Origin: Crocosphaera watsonii WH 8501
GTDB lineage: Bacteria; Cyanobacteriota; Cyanobacteriia; Cyanobacteriales; Microcystaceae
Direction: 5' to 3'
Assembly (NCBI RefSeq): GCF_000167195.1
Contig: NZ_AADV02000002.1
Span: 524,269-588,268 of the forward strand
Length of the DNA: 64,000 nt
This document shows, in pieces, positions 1 to 64,000 of the stretch (position 1 is the first letter of the stretch; the number at the start of each line of letters is the position of its first letter). The notes beneath the pieces were generated by a model. The model was given only the letters and a program-made list of their open reading frames with translations. It was not told the origin of the DNA and did no database searches. Made by a program: the position numbers and the translations under genes.

Positions 1-156
1 TCAAAAGAATTACTGTCCGTTCAACTGAAGAACTATCCCAAAAAATTCTCAATTTTATTGATTACTTTAATCAACATTTTGCTAAGCCGTTCGTTTGGAA
101 ATTTAAGGGCTTTAAAGATCATAAGTGACTGGTGGATTATTTTTGCTAAGCTGCAC
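1..156 (+). mobile_element. IS630-family element, 3' end (copy 1)
   Basis: This is the transposase 3' end and right terminal inverted repeat of the same element seen complete at 2035-3412, 14567-15944 and 54602-55979. The coding end reaches its stop at about 128, and the inverted repeat ends in AAGCTGCAC followed by a TA at 157-158, the usual IS630 target dinucleotide. The remainder lies outside the window. Confidence 0.9.
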
Positions 157-177
157 TAGCTGTGTGAAGCTATTCAT

Positions 178-603
178 TTACAAAGGAATATCAGAATCAA
201 TCTCAAACCATAGTGTTGCGCCATAGTTTTTCTTGTGTTCTGGGTCATAAATCAGTCGACCAATTCCTGGAATTCTCACCTCATTACACAAGAAACTATG
301 TCCCCCCATTTTCACGTCAATAACAGGGTGATGGGTCTTATTGTCGCGATTATATCTGAGTATAGTCTGAATAACATGGATATAGGTCATGATGTCTTGT
401 TTCCGTATTCGCCAGCGACCTTTTGGACCTTTATTTTTACGGCTTATTTTCGGCATTCCACCGGAAGAGACAGGGATTTTCCAGCGACGACCCTCTTTAA
501 AGGCTCCTTCGATACGACCATCTACAGCCAGTTTTCGCACACGCTGAACGGATAAGTGAAGTCGACAAGCTGCTTGAGTTGTTCCAATATAAGTTTCTGA
601 CAT
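178..603 (-). CDS. excisionase-like helix-turn-helix protein
   Basis: The gene encodes about 141 residues. The start is taken at the internal ATG (residues MSETYIGTTQAA) because the excisionase/MerR-like winged-helix signature begins there: a short lead, a helix-turn-helix with the pattern QAACRLHLSVQRVRKLA, then VDGRIEGAFKEGRRWKIP, which resembles the wing of Xis-type DNA-binding domains. The longer reading from 675 adds 24 residues of no recognisable character. The C-terminal half is basic and then turns into an unrecognised segment rich in aromatic and acidic residues. It lies directly beside an IS630 end. A DNA-binding role is inferred from the fold pattern; whether it serves a mobile element, a toxin-antitoxin pair or another regulator cannot be told from the sequence. 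Confidence 0.6.
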   Translation of the reverse strand: MSETYIGTTQAACRLHLSVQRVRKLAVDGRIEGAFKEGRRWKIPVSSGGMPKISRKNKGPKGRWRIRKQDIMTYIHVIQTILRYNRDNKTHHPVIDVKMGGHSFLCNEVRIPGIGRLIYDPEHKKNYGATLWFEIDSDIPL

Positions 604-727
604 TGAGATATTTACTGTTGCGCTATAGTTAAAACCATTATATAGCCTTTGTTTGGAGTTTGGTATTGAACACACCCCATCTAAATCAAAGATTATAGTG
701 AGACTGATAACTGATTGCTATATTTCC

Positions 728-943
728 CTATTTCACTTCCAGCAAATCTACACCATCAATAAAAATTCCACAGCAACCTGAACTATATTCCCATTTAACT
801 TTATAACTTCCATTATCTTGTATATATTGGCTGACATCGTTAATAATTAAAGCGATAACAAGACTAATTAAAGAGAAAAATACTAAATTATCCCTTGGTA
901 TCTGAATAATTTTTTGTGAAATATTATCAAATAAATTGTCCAT
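728..943 (-). CDS. small single-span membrane protein, unknown
   Basis: This 71-residue ORF has one clear hydrophobic segment at about residues 20-36 (LVFFSLISLVIALII) and a short polar tail with a CC pair. No family is recognised. It lies between the HTH gene and the ECF-like membrane gene on the same strand, 36 bp downstream of the latter, so it could be co-transcribed with it. Only the hydrophobic span and the intact reading frame support it. Confidence 0.4.
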   Translation of the reverse strand: MDNLFDNISQKIIQIPRDNLVFFSLISLVIALIINDVSQYIQDNGSYKVKWEYSSGCCGIFIDGVDLLEVK

Positions 944-979
944 AATTTTTCTAAATGATCAGTTTTTCTGAATTCTAAA

Positions 980-1756
980 TTAATAAATAGCTGCTTCGGG
1001 TTTCATTATACCGATCGCCCTTAGTCCAGAAATCACACGAACCCCAATAAATGCCCCTACTAAGGAACGGACTAAATTTTCTAAGGGCATGATAGGAATT
1101 AACAAGATCCATACCTCCTCAGGCCAATTAAACATGATATAAGTAATCATTGCCTGACTGACATGATAAACCCCAGCAACTGTCCAACTACCAAAAAATA
1201 AACCCAACCAAACTAACCGTAAATTTTCACTATTAATCCATTTGGCAAATAAAATTCTTGTAGGTAATATAAACAATAATATCCCTGACCAATTAATAAA
1301 AGAACCCTTAACAATAACAGAAAGAGAAACTTGATTATTCATGGCGCGAGAAGTATAAATGTAAAAGGCCACTACAAAAAAAATACTCAGAAAAAACCAC
1401 CAATATTTACGCTGTTTACCAATTACCATACAACCAGCAGCAAAACTGGCCACCATTGCCCCAAATATAGATACAGGAGGAATACCGGCCGTATGAGGGG
1501 CTAGAAATACCCCCATTAGGGTTCCAATACCACTAGCTAATGCACCCCCTACCGGTCCTAAAACCCATCCCAGGAGGGGAAATATACCTTGACTGAGGGG
1601 AAATATACCACCAGAGCCAATGGTAATAGAAAAAGGTATAAAAGCTAAGACTGTCACTACAGCAGACATAACGACAATATAATCTAAAGGGGTTCCATCA
1701 ATAGAGGCACTTCCTAAAGATTTGACCTCTCTTTGTTGTCCAGAAGGTTCAATCAT
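980..1756 (-). CDS. polytopic membrane protein, ECF-transporter S-component-like
   Basis: The product is 258 residues with about six hydrophobic segments. The early region has the pattern FIPFSITIGSGGIFPLSQ followed by a glycine-rich stretch (GWVLGPVGGALASGIG). Small membrane proteins with such conserved glycine-rich loops resemble substrate-binding S components of energy-coupling-factor vitamin/metal transporters, and that is the basis for the call. No ATPase or T component is adjacent, so if it is an S component it would use a shared module encoded elsewhere. The start codon at 1756 is the first ATG after a weak purine-rich AGAGA. The substrate is unknown. Confidence 0.45.
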   Translation of the reverse strand: MIEPSGQQREVKSLGSASIDGTPLDYIVVMSAVVTVLAFIPFSITIGSGGIFPLSQGIFPLLGWVLGPVGGALASGIGTLMGVFLAPHTAGIPPVSIFGAMVASFAAGCMVIGKQRKYWWFFLSIFFVVAFYIYTSRAMNNQVSLSVIVKGSFINWSGILLFILPTRILFAKWINSENLRLVWLGLFFGSWTVAGVYHVSQAMITYIMFNWPEEVWILLIPIMPLENLVRSLVGAFIGVRVISGLRAIGIMKPEAAIY

Positions 1757-1908
1757 TATTATTTTTCTCTAAAAGTTGATTATTTTGATCGATTATATCA
1801 TTGTTATCACAGTTATATGATATATAATGTAAATTCTTATAGTTTGATTTTTATCTTTCTAACGGTGATTTCCAAATCAATTTTATTAATTAATTGGCTC
1901 AACTGATA

Positions 1909-2034
1909 ATGAAAAAATTTTATAGTGCTGTTAAATCAAGTTTAGCCTTACGAGTATTAATTGGATTTATTTTAGGTATATTAGCAGGTTTATTTTTTGG
2001 AGAAATGACCTCAGTTTTAGGAGTGGTCGGACTA
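1909..2034 (+). pseudogene. 5' fragment of a dicarboxylate/amino-acid:cation symporter
   Basis: About 42 codons start at ATG 1909: a basic start, then a hydrophobic helix with ALRVLIGFILGILAGLFFGE, the typical first transmembrane span of DAACS (DctA/GltP-like) symporters. The frame then runs into the left end of an IS630 element at 2035. Sequence beyond that element (3415 onward) does not read as the rest of a symporter, so this looks like a 5' remnant rather than a simple insertion. Family assignment rests on this one span. Confidence 0.6.
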
Positions 2035-3412
2035 GTGCAGCTTGGCGAAAGTAATCCACCAGATTTTTACAGAAACTTTCGTGACTAGCCACGACAATGT
2101 GTTTCAATGAAACTAACGGAAGAATCTCGAAGTTGATGTCCATGATAAAAGCATTGCCAATTAACCTCTCCAACCTACAGAAAACAGTACTCCAACAAAT
2201 AGTGAGAGGGACAACAAACCCCTATCGCCTTGTTAGACGAGCCAAGCTAATCTTAGCCGCAGCATCAGGAGAGAGCAATAGTTCGATTAGTCGAAGATTA
2301 GAATTAGACCTAGTACAAGTGCGTCAGTGGCGATCGCGATGGTTTGAGGAGAGAGAAAAACTGAGTGCCGCCGAAGAACAACAGGTAACGGAGAAAGCAT
2401 TAATGGTCTTGATCAAAGGAATTTTAAGCGATCGCCCAAGACCTGGAACAACAAAATCCTTTACGGTCGAACAAGTAGTCCAGATTGTAGAGATCGCTTG
2501 TGAAGAATGTGAAAAATCAGACAGACCAGTGAGCCATTGGACACCTTCAGAGTTGGCGGATGAAGCCATAAAAAGAGGAATTGTCGAAAAGATTTCCCCC
2601 CGTAGTGTGGGGCGTTTTTTAAAAAGAAGCGACATTACAACCACATCTCATTCGTTACTGGTTAAATGCCAAAATTGATGATCCCTTAAAATTTAAAAAG
2701 CAAGTCAAATATATCTGTGAACTTCATCAAGAAGCTAAAACTTTGTTAGAACAAGGAATTCATTTAATTAGTACAGATGAAATGACAGGGATTCAAGCTC
2801 TTGAGAGATTATTTCCGAACAAAAGAATCAAGCCTAAACAAGTAGAAAAAATCGAATTTGAATATGAAAGACACGGAACTTTAAGCTTGATTGCGAACTG
2901 GGATGTGGCAAGAGGAAAAGTTGTTAGTCCCTCTATTGGACCGACAAGAACAGAACAAGATTTTTCTGAACATATCCAGAGAACGATTAAGATTGATGAA
3001 AAAGCAGAATGGATTTTTATTGTAGATAAACTCAACACTCATAAATCGGAAAGCTTAGTCAAATTAGTAGCAGAAAGCTGTGGAATTACTATTGATTTGG
3101 GGAGAAAAGGAAAGGAGGGGATTTTGCAATCTATGGACAGCAGAGCAGATTTTTTATCAGATGAATCTCATCGAATTCGCTTTGTTTATATTCCCAAACA
3201 TACATCGTGGCTTAATCAAATTGAGTGTTGGTTTTAGATCTTAGTCAGGCGTTTACTCAAAAGAATTACTGTCCGTTCAACTGAAGAACTATCCCAAAAA
3301 ATTCTCAATTTTATTGATTACTTTAATCAACATTTTGCTAAGCCGTTCGTTTGGAAATTTAAGGGCTTTAAAGATCATAAGTGACTGGTGGATTATTTTT
3401 GCTAAGCGGCAG
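2035..3412 (+). mobile_element. IS630-family element, copy 2 (1378 bp)
   Basis: The ends are GTGCAGCTTGGCG (left) and the degenerate complement GCTAAGCGGCAG (right), with TA at 2033-2034 and 3413-3414. The length of 1378 bp equals the two other full-length copies. The right inverted repeat differs from the other copies at two positions. The flanks belong to different sequences (a symporter 5' end on the left, an unrelated fragment on the right), so the locus was probably rearranged after insertion. Confidence 0.92.
2097..3384 (+). pseudogene. IS630 transposase, two reading frames, disabled by a nonsense codon
   Basis: The first frame (2097-2678, 193 aa) carries the helix-turn-helix DNA-binding half. 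The second frame, offset by +1, carries the DDE catalytic half: STDEMTG (first Asp), IVDKLNTH (second Asp) and the LNQIECWF motif that holds the Glu. The offset lies at a T6A5 run near 2615 and is the same in all full-length copies. In this copy the codon after ECWF is TAG (3235-3237) where the others have TCG, so the last 48 residues are lost. It could move only if helped by a functional copy. Confidence 0.88.
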
Positions 3413-3561
3413 TAGTGCTTGTCCTTATCAAGATATTTTGTCTATTGCTAACAAAAGAATTAAAACTATTCCTAATGCTGGATAAGTAGAATAAGTTGTT
3501 TTTTAAAAAAGATATCTATCATAAGTTGTTGACTGACTGATACTTTCATTTAGTCTTATTT
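3413..3561. other. 149-bp remnant between two insertion sequences
   Basis: This stretch lies between the IS630 right end and the IS5-like left end. One frame (about 3418-3484) reads CPYQDILSIANKRIKTIPNA before a stop and could be the C-terminal tail of a lost gene; no family is recognised. Nothing else is seen. Confidence 0.4.
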
Positions 3562-5254
3562 AGGGTTTGCTGAATAAAAGCAAAACCCTATTCTTTAAAA
3601 GGTTACACCCATATTCGCGATCGCAAAAAAGATCAGCTTTGTCGGCTACAAACCGCTATAATTGGTAGAAACACCTCCCAGTTGTTGGTCAAGAACAAAT
3701 GTATCGAAAAGAGGAGCAACCTTTACCGCCCCCAGAAAAATTTGAATTACCTTTCGAGGGCAAATTGTCCCCCAATAATCGTTGGGTAATCATGGCAGAG
3801 TTGATACCTTGGGATGATTTTGAGGAAGAATATGCTAAACTTTTTTCAGCAGAAAAAGGTGCGCCAGCCAAACTATTTAGAATGGCATTAGGGACATTAA
3901 TTATTAAGGAAAAATTAGGAACAAGTGATAGAGAAACTATAGAACAGATTAGAGAAAATCCCTATCTACAATACTTTATAGGTTTAAATTGTTATCAACA
4001 AGAGCCACCACTGGAATCTTCAATGCTAGTTCATTTTAGGAAAAGAATTGATGGAGAATTGATAAATAAAATCAATAAAAAAATAGTAAAAAGAGAAATA
4101 GACAAGAGTGATAAAGAAGTAAAAAAAAAGGATTGTCTCCAAGAAAAAGGAGAAAAAATAAAAAATAAAGGTAAACTAATTTTAGATGCGACTTGTGCGC
4201 CAGCAGACATCAAATACCCAACGGATTTAGGCATATTAAATCAAGCCAGAATTGAGACAGAAAGAATAATAGATAATCTTTATAAACCATTAAGAGTAAA
4301 ATTGAGAAAAAAGCCGAGAACTTCTAGAAAAATTGCTAGAAAGGAATACTTAAAAGTAGCTAAAAAACGAAAAGTATCTTATCAAGAAAGAAGAAAAGCT
4401 ATCGGGAAACAGTTAAAATACCTTAAGAAAAATTTAGGAAATATAGAAGACTTAATTCAAGCTGGGGCTTCCCTGGAAAATCTGAATAAAAGAGAGAAAA
4501 ATTGTCTAGAGACTATCAAAAAAGTTTATGAACAACAACAGTCAATGTGGGAGAATAAGACCCAGAGTGTTCCTCAAAGAATTGTAAGTTTAACTCAACC
4601 GCATATTCGTCCAATAGTGAGGGGAAAAGCAGGAAAACCAATAGAGTTTGGAGCTAAACTCTCAGTAAGCTGTGTAGATAACTATGTGTTTCTAGACAAA
4701 ATAAGTTGGGAAAACTTCAATGAATCTTGTCATTTAAAAGAACAAGTAGAAAAGTATAAAGAAACGTTTGGCTATTATCCCGAATCCGTCCATGTAGATA
4801 AAATTTATCGAACTAGGGAAAACAGAAATTGGTGTAAGGAAAGAGGGATAAGAATCAGTGGTCCGAAGTTAGGAAGACCTCCGAAAAATGTCAGTGAAGA
4901 AGAAAAGAAACAAGCCCACTCCGATGAATGCTTCCGTAATGCTATTGAGGGAAAGTTTGGACAAGCTAAACGAAGATTTAGCCTAAATCTCGTGATGACA
5001 AAACTCCCTGAAACCTCCATTACATCTATTGCTATTACATTTTTAGTTGTCAATATTTCTAAACTTCTGAGGCAGTTTTTGTCGCCTTTTTTGTCCTTAT
5101 TTACTGATAGTAGAACAGGGGAACTCATCAAACCGCCTTTCATTAATTTTGATTATACTTTAAACAATTTTTGTGTACTGAAACTTATTGATTTGTCAGA
5201 AAATTCTTGGTCAAAAGTGGCATAAATTTTGGAGAAACTTTTTCAGCAAACCCT
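3562..5254 (+). mobile_element. complete IS5-like element with 4-bp target duplication
   Basis: The terminal inverted repeats are AGGGTTTGCTGAA (3562-3574) and its complement TTCAGCAAACCCT (5242-5254). They are flanked on both sides by ATTT (3558-3561 and 5255-5258), a convincing target-site duplication, so this copy inserted in place and has not been rearranged. It is 1693 bp with one long transposase gene. A 348-bp remnant of the same element sits at 52347-52694 inside the vWA gene. Confidence 0.93.
3699..5225 (+). CDS. IS5/IS1182-like DDE transposase
   Basis: The protein is 508 residues. The N-terminal region IPWDDFEEEYAKLF followed by PAKLFRMALGTLII is the DUF772-type start of IS5/IS1182 transposases, and LQYFIGL belongs to the same domain. 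A lysine-rich coiled insertion (residues ~140-290) precedes the catalytic core: LDATCAPADI gives the first Asp, VHVDKIYRT the second, and NAIEGKFGQAKRRF the conserved Glu of the YREK-like region. The frame is intact and the element has perfect ends and a target duplication, so it may still be active. Translation probably starts at ATG 3699. Confidence 0.88.
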   Translation: MYRKEEQPLPPPEKFELPFEGKLSPNNRWVIMAELIPWDDFEEEYAKLFSAEKGAPAKLFRMALGTLIIKEKLGTSDRETIEQIRENPYLQYFIGLNCYQQEPPLESSMLVHFRKRIDGELINKINKKIVKREIDKSDKEVKKKDCLQEKGEKIKNKGKLILDATCAPADIKYPTDLGILNQARIETERIIDNLYKPLRVKLRKKPRTSRKIARKEYLKVAKKRKVSYQERRKAIGKQLKYLKKNLGNIEDLIQAGASLENLNKREKNCLETIKKVYEQQQSMWENKTQSVPQRIVSLTQPHIRPIVRGKAGKPIEFGAKLSVSCVDNYVFLDKISWENFNESCHLKEQVEKYKETFGYYPESVHVDKIYRTRENRNWCKERGIRISGPKLGRPPKNVSEEEKKQAHSDECFRNAIEGKFGQAKRRFSLNLVMTKLPETSITSIAITFLVVNISKLLRQFLSPFLSLFTDSRTGELIKPPFINFDYTLNNFCVLKLIDLSENSWSKVA

Positions 5255-5593
5255 ATTTATCGTGGAGAAAATCAAAAGTTAATATAATTATTCCCTCTTA
5301 AACTCAATTTTTGGATAATCAAAGTCAATTTTTTTATTCATCTATATTCAAAATTTCTATTAGTCCTAAAAATTATCATTTTTCATCTCTGGATTGGGCT
5401 TTCAAATTAATTTGTGAGAAATCCGGGTAAAGCATAACACTTCTTTGGGTCAATTAAATCTAAGAGATTGATGGGGAACATAGCGATCGCAAACAATAAA
5501 AATCCTTGAATGTGCTTTTATATAAAGATTATACTGGCTTGACTTCTTCTTCAACAACAGATCCCTGGAATCCATAAAGAGCCATTGATAATT
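5255..5593. other. intergenic region with a possible 18-codon ORF after cpeR
   Basis: This 339-bp AT-rich spacer holds one HIP1 site near 5484. On the minus strand, 5529-5585 encodes a short ORF of 18 residues (MALYGFQGSVVEEEVKPV) that starts 8 nt after the cpeR stop. There is no strong ribosome binding site, and it may be chance. No clear terminator stem is seen. Confidence 0.3.
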
Positions 5594-5899
5594 CTAGGGA
5601 TTTTCGGAAAATCGGGTATGAAAACTACCGTTTTTAAACCAGTATTGTTTCAATTCATGATGAGGGGTATGCAAACTTGCCTTGACTTGATAAAGAAGAA
5701 TTTGTCGGTGATTTCCTAGCCAAACCCGCTTTTTGGGATCAACAGAAATTAAAGTTCCGCCCAAACTGATTACGCATTTTTCAAATCGTTCAATGGCGGA
5801 ATAATCTAGGGTTTCAAAAATAAAAAAATTCCCCTCACAGATTAAGTGACGACTGCGAATCCAAGCTTGCATTTTTTTCCGAGCAACTGGAGGAAGCAT
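5594..5899 (-). CDS. cpeR: CpeR, activator of phycoerythrin operon expression
   Basis: CpeR is a small protein required in phycoerythrin-making cyanobacteria for expression of the phycoerythrin structural genes. This product is 101 residues when started at the internal ATG (MLPPVARKKMQAWIRSRHL), as family members begin with MLPP; an upstream TTG would add 8 hydrophobic residues. Recognisable stretches are NFFIFETLDYSAIERFEKC and LYQVKASLHTPHHELKQYW. It is the last gene of a run cpeC-linker-cpeS-cpeT-cpeR, the gene order known from the cpeCDESTR operon of Fremyella diplosiphon, which supports the name. The identification is by recollected family sequence plus position. Confidence 0.78.
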   Translation of the reverse strand: MLPPVARKKMQAWIRSRHLICEGNFFIFETLDYSAIERFEKCVISLGGTLISVDPKKRVWLGNHRQILLYQVKASLHTPHHELKQYWFKNGSFHTRFSENP

Positions 5900-5953
5900 A
5901 AGGAATAGGAACAGATTCGACAATTAACAATTAACAATTATAAGAGTGACCTT

Positions 5954-6403
5954 TTATGCAGAAGTTGAAACATCGGGAAGTTCTTGGGCGAAACTCTGGC
6001 GTTTTTCAAATCTCAACCGATCGGTTGTTGTCCCCCACACCTGTTCATGAGTATTAATATCTAATCCTCGTTCAATACAATCAGGGGTAATGGTTTTGAG
6101 AATGTCTCGTTCTCTTCCTGCTCCTGCATAGAGTATAGGCTCTTTGAGTCCATAATTCTCAACTATTACCTGTCCCTCTTTTTGGACAAATCGATGGACT
6201 CCTTGACGATAGGGACTCCAAAGATCATAGTCGTAAGCTTGCTCAGAATAAAAGCCAATCCCCTCAAAAAAATCCCAAGATAAAGGACGAAAAAATACCC
6301 GAATATGAGGGTAATCTTTGGGACTAGAAGCGGCTTGTTTTTGGTTACTAAAATCCCCTGCAAGCCAGTGCGCTAACTTTAGACTCAATTGTTCTTTAAG
6401 CAT
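5954..6403 (-). CDS. cpeT: CpeT/CpcT-type phycobilin lyase with an internal deletion
   Basis: CpcT/CpeT proteins attach or handle bilin chromophores on the beta subunits of phycobiliproteins. The N-terminal half is typical: HIRVFFRPLSWDFFEGIGFY, YDLWSPYRQGVHR and ILYAGAGRERDILKTI. Family members are about 200 residues, but this one has 149. After PDCIERG it jumps straight to LDINTHEQVWG and LRFEKRQSFAQELP, the normal C-terminal block, so roughly 50 residues containing the conserved CSM segment are missing while the frame is kept. The gene lies between cpeS and cpeR with no frameshift. The protein may be inactive or altered. An assembly artefact is possible. Confidence 0.75.
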   Translation of the reverse strand: MLKEQLSLKLAHWLAGDFSNQKQAASSPKDYPHIRVFFRPLSWDFFEGIGFYSEQAYDYDLWSPYRQGVHRFVQKEGQVIVENYGLKEPILYAGAGRERDILKTITPDCIERGLDINTHEQVWGTTTDRLRFEKRQSFAQELPDVSTSA

Positions 6404-6433
6404 TTTTCCTATCTTAGAAATATAGTCAATAAA

Positions 6434-6973
6434 TCATGATTTGGGGTCAAGAACGCGAGTTTCTGAGGAAAAAGAAGCAGTAACAACCCCTGACCCTTGA
6501 CTTGTTTTAATCAAAGATACTCGTAGGCGAAAATTGGGATTGATAAACCAAATTTTTTCTTCAGCCATAGCACGATCATATGCTGTTGTTAACACAAATG
6601 TGCCATCTTCAGTAATTTGATACTGACCAACAGAAGGAATGGTTTCTGCATAACCCATATCTCGCAACAATCGTCCAACTTTGGGATTGTCTGGATCTGG
6701 TATAGGAACTAAAATAGTAGTCCCCTCAAAGGGTTCCTCTTTTTCATCCCAATCTGTTTCTCCTTCCCAACTCATGCGAAAAGGATGAGCAGCTAAAGCC
6801 GGGTCAATCTTGTACAATTGACACAGATCAATAACTTCCTTGTCTGACTCTTTGAGGGCAATAATATCAATGTTTGAAGTTACTTCTTCAAAGTGCCTGA
6901 AAGCTAGATGGTGGGCGCTGCGTTGAGAACGCCAACTTCCTAGGGACAGTTCAACAAATTTAGTAATATCCAT
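6434..6973 (-). CDS. cpeS: CpeS-type phycobilin lyase
   Basis: CpcS/CpeS lyases attach phycobilins to the central cysteine of phycobiliprotein subunits through a lipocalin-like barrel. The 179-residue product begins MDITKFVELSLGSWRSQRSAHHLAF, the family start, and continues with EGTTILVPIPDPDNP, GRLLRDMGYAE, a beta-rich run ending in TTAYDRAMAEEKIWFINPNFRLR and the C-terminal FSSETRVL. A good Shine-Dalgarno (GGAGG) precedes the ATG. It is separated from cpeT by 30 bp and is probably co-transcribed with it. A 442-bp gap containing a hairpin separates it from the upstream linker gene. Confidence 0.9.
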   Translation of the reverse strand: MDITKFVELSLGSWRSQRSAHHLAFRHFEEVTSNIDIIALKESDKEVIDLCQLYKIDPALAAHPFRMSWEGETDWDEKEEPFEGTTILVPIPDPDNPKVGRLLRDMGYAETIPSVGQYQITEDGTFVLTTAYDRAMAEEKIWFINPNFRLRVSLIKTSQGSGVVTASFSSETRVLDPKS

Positions 6974-7415
6974 CTTTATACCTCCAGGGTACTCCCTTTA
7001 TAGCGGAGCTTAACAGCGAGGGGCAGGTCGTTCAACAAATAAACTGAGAAGAGCGAATCCTTGTTTTTAGTAAGCATAATTGTATCCGTCAAGGAGATGA
7101 ATATGTGTTAGATATTTAGGGTTTGGGGACTCTCTTGTTTGAAATCCTCGGTGTTATAAATCAGATAACGGCAATATCTTGGTGGAAATTCATCCCCACC
7201 TAAAATGTCGGTATCCCTGATAGCATTTTTAGGTGGGGACTTATGCACGACATTTAAGTTAAATCAAGCCCCCGTTATACTGCCCTAAGCAGTTAACGGC
7301 GAGTTTGTGACTTATAGATGGGGACTGCGCAAAAAAGTTTGTTCAATAAAGAGAGCGAATTAAAAATTCGCTACCAAAACTTTTTAAGATCCGAGGAAAG
7401 ATGACACCATATAGA
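6974..7415. other. 442-bp gap within the cpe operon with a hairpin repeat
   Basis: No ORF is supported here. An inverted repeat (CCCCACCTAAAATG at 7194-7207 against CATTTTTAGGTGGGG at 7224-7238) forms a strong stem with a 16-nt loop. It could act as an mRNA-stabilising or attenuating hairpin between the linker gene and cpeS, or be a dispersed palindromic repeat. It is not followed by a T-run on either strand, so simple termination is less likely. Confidence 0.55.
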
Positions 7416-8183
7416 TTAAGCAACTTCAGTAATGCTGACAATCTTGCCACCTGCCCGATGAATCCGTTGAATTTGTGGACTCATACGGTCTCCAGGAACG
7501 ATATACTCGGTGGTACTAATGCGACGAGGAGCATCAAACTTAGCCCCTTTAACCAATATTTTAAAGGTCTTGACTGTAGCATCTTTGGAGATTCCTAAAC
7601 GTCCTCCCTTACTCGGTAGAACAATTTTTCCTCCTTGATTACTGGCCACTTCATCGACCAAACGAGAGCCTTTAAAGGCACTATCAACGCCAGCATAGCC
7701 TTGATAGAGGGATAAAGTGCGGTTATAACCCACTTGCTTGGAACCAACTTGGCTTTGCGCCCCTTGATAGTAAGGGACGATATTATCGCCGAATTTCTGC
7801 TGATACTCATCGCTATCAAGGTAAGAATCGATTTCCGCCTCATACCCAGACTCAATACAAAGGCGAATATGGCTCGACAGTTCCGCTTGGTCTTGGGGAG
7901 CGCGTCCCAATAAGTGCTTGAAGTTTACCTCAACAAAGCGATAGGGGGCGCAGGACTCAAAATAGCGACGGCGGTAAAATTCAGATTTGGCTACCTCCCG
8001 CACAAATTCTCGGACGATTAACTCCCCATTACATAGCCGCGATTCGGCACTGAGTTGGCGTTCGCTCTCCATAATGTGAGGATTGCCTAATACTTGCTTG
8101 TACACTCCCCGAATTACAATGGCTACCTCATCAAGACTTAAAGAGGGAGAAAGTTCTAAGGGGGTCTCTAAAATTACACTCAT
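7416..8183 (-). CDS. phycoerythrin-associated rod linker (CpeD/CpeE type)
   Basis: Rod linkers hold phycobiliprotein hexamers together in the phycobilisome. The 255-residue product has a phycobilisome linker domain (about residues 15-160; YKQVLGNPHIMESERQLS, IVREFVREVAKSEFYRRRYFE, YRFVEVNFKHLLGRAP, GYEAEIDSYLDSDEYQ) and a C-terminal CpcD-like domain (about 200-255; KTFKILVKG, EYIVPGDRMSPQIQRIHRAGGKIVSI). It begins ATG after a good AGGAG. It lies downstream of cpeC on the same strand. I cannot decide between CpeD and CpeE by eye, so no symbol is given. Only two linker genes are present here, where the Fremyella operon has three. Confidence 0.88.
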   Translation of the reverse strand: MSVILETPLELSPSLSLDEVAIVIRGVYKQVLGNPHIMESERQLSAESRLCNGELIVREFVREVAKSEFYRRRYFESCAPYRFVEVNFKHLLGRAPQDQAELSSHIRLCIESGYEAEIDSYLDSDEYQQKFGDNIVPYYQGAQSQVGSKQVGYNRTLSLYQGYAGVDSAFKGSRLVDEVASNQGGKIVLPSKGGRLGISKDATVKTFKILVKGAKFDAPRRISTTEYIVPGDRMSPQIQRIHRAGGKIVSITEVA

Positions 8184-8259
8184 GGGAGTTCTCCTAGTTT
8201 CTTATTGGGTTGAAAATTCAAGGCCGGTTCAATAATTGATAAGTGAGTCTAGTGAAGTA

Positions 8260-8286
8260 CCCCAACCTGCTGGAAGCAAGTTGGGG
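8260..8286 (-). promoter_or_regulatory. stem-loop between cpeC and the second linker gene
   Basis: A 7-bp perfect stem CCCCAAC / GTTGGGG encloses a 13-nt loop in the 187-bp spacer. Intercistronic hairpins in linker operons commonly stabilise the upstream message or attenuate read-through, which would give more CpeC than distal products. No T-run follows in the transcribed direction. Confidence 0.5.
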
Positions 8287-8370
8287 CTTCCAATAACAAC
8301 TCAATTCTTTAATCGAATCATGTTCGATTTATCTAGACTGAACTGTGGTGTTCTCTAGTCTTTAACCAGA

Positions 8371-9246
8371 TTAAACCGCAGTAATACTAGAAATCACACC
8401 CCCTTGTTTGTGGATGCGCTGGTATTCTTGAGAGAGTTTATTAAAAGGCACTAAATAAACTTTGTTACTCCGACGGAATTTGGAAACACGATTAACTTTA
8501 CCGGGAGAGCGATAGCCAGTCACCTCGATGCGGTAAACTTTTCCTTCATCACTAGCTCCCACACCGTGACGGGTACGAGAACCAACGGGGGTATCTTGGA
8601 ATGACCAACCTTCTCCAGCAACGCCACCAGAAGGAGGAATCACTGCTAGAGGGGTTTCTTGAATCACATATTTGTTGAGAACCGGTTCTTTCCCTGAAAT
8701 ACTTCCTTTCAGGTCGCTACTAGAGGCTCCCCGTAACATAGCAAACATATGGGTGAAGCCCACCATATTCCGTCCAGGTTGGGTTTTATAGCCTCGGTAA
8801 TAAGGGACAAAAAATTCCCCATAGGCGTTCTGATATTCATCGCTGTCGAGGTAAGAATCGATTTCTGCTTCAAATCCTTGGGTGTCTAAGATGGTGCTGT
8901 GGGCTCTCATCTCTTCCAAACCATCGGGGGTGCGACCAAGAAAATGCTTAAAATTAAGTTCAATGAACCGATAGCGAGGGCAAGTTTCAAAAAAGCGAGT
9001 GCGGTAGAGATCAGATTTAGCTAAAGCACGTACAAACTCGCGGACACTCAATTCTCCCCGTTTAAATTGGGATTCAGGAATACTAGCTCGTTCGCTCTCC
9101 ATCACATAGGCATTGCCTAAAATTTGACGGTAGACAGCGCGGATAACAGTCTCTACTTCTTCTTCTGAACGCCCTGGTATCAGTTCCAATGGGGGTGTCT
9201 CTTCAAACAAACTGACTCCTAATGGAGAGGCAGGTCCAAAAACCAT
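8371..9246 (-). CDS. cpeC: CpeC, phycoerythrin-associated rod linker
   Basis: The 291-residue product is a rod linker of the phycoerythrin part of the phycobilisome. The start FGPASPLGVSLFEETPPLEL is characteristic of CpeC. A linker domain follows (about 30-180; YRQILGNAYVMESERASIP, LSVREFVRALAKSDLYRTRF, YRFIELNFKHFLGRTP), then GFTHMFAMLRGASSSDLKG and a C-terminal CpcD domain (VYRIEVTGY, NKVYLVPFNKLSQEYQRIHKQGG). A strong GAGGAG precedes the ATG. It is the first gene of the cpe operon. The upstream region is shortened to about 140 bp by an IS701-like element. Confidence 0.93.
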   Translation of the reverse strand: MVFGPASPLGVSLFEETPPLELIPGRSEEEVETVIRAVYRQILGNAYVMESERASIPESQFKRGELSVREFVRALAKSDLYRTRFFETCPRYRFIELNFKHFLGRTPDGLEEMRAHSTILDTQGFEAEIDSYLDSDEYQNAYGEFFVPYYRGYKTQPGRNMVGFTHMFAMLRGASSSDLKGSISGKEPVLNKYVIQETPLAVIPPSGGVAGEGWSFQDTPVGSRTRHGVGASDEGKVYRIEVTGYRSPGKVNRVSKFRRSNKVYLVPFNKLSQEYQRIHKQGGVISSITAV

Positions 9247-9388
9247 TGATTAAGTCTCCTCTTGTTTTTATAGTTTATTTAGCTCTAGTTATATAACTTT
9301 TCGTGTTTTTTTTATCTAAATAAATGTAAAGATTAAATAATACGGCACAGTAATGGCGGTCTGACGGGGACTATTTCGGTAGTCTATA
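9247..9388 (-). promoter_or_regulatory. presumed cpeC promoter region, truncated by an IS
   Basis: Only 142 bp separate cpeC from the end of an IS701-like element. The stretch is AT-rich and should contain the operon promoter and any CpeR- or light-responsive site. A TTTACA hexamer is visible on the minus strand, but no convincing -10 at the right spacing. I therefore mark the region without naming boxes. Confidence 0.35.
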
Positions 9389-9472
9389 GGAGTTACGCAT
9401 TGACAGATGGTTTACAATGTGCATAGTCCAAACAGAGAAAGCGATCGCTGTTAACAAAAAGCAAAAAACTTA

Positions 9473-10604
9473 GAAGTTTCGCATTGACAGAAAATAAAAA
9501 TTATGCTGTCAAAGAATTAGTGGGAGATAATTGTTCTAAAATAAACTCCCGTGCCACTTTTAAAGAAAGCTCTCTTTGGAGAGAATACCAAGACTCTATA
9601 GTTGCTTTAATTCTCATCAGTTCCAATTGACAAAATGCTCTTAAAGAACAGAAAATATGAGTAACAATAGCTTTTGTCGTTCTTACTTGAAACTTAGATA
9701 ATCCACACAATTGTTTTAAAGCTCTATGATAGCATTCTATTCCCCAATGAATAGTTTGTAACTCTCTAAAATCATCGCGCTTCCAATCCATAAGTTTAGA
9801 TTCATCATATAGAAAAGTAGCATAATAACGACAACTTCCGTGTTTAAAAGTCCTCTTAAATATTTTTACTTTTCCGAATTCTTTGATAATTACTATCAAT
9901 CCATTATTAGGAATTTCCAACTCCTCTACTCTTTGATATTTACCTCCTTCTACTTTTACTTGTCTATTTTTGGCTATTCCTACTTGAAAATTCAGTTCTT
10001 TTTCTCTAAAAAATCTTAAATTCTCTTTAGAAGAATACCAACAGTCTGTCGTTATAGTAGAAGGTTTTACCCCCCACTTGATTACTTCTACTATCATCTC
10101 TCTTAAGTAATCATTTTTTGTTTTATTATCTAGAGGATCATAAAGGCGATAATTAATAGGCATTGATTTTCCATCATAGTCAGTATAATACAAAGTAATT
10201 AAGTTAATTCCTTTGATGGCTTTTTGATGTTTTCCTGACCAATAATAGTTGATTAAATGAGCTTTTCCTACTTGAGAGTAGTGTTTTTCAATAACGGTAT
10301 CATCCCCACTTAACACTCCTCCAATCAAATTAAGGTTTCCTTGAACTTCTCTAAATAAATCTATTGGTTCATATTGCTCTCTTAGTAAGAATCTATTGGT
10401 GCTATGACGAGAAATTTCTAAAATCTCAGCTAAACGGCAGCAACCTGTGTATTTTGGCTCTGAGAGCAAGAAGTATGTATATTGATCTAGATTACATTGG
10501 GCTGTTGATGGTTTACTCCGAAGTCTTATGATTTTTCTCCTTCATTAGCGATCACCTGAAAACATCATCTGCATATTTACGCTCTTTTGTCAATGCGAAA
10601 CTCC
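9473..10604 (-). mobile_element. IS701-like element nested inside the preceding one
   Basis: The ends are GAAGTTTCGCATTGACA (left) and TGTCAATGCGAAACTCC (right), near-identical to the outer element's ends but with TTC in place of TAC. The transposase is in the opposite orientation and clearly diverged in sequence, so this is a related but different element that landed close to the outer element's left end. Confidence 0.78.
9501..10529 (-). CDS. IS701-like DDE transposase (inner element), probable non-AUG start
   Basis: The visible DDE residues are LSGDDTVIEK (Asp), TTDCWYSSKENL (Asp) and HWGIECYHRALKQL (Glu). From the first ordinary start (TTG at 10469) it gives 322 aa. The same frame stays open upstream to a TGA at 10542-10544 with no ATG, GTG or TTG, and it still aligns with the outer element's protein (shared pattern IR....K.STA.C). 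A good AAGGAG lies 7 nt before ATA at 10529. I therefore place the start at that ATA codon (342 aa). This matches the outer element, where the aligned codon is ATC. Confidence 0.75.
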   Translation of the reverse strand: MRLRSKPSTAQCNLDQYTYFLLSEPKYTGCCRLAEILEISRHSTNRFLLREQYEPIDLFREVQGNLNLIGGVLSGDDTVIEKHYSQVGKAHLINYYWSGKHQKAIKGINLITLYYTDYDGKSMPINYRLYDPLDNKTKNDYLREMIVEVIKWGVKPSTITTDCWYSSKENLRFFREKELNFQVGIAKNRQVKVEGGKYQRVEELEIPNNGLIVIIKEFGKVKIFKRTFKHGSCRYYATFLYDESKLMDWKRDDFRELQTIHWGIECYHRALKQLCGLSKFQVRTTKAIVTHIFCSLRAFCQLELMRIKATIESWYSLQRELSLKVAREFILEQLSPTNSLTA

Positions 10605-10648
10605 TAAAACTGATAAAATAGAGAGGATTATAAGAACTGGAGGTAGAT

Positions 10649-11674
10649 ATCCGAACTATAACGAAGAAATCAACGGCTAAATGTCATTTAGAACTCTATA
10701 CTTACTATTTAATTGCTGAATCCAAATATTCGGGTTGTAATCGTTTATCCGAGATATTTGAGGATTTATCTCATGATAGTGTTAACCGTTTTTTATTAAG
10801 AGAAAGCTATAAACCTGTTGATTTATTCAATGAATTTAAACAGCACATTGAACTGAGTGGGGGAACCTTAAGTATTGATGATACAGTCATTGAAAAACTT
10901 TATAGTAATCCTAAATTAAGTAAATTTATTGGTTATTTCTGGTCAGGAAATAAACATAAAACTATCAAAGGAATTAATTTAGTTACTTTATTATATACTG
11001 ACCCTAATGGAATTTCAGTCCCTCTAAATTATCGACTTTATGATAAAGAAGATAATCTGTCTAAAAATGATTATTTTCGGATGATGCTATCGGAAGTTTT
11101 AGCTTGGGGACTGAGGCCAATTTATGTAACTGGTGATAGTTGGTATTCATCTAAAGAGAACCTTAAATTTTTAAAAAAACAAGAATTAGGTTTCATGATA
11201 GGAATAGCTAAAAATCGACAAGTATCAATCGTTAAAGGACAATATCAATCCGTTGAAAGCTTAGAAATAGAGGAAAATGGGACAATTGTTTACTTAAAAG
11301 AGTTTGGCGAAGTTAAAGTATTTAAGAAACATTTCAAAAACGGAATGCTTCGTTTTTATATTTTATTTGACAAAGAAAATAAAGACTTAAGAGGAACAGA
11401 TAAAACTCTATTTACTTTGTTGAAAACAACTCATTGGATTATTGAATGTTACCATCGTGCGCTCAAACAATTATGTGGTATCAATAAATTTATAGTCAGA
11501 AAATCAGAAGCTATATTGACCCATTTCTTTAGTTCTTTACGGGCTTTTATTAAACTTGAATTAATGAGAGCTAATGAGTTAATTGATAATTGGTATCAAC
11601 TCCAAAGAGAATTGTCTATTGACGTTAATCGGAATTTTATTTTAGAGCAAATAAATTTGAAATTATCAGCCTAA
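10649..11674 (+). CDS. IS701-like DDE transposase (outer element), probable non-AUG start
   Basis: The first ATG (11081) would remove half the protein, including the first catalytic Asp (LSIDDTVIEK). The frame is open back to 10649, where ATC follows GGAGG by 5 nt. From there the 341-residue product aligns end to end with the inner element's transposase (SKYSGCNRLSE, NRFLLRESYKPVDLF, FWSGKHK, GDSWYSSKENL, IIECYHRALKQLCG). Between the upstream TAA and 11081 there is no in-frame ATG, GTG or TTG. Either an AUH start is used or the start codon has been lost in both elements. Confidence 0.72.
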   Translation: MRTITKKSTAKCHLELYTYYLIAESKYSGCNRLSEIFEDLSHDSVNRFLLRESYKPVDLFNEFKQHIELSGGTLSIDDTVIEKLYSNPKLSKFIGYFWSGNKHKTIKGINLVTLLYTDPNGISVPLNYRLYDKEDNLSKNDYFRMMLSEVLAWGLRPIYVTGDSWYSSKENLKFLKKQELGFMIGIAKNRQVSIVKGQYQSVESLEIEENGTIVYLKEFGEVKVFKKHFKNGMLRFYILFDKENKDLRGTDKTLFTLLKTTHWIIECYHRALKQLCGINKFIVRKSEAILTHFFSSLRAFIKLELMRANELIDNWYQLQRELSIDVNRNFILEQINLKLSA

Positions 11675-11791
11675 TTTATAGATTAGTTATTGTTATTATT
11701 ACGTCAATTTTAGTGACTCTAATAATTAGCGATCGTTGTCTCTCTTTAAAGCTACTCATATTTAAGTTAATTTGTCAATGCGTAACTCCTA

Positions 11792-12250
11792 GTGCAGCTT
11801 AGAAAAAATAATCCACCAGTCACTTATGATCTTTAAAGCCCTTAAATTTCCAAACGAACGGCTTAGCAAAATGTTGATTAAAGTAATCAATAAAATTGAG
11901 AATTTTTTGGGATAGTTCTTCAGTTGAACGGACAGTAATTCTTTTGAGTAAACGCCGGACTAAGATCGAAAACCAACACTCAATTTGATTAAGCCACGAT
12001 GTATGTTTGGGAATATAAACAAAGCGAATTCGATGAGATTCATCTGAAAAAAATCTGCTCTGCTGTCCATAGATTGCAAAATCCCCTCCTTTCCTTTTCT
12101 CCCCAAATCAATAGTAATTCCACAGCTTTCTGCTACTAATTTGACTAAGCTTTCCGATTTATGAGTGTTGAGTTTATCTACAATAAAAATCCATTCTGCT
12201 TTTTCATCAATCTTAATCGTTCTCTGGATATGTTCAGAAAAATCTTGTTC
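11792..12250 (-). mobile_element. IS630 copy truncated by an IS1634-like element
   Basis: The element starts GTGCAGCTTAG after TA (11790-11791). Sequence identical or near-identical to the 3' part of the other IS630 copies runs to 12250 and stops abruptly at the IS1634 end. The transposase 5' half is absent on the far side, so material was lost. In this copy the inverted repeat reads TTAGAAAAAA instead of TTAGCAAAAA, and the catalytic frame carries an extra A near 12050. Confidence 0.88.
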
Positions 12251-14257
12251 CCCAGATTCCGCACTTCAAAAAGTAGCATTAAATACTACAAGCCTGGGGT
12301 TAATAATTAAGTATAATTGCTTAAGCTCTTGAAGACAAAAAAGTGGGATAATTGCTTAAGTTGTTTCCTCTGTAAAAAAAGAGCGAAAAATGTCTTATTT
12401 AGAAGAAATACAAGTTAAAAATTTAGACCATTTAGGGATAGTAGCTGGTTTAATTGATGAAATAGGAATAGTCAAAATAATTAATAATAAATTAGGAATA
12501 GATGTTAGAGAAAAAATCTCAGCAGGTACAGTAGTTAAGTCTATTTTAATCAATGGACTAGGATTTGTTTCAAGACCTCTATATTTATTCAGTCAGTTTT
12601 TTCAAGATAAAGCCATTGAGAAATTGTTAGGAGAAAGAATTAAACCTGATTACCTTAATGATGATAAAATTGGGAGAGTAATGGATGAATTATATAAATA
12701 TGGACTAAATGATATTTTTATTGAAGTAGTTTTAGAAGTAATTAAAAAATTTAAAATAGACCTTAAATACTCCCATTTAGATTCCACATCATTTCATTTA
12801 GATGGAGAATATAAAAGGGAAGAAGATAAAGAGAAACAGGAAGAAGAAAAAATTATTAAAGAAAGACCAATTTTTATTAAGAAAGGATATTCTCGGGATC
12901 ATAGACCAGACTTAAAACAATGTGTCTTGGATTTAATAACAAGCCAAGATGGAGATATTCCATTATTTGTGAGAGTAGGAGATGGAAATGAATCTGATAA
13001 AGCTGTATTTGGAAAAGTTTTAGTAGAATTCAAAAAGCAAATAAAGTTTGATAGTATCATGGTTTGTGATAGTGCTTTATATGGTCAAGAAAATCTCCAA
13101 CTAATCCAACATTTAAAATGGATAACGAGAGTTCCAATGACCATAAAAAAAGCAAAAGAATTAGTGCAAAATATAGAGGTGGAAGAAGTAAAAGATGAAG
13201 GTAAAGAAAAAAGAAGTGACCTAAATTTAGAAAGTTATACCTGGAAAGAAGAAATTGTTACTTATGGTGGAATCAAGCAAACTTGGTTAATAGTCTTGAG
13301 TGAAAAAAGACAGAAAAGTGATTTGGAAAAACTAGAAAAACAACTTTCCCAAGAAGAGAAGAAATCCCAAAAATTTCTTAAAGAAATACAATCTGAAGAA
13401 TTTGAACATCCTCAAGCTGCTCGATATAAATTAAAAGCTATTAATAAAAAATTGAGATTGTTGGAAATAAAAGAAGTTGAACTGATTGAAACTTACTCGA
13501 AAAAAAAGGAAAAGATTTATAAAATGATTAGTCTGATCATCAAAAAAAATGAAGAGATAAGTAGAAAGACTAAAGAAGCAGGAAAATTTATTTTAGCAAC
13601 TAACTTAGTAGAGGAAAATAAATTAGAAGCTAGTGAAATTCTGATAACTTATAAAAACCAGCAATCTACGGAAAGAGGATTTCGATTTTTGAAAGATCCC
13701 TTATTTTTTACTGATAGTTTCTTCGTTGAAAAACCAGAAAGAATAGAAACAATGTTATTTTTAATGTCTTTGTGTTTGTTGATTTATAACTTGGGGCAAA
13801 GAGAATTAATAAATTGTTTAAAAAGAGTCAAAAAAGGAATAAATAATCAAGTAGGGAAAGTAACATTGCGTTCGACTTTAAGGTGGATATTTCAATGTTT
13901 TCAAGGTATTCATTATGTGATTTTAAACGGAGTTAAACAAATTGTCAATTTAACAGAAGAAAGGCGTTTTATATTGAGTTTATTACCTGCATCTTGTCAA
14001 AGATATTATCTATAAATTGAATTGGATAAAGCAAAAATAATAAAAGAATAAGAGTCTAATGATATCAAATGAGAAGAGGAAACTCTCCTTTGTTTGTGCT
14101 GAGTCTTGCTAAGTTTTCAATGAGTATAAATCTTCTTAATTTGATTATTTTTCCTAAAAATTTAATGAAAAGAGAAATATTCTTGCCCAGGTATGATTTT
14201 CGGACTTTTTAAAACTATGTATTTTTTTATACTACATTTTGAAGTGCGGAATCTGGG
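12251..14257 (+). mobile_element. IS1634-like element (2007 bp)
   Basis: The terminal inverted repeats begin CCCAGATTCCGCACTTCAAA at 12251 and match the complement ending at 14257; about 25 of 26 positions agree. There is one long transposase gene. No target duplication is found: the left flank is IS630 sequence and the right flank is the membrane/TPR gene, which fits a deletion or recombination at this site. Confidence 0.9.
12390..14015 (+). CDS. IS1634-like transposase
   Basis: The 541-residue protein has the family start (LEEIQVKNLDHLGIVAGLIDEIGI, a DUF4277-like region) and then a DDE core: YSHLDSTSFHLDG (Asp), FDSIMVCDSALYGQEN (Asp) and QQSTERGFRFLKDP (Glu). A lysine/glutamate-rich coiled insertion lies before the last catalytic residue (residues ~310-400). 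The frame is intact, so the element may be functional. The start ATG at 12390 is preceded by GAGCG. Confidence 0.86.
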   Translation: MSYLEEIQVKNLDHLGIVAGLIDEIGIVKIINNKLGIDVREKISAGTVVKSILINGLGFVSRPLYLFSQFFQDKAIEKLLGERIKPDYLNDDKIGRVMDELYKYGLNDIFIEVVLEVIKKFKIDLKYSHLDSTSFHLDGEYKREEDKEKQEEEKIIKERPIFIKKGYSRDHRPDLKQCVLDLITSQDGDIPLFVRVGDGNESDKAVFGKVLVEFKKQIKFDSIMVCDSALYGQENLQLIQHLKWITRVPMTIKKAKELVQNIEVEEVKDEGKEKRSDLNLESYTWKEEIVTYGGIKQTWLIVLSEKRQKSDLEKLEKQLSQEEKKSQKFLKEIQSEEFEHPQAARYKLKAINKKLRLLEIKEVELIETYSKKKEKIYKMISLIIKKNEEISRKTKEAGKFILATNLVEENKLEASEILITYKNQQSTERGFRFLKDPLFFTDSFFVEKPERIETMLFLMSLCLLIYNLGQRELINCLKRVKKGINNQVGKVTLRSTLRWIFQCFQGIHYVILNGVKQIVNLTEERRFILSLLPASCQRYYL

Positions 14258-14566
14258 TTAGATAATATCAATCCGACGGAGCTTTTAAAAAGTTATGTGG
14301 CCTATTTTCTCAGTCGGGGAATTTCTCTTAGTAGTCCCGGGGCGGAAATTTTACCCTTTAATGGCTTAGTTTATCAATACCAGGGTTATCATCAAGATTT
14401 TCTTAATTTGTGGCGACAAATAGAAAAAAGAAAGGATTACTCACAATTATCTCTGAATGGGGATAATCATCAGTTTCAAGACTTTTTAGAAGGTGACTAT
14501 GAGGTACAAGAATGCGCCCTTTGTCGTCTTCCTATTGCCACACCTACTAAACATATGTATGGCCTA
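14258..14566 (+). pseudogene. membrane/TPR protein gene, N-terminal part (5' end lost)
   Basis: An open frame runs from the IS1634 end to the TA of an IS630 element without its own start codon except a GTG at 14297. It encodes about 103 residues with PFNGLVYQYQGYHQDFLNLWRQIE and a CALC motif. Deleting the IS630 element plus one TA joins codon CTA (14564-14566) exactly in frame to GGC at 15947, which continues into a transmembrane segment and the TPR region. The 5' end was removed by the IS1634-like element. Function is unknown. Confidence 0.75.
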
Positions 14567-15944
14567 GTGCAGCTTAGCAAAAATAATCCACCAGTCACTT
14601 ATGATCTTTAAAGCCCTTAAATTTCCAAACGAACGGCTTAGCAAAATGTTGATTAAAGTAATCAATAAAATTGAGAATTTTTTGGGATAGTTCTTCAGTT
14701 GAACGGACAGTAATTCTTTTGAGTAAACGCCTGACTAAGATCGAAAACCAACACTCAATTTGATTAAGCCACGATGTATGTTTGGGAATATAAACAAAGC
14801 GAATTCGATGAGATTCATCTGATAAAAAATCTGCTCTGCTGTCCATAGATTGCAAAATCCCCTCCTTTCCTTTTCTCCCCAAATCAATAGTAATTTCACA
14901 GCTTTCTGCTACTAATTTGACTAAGCTTTCCGATTTATGAGTATTGAGTTGATCTACAATAAAAATCCATTCTGCTTTTTCATCAATCTTAATCGTTCTC
15001 TGGATATGTTCAGAAAAATCTTGTTCTGTTCTTGTCGGTCCAATAGAGGGACTAACAACTTTTCCTCTTGCCACATCCCAGTTCGCAATCAAGCTTAAAG
15101 TTCCGTGTCTTTCATATTCAAATTCGATTTTTTCTACTTGTTTAGGCTTGATTCTTTTGTTCGGAAATAATCTCTCAAGAGCTTGAATCCCTGTCATTTC
15201 ATCTGTACTAATTAAATGAATTCCTTGTTCTAACAAAGTTTTAGCTTCTTGATGAAGTTCACAGATATATTTGACTTGCTTTTTAAATTTTAAGGGATCA
15301 TCAATTTTGGCATTTAACCAGTAACGAACGAGATGTGGTTGTAATGTCGCTTCTTTTTAAAAAACGCCCCACACTACGGGGGGAAATCTTTTCGACAATT
15401 CCTCTTTTTATGGCTTCATCCGCCAACTCTGAAGGTGTCCAATGGCTCACTGGTCTGTCTGATTTTTCACATTCTTCACAAGCGATCGCTACAATCTGGA
15501 CTACTTGTTCGACCGTAAAGGATTTTGTTGTTCCAGGTCTTGGGCGATCGCTTAAAATTCCTTTGATCAAGACCATTAATGCTTTCTCCGTTACCTGTTG
15601 TTCTTCGGCGGCACTCAGTTTTTCTCTCTCCTCAAACCATCGCGATCGCCACTGACGCACTTGTACTCGGTCTAATTCTAATCTTCGACTAATCGAACTA
15701 TTGCTCTCTCCTGATGCTGCGGCTAAGATTAGCTTGGCTCGTCTAACAAGGCGATAGGGTTTTGTTGTCCCTCTCACTATTTGTTGGAGTACTGTTTTCT
15801 GTAGGTTGGAGAGGTTAATTGGCAATGCTTTTATCATGGACATCAACTTCGAGATTCTTCCGTTAGTTTCATTGAAACACATTGTCGTGGCTAGTCACGA
15901 AAGTTTCTGTAAAAATCTGGTGGATTACTTTCGCCAAGCTGCAC
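14567..15944 (-). mobile_element. IS630-family element, copy 3 (1378 bp), clean insertion
   Basis: The element is bounded by GTGCAGCTTAGC and GCCAAGCTGCAC and flanked by TA at 14565-14566 and 15945-15946. Removal of the element and one TA restores an uninterrupted reading frame, so this is a recent, unrearranged insertion. The transposase runs leftward. Confidence 0.95.
14595..15882 (-). CDS. IS630 transposase, two frames (copy 3)
   Basis: The first frame is 15301-15882 (193 aa, helix-turn-helix half with VRQWRSRWFEEREKLS and WTPSELADEAIKRGI). The second frame has its first ATG-type start at 15236 and ends at 14595 (213 aa, DDE half). The second frame remains open upstream of 15236 (LIRYWLNAKIDDP), overlapping the end of the first frame, so the two halves are meant to be joined by a +1 shift near the T6A5 run at about 15361. 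Unlike copy 2 it has no nonsense codon and could encode a full transposase after the shift. Confidence 0.85.
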
Positions 15945-17347
15945 TAGGCTTAGTAATTTGGTTCTGGACTAAAATCCCGCCTCTTTATGTTATCACCCTA
16001 CTAATAATTCTTGCTATTTTGTTTATCACCACTGCTCAGATTAGGGTAATTAACCAGTGGTTTGGTCTCAATCAATCTACTATAATTAACATAAGAAGAA
16101 TGGCTATTTGGCTATTTCTATATGCTTTTGCTTTGTTAATTTATTTATTGTTTGATAGTACCCATAGAAATCCATCAGGGTCGAACATTGAGATATCACC
16201 AAAATCGAACATTGAGATAGCAGAGAATTTGAAAAAACAAGGGAGGAAAATCCTAAGTGACAAGGGAAGATATGGACTTGATGAGGCAATACAAAAGTTT
16301 GAGGAAGCACAAAAGTATGCGAAACAAGATGGAGCAATTTCTTACTATATAGGATGGCTTAAAGACCTTAATTATTCTATTTTCAAAAAAGGAGAGTGCC
16401 AAAATCCCTCTGAGCGATATGCCGACACTCTTCGTTTATTTGACGAAAATCCGCAAAAAAATGATATTGAACACGAAATGGTTATAGAAAAAGGCCATTA
16501 CTTTACCAATAAAGAGCATCGAAATGGCGGTCACGACAGGGCTATTGACATTTATAACAAATATATCCTTAAAAAAGATGACTATGACATTTCTAATCCA
16601 GTGACGTATCTTGCTTTAGTCAGTAGAGGTATGGCCAATTTTTGGAAAGGAAAGTATGAACTGTCGGGAGATGATTTTGAGAAGGCACTAGCAGAGGAAC
16701 CATCTAATCAAGTCGTATACAATCGTGGTTCTGTTTATGCAATGTATGCGTATGCACGTGGAGATTATTCCGAGGCAATCACCTGGTACAAAGCAGCCAT
16801 TTATGGTGGTGAAGTTCAACTTAAAAATGGGAAGATCATTAAAGTATCAGGGGAATCAGACCTTGATGAAGCACGAAGGGATCTCGGATTTGCCCTTTTA
16901 TTGGATAAAAAGAGCAAAAGAGACCCCAAAGATCGTTATACAGAAGCTTTAGGGGAGTTTAACGAAGCCATAGAGATTAATAAAAATAATCATGACAACA
17001 ATGGCGACTCCATAAATTACTATGCTTATGTGGGCAAAGGAATAGCTGAGTTTTTACTTAGGGATATTGAGACAGCGAAGCTCACTCTAGGGAAAGTTCC
17101 TGAAAATGATCTATATTCTGATATTGCTAAGAGATATCTGATGAAGATAGAACAATGTGAGTCGTCAGATCAAAGTAAGTGTGTTGATCACCTTAACGAT
17201 GTTACTTTAAGCGACATGGTTACGCACCCAATTTTGACTGGAGATGGGATCTCGCGAATGTTTGGGAATGTTACTGTTCATGAAGAAGAACTAGATCCTG
17301 TGCTTTCACTTGAACATAAAGCTATGTACAAAGGTCCCTGTCCATAA
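15945..17347 (+). pseudogene. membrane-anchored TPR-like protein, C-terminal part
   Basis: This continues the fragment at 14258-14566. It has two transmembrane segments (VIWFWTKIPPLYVITLLIILAI... and RMAIWLFLYAFALLIYLLF), then a soluble domain of TPR-like helical repeats: LDEAIQKFEEAQKYAK, DRAIDIYNKYI, LSGDDFEKALAEEPSNQVVYNRGSVYA, YSEAITWYKAAI and LGEFNEAIEINKNN. The C-terminus is acidic. TPR proteins are scaffolds for protein contacts; no enzymatic part is seen. The gene stops 13 bp before the convergent PKS stop. Whether the C-terminal part is still expressed from the IS630 end is unknown. Confidence 0.7.
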
Positions 17348-17360
17348 AATGACAAAAATC

Positions 17361-20300
17361 TTACTCCTCTTTCAATTGCTCTTCAACCTCTTCGGGAGAA
17401 AGGCTTTGAATCTCAGCTAAGACCTCACTTATAGCTGCTAAATCTTCGCTTTCATCTTGATTTTGTTCAATAATTTCCGCAATACCGGCAATAGTTGGGG
17501 CTTCATATAACAAACTACCCATAGATAACTCTACTTGAAATGTCTCTTTCAGTCGAGAAAGTGCCTGAATAGCTAAGAGAGAATGCCCTCCCAGGTCAAA
17601 AAAGCTATCATTAACCCCAATAGGTTCAACACCGAGAATTTCTTGCCAAATATTAGCGATCGCCTCTTCCATATCGTTTCGTGGGGCAACATATTCATTG
17701 GCTAAGTTTGGTCTTTCGTATTGAGCAAGGTTTTGATTAACCTCTGTACCAGTTTCTGCTGTAGTTTTAGGGGATAATTTAACCTCAGTGCTTCCCTTCA
17801 GTCTTGCCTCAAGATCACCTTTAGAAACAATAATTTGCGAGGATAAACCAGAGGCTAAAACACGATCTATCACTGCCCTAACTTCTTCGGGAGTCAAGGC
17901 AAAAGGTACTAAACGACTGCCTAAACCCATAGCTCTCTGTTTATCTTCTTCCGATAAACAAGCATCCCAGTTAATACTAATCCAAGGGGTTTCACTAATT
18001 TGATTTTGCTGGTGTACAAAAGCATCTAGAAAACGGTTGGCTCCACTATAGGCACCCAAACCTAAACCCCCTAACACAGCCGATAAGGATGATTGTACTA
18101 AGACAAAATCTAGCTTTTTATCCTGCAAACTAGCTGCTAGGGGATAAAGTCCTTTGGCTTTGGTTTGAAAATTATACTCACTCTGCGATCGCTCTAATAA
18201 TTGAATGGGGGCAGCCGATAAGGGGCTACTCATGGGGGTTGCGTAGAATACTCCATGAACCTCTTCAACTTGCCCCATAACCTCGTTTAAGTCGCTTTCA
18301 GGGCTAAAAATTAAACAGTTTACTCCTTGTGCTTCTAATTCCTGAATCTGACGAATTTCTTGAGCAACAGATTCTTTTATTTCATTTTGTGTCAAAATAT
18401 TGACCCATTCCTCTTTTTGTGGTATTGAGTTATGAGCAACTAATAAAAGGGTTGTATCTTCCGTAGCGGCAACCTGTTGGGCGAATATTCTGCCTAAACT
18501 GTTGGTCAAGTCTCCTAAAATTAGGTAATTTCCGCCTTTTCGTAGTTTAATATTTGATTTTTTGGGTTCTTTTAAAGATATAGGTTTAAATGTTTGCTGC
18601 CAACGATAAATACCCCGATAAGCTACAATTAACTCTTTTTGAGGATCAAGAAATTCTGCTATGAGGCGATCGCCTATCTCCTGACTTCCCCTCCTGGGAG
18701 AGTCGGGGGTATCACTTGCCCCCCTTACTAAGGGGGGTTGGGGGGATCGGCTCTTGGAAGAGTAGAGTAAGTTCTCTCCTTCAATATCGATATTACGACA
18801 GCGAATTTGAGGATATTCTTGGTTAATCACCTGACATAACCCTAAAATTGGCATTTTTTCTGGTATTAAGGCTTCTTGCCCCATCAAATCATATAAACCA
18901 TTGGTTACTATAAAAATTTCTGGAGAAGAAGAAGCATAAGTTTGTGCCAACCACAATAAACTATAAAAACCTTGCTCCTGATATACTGTAAATTCTGTTT
19001 TTTCTGGGTCAATGTTCCATAAATGAACAATAAAATCGGGCATTAACTGCCTTAAACCTAAATCCTCTGCTAAAGCTTGATAATATTCCTTTTTATCTGG
19101 ATTAACGCTAAAACAACGATAGTCTGTCTCTGCAAACTCCTCCCCTGGAGTCACTGTTAACACCTCTTGTCCAGCTTTGGTTAAACTATCGGCAATATTA
19201 GCTCCAATACCTTGATTATCTAGGAAAATAAGCCAAGAAGAACCCTTTTTATCCATAGATTCCCAATCAATACCCAAAGGTGCCATATTTCGCTCCCAGG
19301 AAGGAACATAAAACCAATCCTCTAGGTCTTCATAAATAGCGATCGCATCTTCTTGGGGTTTATTAAACTGAGCATCAACCCAGTAGCGTTTACGTTCAAA
19401 GGGATAGGTAGGTAACGGGAGACGATAATGGGGTTGCTCTTCATAAAACCCAGACCAGTTGATAGGAACTCCTGCTTGCCAAAGTTTGCCCAAACTATGC
19501 AAAATAAAGGTAATATCAGACTGTTCCTCTTTAGGATGACGTAAAGAAGTTAAAATCACCTGTTCACTGTTTAAACCTAAGTTTTGTTGTGTCAAGGTAC
19601 TTAAGGTTTTACCCGGTCCAACTTCTATAAAAATGCGTTGCGGTTCCTTAGATAATTCAAAAATACCATCAGCAAAACGAACAGTTTTCCGTAGATGGGT
19701 AGACCAATAATGGGGATCAGTAGCTTCTTTTTCCGTGAGCCAACTACCTGAAACGTTAGAAATAAAGAGTTTTTGGGGAGCATTTAGGGTAATATTGCTT
19801 ATTTCTGCGCTAAACTCTTTTAATACAGGTTCCATCATCTCTGAATGGAAAGCATGGGAAGTATGAAGAAGACGACAAGCAATATTATTATTTTCGAGAT
19901 CCTTTTGTAGTTGAGCGATGGCCGTTTCCGTCCCTGACACCACACATAACTGGGGAGCATTTACCGCAGCTAAACTGAGATCAGAAGTTAAATAGGTTTG
20001 TATTTCTGCTTCTCCTAGAGCAACAGATAACATAGCTCCAGCATCGCAGTTTTGCATTAATTTACCACGAATATAAACTATTTTTAGGGCATCTTCTAAA
20101 GAAAATACACCTGCTAAAGTTGCAGCCACATATTCCCCAATACTATGGCCAAGCATAACATCAGGTTCAATACCCCAACTCATCCACAGTTTAGCCAAAG
20201 CATATTCAATGACAAATAATGCAGGTTGAGCATACATTGTAGATTGTAAATTATAAGATTTTTTAACTATTGCCTGTTGCTCTCCCCCCTTAGTAAGGGG

Positions 20301-22073
20301 GGATGGGGGGGGATCTCCTGTTTCCTTTTCAGCAAAAATAATCTCCCGTAAGTCACATCCTAAATACTCTTGAAGCAAGTCACAACAATTATCTATTTCT
20401 TGTTTAAAAACGGTTTCGGTGTCATATAGCTCTTTCCCCATCCCGACATATTGACTACCTTGGCCTGAAAATAAAAAGGTTACGGGACGATAGGAGGAAC
20501 TTGTAGAAGAATGGGTTAAAAAAGAAGATTCTAGCTGTTTTATTGCCTCTTCGTTATCCTTAGCAACAACAAAACCACGATAATCAAAATCTCTTCTTCC
20601 TACTTGCAAAGTATAAGCCACATCAGCTAAGTTAAGCTCTGGATATTGCTTTAAATGGTTAACTAAATTTTCCCTAGCCGTTTCTAAAGCTGTCGCTGTT
20701 TTAGCTGACAACAACAATAAACAACTGGTAACTGGTAACTGCTCACTGGTAACTGCTAACTGCTCACTGTTAACTACCTCTTCCAAAACAAGATGAACAT
20801 TAGTCCCTCCAATACCAAAGGAACTAACCCCGGCCCGTCGAGGTGTACCGTTACTTTGCCACTCTGATAAAGAGTCACTGATATAAAAAGGACTATTAGC
20901 AAAATCGATCTGAGGGTTTGGCTGTTTAAAATACAAACTAGGGGGAATTTGTTTATTTTTGAGAGCTAACGTAGTTTTAATTAAACTAGCTATTCCTGCG
21001 GCCGTATCTAAATGTCCAATATTAGTTTTCACAGATCCCAAAGCACAAAACCCCGTTTTATCAGTACCAACCCGAAAAGCTTGGGTTAAGGCCGAAACCT
21101 CGATGGGATCACCTAATGCAGTTCCCGTACCGTGTGCCTCAACATAAGAAATGCTCTCCGGTTCAACCTCTGCTATATGTTGCGCATCTTTAATAACCTG
21201 TGCCTGACTATCGAGGGAAGGGGCAGTATAACTTACTTTTTGCGCCCCATCATTATTAATAGCCGAGCCTTTAATAACAGCGAGAATATTATCTTTTTCC
21301 TGTAAAGCATCTTCTAAACGCTTCAAAACAACTAAACCAACCCCATTACCACTGACTGTCCCTTTGGCCTCAGCATCAAAGGCACGACAATGACCATCTG
21401 GGGAATAAATACCCCCTTCTTGGTAAAGATAGCCCACCTGTTGAGAAATAGCTACCCCTCCAGCTAAGGCCATGTCACATTCTCCACTGAGTAAACTTTG
21501 ACAAGCAAAATGAACAGCAACTAAAGAAGTAGAACAAGCGGTTTGTACATTGACGCTTGGGCCATCGAGATTTAATTTATAAGATACTCTTGTGGTTAAA
21601 AAGTCCTTATCACTGGCCAAAAATAATTGATAGGGATCTAGACTATTGTTATTTTTGGACTGACTGTAAACATTAAATAGATAACCATTCATTCCCGCGC
21701 CCCCAAATACTGCGATCGCCCCTGGATATTTTTGGGAGTCATAACCAGCATTTTCTAAAGCTGTCCAAGCACATTCTAAGAAAAGACGATGTTGGGGGTC
21801 TAATATTTCCGCTTCTCTAGCATTAAAGCCAAAAAATTCGGCATCAAATAGGTCTACGTCTTCTAGTTTAGCTGCTGACTTCACATAATTAGGCTTTTTC
21901 AATAATGCTTCATCAATGCCCCGTTTTAGTAACTCTTCCTCACTGTAAACGGTAATTGATTCTTTTCCTTGAGACAAATTATCCCAAAATGCGTCAACGG
22001 TATCAGCCCCAGGAAACCGTCCTGCCATGCCGATAATTGCAATTTCTAAACCATTATTGAGTGAATCAGTCAT
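17361..22073 (-). CDS. type I PKS module KS-AT-KR-ACP
   Basis: The 1570-residue protein has the domains KS (about 10-430; VQTACSTSLVAV with the active Cys, EAHGTGT and [12 protein letters not shown] with the two His), AT (about 530-840; [14 protein letters not shown], the malonyl-type signature), KR (about 1175-1375) and ACP (about 1480-1550; DLGGHSLL with the pantetheine Ser). The KR keeps Ser and Tyr (QSSLSAV, AYSGAN), but its nucleotide-binding motif reads LGDLTNSLG in place of TGGxGxxG and may be weak or inactive. The KS resembles the clade that follows NRPS modules (FFGFNAREAEILDPQHR), and the gene is 14 bp downstream of the NRPS gene, so it probably extends an aminoacyl chain. The protein ends in an acidic tail with no thioesterase. 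Repeat insertions lie at the KS-AT linker, the AT loop and before the KR. Confidence 0.92.
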   Translation of the reverse strand: MTDSLNNGLEIAIIGMAGRFPGADTVDAFWDNLSQGKESITVYSEEELLKRGIDEALLKKPNYVKSAAKLEDVDLFDAEFFGFNAREAEILDPQHRLFLECAWTALENAGYDSQKYPGAIAVFGGAGMNGYLFNVYSQSKNNNSLDPYQLFLASDKDFLTTRVSYKLNLDGPSVNVQTACSTSLVAVHFACQSLLSGECDMALAGGVAISQQVGYLYQEGGIYSPDGHCRAFDAEAKGTVSGNGVGLVVLKRLEDALQEKDNILAVIKGSAINNDGAQKVSYTAPSLDSQAQVIKDAQHIAEVEPESISYVEAHGTGTALGDPIEVSALTQAFRVGTDKTGFCALGSVKTNIGHLDTAAGIASLIKTTLALKNKQIPPSLYFKQPNPQIDFANSPFYISDSLSEWQSNGTPRRAGVSSFGIGGTNVHLVLEEVVNSEQLAVTSEQLPVTSCLLLLSAKTATALETARENLVNHLKQYPELNLADVAYTLQVGRRDFDYRGFVVAKDNEEAIKQLESSFLTHSSTSSSYRPVTFLFSGQGSQYVGMGKELYDTETVFKQEIDNCCDLLQEYLGCDLREIIFAEKETGDPPPSPLTKGGEQQAIVKKSYNLQSTMYAQPALFVIEYALAKLWMSWGIEPDVMLGHSIGEYVAATLAGVFSLEDALKIVYIRGKLMQNCDAGAMLSVALGEAEIQTYLTSDLSLAAVNAPQLCVVSGTETAIAQLQKDLENNNIACRLLHTSHAFHSEMMEPVLKEFSAEISNITLNAPQKLFISNVSGSWLTEKEATDPHYWSTHLRKTVRFADGIFELSKEPQRIFIEVGPGKTLSTLTQQNLGLNSEQVILTSLRHPKEEQSDITFILHSLGKLWQAGVPINWSGFYEEQPHYRLPLPTYPFERKRYWVDAQFNKPQEDAIAIYEDLEDWFYVPSWERNMAPLGIDWESMDKKGSSWLIFLDNQGIGANIADSLTKAGQEVLTVTPGEEFAETDYRCFSVNPDKKEYYQALAEDLGLRQLMPDFIVHLWNIDPEKTEFTVYQEQGFYSLLWLAQTYASSSPEIFIVTNGLYDLMGQEALIPEKMPILGLCQVINQEYPQIRCRNIDIEGENLLYSSKSRSPQPPLVRGASDTPDSPRRGSQEIGDRLIAEFLDPQKELIVAYRGIYRWQQTFKPISLKEPKKSNIKLRKGGNYLILGDLTNSLGRIFAQQVAATEDTTLLLVAHNSIPQKEEWVNILTQNEIKESVAQEIRQIQELEAQGVNCLIFSPESDLNEVMGQVEEVHGVFYATPMSSPLSAAPIQLLERSQSEYNFQTKAKGLYPLAASLQDKKLDFVLVQSSLSAVLGGLGLGAYSGANRFLDAFVHQQNQISETPWISINWDACLSEEDKQRAMGLGSRLVPFALTPEEVRAVIDRVLASGLSSQIIVSKGDLEARLKGSTEVKLSPKTTAETGTEVNQNLAQYERPNLANEYVAPRNDMEEAIANIWQEILGVEPIGVNDSFFDLGGHSLLAIQALSRLKETFQVELSMGSLLYEAPTIAGIAEIIEQNQDESEDLAAISEVLAEIQSLSPEEVEEQLKEE
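18686..18750. repeat. G/C-block repeat (family R3) in PKS, before the KR
   Basis: A dispersed cyanobacterial repeat with the core CCCCCCTTACTAAGGGGGG followed by TTGGGGGGATC, in frame (RSPQPPLVRG). A companion segment TTCCCCTCCTGGGAGAG precedes it, as in the copies at 26637 and 35886. Confidence 0.8.
20282..20325. repeat. R3 repeat in AT loop (leftward PKS)
   Basis: The same CCCCCCTTAGTAAGGGGGG core, in frame as PPPSPLTKGG, fills the loop between EIIF and YNLQST of the AT domain. Confidence 0.8.
20721..20775. repeat. family R5 repeat (GTTAACTGCTCACT type) in KS-AT linker
   Basis: Alternating ACTGGTAACTG / CTCACTG units encode SEQLAVTSEQLPVT in frame. The homologous linker of the PKS at 45404 carries a shorter version (46771-46803). 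Confidence 0.75.
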
Positions 22074-22087
22074 TTTCTTCGAGAATT

Positions 22088-25000
22088 TTAGGATTTTTTA
22101 TTTTTCTGACGACGTTGTTGTAAGCGTTTTTTCCCTGCTGTTAGGCGTTCATTTCTGGACTCTGATGGTTCAACAACAGGCTGTTTTGACTTCTGACGTT
22201 CAAAATAGGTTGATAATTCACTAATTGTTGGATATTGAAACATTTCCACTAGAGAAATATCAGATGAAAAGGCTTCTCTTACTTTACTGTGTACTCTCAC
22301 CATAGACAAAGAGTGACCACCCAGTTCAAAGAACGGATCATTAATTCCTATTGTCTCAACTTTTAGAACTTCTTGCCAAATTGTAGCAATAGTTCTTTCT
22401 ATTTCGGTACGGGGACTAACATAAGTTTCTGTTAACTGTTGTCTATCTTTTGGCTCTGGTAAAGCGTTACGATCAATTTTCCCATTAGGAGTTAATGGTA
22501 AACTTTCTAACTCCACAAACCGAGAGGGAATCATGTAATTAGGTAATTTTTCCCCTAAAAACTCCCTTATTGGTGGGGTTTGGGGGGACGGGGAGAGGGG
22601 GGGACGGGGAGAGGGGGGGACGGGGAGAGGGGGGGACGGGGAGAGGGGGTGATCGGGAGTGTGAGCATCTTGCTCACTAACCTCTGTAGGGATACTTTGG
22701 GGGGACGGGGGGACGGGGTGATCGGGAGTTTGGGGAGAGACTATATAAGCTATTAAACTTTGTTCTTTGACAATAACAACTGCTTCTTTTATTTGGGGAT
22801 GGGTTAATAATATTGTTTCTATTTCTCCTAATTCTAGACGAAAACCTCGCAATTTTACTTGATAGTCTATTCTTCCTAAATATTCTATCTCTCCATCTTC
22901 TCCATACCTCACTAAGTCTCCTGTTTTATATAATCTTTCTCCCCTCTTAGTAAGGGGGGTTGGGGGGATCGCAATAAACCTTTCTGCTGTTAACTCTGGG
23001 CGGTTTAAATATCCTCTAGCAACCCCCATTCCTCCAATATATAACTCTCCTGGAACTCCTATAGGAACTTGATTATAGTCTTTATCTAAAATATAAAATT
23101 GTGTATTATCAATAGGTTTTCCTAGCCTTACTTTATCTGAATTTACCTCATAAACCGATGACCAAATAGTGGTTTCAGTGGGTCCATATAAGTTCCAAAC
23201 TTGTTGAGATTTTTCTTGTAACTGTTGAGCTAAAGTAATATCTAATGCTTCCCCACCGCAGAAAATAGTTAAGTCTTTTTTTCCTTTCCAACCCGAAGCA
23301 AGCAATAGTTTCCAGGTTGCAGGAGTTCCTTGCATTACTGTAACTTGATGGGTTTCTAACTGTTGCGCAAGAGTAACACCCTCAACAGCAATATTTCGAG
23401 AAACTAATATTAATTTAGCACCAACTATCAAAGGTAAATATAGTTCCAAAGCAGCAATATCAAAGGAAAGAGTAGTAACAGATAATAAGGTATCATTATC
23501 TGTTAAACCTGGCTTTTTACTCATAGATATTAAGAAATTACTTAAAGCACGGTGAGGTATTTGTACACCTTTAGGAATACCCGTTGAACCCGATGTATAA
23601 ATAACATAAGCTAGATTTTCTCGATTGATTTTTAGATCAAGATTTGTATCTTTTTCTTGACTTATTTTTGATTGTATTTTACTTATATCTATAAACCAGT
23701 TTACAACCTGTTCCCTGTTCCCTATTCCCTGTTCCCTGTTCCCTATTAAATAATTAATTCCTGAATTTTCAACCATAAAATTAAGACGTTGTTCAGGATA
23801 ATTAGTATCTAAAGGTAAATAGGCTCCACCTACTTTAAGAATAGCTAATAAACTAATTACCATTTCTAAAGATGGTTCTAAACAAATACCAACTAAAGTT
23901 TCAGGTTTAACCCCTAATTTTTGTAAATAATGAGCTAGTTGGTTAGCTTTTTTATTAAGTTGTTCATAAGTTAAAGATTCATCATCAAAAATCACAGCAG
24001 TATTATTAGGTGTTTTCTCAACTTGTCGTTCAAATAATTGATGAATTCTAAGATCATTATTTCCTTTTATTTCTTCTCTATTGCCTTCTATTAATAATTG
24101 TTTTTTCTCAGAGTTGGTTAATAAAGACACTTCCCACAACTGTTGCTCAGGGTTAAGAGAAATGTTAGTTAATAAAGTTTCTAAATGTCCTAATAAACGG
24201 TTAATACTAGACGAAGAAAAGCGATCACTGTCATATAAAAGTCTTAAAGTTAATTCTGGGGTTATAGCAGCATAAAGTGTCAAAGGGTAATTAGTTTGTT
24301 CTGTTGTTTGAATATTATTAATTTCCAAACCTTGTAAAGACTGTTTTAGAGTTGGTTCAATAGGATAATTTTCAAAAATAACTAAACTTTCAAACAAGGG
24401 TAAATCTCCAGGAACATCACTATGACGTTGAATTTCGAGGAGAGGTGTATATTCATATTGTTGTTGTTCAATTTGTTGATTTTGTAATTTTTTGAGCCAA
24501 TAAATTAGAGATTGTTGGGGTTTAATTTTGACTCGTACAGGTAAGGTATTAATAAATAAACCAACCATTGATTCTGCATTGATAAGAGCAGGTGGACGAC
24601 CGGAAACCGTTGCCCCAAAAACCATATCTGACTCCCCACTATAGCGACTCAGTAATAAGGAAAATGACCCTTGGATGAATGTATTTAGGGTAAGTTGTTG
24701 TTGTTTGGCTAATTTTTGTAATTTAGAGGTAAGTTCTGGGGATAGTTTTCTCTCTTGCTCATTGTATCGAGGAGAAGCTTTACGAAAGCTTTCCTTTGAG
24801 TTACCAATACCCAAAGGAGTTGGGGAAATAAAACCTTTGAGGGTGTTTTGCCAATAGTTTTCCGCCTCTAAGCTATCTCTTTTTTGTAGCCAAGCGATAT
24901 AGTCCCGATAAGGGGTAGGTGTCCCGATATTTATGGTTTTTCCTAAAGATAATGCTTGATAATAAGTCAAAAATTCTTTAAAAATAGAGCTAACTGACCA

Positions 25001-25447
25001 ACCATCCAACAAAAGATGATGATATAACCAAATAACTTGATAATGCTCCTCTGCTAATTTAATCAATATTACTCTCATTAACGGAGCAGAAGACAGGTTT
25101 AAACCTTGTTGTCGTTGCCTTTGTAATAACTCAGTTAATTTTTCCGATTGTTGAGTAAGAGGAATAGTTGTCCAGTCTAGTTGTTCAACAGGTATATTTA
25201 CTCGTCTTCCCACCACTTGTAGGGGTTTTTCTAAGTTTTCCCAGACAAATGCCGTGCGAAAAATGGAATGACGCTCGCCTAACTTTTGCCAAACTTTCTC
25301 AAAAACGACAGAGCTTAATGAACCAGTGATCTCATAGGTTATTTGGACAAGATAAGCCCCAGACTCAGGGGATAATAGGCTATGAAACAACATTCCCTGC
25401 TGCATGGGGGATAAGGGGTAAATAGCTTCAACAGTTTTAGCGTTCAT
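22088..25447 (-). CDS. NRPS module C-A-PCP
   Basis: The 1119-residue protein has a condensation domain (about 5-440; IYPLSPMQQGMLFHSL; HHLLLDGWS with the HHxxxDG motif intact), an adenylation domain (about 475-990; YTSGSTGIPKGV, LYGPTETT, YKTGDLVRY, LRGFRLELGEIE, NGKIDRNALP) and a carrier domain (about 1010-1080; [10 protein letters not shown]). Reading the ten-residue code by eye gives D-I-L-T-F-G-L-I-W-K, close to glycine-type codes (DILQLGLIW), so a small residue is likely. Three repeat insertions sit in the A domain. A basic tail follows the carrier. AAGGAATA precedes the ATG. No epimerase, methyltransferase or thioesterase is present. It is the first gene of the leftward operon. Confidence 0.92.
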   Translation of the reverse strand: MNAKTVEAIYPLSPMQQGMLFHSLLSPESGAYLVQITYEITGSLSSVVFEKVWQKLGERHSIFRTAFVWENLEKPLQVVGRRVNIPVEQLDWTTIPLTQQSEKLTELLQRQRQQGLNLSSAPLMRVILIKLAEEHYQVIWLYHHLLLDGWSVSSIFKEFLTYYQALSLGKTINIGTPTPYRDYIAWLQKRDSLEAENYWQNTLKGFISPTPLGIGNSKESFRKASPRYNEQERKLSPELTSKLQKLAKQQQLTLNTFIQGSFSLLLSRYSGESDMVFGATVSGRPPALINAESMVGLFINTLPVRVKIKPQQSLIYWLKKLQNQQIEQQQYEYTPLLEIQRHSDVPGDLPLFESLVIFENYPIEPTLKQSLQGLEINNIQTTEQTNYPLTLYAAITPELTLRLLYDSDRFSSSSINRLLGHLETLLTNISLNPEQQLWEVSLLTNSEKKQLLIEGNREEIKGNNDLRIHQLFERQVEKTPNNTAVIFDDESLTYEQLNKKANQLAHYLQKLGVKPETLVGICLEPSLEMVISLLAILKVGGAYLPLDTNYPEQRLNFMVENSGINYLIGNREQGIGNREQVVNWFIDISKIQSKISQEKDTNLDLKINRENLAYVIYTSGSTGIPKGVQIPHRALSNFLISMSKKPGLTDNDTLLSVTTLSFDIAALELYLPLIVGAKLILVSRNIAVEGVTLAQQLETHQVTVMQGTPATWKLLLASGWKGKKDLTIFCGGEALDITLAQQLQEKSQQVWNLYGPTETTIWSSVYEVNSDKVRLGKPIDNTQFYILDKDYNQVPIGVPGELYIGGMGVARGYLNRPELTAERFIAIPPTPLTKRGERLYKTGDLVRYGEDGEIEYLGRIDYQVKLRGFRLELGEIETILLTHPQIKEAVVIVKEQSLIAYIVSPQTPDHPVPPSPQSIPTEVSEQDAHTPDHPLSPSPPLPVPPSPRPPLSPSPQTPPIREFLGEKLPNYMIPSRFVELESLPLTPNGKIDRNALPEPKDRQQLTETYVSPRTEIERTIATIWQEVLKVETIGINDPFFELGGHSLSMVRVHSKVREAFSSDISLVEMFQYPTISELSTYFERQKSKQPVVEPSESRNERLTAGKKRLQQRRQKNKKS
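22575..22735. repeat. G-rich minisatellite (family R2) in the NRPS A domain
   Basis: Units of GGGGACGGGGAGAGG are repeated many times. They encode a proline/serine-rich insertion (VPPSP, LSPSP) between the A-domain core VSPQ and the EFLGEKLPNYM motif, in frame. Confidence 0.85.
22938..22972. repeat. R3 repeat in the NRPS A domain
   Basis: The CCCCTCTTAGTAAGGGGGG core with TTGGGGGGATCG encodes IPPTPLTKRGE just before the YKTGDLV motif, in frame. Confidence 0.8.
23707..23747. repeat. family R4 repeat (GTTCCCTATTCCCT) in the NRPS A domain
   Basis: A 7-bp unit TTCCCTG/A is repeated. It encodes GNREQGIGNREQ in frame between NYLI and VVNW of the A domain. Confidence 0.8.
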
Positions 25448-25599
25448 TATTCCTTGTCAGTTAGGTATATTAACAATTTGAGAAAAATCTCCTCAAGTTA
25501 ATTTTAATTAAGTTAAGATTAATAACGTAGGGTTGTTTTCAACCTTAACTTTAACTTGTGCAATTTTTACACAATCCCTCTAACCTGATCGTTATACGA
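25448..25599. promoter_or_regulatory. divergent promoter region of the PKS/NRPS operons
   Basis: The spacer between the two divergent operons contains a palindrome GGTTGTTTTCAACC (25531-25544) bounded by GTTAAG and CTTAAC-type half sites, a reasonable place for a shared operator. The region is otherwise AT-rich. No -35/-10 pair is clear enough to name. Confidence 0.4.
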
Positions 25600-28500
25600 A
25601 TGTTCCCAACCGACTCAACAGTTGTCAACCTCTTACAACACAGAGCAAGCAACCACGCACAAAAACTCAGTTATACCTTTTTAACCAGTGGAGAAACCGA
25701 GGAAATAGCACTAAGTTATTCAAACTTGGAATCTCAAGCCAAAACCATCGCGGCACAGTTACAAAACTTAAATATGCAGGGGGAGCGAGCCTTACTCCTA
25801 TATCCTTCTGGACTCGAGTTTATAGCAGCCTTTTTCGGATGTCTATACGCAGGAGTTGTGGCGGTGCCTGTTTATCCTCCCCAGGGAAAGCAGCCTTTAT
25901 CTAGACTGGAAGCGATCGCTAAAAATGCTCAAGCTAAAATTATACTGACAACCAGTAACTATAAAGCCGAAATTAAACAATATTTTTCACAAATAAGTAA
26001 ATTTGACGATTTAACCTATTTAACTACCGATAATCTAGATAGTAGTCTAGGTTTTGACTGGAAAAAACCCAATATTAACAGTAATACCCTGGCCTTTCTT
26101 CAATATACATCTGGTTCGACGGGAAACCCCAAAGGAGTGATGGTAAGTCATGGAAACTTACTAAAAAATTCCGCTAATATTTATCAAGCATTTAATCACA
26201 ACAGCGATAGTCACGGGGTTATCTGGTTGCCACCCTATCATGATATGGGATTAATAGGAGGCATTATACAACCTCTCTATGGGGGTTTCCCAGTAACTTT
26301 AATGTCCCCGAGTAGTTTTATCAGAAAACCCATCCGCTGGTTAAAGGCTATTTCCCGTTATCAAGCTACCACAAGCGGGGGACCGAATTTTGCTTATCAA
26401 CGGTGTTTAGAAACCATTACCCCCCAACAAAAAGCTGAACTAGACTTGAGTAGTTGGCAAGTGGCTTTTACTGGGGCTGAGGCCATCGCTACTCAAACCT
26501 TAGAAGAGTTTGCCGAAGCATTTGCCTGTTGTGGGTTTCAAAGAGAAGCCTTTTATCCTTGTTATGGCTTAGCTGAAGCTACTTTATTTGTCACAGGTAA
26601 GGTAATGGAGGCAGAAGGAACCGAAAGGCAGGAGATGATCCCCCCAACCCCCCTTACCAAGGGGGGCAAGCTACCCACCCAAACCTTCCAGGAGGGTAAT
26701 GTGGGAGTTTTGGAGAGGTTGTCTCCCATATCTCTACAGGAAACTTGTGAGTTAAGAGAGCCTAAAATTATTAAAGTTGATAGTAAGGAACTACAAAAAA
26801 ATAAAGTAGTTCTCACAAGTGAAGAAACAATTAAAACTCAAAAAATTGTTAGTTGTGGTCGACCTGCCATAGACGAAAATATTATTATTGTTGACCCTGA
26901 AACTGCCTTACCCTGTCCCCCTGAAACAGTGGGAGAAATCTGGGTTTCCGGGGCCAGTATAGCTCAGGGTTATTGGCAAGATGAAGACGCAACAGAGAAG
27001 GCGTTTAATGCTTATTTACCTGATAATAAAAAACCATTTTTACGAACAGGAGACTTAGGTTTTCTACACCAAGGGGAATTATTTGTTACAGGTAGGATAA
27101 AAGATATTATTATTATTCGTGGTCGGAATTATTATCCCCAAGATATAGAAAATACTGTAAAAAACTGTCATCCGGCCTTACGTGATCATAGTTGTGTAGC
27201 CACCAGCATAACCTCTGAAGAAGGGGAAAAATTAGTAATTATTGGGGAGATTAAACGCAAGCTTGAACAAAAAATTAATTTTCAAGAAATTGTTAACACA
27301 ATTCGTTCTCATGTTTCTCGAAAACATGGCATTCAAACCAATAAAATAGTTTTGGTAAAACAAGGTAGTATTCCCAAAACATCAAGCGGTAAAATTCAAC
27401 GCCTAGCTGGTAAAAAAGCTTATTTAGAAAACAATATATCTATAATTTTTCAGGAAGATAGTTCTGAAAAAAATACAAAAGAATCTCAAGAAAAGACAAT
27501 GAGTCATTCCATAGAGTTGAATAAAACGCAAAAGAGAAAAGATAAAAAATTGTCCGAACTAATCTCATGGTTAAGAAACTACGCCAACGAAAATATTAAT
27601 TCTCGTTTAATAGATGAACGTCGTTGTATTCCCCCTCATATTGTGCTTGATTTTGGCAATCAAGGACTACTAGGAATGCAGGTTCCCCTGGAATACGGAG
27701 GCTTAGGGCTAAATAATGGGGAAACCATGAATGTGATGGAGCAATTAGGAGCAATTGACACAACATTGTCCCTATTTGTCGGCTTAAACAACGTTTTAGG
27801 AATTCGTCCCCTACTAAATTTTGGTAGTCCCTCCTTAAGAGAAGAACTATTACCCAGGTTAGCCACAGGAAGAGAACTAGCAGCCTTTGCCTTAACCGAA
27901 CCCAGTGCCGGATCAAACCCTCAGGCCATCGCCTCTTCTGCCATTCCCCAGTCCCCAGAACAATGGATAATAAACGGGACTAAAATATGGAGTGGTTCGG
28001 CGGCTTGGGCTGGAATCATTAACGTTTTTGTGCAGGAAAAAGACTCACAAGGAAATTTTCAAGGAATAAGCGGTTTTACGGTTAAAAGAGGAACTCCAGG
28101 ACTAAAACAAGGCCCCGAAGCTTTAACTATGGGAATGCGAGGAATGGTACAAAATACCGTTTATTTCAATGATGTTGCTGTTGATGCCTCCCAAAAACTG
28201 GGAAATACAGGGGAAGGCATGAAAGTAGCTCAATATGCCATGATGTATGGAAGGTTAACCATCGCTGCGGCCAGTGTAGGTGGGATGAAACGTTGCGCTC
28301 AGTTATGGCACCGTTATAGTTCCCGTCGTCAAATTTCTACGGGGCGTTTATTAGAAAATCCTTTGGTTTTAGCCCGTTTAAATGGATTAACCGCAGCTAT
28401 TACCACTATAGAGACCCTAGTTACCAGTATTACTACATGGTTAGACCAAGGGCAAGAGGTTCCTGTTGAAGCTTATGCTGTGTGTAAAATGGCCGCCCCC

Positions 28501-29613
28501 GAATTTTACTGGGAAGCAGCAGATAACTTAGTACAGTTTCTTGGGGGTCGAGGGTACATTGAAAGCAATATGGCACCGCAAATATTACGAGATGCCAGAA
28601 TTTTAAGGATTTTTGAGGGGCCAACGGAAACTTTAACCGCTTTTCTGGGATCAAGAGTCATTTATCAACCAGAATCTTTCAAAACATTTCTCTGTGATAC
28701 TTTAAGTATGCCTGAGATTTACGAAAGGTTCGAGCAAACAGTTCAGCAAATTCAAGATTACAGACAATCTCCCTTTACAGAGGAAACAAAAACCAAAAAT
28801 TGGACAGCCATATTATGTGGCGAAGTGGCTATGTGGGGAGTCTTGTTGGCAGTTTTAGAAGCAAAAGCCATGTCAAGCACCTCCGAGTCGTTAAATCGGG
28901 CGATCGCCTGGACAAAAGAACATTTTCAACAAAAAATTGCCCAAGGTTTTGCCCAAACCCCTGATGAACTGGTGATTAGTAGTGCTAATAAGACAACAGA
29001 ATTAATCAGTGATTATGAAAATGCGATCGGTAACTTAGAGCAAACTCTAGCAGGAGAAGATCGCGAAGTAGATGAGTTTTTGAGACTCGGAGACTCGGAG
29101 ACTCGGAGACTGGGAGACTGGGAGACTGGGAGACTCGGAGACTCGGAGACTGGGAGACTGGGAGACTGGGAGACTAGGCGGAACATTGAAAATTGGTTAA
29201 TGAACTGGTTAGAGGAAAAATTGAACTTATCTCCTCAAAATATTGATCCAAAGCAAGCATTTGCTGATTATGGTATCGATTCGGTTATGGCTGTGGAATT
29301 AGCTCAAGATTTACAGGAATGGCTAGGTTATACACAACAATTAGAAGCTAGTTTAGCTTGGAATTTTCCCACTATTAAATCCCTAGCGCAATACTTAAGC
29401 ACCATTGAATCTGAGGATGAAATAGTTGAGGAAAAATTCGCCGTGAATGACAGCAAAATTGCCCTTAACGGACAATCACAGGGAACTTCTTCCACAGAAA
29501 ACCCTGAGATAATTTCAGATATCAGCAACTACTCAGAAGATGAAATACAAACCGCCATTAACCAAGAAATGGCAGAATTAGAGAGTTTATTGAAGGGAGG
29601 TTATCCATCTTGA
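25600..29613 (+). CDS. loading protein: fatty acyl-AMP ligase, acyl-CoA dehydrogenase-like domain, ACP
   Basis: The FAAL domain (about 1-600; YTSGSTGNPKGVMVSHGN, WLPPYHDMGLIGGI, RTGDLGF, FVTGRIKDIIIIRGRNYYPQDIE) activates a fatty acid as its adenylate and passes it to the fused carrier. The second domain (about 660-1050) is an acyl-CoA dehydrogenase: FALTEPSAGSNP, GTKIWSGSAAWA, QFLGGRGYIESNMAPQILRDARILRIFEGPTE. It would oxidise the tethered acyl chain, most likely to an alpha,beta-enoyl thioester. The ACP (about 1195-1270) has DYGIDSVMAVEL. A GGAGACT repeat array separates ACAD from ACP. The start is set at ATG 25600 because the family start (DSTVVNLLQHRA) follows directly; a GTG at 25558 would add 14 residues. 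The stop overlaps the next gene by 4 bp. Confidence 0.9.
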   Translation: MFPTDSTVVNLLQHRASNHAQKLSYTFLTSGETEEIALSYSNLESQAKTIAAQLQNLNMQGERALLLYPSGLEFIAAFFGCLYAGVVAVPVYPPQGKQPLSRLEAIAKNAQAKIILTTSNYKAEIKQYFSQISKFDDLTYLTTDNLDSSLGFDWKKPNINSNTLAFLQYTSGSTGNPKGVMVSHGNLLKNSANIYQAFNHNSDSHGVIWLPPYHDMGLIGGIIQPLYGGFPVTLMSPSSFIRKPIRWLKAISRYQATTSGGPNFAYQRCLETITPQQKAELDLSSWQVAFTGAEAIATQTLEEFAEAFACCGFQREAFYPCYGLAEATLFVTGKVMEAEGTERQEMIPPTPLTKGGKLPTQTFQEGNVGVLERLSPISLQETCELREPKIIKVDSKELQKNKVVLTSEETIKTQKIVSCGRPAIDENIIIVDPETALPCPPETVGEIWVSGASIAQGYWQDEDATEKAFNAYLPDNKKPFLRTGDLGFLHQGELFVTGRIKDIIIIRGRNYYPQDIENTVKNCHPALRDHSCVATSITSEEGEKLVIIGEIKRKLEQKINFQEIVNTIRSHVSRKHGIQTNKIVLVKQGSIPKTSSGKIQRLAGKKAYLENNISIIFQEDSSEKNTKESQEKTMSHSIELNKTQKRKDKKLSELISWLRNYANENINSRLIDERRCIPPHIVLDFGNQGLLGMQVPLEYGGLGLNNGETMNVMEQLGAIDTTLSLFVGLNNVLGIRPLLNFGSPSLREELLPRLATGRELAAFALTEPSAGSNPQAIASSAIPQSPEQWIINGTKIWSGSAAWAGIINVFVQEKDSQGNFQGISGFTVKRGTPGLKQGPEALTMGMRGMVQNTVYFNDVAVDASQKLGNTGEGMKVAQYAMMYGRLTIAAASVGGMKRCAQLWHRYSSRRQISTGRLLENPLVLARLNGLTAAITTIETLVTSITTWLDQGQEVPVEAYAVCKMAAPEFYWEAADNLVQFLGGRGYIESNMAPQILRDARILRIFEGPTETLTAFLGSRVIYQPESFKTFLCDTLSMPEIYERFEQTVQQIQDYRQSPFTEETKTKNWTAILCGEVAMWGVLLAVLEAKAMSSTSESLNRAIAWTKEHFQQKIAQGFAQTPDELVISSANKTTELISDYENAIGNLEQTLAGEDREVDEFLRLGDSETRRLGDWETGRLGDSETGRLGDWETRRNIENWLMNWLEEKLNLSPQNIDPKQAFADYGIDSVMAVELAQDLQEWLGYTQQLEASLAWNFPTIKSLAQYLSTIESEDEIVEEKFAVNDSKIALNGQSQGTSSTENPEIISDISNYSEDEIQTAINQEMAELESLLKGGYPS
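26637..26698. repeat. composite R3 repeat in FAAL domain
   Basis: The CCCCCCTTACCAAGGGGGG core followed by a companion CACCCAAACCTTCCAGGAGG encodes IPPTPLTKGGKLPTQTFQEG in frame within a FAAL surface region. Confidence 0.8.
29082..29176. repeat. GGAGACT(C/G)G array (family R1) between ACAD and ACP
   Basis: About ten 9-bp units (GGAGACTCG / GGAGACTGG) in a row encode repeated RLGDSET/RLGDWET in frame as an interdomain linker. Confidence 0.9.
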
Positions 29614-32600
29614 AACAACAGCTTTCCGATGCCCAGAGGATGCTTCTGGCACTCAAACAAGCCCGTTTACAACTAGAAGCCCTTGAACGCCAAAAAAACG
29701 AACCCATCGCTATTATTGGCATGGACTGTCGTTTTCCAGGGAATGCCAACAGTCCCGAAGCTTACTGGGAACTATTGCGCAATGGTATTGATGCCATTAC
29801 AGATATCCCAAGCGATCGCTGGGATGTGGAAAGTTATTATGACTCAGATCCTGAAATTCCAGGAAAAATGTACAGCCGTTACGGTGGGTTTATCGAAGGG
29901 GTAGACCAGTTCGATCCCCAATTTTTCGGCATTTCTCCCCGTGAAGCCCTAAGTCTTGATCCTCAGCAAAGATTACTCCTAGAAGTTAGTTATAGGGCAT
30001 TAGAAAGAGCCGGGCAACCCTTAGACTCCTTACAAGGGAGCAAAACAGGGGTATTTATGGGAATTTGTTTCGATGACTATTCGAGATTTACCCTTAACTC
30101 TGGAGATCCCACTCTCATCGATGCTTACAGCAGTTTAGGCAACACTCGTAGTATTGCTGTGGGACGCATTGCCTATGTATTGGGGCTAACTGGACCAGTT
30201 ATCCAGTTAGATACAACTTGTTCCTCCTCCTTATTAGCAGTACATTTAGCCGCTCAAAGCCTACGTACAGGAGAATCTAATCTGGCCTTAGCTGGAGGGG
30301 TTAACTTGATGCTTTCCCCCGAAGTTAGCATCGGTTTTTCTAAATTAAAAGCCCTCGCCCCCGATGGACGTTGTAAAACCTTTGATGAAAAAGCTGATGG
30401 TTATGTAAGAGGGGAAGGCTGTGGTATTGTCGTCTTGAAGAGGTTATCCGATGCGATCGCCGATGGGGATAAGATTTTAGGGACTGTTTTTGGTTCAGCA
30501 GTCAATCATGATGGGCAAAGTAACGGTTTAACTGCCCCCAACGGTTCCGCACAAGAAACAGTTATCCGTCAGGCAATAGAAAATGCTAAAGTTGACCCCA
30601 CCCAGATCCAATATGTAGAAGCTCACGGGACAGGTACATCTTTGGGTGATCCTATCGAAGTATTAGCCTTGAGTAAAGTATTAGGAAAAAACAGAGAACA
30701 GGATAACCCGATTAATATTGGCTCAGTAAAAACAAATTTTGGTCATCTAGAATCTGCTGCTGGGGTAGCAAGTTTAATCAAAGTTATTTTATCACTGCAA
30801 CATCAGGAAATCCCCCCACATCTACATTTTAAAAACCCTAACCCTTATATTCCCTGGGAAAAACTACCCATAAATGTTCCTACAAAATTAACACCTTGGC
30901 CCGCTAAAAAAGGTCGTCGTTTAGCCGGGGTTAGTTCCTTTGGCATGAGTGGGACGAATGTTCATCTTATTCTTGGGGAAAGTCCAAAAGTTGAGGAAAA
31001 TATTGAAACACAAAATGTTGAATCTTCCTTACATTTATTAACTCTATCAGCTAAAACAGAAACCGCCTTACAAGCACAAATAGAACAATATAAAACTTAT
31101 TTAAACACTCATCAAAATATTCCTTTTGCTGATATTTGTTACAGTGCCAATAAACGGCGATCGCATCACAATTATCGTTTCAGTATTGTAGCCAGTTCCA
31201 CATTAGAAGCAGCAGAAAAACTAAATAATTCCCTATATCCAAATAGCCCCCCCTTAACAAGGGGCAGTTCCGGGGGATCTCCTTTCTATAGCCCCCCCTT
31301 AACAAGGGGAGGTTGGGGGGGATCTTCTCCTCCTATTGCTTTCTTATTTACGGGACAAGGTTCTCAATATGTAGGAATGGGACAACAACTTTATCAAACT
31401 CAACCTACTTTTAAAACAACTGTTGATCACTGTTGCGATATTCTTCAGTCTTATTTAGGATGGGATCTTAAAGAGGTTATTTTTAGTGAACAGGGAACAG
31501 GGAACGGGGAACAGGAGACGGGGAGACTTGGAGACGGGGAGACTTGTTATAATCTAGATTCAACAATTAATACTCAACCTGCTTTATTTGTTATTGAATA
31601 TGCTTTAGCAAAGCTATGGCTATCTTGGGGTATTCAACCTAACATTATGATGGGTCATAGTATTGGGGAATATGTAGCAGCAACTTTAGCTGGTGTATTT
31701 AGTTTAGAAGATGCTTTAAAACTGATTACTGCTAGAGGAAGATTGATGCAAAAACTTCCTCAAAATGGCTCAATGATTGCTGTTTTTACGGACTTAGAAA
31801 CTGTAGAAAAAAAGATTAGTAATTATAAAAATCAAGTTTCAATTGCTGCTATTAATCATCACAAAAATATTATTATTTCTGGTAATAATACAGCTATAAA
31901 AGAAATTATAGGTAAGTTAGAATCTCAGGGTATAAAAAGCCAAGTTTTAAATGTTTCTCATGCTTTCCATTCTCCCATGATAGAACCCATGTTAAGAGAG
32001 TTTGAAGCTATTGCTAAACAGATAAATTATTCACCACCTAAACTAAAATTAGTTTCCACTGTCACAGGAACAGTGATGAGCGATGAAATAGCAACACCTA
32101 AGTATTGGTGTCGTCAGATTGTAGAAGCAGTAAAATTTTCACAGGGAATGGAATATTTAGTAGAACAAGATATCAAAATATTTCTGGAAATCGGTGCAAA
32201 ACCAACTTTATCAAATATTGGACAAATAGTTATTGAAAATAGCAATAAAGATCAAGATTTTTCCTTCTTAGCTAGTTTGCATCCGAAACAGGAAAATTGG
32301 CAAACAATTTTATTTACTTTAGGGCAACTATATGTTAATGGTTTTTCAATTAATTGGGAAGAATTTTATAAATATAGTCAAATAAATTATATTAATAATC
32401 TGCCAACTTATCCCTTTCAAAAACAACGTTTTTGGCTAGAAAAGAAAGTAAATAGAAGTTTTCTTAATCAACAAAAGCAGCAACATCCTTTATTGGGACA
32501 AAAAATAAATTTAGCTGGTTCAAAAAACATCTATTTTGAAAATCAAATAAGTGAAAATATACCTATTTTTTTGAGAGAGCATCGAGTATTTGATACAGCT

Positions 32601-35600
32601 ATTTTGCCATTGGCAGGATTTTTAGAAATAGCTTTAACAGCAGGTATTAATATATTTAAGACTCAGGAATGTTATCTGGAAGATGTTGTTATTCAACAAG
32701 GATTAATTTTACCACCTGATACTATTAAAACTATTCAAATTAATCTTGTTTCAGAAACAACGAATAATTACAGTTTTGAAATTTATAGTTTAAATAATGA
32801 ACAAGATCAAGACAATGATTGGATATTACATAGTAGTGGTCAATTAAAACAAAAACAGATAGTAACATCAACTATTAATTTAGAAGAAGAAAAAGAGAGA
32901 TTTTCTCAAGGTTTACAGATAGATGATTATTACCAGAAATGTCAGGAAAGAGGTATTAACTATGGTAAACGTTTTCAAGGAATTAAACATATTTATAAAC
33001 TAGAAAGAGAAGCATTAGCTTATATTGAACTCCCCCTGGAAATAATTAATAGTTCTGCTTATCAAATACATCCTATATTATTAGATAATTGTCTGCAAGT
33101 TACTGGCATAGTTTTAATAGAAGAAAACTCATTAGAGACTTATTTACCTGTTGCTTTGGAAAGTTTTGTTTCAGACAATAAGCAAGATATCAATAGTTCA
33201 AAAATATATACATATGCAAAACTAAATACAGAGAAAAATAGTATTGATTTAAAACTATTGAGCGAAAATGGAGAAGCGATCGCTGATATAAAAGGACTAA
33301 AATTAAGGAAAGCTAGTCCAGAAACTTTATTAGGAAAGGAAGAGAATGATAGCTTAGAAAACTGGTTGTATGGGGTTAAATGGAACAAGCAACCCCTAAC
33401 AGCAAATATTTTATTAAACCCTCAAAAGATTGAAAGTTATCTTGAACCTAAACTACAAAATTTAAAAGACAAATCTGATGTTATTGAGTATCAAGAACTT
33501 TTATCTGAGTTAGAAACTATTAGTTTTAACTATATATTAGAAGCATTTTTAAAACTAGGCTTTAAATTTGAACTAGAAACCCGTTTTACTAATTCTCAGT
33601 TACAAGAAAAATTGGGAATTTTACCAACTTATAAGAGGTTATGCGATCGCCTACTAAATATCCTTGCTGAAGAAGGTATTTTAAGAAAAATAGGGGAAGA
33701 ATGGCAAGTTATTAAGGTTTTTGAGGGAACAGGGAACAGGGAACGGGGAACAGGAAAATCACCTGATAGTTCTGCTGAACTAACTTTGTTACAGCGTTGC
33801 GGTTCCCAACTTGCGGAGGTGTTACGGGGAGACTGTGATCCGGTGCAACTATTGTTCCCGGATGGAGACTTAACCCTGACAACACAACTGTATCAGGAGT
33901 CTACAGGGGCGAAAATGATGAATAACCTGGTAAAACAGGTTATATTAACAGCATTAAGCAATAAAACCCCAGAGAGTCCCCTAAAAATTCTAGAGATAGG
34001 TGCAGGTACAGGGGGAACTACAGCTTATGTACTTCCTGAACTAGATCAGTTGTCAACTGAGTATGTTTTTACAGATGTTTCTTCATTATTCACCGAAAAA
34101 GCTCGTCAACAGTTTCAAGCTTATTCATTCGTTGATTATCGTGTTTTAGATATAGAAAAAGACCCAACAACTCAAGGCTTTCTCCTACAACATTATGACA
34201 TCATCCTTGCTGCTAACGTAGTACACGCTACCCAAGACTTACAGCAAACCCTTACCCATATCAGACAGTTACTAACGTCTCAGGGAATGTTAGTCTTATT
34301 AGAAGGAACTCGCCCCCTACGTTGGCTAGACCTTATTTTTGGCTTAACAGAAGGTTGGTGGAGGTTTACAGATACCGACTTACGGCCAACCTATCCCTTA
34401 ATATCCCCTTCTCAGTGGCAGCAACTCTTAGAAAAAAATGGTTTTGTTGAGTCTATTGTTTTGTCCCCCGACTCTAACCCTGATAGTTTCCTTTCCCAAC
34501 AAGGGGTTATGGTGGCCAGAAATGCAGAAGATATTAATACTGAGGCAAAAAATTGGTTAATTTTAGGCGATCGCCAAGGGATAGCGAGTCATCTAGTGCA
34601 AACATTGGAAAGCAAAGGAGAAAACTGTATTGTTGCCTACTCTGACAGTCACTATCAACAGATAGGAGCAAAAGACTATCAGGTTAACCCCCAAAATGAG
34701 CAAGATATATCGAGATTATTAGAAAAAAAACAATTTGACCAGATTATCTACCTTTGGGGTTTAGATGATCCATCGGAAGAAGATTTAACTATAGATACCT
34801 TAGAAACTGGATCAGAAAATCATTGTCGTAGTATTTTACAGTTGATCCAAAATTCCTATAACAAACCTCCTCGCTTCTGGTTAGTGACAAAAGGAGTTAT
34901 GGCAACAGATAAAAATGATCCTGTTGTCAGTATTACTCAATCATCCTTATGGGGGCTAGGAAAAGCGATCTCCTTAGAACATCCTGAGTTTAACAGTGTC
35001 TGTGTTGATTTAGAGATTAATACAGAATTAAAACAACAGGTTAAGGTCTTATTAGAGGAAATTAACGCAAATTCTCCAGAAAATCAAATAGCATTTAGTA
35101 AAAACACTCGTCATGTAGCAAGGTTAGTTCCCCAAAAACTTTCTACAGCGACAACACAACCCCGTCAGTTAACTATTAGCCAACGGGGAACCCTAGAAAA
35201 CTTACAATGGCAACCCCTAAACCGTCATTCCCTCAAGTCAGGAGAAGTAGAGATCCGTGTTAAAGCAACAGGTTTAAACTTTAGGGATGTACTCAACGCC
35301 TTAGACTTGTATCCAGGGGATGCAGGCCCCTTGGGATGTGAATGTGTAGGGGAGGTTATCAGTAAAGGGGAAGATGTTGAACTTATGAACATTGGCCAGG
35401 AAGTTATGGCGATCGCTTCTGGAAGTTTTAGGGACTATGTAATAGTTGACGCAGGGATGGTAACTCCTAAACCTGACAGTTTAACGATAGAAGAAGCAGC
35501 TACCATTCCCGTTACCTTTCTAACGGCATACTATACCTTACATCACCTAGCCAAGATAAAAAAAGGCGATCGCGTATTAATTCACGCCGCAGCTGGAGGG

Positions 35601-37529
35601 GTGGGACAAGCAGCTATTCAAATAGCCCAAAAAGTAGGTGCTGAAGTCTTTGCTACGGCCAGTGTTGGTAAATGGAATACCCTGAGACAGTTAGGGGTAA
35701 GTCATATTATGAACTCTCGGACATTGGACTTTGCAGAAGAAATTTTGACTATTACAGAAGATGAAGGGGTGGATATTGTCCTAAATTCTCTTTCAGGGGA
35801 GTTTATTTCCAAAAGTTTCGCTATTTTAAAAGATAACGGGCGTTTTGTTGAGATTGGTAAAAGTTTGAAGTTAGAAGGCAAATATCCTACCCAACCATCT
35901 CAGGAGGAGATCCCCCCAACCCCCCTTGGTAAGGGGAGCCAGCTACCTACCCAACTCTCCCAGGAGGGGAAAGCAGAGGGGTTAGATATTCATTCTCAAC
36001 TAAAACCTGATGCTGCTTATTTCCAAGTGGATATGTTTAAAGTGTGTCAAGAGGAACCAGAGTTAGTTCAGTCGATGTTGTGTCATTTGAGGGAACAGTT
36101 GCAAACAGGTAACTTTCAACCTCTCTCTTATCAAGTTTTTCCCAGAGAAGACGCTATTTCCGCCTTCCGTTATATGCAGCAAGCTAAACATACAGGAAAA
36201 GTTATTGTTTCTTATTCTGATAGGGAACTGGGAGACTGGGAGACTGGGAGACTGGGAGACTGGGAGACTGGGAGACTGGGAGAGTCGGAGACTGAGGGAA
36301 ATGATCAGTCTTCGTTGAAATTTTCTGAAGATGGAACCTATCTTATAACTGGAGGACTAGGTGACTTAGGTTTATTAGTTGCTCAGTGGATGATAGAAAA
36401 AGGAGCCAAAAATATAGTTTTAATGGGTCGTAATGAGCCAAAATTAGAACAAAAACAGAAAATAAAAGCACTAGAAACTCTAGGAGGCAATATTACTATT
36501 GCTCAAGGAGATGTCTCCAACAAAGAACAACTAGCAACCATCTTAAAAGCCATCTCCCCGTCCCCCCATCTCCCCGTCCCCCCATCTCCCCGTCCCCCCC
36601 TCTCCCCCTCTCCCCTCTCTCCCCTAAAAGGGATCATTCACGCAGCCGGCGTATTAGACGATGGAGTTCTCAAACAACTTACCTGGGAACGGTTTAATAA
36701 GGTGATGTCCCCGAAAGTTCAAGGGGCCTGGAACCTACATAACTTAACCAAAGATAAACCCCTAGACTTTTTTGTTCTCTTTTCCTCCGCAGCTTCCTTA
36801 CTAGGTTCTCCTGGACAAGCTAACCACGTCACTGCTAATACATTTCTAGATACCTTAGCCCATTATCGGCGATCGCAGGGACTACCGGCCTTAAGTATTA
36901 ACTGGGGTTTGTGGTCAGATATTGGGGCTGCAGCCAAACGTCAAGTCAAACGTCAAGGAGTTGGAGCGATCGCACCTGATGAGGGAATCACCATTTTAGA
37001 GATGTTAATGAAAGACTCTTTAGCACAAGTAGGTGTTGTTCCCATCAAATGGGATGAATTTTTACAAATTGAACAAAATATACCATTTTTTAGCAACTTT
37101 AAGCAGCAAAAAGCGACATCAACCAATAGTAGTAGCAATTTTCTGCAACAATTAGAAGATATTCCCCCAGAAGAAAAAGAAAATTATTTAAGGGAGCATA
37201 TTCGTGCAGAAATATCACAGGTTCTAGGTTTCAACCCTTCTGATGTCGATATGGAAATAGGCTTTTTTGATCTGGGAATGGACTCTTTAACTGCAATGGA
37301 GTTTAAAAACCGCTTACAAAACACCTTTGCTTGTACCTTCCCTTCAACCATAGCCTTTGACTATCCCACCGGAGACGCTTTAGTTAGTTATATAGCTACA
37401 GAAGTCCTCCAACTAACAGAAGAAACCATCGAACCATTAGAAGAAGATGATACAGAAAATCTATCTCAAGACGATATTGCTGACTTGTTAGCCCAAGAAC
37501 TTTCAGAAATTCAAGGAGGTGACGAATAA
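29610..37529 (+). CDS. highly reducing C-methylating PKS module KS-AT-DH-MT-ER-KR-ACP
   Basis: The 2639-residue protein has an N-terminal docking helix (1-30), KS (about 32-455; DTTCSSSLLAVH), AT (about 575-890; [14 protein letters not shown], malonyl type), DH (about 960-1240; FLREHRVF with the catalytic His, HPILLDNCLQ with the Asp), C-methyltransferase (about 1390-1640; LEIGAGTGGTT), ER (about 1855-2100; HAAAGGVGQAA), KR (about 2240-2450; TGGLGDLG) and ACP (about 2530-2605; DLGMDSLTA). It should add one alpha-methylated, fully reduced C2 unit. In the KR the usual Tyr is His (GQANHVTANTF). Translation starts at TTG 29610, overlapping the previous stop as TTGA, with GGGAGG upstream deciding the start. 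Four sorts of repeats interrupt linkers. Confidence 0.93.
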   Translation: MKQQLSDAQRMLLALKQARLQLEALERQKNEPIAIIGMDCRFPGNANSPEAYWELLRNGIDAITDIPSDRWDVESYYDSDPEIPGKMYSRYGGFIEGVDQFDPQFFGISPREALSLDPQQRLLLEVSYRALERAGQPLDSLQGSKTGVFMGICFDDYSRFTLNSGDPTLIDAYSSLGNTRSIAVGRIAYVLGLTGPVIQLDTTCSSSLLAVHLAAQSLRTGESNLALAGGVNLMLSPEVSIGFSKLKALAPDGRCKTFDEKADGYVRGEGCGIVVLKRLSDAIADGDKILGTVFGSAVNHDGQSNGLTAPNGSAQETVIRQAIENAKVDPTQIQYVEAHGTGTSLGDPIEVLALSKVLGKNREQDNPINIGSVKTNFGHLESAAGVASLIKVILSLQHQEIPPHLHFKNPNPYIPWEKLPINVPTKLTPWPAKKGRRLAGVSSFGMSGTNVHLILGESPKVEENIETQNVESSLHLLTLSAKTETALQAQIEQYKTYLNTHQNIPFADICYSANKRRSHHNYRFSIVASSTLEAAEKLNNSLYPNSPPLTRGSSGGSPFYSPPLTRGGWGGSSPPIAFLFTGQGSQYVGMGQQLYQTQPTFKTTVDHCCDILQSYLGWDLKEVIFSEQGTGNGEQETGRLGDGETCYNLDSTINTQPALFVIEYALAKLWLSWGIQPNIMMGHSIGEYVAATLAGVFSLEDALKLITARGRLMQKLPQNGSMIAVFTDLETVEKKISNYKNQVSIAAINHHKNIIISGNNTAIKEIIGKLESQGIKSQVLNVSHAFHSPMIEPMLREFEAIAKQINYSPPKLKLVSTVTGTVMSDEIATPKYWCRQIVEAVKFSQGMEYLVEQDIKIFLEIGAKPTLSNIGQIVIENSNKDQDFSFLASLHPKQENWQTILFTLGQLYVNGFSINWEEFYKYSQINYINNLPTYPFQKQRFWLEKKVNRSFLNQQKQQHPLLGQKINLAGSKNIYFENQISENIPIFLREHRVFDTAILPLAGFLEIALTAGINIFKTQECYLEDVVIQQGLILPPDTIKTIQINLVSETTNNYSFEIYSLNNEQDQDNDWILHSSGQLKQKQIVTSTINLEEEKERFSQGLQIDDYYQKCQERGINYGKRFQGIKHIYKLEREALAYIELPLEIINSSAYQIHPILLDNCLQVTGIVLIEENSLETYLPVALESFVSDNKQDINSSKIYTYAKLNTEKNSIDLKLLSENGEAIADIKGLKLRKASPETLLGKEENDSLENWLYGVKWNKQPLTANILLNPQKIESYLEPKLQNLKDKSDVIEYQELLSELETISFNYILEAFLKLGFKFELETRFTNSQLQEKLGILPTYKRLCDRLLNILAEEGILRKIGEEWQVIKVFEGTGNRERGTGKSPDSSAELTLLQRCGSQLAEVLRGDCDPVQLLFPDGDLTLTTQLYQESTGAKMMNNLVKQVILTALSNKTPESPLKILEIGAGTGGTTAYVLPELDQLSTEYVFTDVSSLFTEKARQQFQAYSFVDYRVLDIEKDPTTQGFLLQHYDIILAANVVHATQDLQQTLTHIRQLLTSQGMLVLLEGTRPLRWLDLIFGLTEGWWRFTDTDLRPTYPLISPSQWQQLLEKNGFVESIVLSPDSNPDSFLSQQGVMVARNAEDINTEAKNWLILGDRQGIASHLVQTLESKGENCIVAYSDSHYQQIGAKDYQVNPQNEQDISRLLEKKQFDQIIYLWGLDDPSEEDLTIDTLETGSENHCRSILQLIQNSYNKPPRFWLVTKGVMATDKNDPVVSITQSSLWGLGKAISLEHPEFNSVCVDLEINTELKQQVKVLLEEINANSPENQIAFSKNTRHVARLVPQKLSTATTQPRQLTISQRGTLENLQWQPLNRHSLKSGEVEIRVKATGLNFRDVLNALDLYPGDAGPLGCECVGEVISKGEDVELMNIGQEVMAIASGSFRDYVIVDAGMVTPKPDSLTIEEAATIPVTFLTAYYTLHHLAKIKKGDRVLIHAAAGGVGQAAIQIAQKVGAEVFATASVGKWNTLRQLGVSHIMNSRTLDFAEEILTITEDEGVDIVLNSLSGEFISKSFAILKDNGRFVEIGKSLKLEGKYPTQPSQEEIPPTPLGKGSQLPTQLSQEGKAEGLDIHSQLKPDAAYFQVDMFKVCQEEPELVQSMLCHLREQLQTGNFQPLSYQVFPREDAISAFRYMQQAKHTGKVIVSYSDRELGDWETGRLGDWETGRLGESETEGNDQSSLKFSEDGTYLITGGLGDLGLLVAQWMIEKGAKNIVLMGRNEPKLEQKQKIKALETLGGNITIAQGDVSNKEQLATILKAISPSPHLPVPPSPRPPLSPSPLSPLKGIIHAAGVLDDGVLKQLTWERFNKVMSPKVQGAWNLHNLTKDKPLDFFVLFSSAASLLGSPGQANHVTANTFLDTLAHYRRSQGLPALSINWGLWSDIGAAAKRQVKRQGVGAIAPDEGITILEMLMKDSLAQVGVVPIKWDEFLQIEQNIPFFSNFKQQKATSTNSSSNFLQQLEDIPPEEKENYLREHIRAEISQVLGFNPSDVDMEIGFFDLGMDSLTAMEFKNRLQNTFACTFPSTIAFDYPTGDALVSYIATEVLQLTEETIEPLEEDDTENLSQDDIADLLAQELSEIQGGDE
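31244..31326. repeat. two R3 copies in KS-AT linker, first methylating PKS
   Basis: Two CCCCCCTTAACAAGGGG cores encode SPPLTRG twice, just before AFLFTGQGSQ. The second methylating PKS has three related copies at the same place (39157-39279). Confidence 0.85.
31489..31545. repeat. R4 plus R1 repeats in AT loop, first methylating PKS
   Basis: GAACAGG units run into GGAGACGGG units, in frame (EQGTGNGEQETGRLGDGET), between EVIF and YNLDST of the AT domain. Confidence 0.85.
33726..33755. repeat. R4 repeat before the methyltransferase
   Basis: GGGAACA units encode EGTGNRERGTGK in frame, ahead of the C-methyltransferase of the first methylating PKS. The second PKS lacks it. Confidence 0.75.
35886..35970. 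repeat. composite R3 repeat at the end of the ER domain
   Basis: CCCCCCTTGGTAAGGGG is flanked on both sides by ACCCAACTCTCCCAGGAGG-type companions, in frame. It lies between GKSL and HSQLKPDAAYF; the second PKS has only a short native loop here. Confidence 0.8.
36228..36294. repeat. R1 array between ER and KR
   Basis: Tandem GGGAGACTG units encode ELGDWETGRLGDWETGRLG in frame. In the second PKS the same linker holds a different palindrome (44082-44099). Confidence 0.88.
36552..36625. repeat. R2 C-rich minisatellite inside the KR, first methylating PKS
   Basis: CCCCGTCCCCCCATCT units encode a proline-rich stretch (SPHLPVPPSPRPPLSPSP) in the KR between the second nucleotide-binding half and GIIHAAGVLDDG. 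Confidence 0.88.
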
Positions 37530-39156
37530 TGGCAGAAAATAAAGATTATGCAGCCCTAATGCAGAATGCTTTAAAAGAACTGCGACAAATGCGGGCTAAA
37601 CTCAAACAGTTAGAAGAAAGTAAAAGTGAACCCCTAGCCATTATTGGTATGGGTTGCCGTTTTCCTGGCGCCGATAACCCCACTCAGTTCTGGCAGTTAT
37701 TAAAACAGGGAAAAGATGCCATTACTTCTGTGCCTTCAGATCGCTGGAATGTCGATGAATACTACGATAGCGATCCCAAAACCGTCGGCAAAATATGTAC
37801 CCGTTATGGGGGGTTTATTGGACAGTTACAGGAGTTCGATCCAGAATTTTTTGGCATTTCTCCCAGGGAAGCTATTAGTATAGATCCCCAACAACGTCTA
37901 TTATTAGAAGTCAGTTGGGAAGCATTAGAAAATTCTGGTATTATCCCGAAAAACCTGGCAGGTACTCAAACAGGGGTGTTTATAGGCATAAGTAGTAATG
38001 ATTATTCCCAGCAGTTGTTAACCCGTGAAGTGGATGATATCGATGCTTACTTAGCTACAGGAAACTCTCATAGTGTAGCCGCCGGACGACTTTCTTTTTT
38101 ATTGGGTTTAACAGGCCCTAGTTTAGCCGTTGATACCGCTTGTTCATCTTCCCTAGTAGCAATACACCTCGCTTGTCAAAGCTTACGTAACCTGGAATGT
38201 AAAACAGCTATAGTAGGAGGAGTTAATCGCTTAATTTCCCCCGAATTTAGCATTAATTTCTCACAAGCGCAAATGTTAGCCCCCGATGGTCGTTGTAAGA
38301 CCTTCGATGGCAGTGCAGATGGTTTTGTCAGATCCGAAGGTTGTGGGGTAGTTGTCTTAAAACGTCTCGAACAAGCTTTAGAAGATGGGGATAATATCTT
38401 AGCCGTCATTCGGGGTTCTGCGGTTAACCAAGATGGACGTAGTAGCGGTTTAACAGTGCCTAATGGTCCCTCTCAACAAACCGTGATCCGTCAAGCATTA
38501 GAAAACAGCAAGGTTGATGCTTCTGACATAAGTTATATTGAAGCACACGGCACAGGAACATCTCTCGGCGATCCCATTGAAATAGGGGCGTTAGGGGCTA
38601 TTTTCAGCAAAACCCATTCCCCACAGCAACCCTTAATAGTGGGTTCGGTGAAAACCAATATTGGTCATTTAGAAGCGGCCGCAGGTATTGCCGGGTTAAT
38701 TAAAGTTATCTTATCTTTGCAACATGAAGAAATACCCTCACATCTACATTTTCAAAACCCTAGTCCCCATATCAACTGGAATGAGTTGCCTATTACTGTT
38801 CCTAGTCAAGCTACACCCTGGAAACGTAGTGAAAACAAAAGGTTAGCCGGGTTAAGTTCTTTTGGGTTTGGTGGTACAAACGCTCATGTTATTTTAGGGG
38901 AAGCGTCGCCAAAGGTTGTTGAAACCCCAAAAGTTGACCGTCCCTTACATTTATTAACCCTATCAGCTAAGACAGAAACGGCTTTAAAAGCACAAATAGA
39001 ACAATATAGAACCTATTTAAACAATCATCAAAATCTTTCTTTTGCTGATATTTGTTACAGTGCAAATAAGGGGCGATCGCCTTTTGATTACCGTTTTAGT
39101 ATTGTAGCTGGTTCCACAACAGAAGCATTAGAAAAAATAGATAATACCCTATCGCC

Positions 39157-39279
39157 AAATAACCCGTCTTTGTCAAGGAAAGGTTGGGAGGGATCTTCTC
39201 CCAATAGCCCCCCTTTGGGAAAAGGAGGATCTTCTACAAATAGCCCCCCCTTAGTAAGGGGGGGTTGGGGGGGATCTTC
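39157..39279. repeat. three R3-type copies in KS-AT linker, second methylating PKS
   Basis: Three CCCCCCTT...AAGGGG cores in a row, in frame (NPSLSRKGWEGSS, SPPLGKGG, SPPLVRGGWGGSS). Confidence 0.83.
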
Positions 39280-39455
39280 TCCGGCCATTGCCTTTCTATT
39301 CACTGGACAAGGTTCGCAATATGTAGGAATGGGACAACAACTATATCAAACTCAACCCACTTTTAAAGCAACAGTTGATCATTGTTCTGATCTTCTTCAA
39401 GTTTATTTAGGATGGGATATTAAAGAGGTTATTTTTGGTAAAGAGGAAATAGACT

Positions 39456-39507
39456 ATCCCCCCCAACCTCCCCTTAGTAAGGGGGGAGGGCAACAGGGAA
39501 CAGGAGA
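39456..39507. repeat. R3 repeat in AT loop, second methylating PKS
   Basis: The core CCTCCCCTTAGTAAGGGGGG encodes PPQPPLSKGGG at the loop between EVIF and YNLDST, the same site as repeats in the other three AT domains. Confidence 0.83.
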
Positions 39508-42500
39508 AAATTCTTATAATCTAGATTCAACCATTAATACTCAACCTGCTTTATTTGTCATAGAATATGCTTTAGCAAAACTGTGGCTATCTTGGGGTAT
39601 TAAACCTGATATGATGATGGGTCATAGTATTGGGGAATATGTAGCAGCAACTTTAGCTGGTGTATTTAGTTTAGAAGATGCTTTAAAACTGATTACTGCT
39701 AGGGGAAGGTTAATACAGGAACTTCCTGAAAATGGCTCAATGGTTGTTGTTTTTGCTCCTTTAGAAACAGTAGAAAAAGCAGTTGCTTCTTATCAAGATA
39801 AAGTTTCCATTGCTGCTATAAATCATCATCAAAACATAGTTATTTCTGGTGAAGGCGAAGCTATACAAGAGATTATTGAGCAACTAGAATTAAACGGTAT
39901 TCAAAACCAAACATTAAAAGTTTCTCACCCTTTCCATTCTCCCATGATGGAACCCATGTTAAAAGCATTTGAAACTATTGCCAAACAGATAAAATATTCA
40001 TCCCCTAAAATTAAAATAGTTTCCACTGTAACAGGAACGGTTATAACTGAGGAAATAGCCACACCCGAATACTGGTGTCATCAGATCAGAGAAACAGTAA
40101 GATTTTCACAAGCAATAGAATGTTTAATAGATAAAGATATTAAAATATTCCTCGAAATAGGAGCAAAACCAACTTTATTAAATATGGGAAAAACAGTTGT
40201 TGAAAATAGTAATAAAGCACAGAATATTTGCTGGTTAGCTAGTTTACATCCAAAGCAGGAAAATTGGCGAACAATGTTATTGACTTTGGGAGAATTATAT
40301 GCTAAGAAATATGTTATTGATTGGGAGGAATTTGACAAAGATTATCCTAGAAACTATCTTAATAATTTACCAACCTATCCTTTTCAACGAGAAAAATATT
40401 GGTTTACATCATCATCAACAAAACCCAACAAAAATAAGCAAATAAAAGGACATCCTTTGCTCGGTAATCAATTAATTTTAGCAAAATCTGATACTATTTT
40501 ATTTGAGAGTGAAATTAGTCAAGATGAACCTAATTTTTTACAAGATCATCGTGTCTTTGATAAGGTTATTCTTCCAGGTGCAGGATTTTTAGAAATGGCA
40601 CTAAGCGCAGGAATTAAAGCTTTAAACACTCAAGCTATTATCCTAGAAAGTGTTGCTATTCAAAAGCCTTTGATATTGCAAGAGGATAGTGAGAAAAAAA
40701 TCCAAACATTTTTAACACCAAAAGAAGATGAGAATACATATATATATGAAATATTTAGTCAAGAAGAGTCTAACTGGAAACTTCATGCAAAAGGACAATT
40801 TTTGTCAACTGAGAATAAGATAATAAAAGCTAACTTGAACGATATAAAAGAAGAATGTAATATCCTAGTAGATACGGTGGAATATTATCAAAAACTAGCT
40901 CAAAGAGGTGTTCATCTTGATACTAACTTTCAAGCTATAAAAAAACTGTGGAAAAATAAATCAGAAGAATCATTAGCAGAGATATCTTTACCAGAAAAAA
41001 TACTTTCTCAAACTAACCCTTATACCATTCATCCTGTCTTGTTAGACGCTTGTTTTCAGGGGATAGGTATTACCTTATTAGAAGAAGATCAAAATATAAC
41101 TTATCTTCCTATTGGTTTAGATAAATTTACTCTTTATGAAAACACTTCCCATACTCATTTATGGAGTCATGTTAAACTACGATCCCGTAAGTCTTCTATA
41201 CAACATACTTTAATTGCAGATGTTGAAATTATAGAACCTCAAGGAACTATTATTGCTACTGTTGAAGGGATACAACTTAGCCCTGTTAGTCCCGAAACTT
41301 TGTTTGCTAGTTCACAGAATACTTACACAGACTGGCTTTATGGGATAGAGTGGCGACAAAAACAAATTTTCACAGCATCCTCTGAACACTTTCTCACCCC
41401 CCAGAAAATTAGCGATCGCCTGACTCCTCGTTTCACAGAATTAGTAAATAAGACTGAAATAACTTATTATCAGCAATTATTGCCAAAATTAGACCATTTA
41501 AGCCTAAATATATTATCCAAGCATTTCAGGGCATGGGCTGGAAGTTTACCGAAAATCAAAGCTTATCAAAACAGTCTCTAACCATTGCGAAAAAATATCA
41601 GAGATTAACAGATTATCTCCTTAAAAATCTCACAGAAGCAGGAATTTTAAACAAAATAGACGATCATTGGCAAGTAATTAAAACGTCAAACTCTGCAACC
41701 ATTGAAAGGCAAAAACAAGAGTTATTAAAAGAATATCCCTTTGCCGAAATAGAATTAACATTACTCCATCGTTGCGCTTCTCAACTAGCACAAGTTTTAC
41801 AAGGAAAATGCGATCCAGTGCAGCTACTATTTCCCCAAGGAGACTTAAGCACCGCTACCCAGTTGTATCAAGACTCTCCTGGGGCGAAGATGATGAATAC
41901 TTTAGTACAAGAAACCCTTAGTGTTGCCCTGGAAACATTACCTCAAGGTAAAAAAGTTCGTATTTTAGAAATAGGAGCCGGAACCGGAGTAACAACGGCT
42001 TATTTATTACCTTATCTCGATTCAGCACAGACAGAATACTGTTTTAGTGATATATCGCCTATTTTTAGTGAAAAAGCGAAACAAAAATTTTCTGATTATT
42101 CCTTTATTAGTTACCAAACCTTAGATATTGAACAAGATCCTCAAAAACAAGGATTTTCAGCAGAATCTTACGATATTATCGTTGCTGCTAACGTTTTACA
42201 CGCTACAGAAAACCTAGAAGAAACTATAAACCATGTTCATCAGTTATTAGCCCCGAAAGGGATGTTATTGTTGCTAGAAAATACCAGTGCTTTGCTGTGG
42301 TTGGATCTGATCTTTGGGTTAACAGAGGGATGGTGGAGGTTTAATGATGAAGTAAGGAATGATTATCCCTTGATATCTGCCCAAAAATGGCAAAAATTAT
42401 TAATTGACAGAGAATTTGAACATACAGCTATTCTGAAACCAGAACAAAAGCAAGGGGAAACAGTCTCACAACAAAGCATTATTTTAGGACAGAAAAAAGC

Positions 42501-44081
42501 TTCTGCTCCGAAAAATTGGTTAATATTAGGAGATAAAGATGTTTTTGCCGAGAATTTAGTTAATTATTTACAAGAAAAAGGACAATATGCCATACTTAGT
42601 CAAGAAATAGATAATTTAGATGAATTTCAACACATTATCTATCTAGGAAGTTTAGACAGTCCCGAACCCTCTAACCTAACTACCCAAGACTTAGAAACAG
42701 CTTCTGAAATAGGCTGTACTAACGTTTTAACCCTTGTCCAAACCTTAGCAAACTCATCTACACCCCCCACACTGTCAATAGTAACCAGGGGTGCAGTATC
42801 CACAGAAACAGAGGATATTTTACCAGGGTTAACAGAAGCTTCATTATGGGGAATAGGAAAAGTTATTAATTTAGAGCATACTCAATTAAACTGTAGATGT
42901 ATTGATCTTGATACTAAAATTGCTCCAGAAAAACAAATTCAAGCCCTATTAAGCGTCATTGAGTCAACAGAAAAAGAAACGCAAGTTGCTTTAAGAGATG
43001 ATCAACTTCAGGTATCAAGGTTAGTACGTCATGGAAAAATTGAGCCATATAAACTAGAAATTCCTCAGAATGAAGCCTTTAAGTTAGATATTTCACAAAA
43101 AGGGACTCTCAGCAACTTAGAGCTTGTTCCAACGTCACGTATATCTCCTGAGCAGGGTGAAGTAGAGATTAAAGTAGGAGCAACCGGACTCAACTTCATC
43201 GACGTTTTAGACGGGTTAGGGTTACTACCATTTGAGAGAGAATGGTTTGGGGTTGAATGTGTCGGGGAAGTGGTGAGGGTTGGAGAAGGAGTCAATGAAC
43301 TAAAAAAAGGCGATCGCGTTTTAGCGTTAGCCCCAGGTAGTTTTAGTCAGTATGTCACCATAACCACCCAGTTAGTTAGCCATTGCCCCAAAAACTTAAC
43401 CATTGAAGAAGCAGCGACTATTCCAGCCAACTTTTTAACCGCTTACTATGCCTTACATCGTCTAGGGAAAATTAAAAAAGGCGATCGCATCCTCATTCAT
43501 TCAGCAGCCGGGGGAACAGGGATGGCCGCCCTACAAATAGCTCAACAAGTAGGAGCAGAAGTATTTGCCACAGCTAGTCCCAATAAATGGGAGTTTCTCA
43601 AGTCTTTGGGGGTGAAAAACGTGATGAACTCTCGAACATTAGACTTTGCAGCAGAAATTTTGACTATTACCGAAGGGAAAGGGGTTGATGTGGTGTTTAA
43701 CTCCCTCTCAGGAGAGTTTATTACAAAAAGCTTCTCTGTATTAGCTGATGAAGGGCGTTTTCTAGAAATAGGTAAACGAGATATTTGGACAAGGGAACAA
43801 GTTCATAAAGTTAAACCCAATGCCTCTTACTTTGCCATAGACTTACTTACTATTGCGCAACAGCAACCGCAACTTATTCAGTCGATGCTTACTGAGTTAA
43901 AACAAAAGTTTGAGGAAGATCGCTTAAAACCCTTACCTCGTAACGTCTTTCCCATAGAGCAAACTATTCAAGCTTTCCGTTATATGCAGAAAGGAAAGCA
44001 TATTGGCAAAATAGTTGTTTCTTATAACCCAGAATTAAAAAATATTAGTAGTTCTGAGCAATTAAACAACATATCTGTAGG

Positions 44082-44099
44082 GGCGAACGGCCGTTCGCC
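44082..44099. repeat. perfect 18-bp palindrome (family R6) between ER and KR
   Basis: GGCGAACGGCCGTTCGCC, a dispersed cyanobacterial palindrome, is in frame (GANGRSP) in the ER-KR linker of the second methylating PKS. Confidence 0.85.
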
Positions 44100-44363
44100 T
44101 ATACAAAAAATGCCTTTAGGTTTTTCTGAAGATGGAACCTATCTTATTACTGGAGGGTTAGGAGGTTTAGGTTTATTAGTAGCTCGCTGGATGATAGAAA
44201 AAGGAGCCAAAAATTTAGTATTGATGGCAAGAAGTAAAGCCAACTCCCAGCAAAAACAAGAAATACAAGCCTTAGAAGCTTTAGGAGGCAATATTACCGT
44301 TGCTCAAGGAGATGTCTCCAACAAAGAACAACTAGCAAACATCTTAGAAAACATCCAAACCAC

Positions 44364-44444
44364 CACCCCCGTCCCCCCCTCTCCCCAACCTCCCCTCTCC
44401 CCGTCCCCCCCTCTCCCCGTCCCCCCCTCTCCCCAACCTCCCCT
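44364..44444. repeat. R2 C-rich minisatellite inside the KR, second methylating PKS
   Basis: CCCCGTCCCCCCCTCT units encode VPPSPQPPLSPSPPLPVPP at exactly the KR site used in the first methylating PKS. Confidence 0.88.
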
Positions 44445-45403
44445 AAAGGGTATCATCCACGCTGCCGGAGTATTAGACGACGGAGTATTACTACAAATGA
44501 ACTGGGAACGGTTTAATAAGGTAATGGCTCCCAAAGTACAAGGAGCTTGGAACCTTCATAACTTAACCAGAGATAAACCTTTAGACTTCTTTATCCTTTT
44601 CTCATCAGCCGCTTCCTTATTAGGTTCTCCCGGACAAGGAAACCACGTTGCGGCGAATACATTTCTTGATAGCTTAGCTCATTATCGGCGATCGCAGGGA
44701 CTACCGGCCTTGAGTATTAACTGGGGTGTGTGGTCAGATATTGGGGCAGCAGCCAAACGCCAAGTAGACGCACAGATGAAAGCCCGAGGTATTGGGGCGA
44801 TCGCTCCCCAACAAGGGTTAGATATCTTAGAAAAACTATTTACAGAAGAATCTACTCAAGTAGGGGTTGTTCCCATTAACTGGCCACAGTTTTTGTCTTC
44901 TGGGGCAACATCTCCCTACTTTGAAGACTTTGCCCAAACTAAGGAAACTAAACAAAGAGAAGCATCAGAGTTACGCCAACAATTAACCGATATTCTGCCA
45001 CAAAATCGTCTTTCTTTCCTCGTTAACCACTTACAAGAGGAAGTTGCTCCCATTCTTGGACTGAAAACTAACCCCAACCCCCAACAAGGCTTTTTTGACC
45101 TGGGAATGGACTCTTTAATGGCAGTGGAAATGAAAAACCGTTTAGAAACAGGTTTAAGCGTAACCCTTCCCTCAACGGTTATTTTTGAATATCCCACCAT
45201 TAACGCCTTAGCTGAATATTTAGTTGAGGAAATGTTTCCTTCTCAGTGGGAGTCAACAGGTGTTAAGACCAAAATAAACAACGAAGAAACTTCCCTTTCT
45301 CAAACCTTAGAAGAAGATATAAATGCTTCTCAAACCCTAGAGGAAGATAGTGCCATCGCCCAAGAATTAGAAGAATTAGAAAATTTATTAAAAAACAGAA
45401 ACA

Positions 45404-48400
45404 ATGACTGAATCATCAACCTCACAACGTATCCTAGCAGCCCTTAAAGAAGCTCGCAACGAACTCCAAGCCGTGGAACTGGCTCAAAATGAACCCATCG
45501 CCATAGTTGGTATGGCAGGAAGGTTTCCAGGGGCAAAAAATTTGGACGAATTTTGGCAAAATATCTGTAATGGGGTTAATTCTATCGATTTTCTCTCTCA
45601 ATATGAGTTATTAGCCCATGGAGTTGACCCCGAAACCGTTAATGACCCCAACTATGTCAACGCCTATTCCAGTTTTGAGGGAATAGATAGCTTTGATGCG
45701 CCCTTTTTTGGCTATTCTCCTAGAGAAGCAGAAGTTATTGACCCCCAACATCGTGTGTTCCTGGAATGCGCCTGGGAAGCCCTAGAAAATGCAGGTTATG
45801 ACCCCGAACGTTATGGGGGTGCGATCGGAGTATTTGGGGGCGCAGCACTCAATAGTTATCTGGTTAACTTGTATGGCAATAGTAACCTGAGACAGTCTCT
45901 AAATAAAACTCAGGTGGTGATCAGTAATGTCATGGGGTTAATGCCCACCAGGGTTTCCTATAAACTGAACCTAAAAGGGCCTAGTTGTGGGGTGCAAACA
46001 GGTTGTTCTACGTCCCTTGTCTCTGTTCATTTAGCCTGTCAAAGTTTACGAAGCCAAGAATGTGATATGGCCTTAGCTGGAGGGGTAACTATTGGTACAA
46101 TGGGAAAATCAGGCTATCTTTACCAAGAAGATAGTATTGCTTCCCCCGACGGCTTTTGTCGTGCTTTTGATGCCAAGGGGCAAGGGACTGTGTTTGGTAA
46201 TGGGGTGGGTATTGTAGTTTTGAAACGGTTATCTGTTGCCCTAGAAGCAGGAGATCATATTTATGCCCTTATTAAAGGTTCTGCTATCAATAACGATGGT
46301 TCGCAAAAAGTGGGACTAACTGCCCCTAGTGTTATAGGACAAGCAGAAGTTATCGAAAAAGCTCTTCAAAAAGCTAGAGTTGAACCAGAAACGGTTAATT
46401 ATATCGAAACTCACGGCACAGGAACTCCTCTGGGTGATCCTATTGAAATGTCTGCTTTAACTAAGGTGTTTCGAGACAGTAAACAACAAGAAAAGTTTTG
46501 TGCGATCGCTTCTGTGAAAACTAATATCGGTCATTTAGATGCAGCAGCAGGTATTGCAGGTTTAATTAAAACTGTTTTAGCCCTAAAAAATCAGAAAATA
46601 CCCCCTAGTCTTAATTTTAGACAGCCTAACCCCCAAATTGATTGGGATAATAATCCTTTTTATGTTAATACTCAACTAAAAGACTGGCAACGAAATGGCA
46701 ACCCCCGTCGTGCTGGTGTTAGTTCCTTTGGTATGGGTGGAACTAATGCTCATGTTGTTTTAGAAGAGGCAGGGAGCAGTGAACAGTTAACTGTTAGCAG
46801 TTGTTTATTATTGTTGTCGGCTAAAACATCAACAGCTTTAGAAACCATAACTAAAAATTTAGCGGATCATTTAAAACAGCATCCAGATATTAACTTAGCT
46901 GATGCGGCCTATACTTTACAAATAGGTCGTCAAAGCATGGAATATCGTCATTTTGTCCTTTGTCAGGAAACAGAAGAAGCGATCGCCTCCTTAAAATCAG
47001 ACCCTCAACCTATTCCTTTATTATCTTCTCCTAAAATAACCTTTCTATTTTCAGGACAAGGCAGTCAATATGTAGGGATGGGGAAAGAACTATACGACAC
47101 TGAACCGGTTTTTAAACAAGAAGTAGATCGCTGCTGTGACTTGCTTCAAGAGCATTTAGAGTGTGACTTACGGGAGATTATTTTTGGACAAGGAGACGGG
47201 GAGACGAGGAGACAAGGAGACGGGGAGACGGGGAGACGGGGAGACGGGGAGACGGGGAGACTTGGAGAAAATTTACAATCTACAATATATGCTCAACCTG
47301 CATTATTTGTCATTGAATATGCTTTGACTCAACTGTGGATGTCTTGGGGTATCCAACCCAATGCTATGCTTGGTCACAGTATTGGGGAATATGTGGCAGC
47401 AACAATAGCAGGTGTCTTTTCTTTGCAAGATGCTCTCTATCTAGTGGCAATGCGAGGAAAACTGATGCAGGAATGTCCTCCTGGGGCAATGCTTTCTGTT
47501 TCTTTATCAGAAGAAAAGTTGAGCAGTTTATTAACAGAAGATTTAGTTATTTCCGCTATTAACGCCCCAAACTTATCTGTGGTATCAGGAACCATAGAAG
47601 CGATCGCAATATTAGAAAAACGTTTAACTAGCAAAAATATTGCCTGTCGTTCTCTCCATACTTCTCACGCCTTCCATTCTCCTTTGATGCAGCCTATTAC
47701 TGGCAAGTTTAAGGACATAATACGGCAAATTTCTCTAAATTATCCTAAATTACCCTTTATTTCCAATTTAACAGGTACTTGGATAACTCCAGAGCAAGCT
47801 ACTGATCCTGACTATTGGATACAACACCTTCTCCAACCTGTTCGTTTTCATGATGGCATCAAGGAACTATTGGAAACAAGCGATCGCCTTTTCTTGGAAA
47901 TAGGGCCAGGACGAACTTTAAGCACTTTAAGCAAACAACAGCAAGCAGATATCCCTGTTTTCACCTCCCTACGTCATCCCCAAGAAACCATCTCAGATCA
48001 ATCATTTATCCTTAATACAGTGGGTAAACTATGGCAAACTGGCGTAGAAATAGACTGGTTAGCCTTTTATCCCCATGAAAAACCCTCTCGCATTCCCTTA
48101 CCTACTTATCCCTTTGAACGTCAACGTTATTGGGTGGATATATCTCCATCAGAACCAGTTACCCAAACAGAGGAAACCTCTCTAATAAAAAACCCCGATA
48201 TGGCTGACTGGTTTTATGTTCCTGCTTGGAAACGAATACCATTACCAAAAAATAGTAAAATAGAGTCTCAAAATTGCTTAATATTAACAGATGAAAGTGA
48301 ACTTTCTAATGCTTTAATTAGTAGTCTTCAAAAATCTAATCAAAATATTGTTACTGTAAGCATTGGAGACGAATTCACACAGATTGCTGAAAAACAATAT

Positions 48401-50029
48401 ATTATTAATCCTAAAAGTGCCGAAGATTATCAAAAGCTATGGAAAAGCTTACCTCAAAAACCTCACAAAATTCTTAATTTATGGTTAAATAAAAAAGTTG
48501 AAATATTTGAACAATGTCAAGACTTAGGCTTTTATAGTTTAGTCTATTTATCTCAAACTATTGGGCAACAGAAAGAAACAGTAACCATGACTGCGATCGC
48601 TGAGGGATTACATGATGTCATTGGCACAGAAACCTTAAACCCTGGTAAAGCAACTATTTTAGGAGCATCTAAAGTCATTTCTCAAGAGTTTCCTAATATT
48701 AATTGTCAAACTATTGATATAACTGCTCATAACATATCTATCAACTCTCTACTCACCGAACTATTAACCCCCACTGAGGATACAGTAGTTGCTTATCGAG
48801 GCCATCATCGTTGGGTACAAACCTTTGAACCTTTACCCCTTGCAGAAGCAGAGAAAGAGGCTATACCCTTGAAACAAAAAGGAATCTATCTTATTGCTGG
48901 CAATTTTGTCGAAGGGTTAGGATTAGTGTATGCTCAATGGTTAAAACAAACTATTAACGCCAAACTGGTACTTATTGGCCCCAAAAACTTACCCCCCCAA
49001 ACAGAATGGGATCTGTGGTTAGCTACCCATAGTCCTCAAGAAGAGGTAACCCGTTGTGTGCGTCAAATGCAAGCATTAGGGACAGGTGGCACAGAATTCC
49101 TCTTTTTTAACGCTGATTTAAGCAATAAAGAGCAAGTAAAAGAAATTATAGACCAAACCATCGAAAAATTTGGGAAAATTGATGGAGTGATTCATGCAGG
49201 AACTATGGGCGATCGCTCCAGTTGTCCCCTTCCCCGTCTCACCCCAGAAGAATTCGATCGCCAGTGGAAAACGAAGATAAAAGGGTTATTGGTACTAGAA
49301 GAAGTATTACAAGGACACACCCTAGACTTTTACCTGTTACAGTCTTCTTTATCTTCTGTGGTGGGTGGTTTAGGGTTCGCTGCCTATGCTGCGGCCAATA
49401 CATTCATGGATACTTTCGCCACCCAACGGAACCAAACAGGCTCGACCCCTTGGTATACTCTGAACTGGGATGCTTGTCAGTTAGACGAAGATGTATCCCC
49501 AGAGAAAACAGGGTTAGCCTTATTAGACTTAGCTATGACTCCCCAAGAGGTTTGGGACGTTTCGGGACGAATATTAGCCCATGCCTCCCATCCTCAGATT
49601 ATCGTCTCCCCGGGTGACTTATCAACCCGTATGAACCAGGAGATCGTACCTCCAACATTTGCAGACAGAGAAGCCCTTTCTAGCTACCAAAGACCCAGTT
49701 TAAACACTCCTTACGAAGCCCCCCGTAATGACATAGAAGAACAGGTTGCAGAGGCATTACAAGAGCTATTAGGCATAGAAAAAGTCGGTATTAATGACAA
49801 CTTTTTTGAGTTGGGGGGACACTCTTTATTAGCTATTCAAGCCATTTCTCGTCTAAGAGAGGAGTTTCAAGTGGAGTTACCCATGAGAAAGTTTCTTTTC
49901 GAGTCTCCTACCGTTGCTGGTATTGCTAAACTGATTGAAGAAAATCAACCTAGTGAGGATGAGCAACAGGAAATTGCTGATTTATTGGCAGAAGTGGAGA
50001 ATATGTCCGATGAAGAGTTAGGACTTTAG
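45404..50029 (+). CDS. type I PKS module KS-AT-KR-ACP
   Basis: The 1541-residue protein has a docking helix (1-28), KS (about 30-455; [32 protein letters not shown]), AT (about 545-850; [14 protein letters not shown], malonyl type), KR (about 1155-1350; QSSLSSV, AYAAAN) and ACP (about 1440-1512; ELGGHSLLA). The KR nucleotide motif is atypical (AGNFVEGLG). Overall layout and KS type ([14 protein letters not shown]) are closest to the PKS at 17361-22073, not to the two methylating PKSs next to it, so the two modules are probably duplicates. A GGAGACGGG array fills an AT loop. It overlaps the previous gene by 8 bp. Confidence 0.92.
46771..46803. repeat. R5 repeat in KS-AT linker of the last rightward PKS
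   Basis: The GCAGTGAACAGTTAACTG type encodes SSEQLTVSS, matching the site of the R5 array in the leftward PKS. Confidence 0.65.
47190..47266. repeat. R1 array in AT loop of the last rightward PKS
   Basis: GGAGACGGG units encode [20 protein letters not shown] in frame, between EIIF and LQST of the AT domain. Confidence 0.88.
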
Positions 50030-50089
50030 AATTCTTTACTTTTTCGTTCTACAAGTTGACAATTTTAATTAAAATTAAGGAAAAAAACA

Positions 50090-51127
50090 ATGGATTTTAG
50101 TTTATTTTACTTCGATGGCGATGGCTCAGTTGCTCAACCCAATAAATACCGTTTACTGCTGGAAAGTGCAAAATTTGCCGATCAAAATGGTTTTTCTGCT
50201 GTATGGATACCAGAACGCCATTTTCACGCCTTTGGGGGATTATATCCCAACCCCTCGGTGGTTAATGCTGCTTTAGCTATGGCTACCGAGAAGGTACAAC
50301 TGCGAGCAGGTAGCGTGGTGTTACCGTTACACCATCCCGTTAGAATAGCCGAAGAATGGGCAGTGGTAGATAATTTATCTAATGGAAGAGTTGCGATCGC
50401 CTTTGCCTCGGGTTGGACAATGGATGAATTTATTCTTTCCCGTGATCTCCATACCCATCGTAAACAAACCATGTGGCGCGGTGTTAAAGCCCTACAACAG
50501 CTATGGAAAGGGGAAGGAGTAGAATATGCCGATGCTTCTGGAAGAGCCGTAGAAGCCAAAATTCTGCCCAAACCCATACAACCAGAGTTACCTATTTGGA
50601 TTACTTGTCAGTCTCCAGAAACCTTTATAGAGGCGGGAAAAATGGGGGCAAATGTTTTAACCTCTTTATTAGGTGGCACTTTAGAAGAAGTTGCGCCAAA
50701 AATTAAGCTCTATCGTCAATATTTAGAAAAATCTGGTCATGATCCTGACAGTAAGAAAGTTACTTTAATGATACATACTTTTTTGGGTGAAGAAACAGAA
50801 ACAGTTAAAGAGAAGGTGAGACAACCCTTTTGTAATTATCTGAAAACCCATTATGATTTACTGGAAAATTTAGCGAAAGGGATGGGGTTAGATGTGAGTT
50901 TAAAAAACTTTTCTGAAGATGATCTCGATAGTTTATTACTGTTTGGTGTGGAGGGTTTTATGAAGGGACGTTCATTAATTGGTACTCCTGAAACTTGTGT
51001 GCCTTTTATTGCCAAACTGGAAGAAATAGGCATTAATGAAGTGGCTTGTTTAATTGATTTTGTGCAGGATTTTGACACGGTAATGGAAAGCTTACCCTAT
51101 TTACAGAAACTACATCAAGTTTGCTAA
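50090..51127 (+). CDS. luciferase-like flavin monooxygenase of natural-product type
   Basis: The 345-residue product is a bacterial luciferase-like (LLM) monooxygenase of the class often found inside PKS/NRPS clusters. Motifs are MDFSLFYFDGDG at the start, FSAVWIPERHFHAFGG, AGSVVLPLHHPVRIAEEW and NGRVAIAFASGW. Such enzymes use reduced flavin and oxygen to hydroxylate carrier-bound intermediates; in cyanobacterial microginin biosynthesis a related domain acts on the acyl chain. Here it is a free protein, last in the rightward operon, 60 bp after the PKS stop with AAGGA upstream of ATG. The exact position oxidised cannot be read from the sequence. Confidence 0.88.
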   Translation: MDFSLFYFDGDGSVAQPNKYRLLLESAKFADQNGFSAVWIPERHFHAFGGLYPNPSVVNAALAMATEKVQLRAGSVVLPLHHPVRIAEEWAVVDNLSNGRVAIAFASGWTMDEFILSRDLHTHRKQTMWRGVKALQQLWKGEGVEYADASGRAVEAKILPKPIQPELPIWITCQSPETFIEAGKMGANVLTSLLGGTLEEVAPKIKLYRQYLEKSGHDPDSKKVTLMIHTFLGEETETVKEKVRQPFCNYLKTHYDLLENLAKGMGLDVSLKNFSEDDLDSLLLFGVEGFMKGRSLIGTPETCVPFIAKLEEIGINEVACLIDFVQDFDTVMESLPYLQKLHQVC

Positions 51128-51242
51128 ATGAGCTATCAATCTATAGCACTTCTCATACTTATGAGGTACACAGTTTTCTTCGGAGTTCGGAGGCGCGATA
51201 TTAGGTGTACCTGATGAGTCCGAGAAACGCTATATTTTTGGT
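51128..51242. other. end of the biosynthetic cluster
   Basis: This 115-bp spacer separates the monooxygenase from the convergent vWA pseudogene. No gene, clear terminator or IS end is seen in it. Confidence 0.4.
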
Positions 51243-52897
51243 TTAACTTTGAAGTTCTTTTCTCCAGAGAAAATAAACAATAAACCATGATCCTATAAAG
51301 ATTATTGATATTCCAAAAGCTCCTGCTACAATATTAGGAGGTGCGGTAATACCAATGACAGTAAAACGGTATTCTTTAGAGTTTGATTCAACAGGGTTAA
51401 CGGAAGAAATCACTTGGTAAACTCTTCCTCTTTGGGGATTATGATGTTTATAAATGATTTCATATTCCCCTAAAATAGCTTGTAGAAAAAGCTTTAAGCT
51501 CTCTGTTATTTCTTTACTATTTCCTGCAATTCTAGATATTCCATTGGTGAGACTACTAATATTGTTAATAGCTTGTTCATCCAGATATTCTACTCGGGGA
51601 ATGAGTTTGGTTTTATCGTTACCCCAATCAATATCCTTATTCCAGTTAACTGCTCGTCCCAACCCGTATTTTTGTCCTAGTTGTTTAGGGGTTAGTCCGT
51701 AACCCAATGTATGAATAGCTAATTAAGGATTCTTTTTTAATAGTGTTGCTATTTTATCGATCTGTTGTTGTTGTTTACCTCTTGCAATAGTTTCATCTTT
51801 ATTAAAGGTGTCTGTGTAAAATCCATCAGTGAAAAGAATAATGGATAAACGAGGTTGATTATCTGTTGGTTCTCCTTCTCGATTTACCGGATAAAAACGC
51901 TCATCAGAATCATTCGTTAAAAACTCAACTGATTTATAAAGAGATTCATAAATATTCGTTGCTGTGCAGGGGGTTTTATTGGATAAATCCGTATTAAGAA
52001 ATTTCGTTAGTTCAGTAGATTCTACATTTTGAAAATCATTAAGGTTATCTGGACTAACATTTACAAAAGGTTCTGAAAAGTTACAATTTCCTGTTTTAAC
52101 TCGATTCCCAAAAGGAACGATAGAAACTTGTGTCTTTCCTTTCCATGTTTTCGCTTCTTCTACAAAGTTTTTTAAAGTATCTATTGCTGCATCATATTTT
52201 CTTTGACCTTTGGGAACTTTATTACAGTTTCCTTTACGGTTTAAATCGGTGGAACATTGCATACTTCCACTCATATCAAAAAGGACTATGATATAAGCAT
52301 CATCGGGAACTGTATCTTGAGGTGATTTCCAGCGAAACTTTATATTAGGGTTTGCTGAAAAAGTTTCTCCAAAATTTATGCCACTTTTGACCAAGAATTT
52401 TCTGACAAATCAATAAGTTTTAGTACATAAAAATTGTTTAAAGTATAATCAAAATTAATGAAAGGCGGTTTGATGAGTTCCCCTGTTCTATTATTAGTAA
52501 ATAAGGACAAAAAAAGCGACAAAAACTGCCTCAGAAGTTTAGAAAGATTGACAACTAAAAATGTAATAGCAATAGATGTAATGGAGGTTTCAGGGAGTTT
52601 TGTCATCACGAGATTTAGGCTAAATCTTCATTTAGCTTGTCCAAACTTTCCCTCAATAGCATTACGGAAGCATTCATCGGAGTGGGCTTGTTTCGCTGCC
52701 CTGGCGGTTTCAACTGCTTCTCTAACACTTCCTTCTGCCACTTGAAATAAACGATTAGAAATAGCATTTTGAAGCACAGCAGGAACTTTTGCTAGGGTTA
52801 GATTCATATAACCTGTAAATCGAGTAGACCACCAATTTTCGGGGGTTCCTTGGACAGCGATTCCGGTGCTAAATTCGTGAATTGTTATTATGGTCAT
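51243..52897 (-). pseudogene. von Willebrand factor A domain protein, decayed
   Basis: The N-terminal part (52897 to about 52695) reads TIITIHEFSTGIAVQGTPENWW and then joins an IS5-like remnant. Host sequence resumes at about 52346 with a vWA domain: VLFDMSGSMQCS (DxSGS metal-binding motif), FVEEAKTWKGKTQVSIVPFG and LSIILFTDGFYTD. At 51723-51725 an in-frame TAA interrupts KKNP / LAIHTLGYGLTPKQL; the same frame then continues about 160 residues to a C-terminal transmembrane helix (GAFGISIIFIGSWFIVYFLW). Two lesions in one frame show that it is a dead gene. vWA domains bind protein partners through a metal ion. A role with the neighbouring membrane proteins is inferred from position only. Confidence 0.8.
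52347..52694 (-). mobile_element. remnant of the IS5-like element inside the vWA gene
   Basis: The 3' end of the element seen complete at 3562-5254, with its AGGGTTTGCTGAA end at 52347 and transposase codons for HSDECFRNAIEGKFGQAK, TKLPETSITSIAITFLVVN and the C-terminus. It is 5'-truncated (348 bp of 1693). The transposase remnant has a nonsense codon after GQAK (TGA for CGA). Confidence 0.92.
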
Positions 52898-52925
52898 TTG
52901 GCTTCATTTCGGGATCTGTAATTAG

Positions 52926-54599
52926 TTATTTACACTGATTAGGTGGATTGTTTAATATTATTCCTAAACCTTTAGCAATATCACATTTAAGATGGTTATA
53001 AGTAGCTCCATCTTTATCTATGAGACCATCAGGTTTTGTTGCTCCTTTACTTTTCTGATATGTTTTAATTCCTTCTAACCAAACTTTCCTATCTGAGTTG
53101 ATATTTGTTGGATCTATTTGGTTTATCTGATCATAGTCTTTATTTCTTTGAGTTAACAGTTCTGAAATTTGATTGTTAAGACTAGTCTCATAGGTTATTG
53201 TATGTTTGGTTTTAAACTCAGTGACTAAAGCGTTTAAAGATTCAAGATTTTTGTTCCAATTTTGGACTTCTGTGGAGTCTGTTGGTAGTATTTGTTGTTG
53301 GTTAGTTAAGTCAACTCCATACTGATTACACTGAGTTACTTTTTTCTGATCAAACTCTAATTTTAGTTCATTAACTATATCACATCTCAACCTTTGGTCT
53401 GTATTTTCACCTGTCTTTATAATCCCATCTGCCTTAAGGTTTGTAGGAGTATCGTCACTACTCACTCTTGTTTGATATTCTTTAATTGCTGTAAACCATT
53501 TTGATTTTTCACCCGTTGCATTTTTTGTAAAAAATGCTAGTTGAAAATCTGATTCAGGGTTTTGCAGTATCTTAATAATTGCTTGTTCAACTGTATTTCT
53601 GTTGAAATTTTCCCTATTAACTTTTTCTCTGGGTTTACTATATTTAACAAAATCATTGACTATTTTATCCAAAGCAGGAACGGTAGTTGACATATACTGT
53701 TCTTTATCTTCTTTAGTTAATGCTGAGTCTGGATCTAATTGTCTATCAACCCAATTTTTGCTAATTTTAAAGGCATCTTGTCCGATCTTAATTGGTGAAA
53801 ACTTAAGTCCATCGATCAAAATTATTGTTAAAACAAAAATGATAAGGTATCTAAGCAATACGACTTTACCTGTCTTTTTCTCATCCTCTTTAGGTGTATA
53901 AGGTTGAGACCAAAACTGATAAAATTTAATTAATAGCTTAATAATAGATATTATAGTTTTTTCCCACAATGCCAAACGTCTACTCAATTCTATTGTCGGT
54001 GAATCTGGAATTTTTATAAACTTATATTTTTTCTCATATTTGGCTTGAAATTTACATTTATTCCAAATTGAAGTAGGTACTTCACCTGTGGCCATCGTAT
54101 GAAATAAAGCTGATAAAAAATAATTATTTCTATCTTCAAACAATTCTCCCACTTCTCCAAAAAAATCAGCTAAATAGGAATATTTGGAATTTTGGGGGGA
54201 TCTACCATACCAAATTAATTTAACCATGTCGTCGGTGATAGATTTCCAATTATCCTGACCTAAAATTTGGAGATTTTGATAAGCATAACGTAATTCGTAG
54301 CTATCTTTGGGATGAGAATCATTATTAGTATTTGTCTGAATATAATTAAATGTACTCGTTCCTTGAGATAGAATCATTTCTTGCTGTTTATTGTTAGAAC
54401 TTCCAGATTGTGGTATCTCGTCTTCTAACATTTTTTTTATATGGCTTTCAGACAACGATATATTAGAGTATTTGGGTTGAGAGTAAGCTTCAATTAACGT
54501 ATTTCTAGCGGTCATATAATTCTTAGCAATCTGGACAATATCGTTGCATAGTTGACGATAATACTTTTGATAAACTGTCCGCCATAATCCATCATTATC
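52926..54599 (-). pseudogene. large single-span membrane protein, 5' end lost to IS630
   Basis: An open frame runs from the IS630 border without a start (DNDGLWRTVYQKYYRQLC) to a stop at 52926; the first ATG is at 54515, giving 529 residues. A soluble N-terminal region is followed by one transmembrane helix (VVLLRYLIIFVLTIILI, about 220) and a long C-terminal region. Two related motifs occur in the tail: AIKEYQTR...KADGII...LRCDI and GIKTYQKSK...KPDGLIDKDG...LKCDI, suggesting a duplicated small domain. No family is recognised. It lies 28 bp upstream of the vWA gene on the same strand and was probably co-transcribed with it. Confidence 0.6.
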
Positions 54600-54601
54600 T
54601 A

Positions 54602-55979
54602 GTGCAGCTTAGCAAAAATAATCCACCAGTCACTTATGATCTTTAAAGCCCTTAAATTTCCAAACGAACGGCTTAGCAAAATATTGATTAAAGTAATCAA
54701 TAAAATTGAGAATTTTTTGGGATAGTTCTTCAGTTGAACGGACAGTAATTCTTTTGAGTAAACGCCGGACTAAGATCGAAAACCAACACTCAATTTGATT
54801 AAGCCACGATGTATGTTTGGGAATATAAACAAAGCGAATTCGATGAGATTCATCTGATAAAAAATCTGCTCTGCTGTCCATAGATTGCAAAATCCCCTCC
54901 TTTCCTTTTCTCCCCAAATCAATAGTAATTCCACAGCTTTCTGCTACTAATTTGACTAAGCTTTCCGATTTATGAGTGTTGAGTTGATCTACAATAAAAA
55001 TCCATTCTGCTTTTTCATCAATCTTAATCGTTCTCTGGATATGTTCAGAAAAATCTTGTTCTGTTCTTGTCGGTCCAATAGAGGGACTAACAACTTTTCC
55101 TCTTGCCACATCCCAGTTCGCAATCAAGCTTAAAGTTCCGTGTCTTTCATATTCAAATTCGATTTTTTCTACTTGTTTAGGCTTGATTCTTTTGTTCGGA
55201 AATAATCTCTCAAGAGCTTGAATCCCTGTCATTTCATCTGTACTAATTAAATGAATTCCTTGTTCTAACAAAGTTTTAGCTTCTTGATGAAGTTCACAGA
55301 TATATTTGACTTGCTTTTTAAATTTTAAGGGATCATCAATTTTGGCATTTAACCAGTAACGAACGAGATGTGGTTGTAATGTCGCTTCTTTTTAAAAAAC
55401 GCCCCATACTACGGGGGGAAATCTTTTCGACAATTCCTCTTTTTATGGCTTCATCCGCCAACTCTGAAGGTGTCCAATGGCTCACTGGTCTGTCTGATTT
55501 TTCACATTCTTCACAAGCGATCTCTACAATCTGGACTACTTGTTCGACCGTAAAGGATTTTGTTGTTCCAGGTCTTGGGCGATCGCTTAAAATTCCTTTG
55601 ATCAAGACCATTAATGCTTTCTCCGTTACCTGTTGTTCTTCGGCGGCACTCAGTTTTTCTCTCTCCTCAAACCATCGCGATCGCCACTGACGCACTTGTA
55701 CTCGGTCTAATTCTAATCTTCGACTAATCGAACTATTGCTCTCTCCTGATGCTGCGGCTAAGATTAGCTTGGCTCGTCTAACAAGGCGATAGGGGTTTGT
55801 TGTCCCTCTCACTATTTGTTGGAGTACTGTTTTCTGTAGGTTGGAGAGGTTAATTGGCAATGCTTTTATCATGGACATCAACTTCGAGATTCTTCCGTTA
55901 GTTTCATTGAAACACATTGTCGTGGCTAGTCACGAAAGTTTCTGTAAAAATCTGGTGGATTACTTTCGCCAAGCTGCAC
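54602..55979 (-). mobile_element. IS630-family element, copy 4 (1378 bp)
   Basis: It is bounded by GTGCAGCTTAGC and GCCAAGCTGCAC with TA at 54600-54601 and 55980-55981. The two flanks do not belong together: a membrane-protein gene without its 5' end lies to the left and a tnpB gene without its 3' end to the right. Recombination between IS630 copies or an adjacent deletion is likely. Confidence 0.95.
54630..55917 (-). CDS. IS630 transposase, two frames (copy 4)
   Basis: The first frame is 55336-55917 (193 aa) and the second frame ends at 54630 (213 aa from 55271). It has the same +1 offset at the T6A5 run as the other copies and no premature stop in the catalytic half. It differs from copy 3 by a few substitutions (for example MGRF for VGRF, YFAKP for HFAKP). 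Confidence 0.85.
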
Positions 55980-55981
55980 TA

Positions 55982-56666
55982 GCACCTTATTCCTGTTTCT
56001 CCACTGTATCTTTCCTAGCTTGGTTTTCGCTTTTTTTATGGAAGATGGAGATTCAAAGGTGTTTCCGTCACTAAGAGTAGCAAAAGTTTTTATTCCTAAA
56101 TCAATTCCTACTTTCTTATATCTGTGTTTCATCTCGGGTATATAAGATGCTGAAACGGCAAAACTTACATACCATTTTCCTGCTTCTCTTGAAATAGTAA
56201 AAGTCTGAGAAACACAATTATAAGGGATGGATTCTTTTAATCTGAAAGTTCCCAATGTAGGAATTTTTATCTTTTTTCCCTCCGTAACTAATACCTTACC
56301 ATTAGAACTATCTACTGTAAAACTACAGTTATGTTTCTTCTTTTTGAAACGAGGTAATTCTGCTTTTATTTTAGGCTCTCTCCAACGAGAAAATGCTTTT
56401 TTCAAGTCTCTAAACGCATTCTGATAGATGCGAGATGAATATTTATTTGTCCATAAATATTCTGTCTGCTTTTTAGTAATGTTTGTAAAGACTTTCTTTA
56501 TAGCATCTAACCGTTTTGAGTCACTGCCAGAAATTTCGGGAATATCCCAGGTGGATTTTAGTAAAGATAGTCCATGACTGTACACAAAGCGAGAGAAGCC
56601 AGCACAGCCAGCAAAAAAGCTCTTTTCTTTGTTATTCAGCTTTAATTCTCTTTTAATTGCGTACAT
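55982..56666 (-). pseudogene. tnpB: tnpB (IS200/IS605 RNA-guided nuclease family), 3'-truncated
   Basis: About 228 residues of a TnpB/Fanzor-like protein: MYAIKRELKLNNKEKSFFAG and a long N-terminal region (FVYSHGLSLLK, RIYQNAFRDLKKAF, PRFKKKKHNCSFTV), then the first RuvC motif (VGIDLGIKTFATLSDG). The sequence stops after KIQWRNRNKV at the IS630 end, so the remaining RuvC residues, the zinc ribbon and the 3' end with its guide-RNA region are missing. It cannot be a working nuclease. No tnpA is nearby. Confidence 0.85.
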
Positions 56667-56853
56667 AGATGGCCATCGTTTCTGTTATTTTCTATTATAT
56701 CTGAATCCATGCTCTATTATTGGACTTTGGATAAAAAACAATTGTTAGCTTAAATTTTACGCTAAACATATCTCCAGAGCTAAAATAGAGAATTAAGGTG
56801 ATTTTAAAAACTCTCTTTCCATCTTTTTAGGGGATTTTAAATATTAAATAGCT

Positions 56854-57267
56854 TCATTCAGTTTCGGTTCCAATATAGATATCTAAGTAGCTTTCAGTTA
56901 GAGATTGAATGACTCGTTCTAATTCATCAATGAGATTTCTTCTAGTGAGTTTTTCTACAGCATCAATATGAGCAGAACTTCCGGCTCGTCCTAAATATTT
57001 ATATTTGGTTTTTTTCTCATTATTAGTGGCCATAGGAAAAATTGATTCAGCAGCCTGTAGTTTATAATACCAGTAGATTGTTCCCTTTCCATTAACCTGA
57101 TAACGAATAATATGACAATTAGCTGGTGCTACTTCCCCTTCCCGTTCAATTTTCTTTATTTTCTGTTTAAGAGAGCGAATTAGACTCTTAATTTGTTTGG
57201 CTCTCAGGTGGACATCTTGACTGGTCTTAAGTTCGGAATGTGATGACATTAGCCTTAACTGTAACAA
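56854..57267 (-). CDS. accessory protein carried by the IS, unknown
   Basis: The 137-residue product is basic at the start (RAKQIKSLIRSLKQKIKKIEREGE, likely a coiled helix), followed by CHIIRYQVNGKGTIYWYYKLQAA and KYKYLGRAGSSAHIDAVEKLTRRN. The look is that of a small nucleic-acid-binding or regulatory protein; no family is recognised. It is divergently arranged from the transposase, 61 bp apart, inside the same inverted repeats, so it most likely moves with the element. The start may be the second Met (MSSHSELKTS). Confidence 0.55.
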   Translation of the reverse strand: MLQLRLMSSHSELKTSQDVHLRAKQIKSLIRSLKQKIKKIEREGEVAPANCHIIRYQVNGKGTIYWYYKLQAAESIFPMATNNEKKTKYKYLGRAGSSAHIDAVEKLTRRNLIDELERVIQSLTESYLDIYIGTETE

Positions 57268-57328
57268 ACAACCTCTTTTGATGTTAGCGTATATATTCCG
57301 CTAATTTATAAGGTAATAAATTTTAAAA

Positions 57329-58768
57329 ATGACCAAAAATGAAACGGCTACGTCTGTCGAGGAATTCCTGGTGTGGAGGTCTAACCTCTTCCAAGGACTA
57401 AAAGCTAGAAAAGAAACTATTATAGAATTACTCGATGCCCTCTCCAGTAACCAACAAGCTCACTCAGTCGTTGAATTGTCTCTCAATCCTTTATTTAGAA
57501 GAGATTATAACAGTTTATATAGAGGAATTCAAGAGTTTTTACCCACTCAAACTGACCCTAATTATGAACAGAGAATTGAGACTTTATTTTCAGCGGTATC
57601 GAGAACAATTCCTCCCACTTCAAAACATTATAACTTATTTGGTATTGACACAACTCCCTGTCCACGACGGTTTGCCGAAACGTTAGCGGATAAAAGCTTT
57701 ATTCATTACCCCAATCCAATTAAGGGAAATAAACCCATTAATATTGGACATTGTTATTCCGTTGTCTGCGCTTTACCTGACCAAATAGACACAGAAAAAG
57801 TCCCTTGGGCTGTCCCCTTATCAGGAGAGCGAGTCCCCTCTAAACATAAAGGAGTAAATCAAGGCAATCAACAACTAAAAAAAATCTGGCAAAGTTCTTT
57901 ATTTTCTGATAGATTATCTGTCTTAGTGGCTGATAGTGACTACAGCCAAAAGGATTTTATTGGGGAACAAGTTAAGCATGAAGACGTAGTTACTATTACA
58001 AGAGTTAGAAGTGACCGAGTTTTTTATCGTCAATTTATTCGGGACCCAAATCAAGCCAAAACTTCGGGACATCCCCGTTGGTATGGGGATAAATTTGACC
58101 TTAAAGATAACCAAACTTGGACTGAACCTGATGAAGTTCATCATGTTCCCTTTACAACGAAAAAAGGTCGTCAATTAACAGTGACTATTTCGGGATGGAA
58201 ACAGATGTTAATGAGAGGAACTAAAAACTATAAAATGAACAATCACCCCTTTACTTTACTCCAGATTGTTGTCAGAGATCAAGAAAGAAATAGTATTTGG
58301 AAACCTATGTGGCTTATTGTTATTGGTTCTCGGCGCGATGAGTTAAGTTTAGTTGATTGTTATCAGTGTTATCGACAACGTTATGACATGGAACATCTTT
58401 TTCGATTTGGTAAACAAAGATTATTGATGACATCTTATTTAACTCCCGATGTACATCATGAAGAAAATTGGTTTAAACTAACACTTCTTTCTTATGTAAA
58501 TTTGTGGGCTGCCAGAAAATTATCTGTGGTTTTACCCCGTGATTGGGAACAGTATTTGAAGACTAATAAATCCATCAAAATCACCCCTAGTCTAGTTCAA
58601 AGAGACTTTTCAATAATAATTACGACCTTGGGGACTTTCGCCAAATTTCCCAAACGTCGAGGTTTTTCTTCCGGACGTATTAAAGGTTACAAAAAAGCCC
58701 CACGAACTCGTCATGATGTTATCAAGAAAGGGAGCAAAAAATCAACTGAAAACTTAAAAGCTCCTTAG
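57329..58768 (+). CDS. DDE transposase of an unclassified cyanobacterial IS
   Basis: The 479-residue protein has plausible catalytic residues in YNLFGIDTTPCPRRFAE (Asp), LSVLVADSDYSQKDF (Asp) and CYRQRYDMEHLFRFGKQRLL (Glu), spaced as in DDE transposases. The C-terminal tail is basic (KRRGFSSGRIKGYKKAPRTRHD). I recall similar proteins as an unclassified transposase family common in cyanobacteria, possibly the group annotated as transp_NF041680. The frame is intact. Confidence 0.78.
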   Translation: MTKNETATSVEEFLVWRSNLFQGLKARKETIIELLDALSSNQQAHSVVELSLNPLFRRDYNSLYRGIQEFLPTQTDPNYEQRIETLFSAVSRTIPPTSKHYNLFGIDTTPCPRRFAETLADKSFIHYPNPIKGNKPINIGHCYSVVCALPDQIDTEKVPWAVPLSGERVPSKHKGVNQGNQQLKKIWQSSLFSDRLSVLVADSDYSQKDFIGEQVKHEDVVTITRVRSDRVFYRQFIRDPNQAKTSGHPRWYGDKFDLKDNQTWTEPDEVHHVPFTTKKGRQLTVTISGWKQMLMRGTKNYKMNNHPFTLLQIVVRDQERNSIWKPMWLIVIGSRRDELSLVDCYQCYRQRYDMEHLFRFGKQRLLMTSYLTPDVHHEENWFKLTLLSYVNLWAARKLSVVLPRDWEQYLKTNKSIKITPSLVQRDFSIIITTLGTFAKFPKRRGFSSGRIKGYKKAPRTRHDVIKKGSKKSTENLKAP

Positions 58769-58897
58769 TTTTCCTCAGAATCTATAGATTAGCCCTATTT
58801 GTCAGCCAATTTTATTGACTGATACAGAGCCGATATTTTGGGATTTTAGTTTAGCGTAAAATGTACGCTAACAAACTTTTTTTGTCCAAAGTCCAAT

Positions 58898-59152
58898 GAA
58901 TTAGAAAAGTTGGGTAATGCTGTTGAACAGATTGCCCATGCTCATGTTAATACCCGTGTTATTGCTGAACAATATCCAGTAATAGGGGAATGTTTATTGG
59001 CAGCAATGAAAGATATTTTAGGGGATGCTGCTACTCCAGAAGTTATGGAAGCTTGGACGGAAGCTTATAATAGTTTGGCAGATATCTTTATTACAAGAGA
59101 AAAAGAAATATATCGTCAACAAGATAAAAAGATGCAAGCTAAACTTAAATAA
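58898..59152 (+). pseudogene. 3' fragment of a globin gene
   Basis: The open frame starts at the IS end without a start codon and encodes LGNAVEQIAHAHVNTRVIAEQYPVIGECLLAAMKDILGDAATPEVM, the E-to-H helix part of a bacterial haemoglobin / flavohaemoglobin globin domain; the proximal His lies in AHAHV. About 84 residues remain and the distal haem-pocket half is missing. The frame ends soon after the globin domain, so the parent was probably a single-domain globin. Confidence 0.8.
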
Positions 59153-59216
59153 TTATACCAGTTAGAGATATTCTTTTTATTTTTGTTAGGAAAAATACAA
59201 GAGATAATTAATTTCT

Positions 59217-59763
59217 TTAAAGTTCAAATATTTGCTTTAAAGTTAACTTTAATTCAGGGAAAAGAGAAGATTTTATTTCTTGTTCTTGTGTAAACTCTGC
59301 TACTTCATAAAATCCAGAAACTAACAACAAAATTGATACTTTTTTTGTTTTTGGATCAATTATCCAATATTCAGGAATCTCTCTTACTGCATATTCAGAT
59401 CGCTTATAATGATAGTCATCATCGGGATTATTAGAACTAACTATTTCTACTGCTAAAAGGGGAGGAGACTCTAAAACTGCTGTGGACATCTCTCTAATTT
59501 CTTGACACTGGGTTTCTGATAAAATAACTAAATCGGGTATTCTTGATTTATTCTTTGCTGTTCTTACCCCAACAGTTCCAGGCATTACTTTCCATTGCTG
59601 TTTGATTTTATCGATTTCTTGGTCTAAAATGTTAAAAACAAAGTGCAAAATTAAACCATGGAGTCCACTCCCTATTGATATAAGTTTCATACTTATTATC
59701 TGTGCCATCATCATAAGTTAGATATTCCTCAAAAGAATAGATTTTAGTCGCTAATTGAAGCAT
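59217..59763 (-). pseudogene. Uma2 (DUF820) family PD-(D/E)XK nuclease-like gene, frameshifted
   Basis: The proper start is ATG 59763, reading LQLATKIYSFEEYLTYDDGTDNKYE, the usual Uma2 beginning. One extra A near 59687 then shifts the frame, and the rest (LHGLILHFVFNILDQEI, SRIPDLVIL, LLAVEIVSSNNPDDD, EYWIIDP) is read from another frame. Removing the extra A joins KYEL to ISIGSGLHG, still missing the normal DGELV segment, so a small deletion is also likely. Catalytic residues of the nuclease core (PDL, VEI) are kept. These proteins are abundant in cyanobacteria and their role is unclear. Confidence 0.75.
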
Positions 59764-60319
59764 TTTTGCTCTTCTCCCCTTAATAATAAAGTCAAGGTGG
59801 GCAATGACAAATTAAACCTTAATGCACTCATATTATAAAGATTGCCCACCCTACAACTTACATTTTTAAAATCGATAAAGCTTACTATATAAACGGCTTT
59901 TTGTCAAGCTCACTTTATAATTCTTATTTATAGTTTATCAGTTCTAGTAAAAAAAGTTGCTTCAAGTAGTTACTTTGAATGCGATCGCAACAACTTCTAA
60001 AAATTAAAACCCAGACAGGAACTAGGTTTCAAGGCTTAAGGATATTTTTGGCTACACCACTTCTAACATATACCTCCACTATCATAAAACGAAATTAACC
60101 AAAAGTCAAGAATCTGGCAAATTTGGGCAAAATCAGGAAAAACAAAAATTATGTTAACGTTTGTAAAGACCGCTTTGTGATAAGTATATTAAATATATAA
60201 TAGCTTATTTTATCAGCTTATCTTAATTTAATTACCAAAACTAGCAGATCATTGATTTTAATCTTTGCTACACTGAAAAAGTCTTGTTATATTAAGAAAA
60301 AATACAAAAAATTCTCAGA
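59764..60319. other. 556-bp intergenic region with an inverted repeat
   Basis: Perfect 10-bp arms GGTGGGCAAT (59796-59805) and ATTGCCCACC (59841-59850) flank 35 nt; this GTGGGCA palindrome is a common dispersed repeat in cyanobacteria. A HIP1 site lies near 59980. The last 250 bp are AT-rich and must hold the promoter of the epimerase gene; no box is certain. Confidence 0.5.
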
Positions 60320-61252
60320 ATGCAAACTATAGATAAGCAAAATCTCAAACCTAATAATAACATATCTTCTCTATCTTCTACCTCTATTGGTGAACAAAAA
60401 AAAGAGAAAATAGGTAAAAAAGTAGCAATCATTGGTTGTGGTTATGTAGGGAAAGCTGTGGCCAGTTATTGGTACCAACAGGGTTATATTGTCACAGGAA
60501 CAACCACCAGAGAAGAGAAAATTTCGGACTTAGAAAATATCACTCATAATCCTGTTGTTGTCAGGGGTGATAACTTAGAAGCCATAGAAAAAGTTGTAGA
60601 AGATCAAGAGACAATTTTAGTCAGTATTGCCCCTATTAGCGATCGCCAAGTCAGCGCAGAAGTTTATGCACAAACTTATATACCCACAGCGAAAAATTTA
60701 GTTACTGTATTAAACAATAATTCAACTGTTAAACAGGTTATTTATCTTACCAGTGGTTCCGTTTATGGAGACAAAAAAGGGGAATGGGTAGATGAAACTT
60801 CACCTTTAGATACTGAGAGTGATTATGGCAAAGTTTTAGTGGAAGCAGAAAACATTATTTTAGGTTTAAAACGAGAAGATATTAAGGTTTGTTTGTTACG
60901 TTTAGGAGGTATTTATGGACCAGGTAGAAAGTTAAATAAAAGACTAGGAAGAATGGCTGGTAAAACCTTACCAGGAAATGGAGAGAATTATGTTGCTTGG
61001 ATACATTTAGAGGATATCGTTAAGGGAATTGAATTTGTACAAGAAAAAGGATGTCATGGAGTTTATAATTTGGTTAATGATATGAAATTGAACAGCAAAG
61101 AGTTGTGTGATTTAATCTGCGATCGCCAACAATTAGAACGAGTTTATTGGGACGATAGTAAACCTTCCTTTAGTTCCCTAAATGCTAGGGTTGATAACAG
61201 TAAAATTAAACAAGAGGGATATCAGTTTATTTATGCTGATACCTTAATTTAG
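60320..61252 (+). CDS. NAD(P)-dependent epimerase/dehydratase-like SDR (YeeZ type)
   Basis: The 310-residue product has a polar N-terminal extension of about 35 residues, then a Rossmann fold (KVAIIGCGYVGKAVASYW). Later motifs are LTSGSVYGDKKGEWVDE, DYGKVLVEAENII and LRLGGIYGPGR, as in extended SDRs of the YeeZ/nucleoside-diphosphate-sugar epimerase type. The usual YxxxK is YGKVL, so the lysine is displaced, as in some atypical members. The substrate is unknown. It is transcribed alone and convergent with the next gene, 10 bp away. Confidence 0.75.
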   Translation: MQTIDKQNLKPNNNISSLSSTSIGEQKKEKIGKKVAIIGCGYVGKAVASYWYQQGYIVTGTTTREEKISDLENITHNPVVVRGDNLEAIEKVVEDQETILVSIAPISDRQVSAEVYAQTYIPTAKNLVTVLNNNSTVKQVIYLTSGSVYGDKKGEWVDETSPLDTESDYGKVLVEAENIILGLKREDIKVCLLRLGGIYGPGRKLNKRLGRMAGKTLPGNGENYVAWIHLEDIVKGIEFVQEKGCHGVYNLVNDMKLNSKELCDLICDRQQLERVYWDDSKPSFSSLNARVDNSKIKQEGYQFIYADTLI

Positions 61253-61262
61253 AGGTTAATAA

Positions 61263-62051
61263 TTATTGTTTCAACCCATACTTTTCAAAGGTTAAAGATT
61301 GAAACTTTCCAGTTGCATCATAACTGGAAATTAATTGGTGCATTTCGTTGTCATTAATTAACCAATTAACCACACAATCAAAAGAAGTCCCCACAGTTAC
61401 TTTTTCGGGACAGCTAATAGAAACACCATCGGGTAAATAGAACAATTGATGTCCTTCCCTATCCCAACGAAATTGAGTAGAAATAGGTTCAGAAATTTCT
61501 AAATCAGAAGTAATGGTTATAGATGTTCCTGTCCAATTTTTTTCTAGATTTCGTTGGGATAATTGTTCTAAATCTGTTGACCAATAGGAAGAAGGATAAG
61601 CAGTCGAATCTTCTCGAATATTAGCAGTTCTAAATAAGTTTCCTTGGTCATCATAAACGATACCAACACTATGTCTGAGACTTTGGTATCTAAAAAATAA
61701 CTCCATTGCAAAATAGGTTTCTGATTTTAACTGAGTTGTTGCCCAAATAGAATGACCAGAAGGAAAGAAATAACCCCGCATGAACTCAGCTTGAGGATGA
61801 AACATCCCATCAAATAAACTATTTTCTCTCTCATTAAAATTCCACCTTTGTTCTTTAACATCATCTTCAGCATAAATATATTGATTTAGCTGATAAATTT
61901 CTGTCTTGTCAGCATTACCTTCAAAATGTCTCAGACTACGAAATGATTCTTGTATCCCTCCTGTTGGTGTATATCTTGTCCAAATACCATACCAATCATA
62001 CAAATGTTGATCGGTAAAATTTTTCCAATTTTTTTCTTTCAGACCCACCAT
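61263..62051 (-). CDS. DUF3598-like cyanobacterial protein
   Basis: The 262-residue product begins KNWKNFTDQHLYDWYGIWTRYTPTGG and has SFRSLRHFEGN, PQAEFMRGYFFPSG and a beta-rich remainder ending FQSLTFEKYGLKQ, features I associate with the DUF3598 family (lipocalin-like barrels, function unknown). It is divergently arranged from the SDR gene at 62150 with a 98-bp shared upstream region. Confidence 0.7.
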   Translation of the reverse strand: MVGLKEKNWKNFTDQHLYDWYGIWTRYTPTGGIQESFRSLRHFEGNADKTEIYQLNQYIYAEDDVKEQRWNFNERENSLFDGMFHPQAEFMRGYFFPSGHSIWATTQLKSETYFAMELFFRYQSLRHSVGIVYDDQGNLFRTANIREDSTAYPSSYWSTDLEQLSQRNLEKNWTGTSITITSDLEISEPISTQFRWDREGHQLFYLPDGVSISCPEKVTVGTSFDCVVNWLINDNEMHQLISSYDATGKFQSLTFEKYGLKQ

Positions 62052-62149
62052 TTTACTTCCTCAAAAAACTTGAATTATCTGATCAATTCTGTATATAATA
62101 TATCCTCAAGGACATAATAAATCCATATTTACCAAAAAATATAAGAATT

Positions 62150-62986
62150 ATGATAAAGAAAGTAGCAATTGTTACCGGAGGAACTCGTGGTATTGGTTTG
62201 GGTATTTCTCAACAACTGGCCACAGAAGGATATCATCTGATTCTAGGGTTTAATAGTAATGAAACGGCAGCAGAGGAAGCAAAGAAAACATTAGAAGCTG
62301 AATACAAAATCAAGGTATATACTGTCAAAGGAGATGTGGCCGAAGCAGAAACCGTAGATAAATTTTTTGCTTGTTTAGAAAGCAACTTTGAAGGTAAATT
62401 AACGGCATTGGTTCATAATGCAGGGTTATATTTAGGAACGACTACTACTCCTGCATCAGAAGAGGCCAAAGCAGCAGCAGATCAACAAAGTAAATTATTA
62501 GCAGATGGTAATTTTACCAGTTTAGCTCAATATGAATATTATCAGAACGTTTATCCTAAATGCTTTATTCGTTGTGTAGAAAAAGCCGTTAATTATATGG
62601 AAGATGGGAATGGTTATATTGTCGCTACTTCTTCCCCAGGATGTAATATGAATCAAACCCCAAAACTCGCTTATATTTTGCCGGGAACAGGGAAAACAGT
62701 GGTGGAATTTTTAACTAGATATTACGCCAAAACATTAGCAGCAAGACAGATTACTGTTAATGTAGTTATTCCTGGGTTTACTAAGACAGAAGCTTGGAAT
62801 AGTGTAACCGAAAAATTTGGTGGAGTTGATAGTGAAATGATGCAGCAAACCATTAAAAATACGCCCATGCAACGCTGGTGTTCTCCAACAGAAATCGGTC
62901 AATTAGTGGCCTTTTTATGTTCTCCAAAAGCTGCATTTATTACTGGGGTTGCTGTACCGATTGATGGGGGGTTACATTTACAGTAA
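62150..62986 (+). CDS. short-chain dehydrogenase/reductase
   Basis: The 278-residue protein has TGGTRGIGLGIS (cofactor binding), LVHNAGLYLG (NNAG-like), IVATSSPG (Ser) and VIPGFTKTEAW. The region that normally carries YxxxK reads YILPGTGKTVVEF, so the nearest lysine is seven residues after the tyrosine. An insertion after the NAG motif (TTTPASEEAKAAADQQSKLL) makes it longer than classical SDRs. It is likely an NAD(P)-dependent ketoreductase of unknown substrate. It is transcribed alone. Confidence 0.78.
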   Translation: MIKKVAIVTGGTRGIGLGISQQLATEGYHLILGFNSNETAAEEAKKTLEAEYKIKVYTVKGDVAEAETVDKFFACLESNFEGKLTALVHNAGLYLGTTTTPASEEAKAAADQQSKLLADGNFTSLAQYEYYQNVYPKCFIRCVEKAVNYMEDGNGYIVATSSPGCNMNQTPKLAYILPGTGKTVVEFLTRYYAKTLAARQITVNVVIPGFTKTEAWNSVTEKFGGVDSEMMQQTIKNTPMQRWCSPTEIGQLVAFLCSPKAAFITGVAVPIDGGLHLQ

Positions 62987-62996
62987 ATTGAGATAT

Positions 62997-64000
62997 TTAA
63001 CTTTGTAATAACGTCCAAAAATATCCATCAGGAGCAACAAAAGAAAAGCTTTTTTCTGCAAACTCATTAACAATGATTTCTGTAACTTCTGTTGCTTCAC
63101 TATTACTAACTTTTTGATGATATGAGTCAATATCAGTAACTTTTAAAGTATATAAAGAGGTTCCTAAACAACCAGGACGAGAATAGGTCTGTTTGTTCTC
63201 TAAATTTCCTTCTAAACGTAACACTTCAAAATTACCTGAGTGAACTTGATTTTTTTCTTTCAAATCATAACCAGGAGCAGTAAAATAAGTGTTAAACATT
63301 CTTTCATCTGGATTTTCTTTTTTTACTTCCAGTATGTTACGAGAAGCGAGACTATATCCACTTTCAACATTATCCAAAGTACGAACTAACCCTAAGACTT
63401 GATCATAGAAATCTAACCTTTCACTCTCACAGTCAACAATGAGTCCAGCATGAACAAATTCAGATGCTTTAAAATAAGAATCTGGGTTAACAATACCAGA
63501 ATTAGGCCGATGATAATCATGACGTTGAAAGATAACTTGTCGGGTTAAGGGTTGAATTAAAACCATTTCATGAACACAGGGGTTAGCTTGATAAAACGGG
63601 GTAAAATTTTCAGGACGATTAATTAAATTGCGTTGGGGAGGAACATAATATATCGGAAGTCCCAAAGCTTGTCCATCTTCTGCATGATTAGCAACATTAA
63701 ACACATCTAAACATAAAGAAGTTCCCCAACGACTTCCTACTACTTTTAAAGGACTTAATCCTAATCCTTCGTTCACAGGGTTATCCCAAATCATCAGACG
63801 CAATAAACTTCTATCTGTGACCTTATTCTGAAGACGCAGAGAACGAACATTAGACGAACATTAGAGTCAACCCCATACAACTTTTTAGCTGCTTCTCTAT
63901 CCAGGTTTCCAGAGAGATTAACCGTAAACCCAAACTTGTCCCAATAATTGATTACATTGCTTTCATCTGCTGCTGTGATACCGATGGCAATTTCATATAA
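62997..64000 (-). pseudogene. VOC (glyoxalase-like) superfamily protein, frameshifted by an 11-bp duplication; runs off the window
   Basis: Two VOC-type modules are visible: an N-terminal one (GIAITAADESNVINYWDKFGF) and a C-terminal one (FVHAGLIVDCESERLDFYDQVLGLVRT ... FSFVAPDGYFWTLL). The 11-bp direct repeat ACGAACATTAG / ACGAACATTAG at 63843-63864 breaks the frame; with one copy removed, DSNVRSLRLQNKVTDRS LLRLMIWDNP reads through. As it stands only the part from ATG 63803 (268 aa) could be made separately. Function is unknown. The 5' end lies beyond 64000. Confidence 0.75.

Follow-up and report, generated by a model that had tools for sequence, protein, structure and literature searches.

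All four acyltransferase (AT) domains of a polyketide megasynthase cluster in Crocosphaera watsonii WH 8501 carry small repeat DNA, in frame, in one and the same loop, and in a minority of relatives this loop has likewise taken up unrelated repeat families again and again. Very probably, it is a surface loop under slight length constraint at which selection spares in-frame, stop-free small repeats, which afterwards become layered and grow in tandem.

The window, the whole stretch of 64,000 nucleotides that was analysed, contains four Pfam Acyl_transf_1 domains, located in ORFs 17361-22073 (minus strand; module A), 29610-37529 (module D), 37529-41581 (module E), and 45404-50029 (plus strand; module G). 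Their profile scores against PF00698 range from 187 to 210 bits, above the gathering cut-off of 32.7, and the catalytic GHSxGE motif is present as GHSIGE in each of them. Two further PF00698 matches are found in the same genome. The loop segment, defined as the stretch from IIF/VIF to NL(D/Q)ST, was located exactly in all four domains. In module A (20253..20333, minus strand, AEKETGDPPPSPLTKGGEQQAIVKKSY), it consists of the palindromic repeat R3 with flanking R4-like sequence, while the loop of module D (31485..31550, plus strand, SEQGTGNGEQETGRLGDGETCY) contains the heptamer R4 followed by the octamer R1. R3 and then an R4-like piece fill the loop of module E (39437..39517, plus strand, GKEEIDYPPQPPLSKGGGQQGTGENSY), and an R1 octamer array that of module G (47186..47269, plus strand), which is devoid of the SY preceding NL(D/Q)ST in A and E. 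The distance from GQG to GHS is 100-106 residues in these four domains; among 106 family relatives the median is 85, and six reach 97 residues or more. An earlier note on this DNA had described in-frame repeats between EIIF/EVIF and YNL(D/Q)ST in all four ATs, with R3, R4 plus R1, R3, and R1 as the respective occupants, and this description was confirmed. Its title, according to which each AT holds a different family, was not, since R3 occupies two of them (A and E). The R4-like piece behind R3 in module E is an addition to the earlier R3-only description.

R1, R3, and R4 are dispersed repeat families of this genome. We counted exact matches in the 6.24-Mb genome and used the reversed pattern as a control, which gave no match for any of the three. 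R1 (GGAGACGGGGAGAC) was found 21 times, with eight of these matches in the loops of D and G, and R4 (GGGAACAGGGAACAG) 20 times. R3 (CCCCTTANNAAGGRGG) gave 76 matches on each strand (76+76), some sites being counted on both. The copies are spread over many contigs, and those outside the cluster lie mostly between ORFs. Within the window, R1 with at most one mismatch occurs 20 times, versus a mean of 0.00 in 100 shuffles. R1 and R4 form tandem arrays; the R3 copies of the window, which by eye measure some tens of bases, read gatccccccaacc...TTAnnAAGGGGGG.

The AT loop is not the sole repeat site of the megasynthases. Confinement to this loop, a check put forward earlier, failed because KS-AT linkers, KR loops, and an A-domain loop bear repeats as well. 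The KS-AT linker contains two R3 copies in module D (31242..31322, plus strand) and R3 copies in module E (39161..39274, plus strand); at its start in module A lies a 7-bp repeat (20721..20771, minus strand, NSEQLAVTSEQLPVTSC), and a repeat resembling the latter, by eye only, is found at the linker start within ORF 45404-50029 (46775..46804, plus strand). R1-type repeats on the opposite strand are present in the KR loops of module D (36549..36623, plus strand) and ORF F (44362..44442, plus strand), by eye at the same site, and as an array in the NRPS C-terminal A-subdomain (22571..22726, minus strand). Further R1-type arrays are located in the ER-KR linker of module D (36222..36299, plus strand) and the ACAD-ACP linker of ORF 25558-29613 (29083..29178, plus strand). 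R4 occurs before the methyltransferase of module D (33723..33761, plus strand) and in the A domain of the NRPS, ahead of the YTSGSTG motif (23708..23740, minus strand). R3 is also found in the ER domain of module D (35886..35981, plus strand), the FAAL (AMP-binding) domain (26638..26685, plus strand), and the stretch preceding the module A KR (18684..18746, minus strand).

We subsequently surveyed 138 AT domains, comprising 110 of this family (the window's four included) and 28 others of the order. A strict repeat detector found 15 tracts, of which 13 lie in this loop, although it makes up 6% of the bases and 0.9 were expected (binomial 1.7e-14, a value that ignores the relatedness of the sequences). 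Such a loop tract is carried by three of the four window ATs, 5 of the 106 family relatives, and 5 of the 28 others. The remaining two tracts occupy another AT loop, around residues 281-298, which rules out our loop as the only site within the domain. In an alignment of the 110 family ATs, insertions of at least five residues number 20 at this site and 16 at a C-terminal loop, with one to four at each of five other sites; 13 of the 23 insertions of at least ten residues are at this loop, including the window's own four. Overall, 13 of the 106 family relatives were labelled repeat-filled and 93 are without a loop repeat. The point of insertion is not constant, as the insert of L048 lies about ten residues upstream. 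In L016 the first PPLA copy occupies the place of SLINILY in relatives, so not all inserts are confined to the loop.

On a loop-masked AT tree, a quick build with 40 of 107 branches starred, parsimony requires at least 15 changes of repeat family and 10 of presence, where labels were assigned by the author on 17 ATs and the counts run over related sequences. Together with the 13 loop tracts, this bears out the earlier claim that one structural position repeatedly took unrelated repeats. Close sister ATs, compared between species with one genome per species, illustrate this turnover. L009 and L062 are 92% identical outside the loop, but carry CCCCTACT and CCAAAAT, respectively, within it; L056 and L061 (91%) differ in absence versus presence of a loop repeat, and L008 and L055 (88%) contain different ones. 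Five other loop-repeat families were searched for in the relatives' own genomes, and three of them are clearly dispersed: three copies of CCAAAAT in a row gave 61 matches in genome G022, two ATs of which contain this repeat, CCCCAATCACCAATC gave 15 in G021 and 10 in G022, and AGACGCGATNNATCGCGTCT 72 per strand in G021. The other two are weakly dispersed. CCCCTACT has three matches in G021, two of them overlapping within the loop itself; the PPLA palindrome has eight in G011, five of which are inside two AT loops, one in G000, and none in G015 despite one G015 loop labelled PPLA. CCAAAAT, CCAATCA, CCCCTACT, and the GACGCGAT palindrome gave no match in G000.

AlphaFold models of the G and E ATs have mean pLDDT values of 92.3 and 89.5, and all residues below 50 lie within the insert (63-73 and 75-80 in G, 60-80 in E). 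The element before the loop, previously taken for a strand, is a short helix ending at IIF/VIF in both models; the following helix spans residues 80-88 in G and 87-107 in E. The AT domains of ZmaA (4qbu), CurL (4mz0), and ClbI (8xju), which are among the best structural and sequence matches to the window ATs, have the same fold, and in the alignments ClbI and ZmaA are without 17-18 residues of the window loop.

The tolerated loop, one of two mechanisms proposed earlier beside exchange of repeat cassettes between paralogues, is supported and accounts for nearly everything described above. The loop between the IIF/VIF helix and the next one would be a surface excursion of the AT fold, weakly constrained in length and sequence. 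Small repeats scattered in cyanobacterial genomes, both tandem arrays with 7-8-bp units and short palindromes, would insert or arise genome-wide, and within megasynthase genes selection would purge those that shift the frame, add a stop, or strike a folded part. Therefore, survivors would accumulate in a small number of tolerant loops and linkers, the AT loop being among the strongest. A resident repeat could then expand in tandem and acquire more repeats, a course that would account for R1 following R4 in D and for the R4-like sequence adjoining R3 in A and E. We infer neutrality of the inserts, surface exposure of the loop, and movement and layering of the repeats in about this manner. Tolerance alone leaves unexplained why this loop exceeds other surface loops. 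A stop-codon filter as the full account of which families enter genes was set aside, as the data favour it only weakly: the 7-/8-mer tracts of the window are open in three to six frames (7/7), and so are many intergenic tracts, while 8 of 33 intergenic background 7-mers are without any open frame.

Short-tract gene conversion, in which paralogous modules swap repeat cassettes and the R3 loops of A and E share a single origin, is unlikely as an overall explanation, but exchange between paralogues is possible for these two loops. Their likeness runs against the loop-masked domain tree, in which A and G form one group (support 90) and D and E another (100), the two being far apart. Common ancestry of the insert is ruled out as a plain reading, since G and D are without R3. 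Across codon columns 630-659, five sites show A=E|D=G and one shows A=G|D=E, whereas the neighbouring blocks point the opposite way (19:1 and 9:0). Moreover, the A and E loop codons are identical at 11 of 11 positions versus 4.5 expected, and exact matches to GGGGAGNGCAACAGG in the whole genome are confined to these two loops. But the case rests on six informative sites, R3 is similar in all copies, and no A/E tract is seen in the immediate flanks of the loop. With one mismatch, GGGGAGNGCAACAGG is found at two places, and C322:679696, about 100 kb from the cluster, bears a similar R4-like/R3-like/R4-like composite. Therefore, one element was possibly captured twice, which would resemble conversion between A and E; both readings remain for this likeness. 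Past the loop, the four cross pairs show excess synonymous identity (z 2.3-3.3). This was dropped as proof of conversion, since it is also seen at the KS end (z 2.4-3.9) and may mean constraint or older recombination.

If the loop DNA were a preferred target, the hotspot would reflect insertion bias more than selection. We consider this quite improbable. In its favour, repeats adjoin repeats, with R4-like sequence next to R3 in A and E and R4 ahead of R1 in D, and other AT positions carry far fewer of them. However, 7-mers, 8-mers, and palindromes have all entered the loop, the flanking DNA differs among the loops hit, and the insertion point shifts, as in L048. The mostly intergenic position of repeats outside the cluster matches the prediction of a selection filter.

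More speculatively, and with a small chance of being right, cyanobacterial megasynthases could have standing repeat-capture sites (the AT loop, KS-AT linker, KR loop, and A-domain loop), whose repeats act as inter-module recombination handles and shape polyketide diversity. The same, presumably mobile, repeats would then sit at matching places in several modules and could thus serve as homology handles; if this is true, one trace of such recombination would be the R3 loop that A and E have in common despite their places in the domain tree. Co-option of the inserts, for example as a flexible contact with the ACP or a neighbouring module, is very doubtful: all four modules have kept them in frame, but the same place is filled by unrelated peptides, either charged (GDGETGRR) or proline-rich (PPLTKGG), close sister ATs have a different insert or none, and model confidence is low at the insert. 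The draft assembly consists of 323 contigs and arrays are difficult to assemble, but with four of four inserts in frame and same-loop repeats in assemblies of other genomes, assembly error is hardly credible.

The loop repeats show where small repeat DNA can enter a large enzyme without breaking the gene. Filled by several families across the order, the AT loop provides a natural insertion scan for the AT fold, and PKS modules might accept added tags or linkers at this position. It also offers a system for measuring the interplay of small repeats and selection inside genes, in which empty versus filled sites between strains would directly test repeat movement. A literature search of partial coverage found neither an account of one AT loop filled by several repeat families nor a strain comparison of these loops.

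In cyanobacteria, small dispersed and short tandem repeats are known mainly from intergenic and RNA-gene settings; size class and organisms are as here, but our repeats lie inside megasynthase domains. REP palindromes of the GTAG and CGTC superfamilies, cyanobacteria included, are short, genome-dispersed, and sometimes intragenic, and the available text singles out no single protein position for the latter, unlike the AT loop here (PMC3733652). The L211 palindrome from our loop survey resembles a GTAG REP in starting with GTAG and ending with CTAC, while R3 and the tandem arrays, by eye, are without the GTAG or CGTC tag that terminates REPs. A close parallel in coding DNA is provided by the Rickettsia palindromic elements (RPE), likewise small palindromic repeats fused in frame within conserved protein genes, as the window loop repeats are. 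One tested product is reported to have retained activity (PMC2229807, PMC6649704). Unlike the RPE palindromes, given as 105-146 bp (PMC2229807), the window repeats are either tandem arrays of 7-8-bp units or palindromes measuring some tens of bases and thus do not classify as RPE, and here one loop of one domain family is filled by several unrelated repeat families. Coding repeat elements are known as such, but here a single enzyme-domain loop takes several unrelated families across an order.

The window contains a hybrid cluster of ~34 kb, as judged from ORF calls and profile matches (source genome: 6.24 Mb in 323 contigs). It consists of module A (KS-AT-KR-ACP, 17361-22073, reverse strand), an NRPS ORF (C-A-PCP, 22088-25447, reverse strand), a FAAL-ACAD-ACP ORF (25558-29613; FAAL is our own naming), module D (KS-AT-DH-MT-ER-KR-ACP, 29610-37529), module E (KS-AT-DH, 37529-41581), ORF F (MT-ER-KR-ACP, 41533-45411), module G (KS-AT-KR-ACP, 45404-50029) and a luciferase-like monooxygenase (50090-51127). 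The module letters are our own labels. A near-identical two-ORF sequence flanks the cluster as direct repeats ~40 kb apart (14564-15882 and 54599-55917, both on the reverse strand). The two copies are alike at 1433 of 1600 positions in an ungapped comparison, each encodes ORFs of 213 and 193 aa, and by eye they look like transposases.

All four AT domains carry repeats, in frame, in the loop of 22-28 residues between IIF/VIF and NL(D/Q)ST. The R3 palindrome gatccccccaaccCCCCTTAnnAAGGGGGG fills the loop of module A, with R4-like sequence on either side; in D the heptamer R4 precedes the octamer R1, in E an R4-like piece comes after R3, and G has about nine R1 units. The earlier note had assigned R3, R4+R1, R3 and R1, all in frame, with which all four loops agree once the R4-like sequences in A and E are added. 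R1, R3 and R4 are scattered across the source genome, and a reversed-pattern control gave no matches.

AT matches at E ≤1e-40 were obtained in 34 of 50 genomes of the same GTDB family, and the family set comprised 110 distinct domains including the four of the window. Aligning them, a check proposed in the earlier note, showed that insertions do concentrate at the loop, but that most relatives have no repeat there. Of the insertions with at least 5 residues, 20 lie at the loop and 16 at a C-terminal loop, and five other sites have 1-4 each; among those with at least 10 residues, 13 of 23 were located at the loop, four of these 13 in the window's ATs. According to our own labels, only 13 of the 106 family relatives have a repeat at the loop, so that a filled loop is the minority state and a cluster with all four loops filled is unusual.

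The relatives' loop inserts differ in kind from R1, R3 and R4. Genome G011 has the PPLAPPYQGG type (PPLA) in three copies of 14 residues, two ATs of G022 have CCAAAAT heptamers, and G021 loops contain CCAATCA heptamers, CCCCTACT octamers and a GACGCGATATATCGCGTC palindrome. Three of five repeat families tested were clearly dispersed in their own genomes: CCAAAAT has 61 matches in G022, CCAATCA 15 in G021, including two in the loop, and the GACGCGAT palindrome 72 on each strand of G021. The other two were weakly dispersed: PPLA (eight matches in G011, five within AT loops) and CCCCTACT (three in G021, two within the loop). Searching the source genome for these five families gave no match for four of them and one for PPLA. 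In the G011 locus L016, the first PPLA copy occupies the position of the relatives' SLINILY segment, so that the short helix preceding the loop may be lost.

Across the GTDB order, AT matches at E ≤1e-70 were found in 165 of 291 genomes, and we added 28 loci (L209-L236), a non-random sample consisting of the best matches of 28 genomes. A strict detector, defined as a 7- or 8-base tandem or a perfect palindrome with 10-base arms, found a loop tract in five of the 28: L211 and L216 have palindromes there, L217 has CACCCCTA octamers, L224 CCAATCC heptamers and L215 an AAAATCC-like tract. An R4-like tract in L236 and a short palindrome in L210 were recognized by eye. Among 138 ATs, this detector reported 15 tracts, 13 in the loop (0.9 expected from its length) and two in the C-terminal loop, which is an undercount since it overlooked the window's E loop and the PPLA loops. 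A GAGTTCC array and a perfect palindrome in L071 and L212 mark the C-terminal loop, near residues 281-298, as a second repeat site of the AT domain.

The 110 family domains were placed in a loop-masked tree, built by a quick method and with 40 of its 107 branches starred. On this tree, the 17 loops that we labelled as filled imply no fewer than 15 switches of repeat family and 10 of presence. In the sequences compared, turnover is directly visible in close AT pairs. L009 and L062 share 92% identity outside the loop, yet contain CCCCTACT and CCAAAAT, respectively, inside it; of L056 and L061 (91% identity) one has a repeat and the other does not; and D and E (76%) carry R4+R1 versus R3 plus R4-like sequence.

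A and E have common loop DNA, although A groups with G and E with D. Exchange between modules would explain this, and site patterns in the loop block favor A=E|D=G by 5 to 1, against 19:1 and 9:0 the opposite way in the neighbouring blocks. Moreover, the A and E loop codons are identical in 11 of 11 cases versus 4.5 expected, and the junction GGGGAGNGCAACAGG has exact matches only in these two loops. But the junction also has two places with one mismatch. One of them, C322:679696, lies ~100 kb away from the cluster and has R4-like, R3-like and R4-like pieces in a similar arrangement. We consider exchange unlikely; given this similar composite, the element may have been captured on two occasions.

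The earlier note asked whether strains differ in repeat content at this loop only; in both the window and relatives, repeats occupy further linkers and loops as well. In the window, the linker between KS and AT is filled in A, D and E, and that of G shows a resemblance by eye; the ER-KR and ACAD-ACP linkers and an NRPS A-domain loop contain repeats too. The KR loops of D (36549-36623) and F (44362-44442) carry R1-type repeats, in both cases on the opposite strand; the site appears the same by eye, which would make this a second instance of one position filled in paralogues. Repeats recur at the KS-AT linker start in relatives L037, L039 and L040, and before YTSGTTG of the A domain in L037, L038 and L041. 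Between the two module clades, synonymous codons of A, D, E and G agree above expectation in two places, one close to the KS end and one past the AT loop; this excess is absent from the main part of KS and the AT C-terminal part.

Within the window, all R3 elements (9/9), seven-base tracts (3/3) and eight-base tracts (4/4) lie inside megasynthase ORFs, whereas in 1.2 Mb of the source genome outside it 30/37, 54/60 and 14/14, respectively, lie beyond ORFs. The Fisher tests gave a pooled value of 8e-13, for mechanically called ORFs of at least 100 residues and non-random stretches, with a coding fraction of 0.89 in the window and 0.74-0.80 outside. Thus, the cluster is unusual for having such repeats in coding DNA. 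Seven R3 elements outside the window are within other ORFs, three of them in one gene. The most repeat-rich other gene in the 1.2 Mb surveyed (L202:3724-6093, reverse strand) encodes a 789-aa protein with a TPR match, three R3-like inserts and one 7-base tract.

For the G and E ATs, AlphaFold gave models with mean pLDDT values of 92.3 and 89.5 from 39-row alignments. Predicted positions with pLDDT <50 are confined to the insert (residues 63-73 and 75-80 in G, 60-80 in E). Both models place a short helix before it (52-56 in G, 50-54 in E) instead of the strand named in the earlier note. The top solved-structure matches are PKS ATs; in the printed alignments, ClbI and ZmaA lack 17-18 of the window loop's residues. 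A literature search with partial coverage found no paper on a single enzyme loop repeatedly filled by unrelated repeat families. Protein-coding palindromes of Rickettsia (PMC2229807, PMC6649704) and intragenic REPs (PMC3733652) are already described, and stop-rich elements are kept out of genes (PMC2229807).
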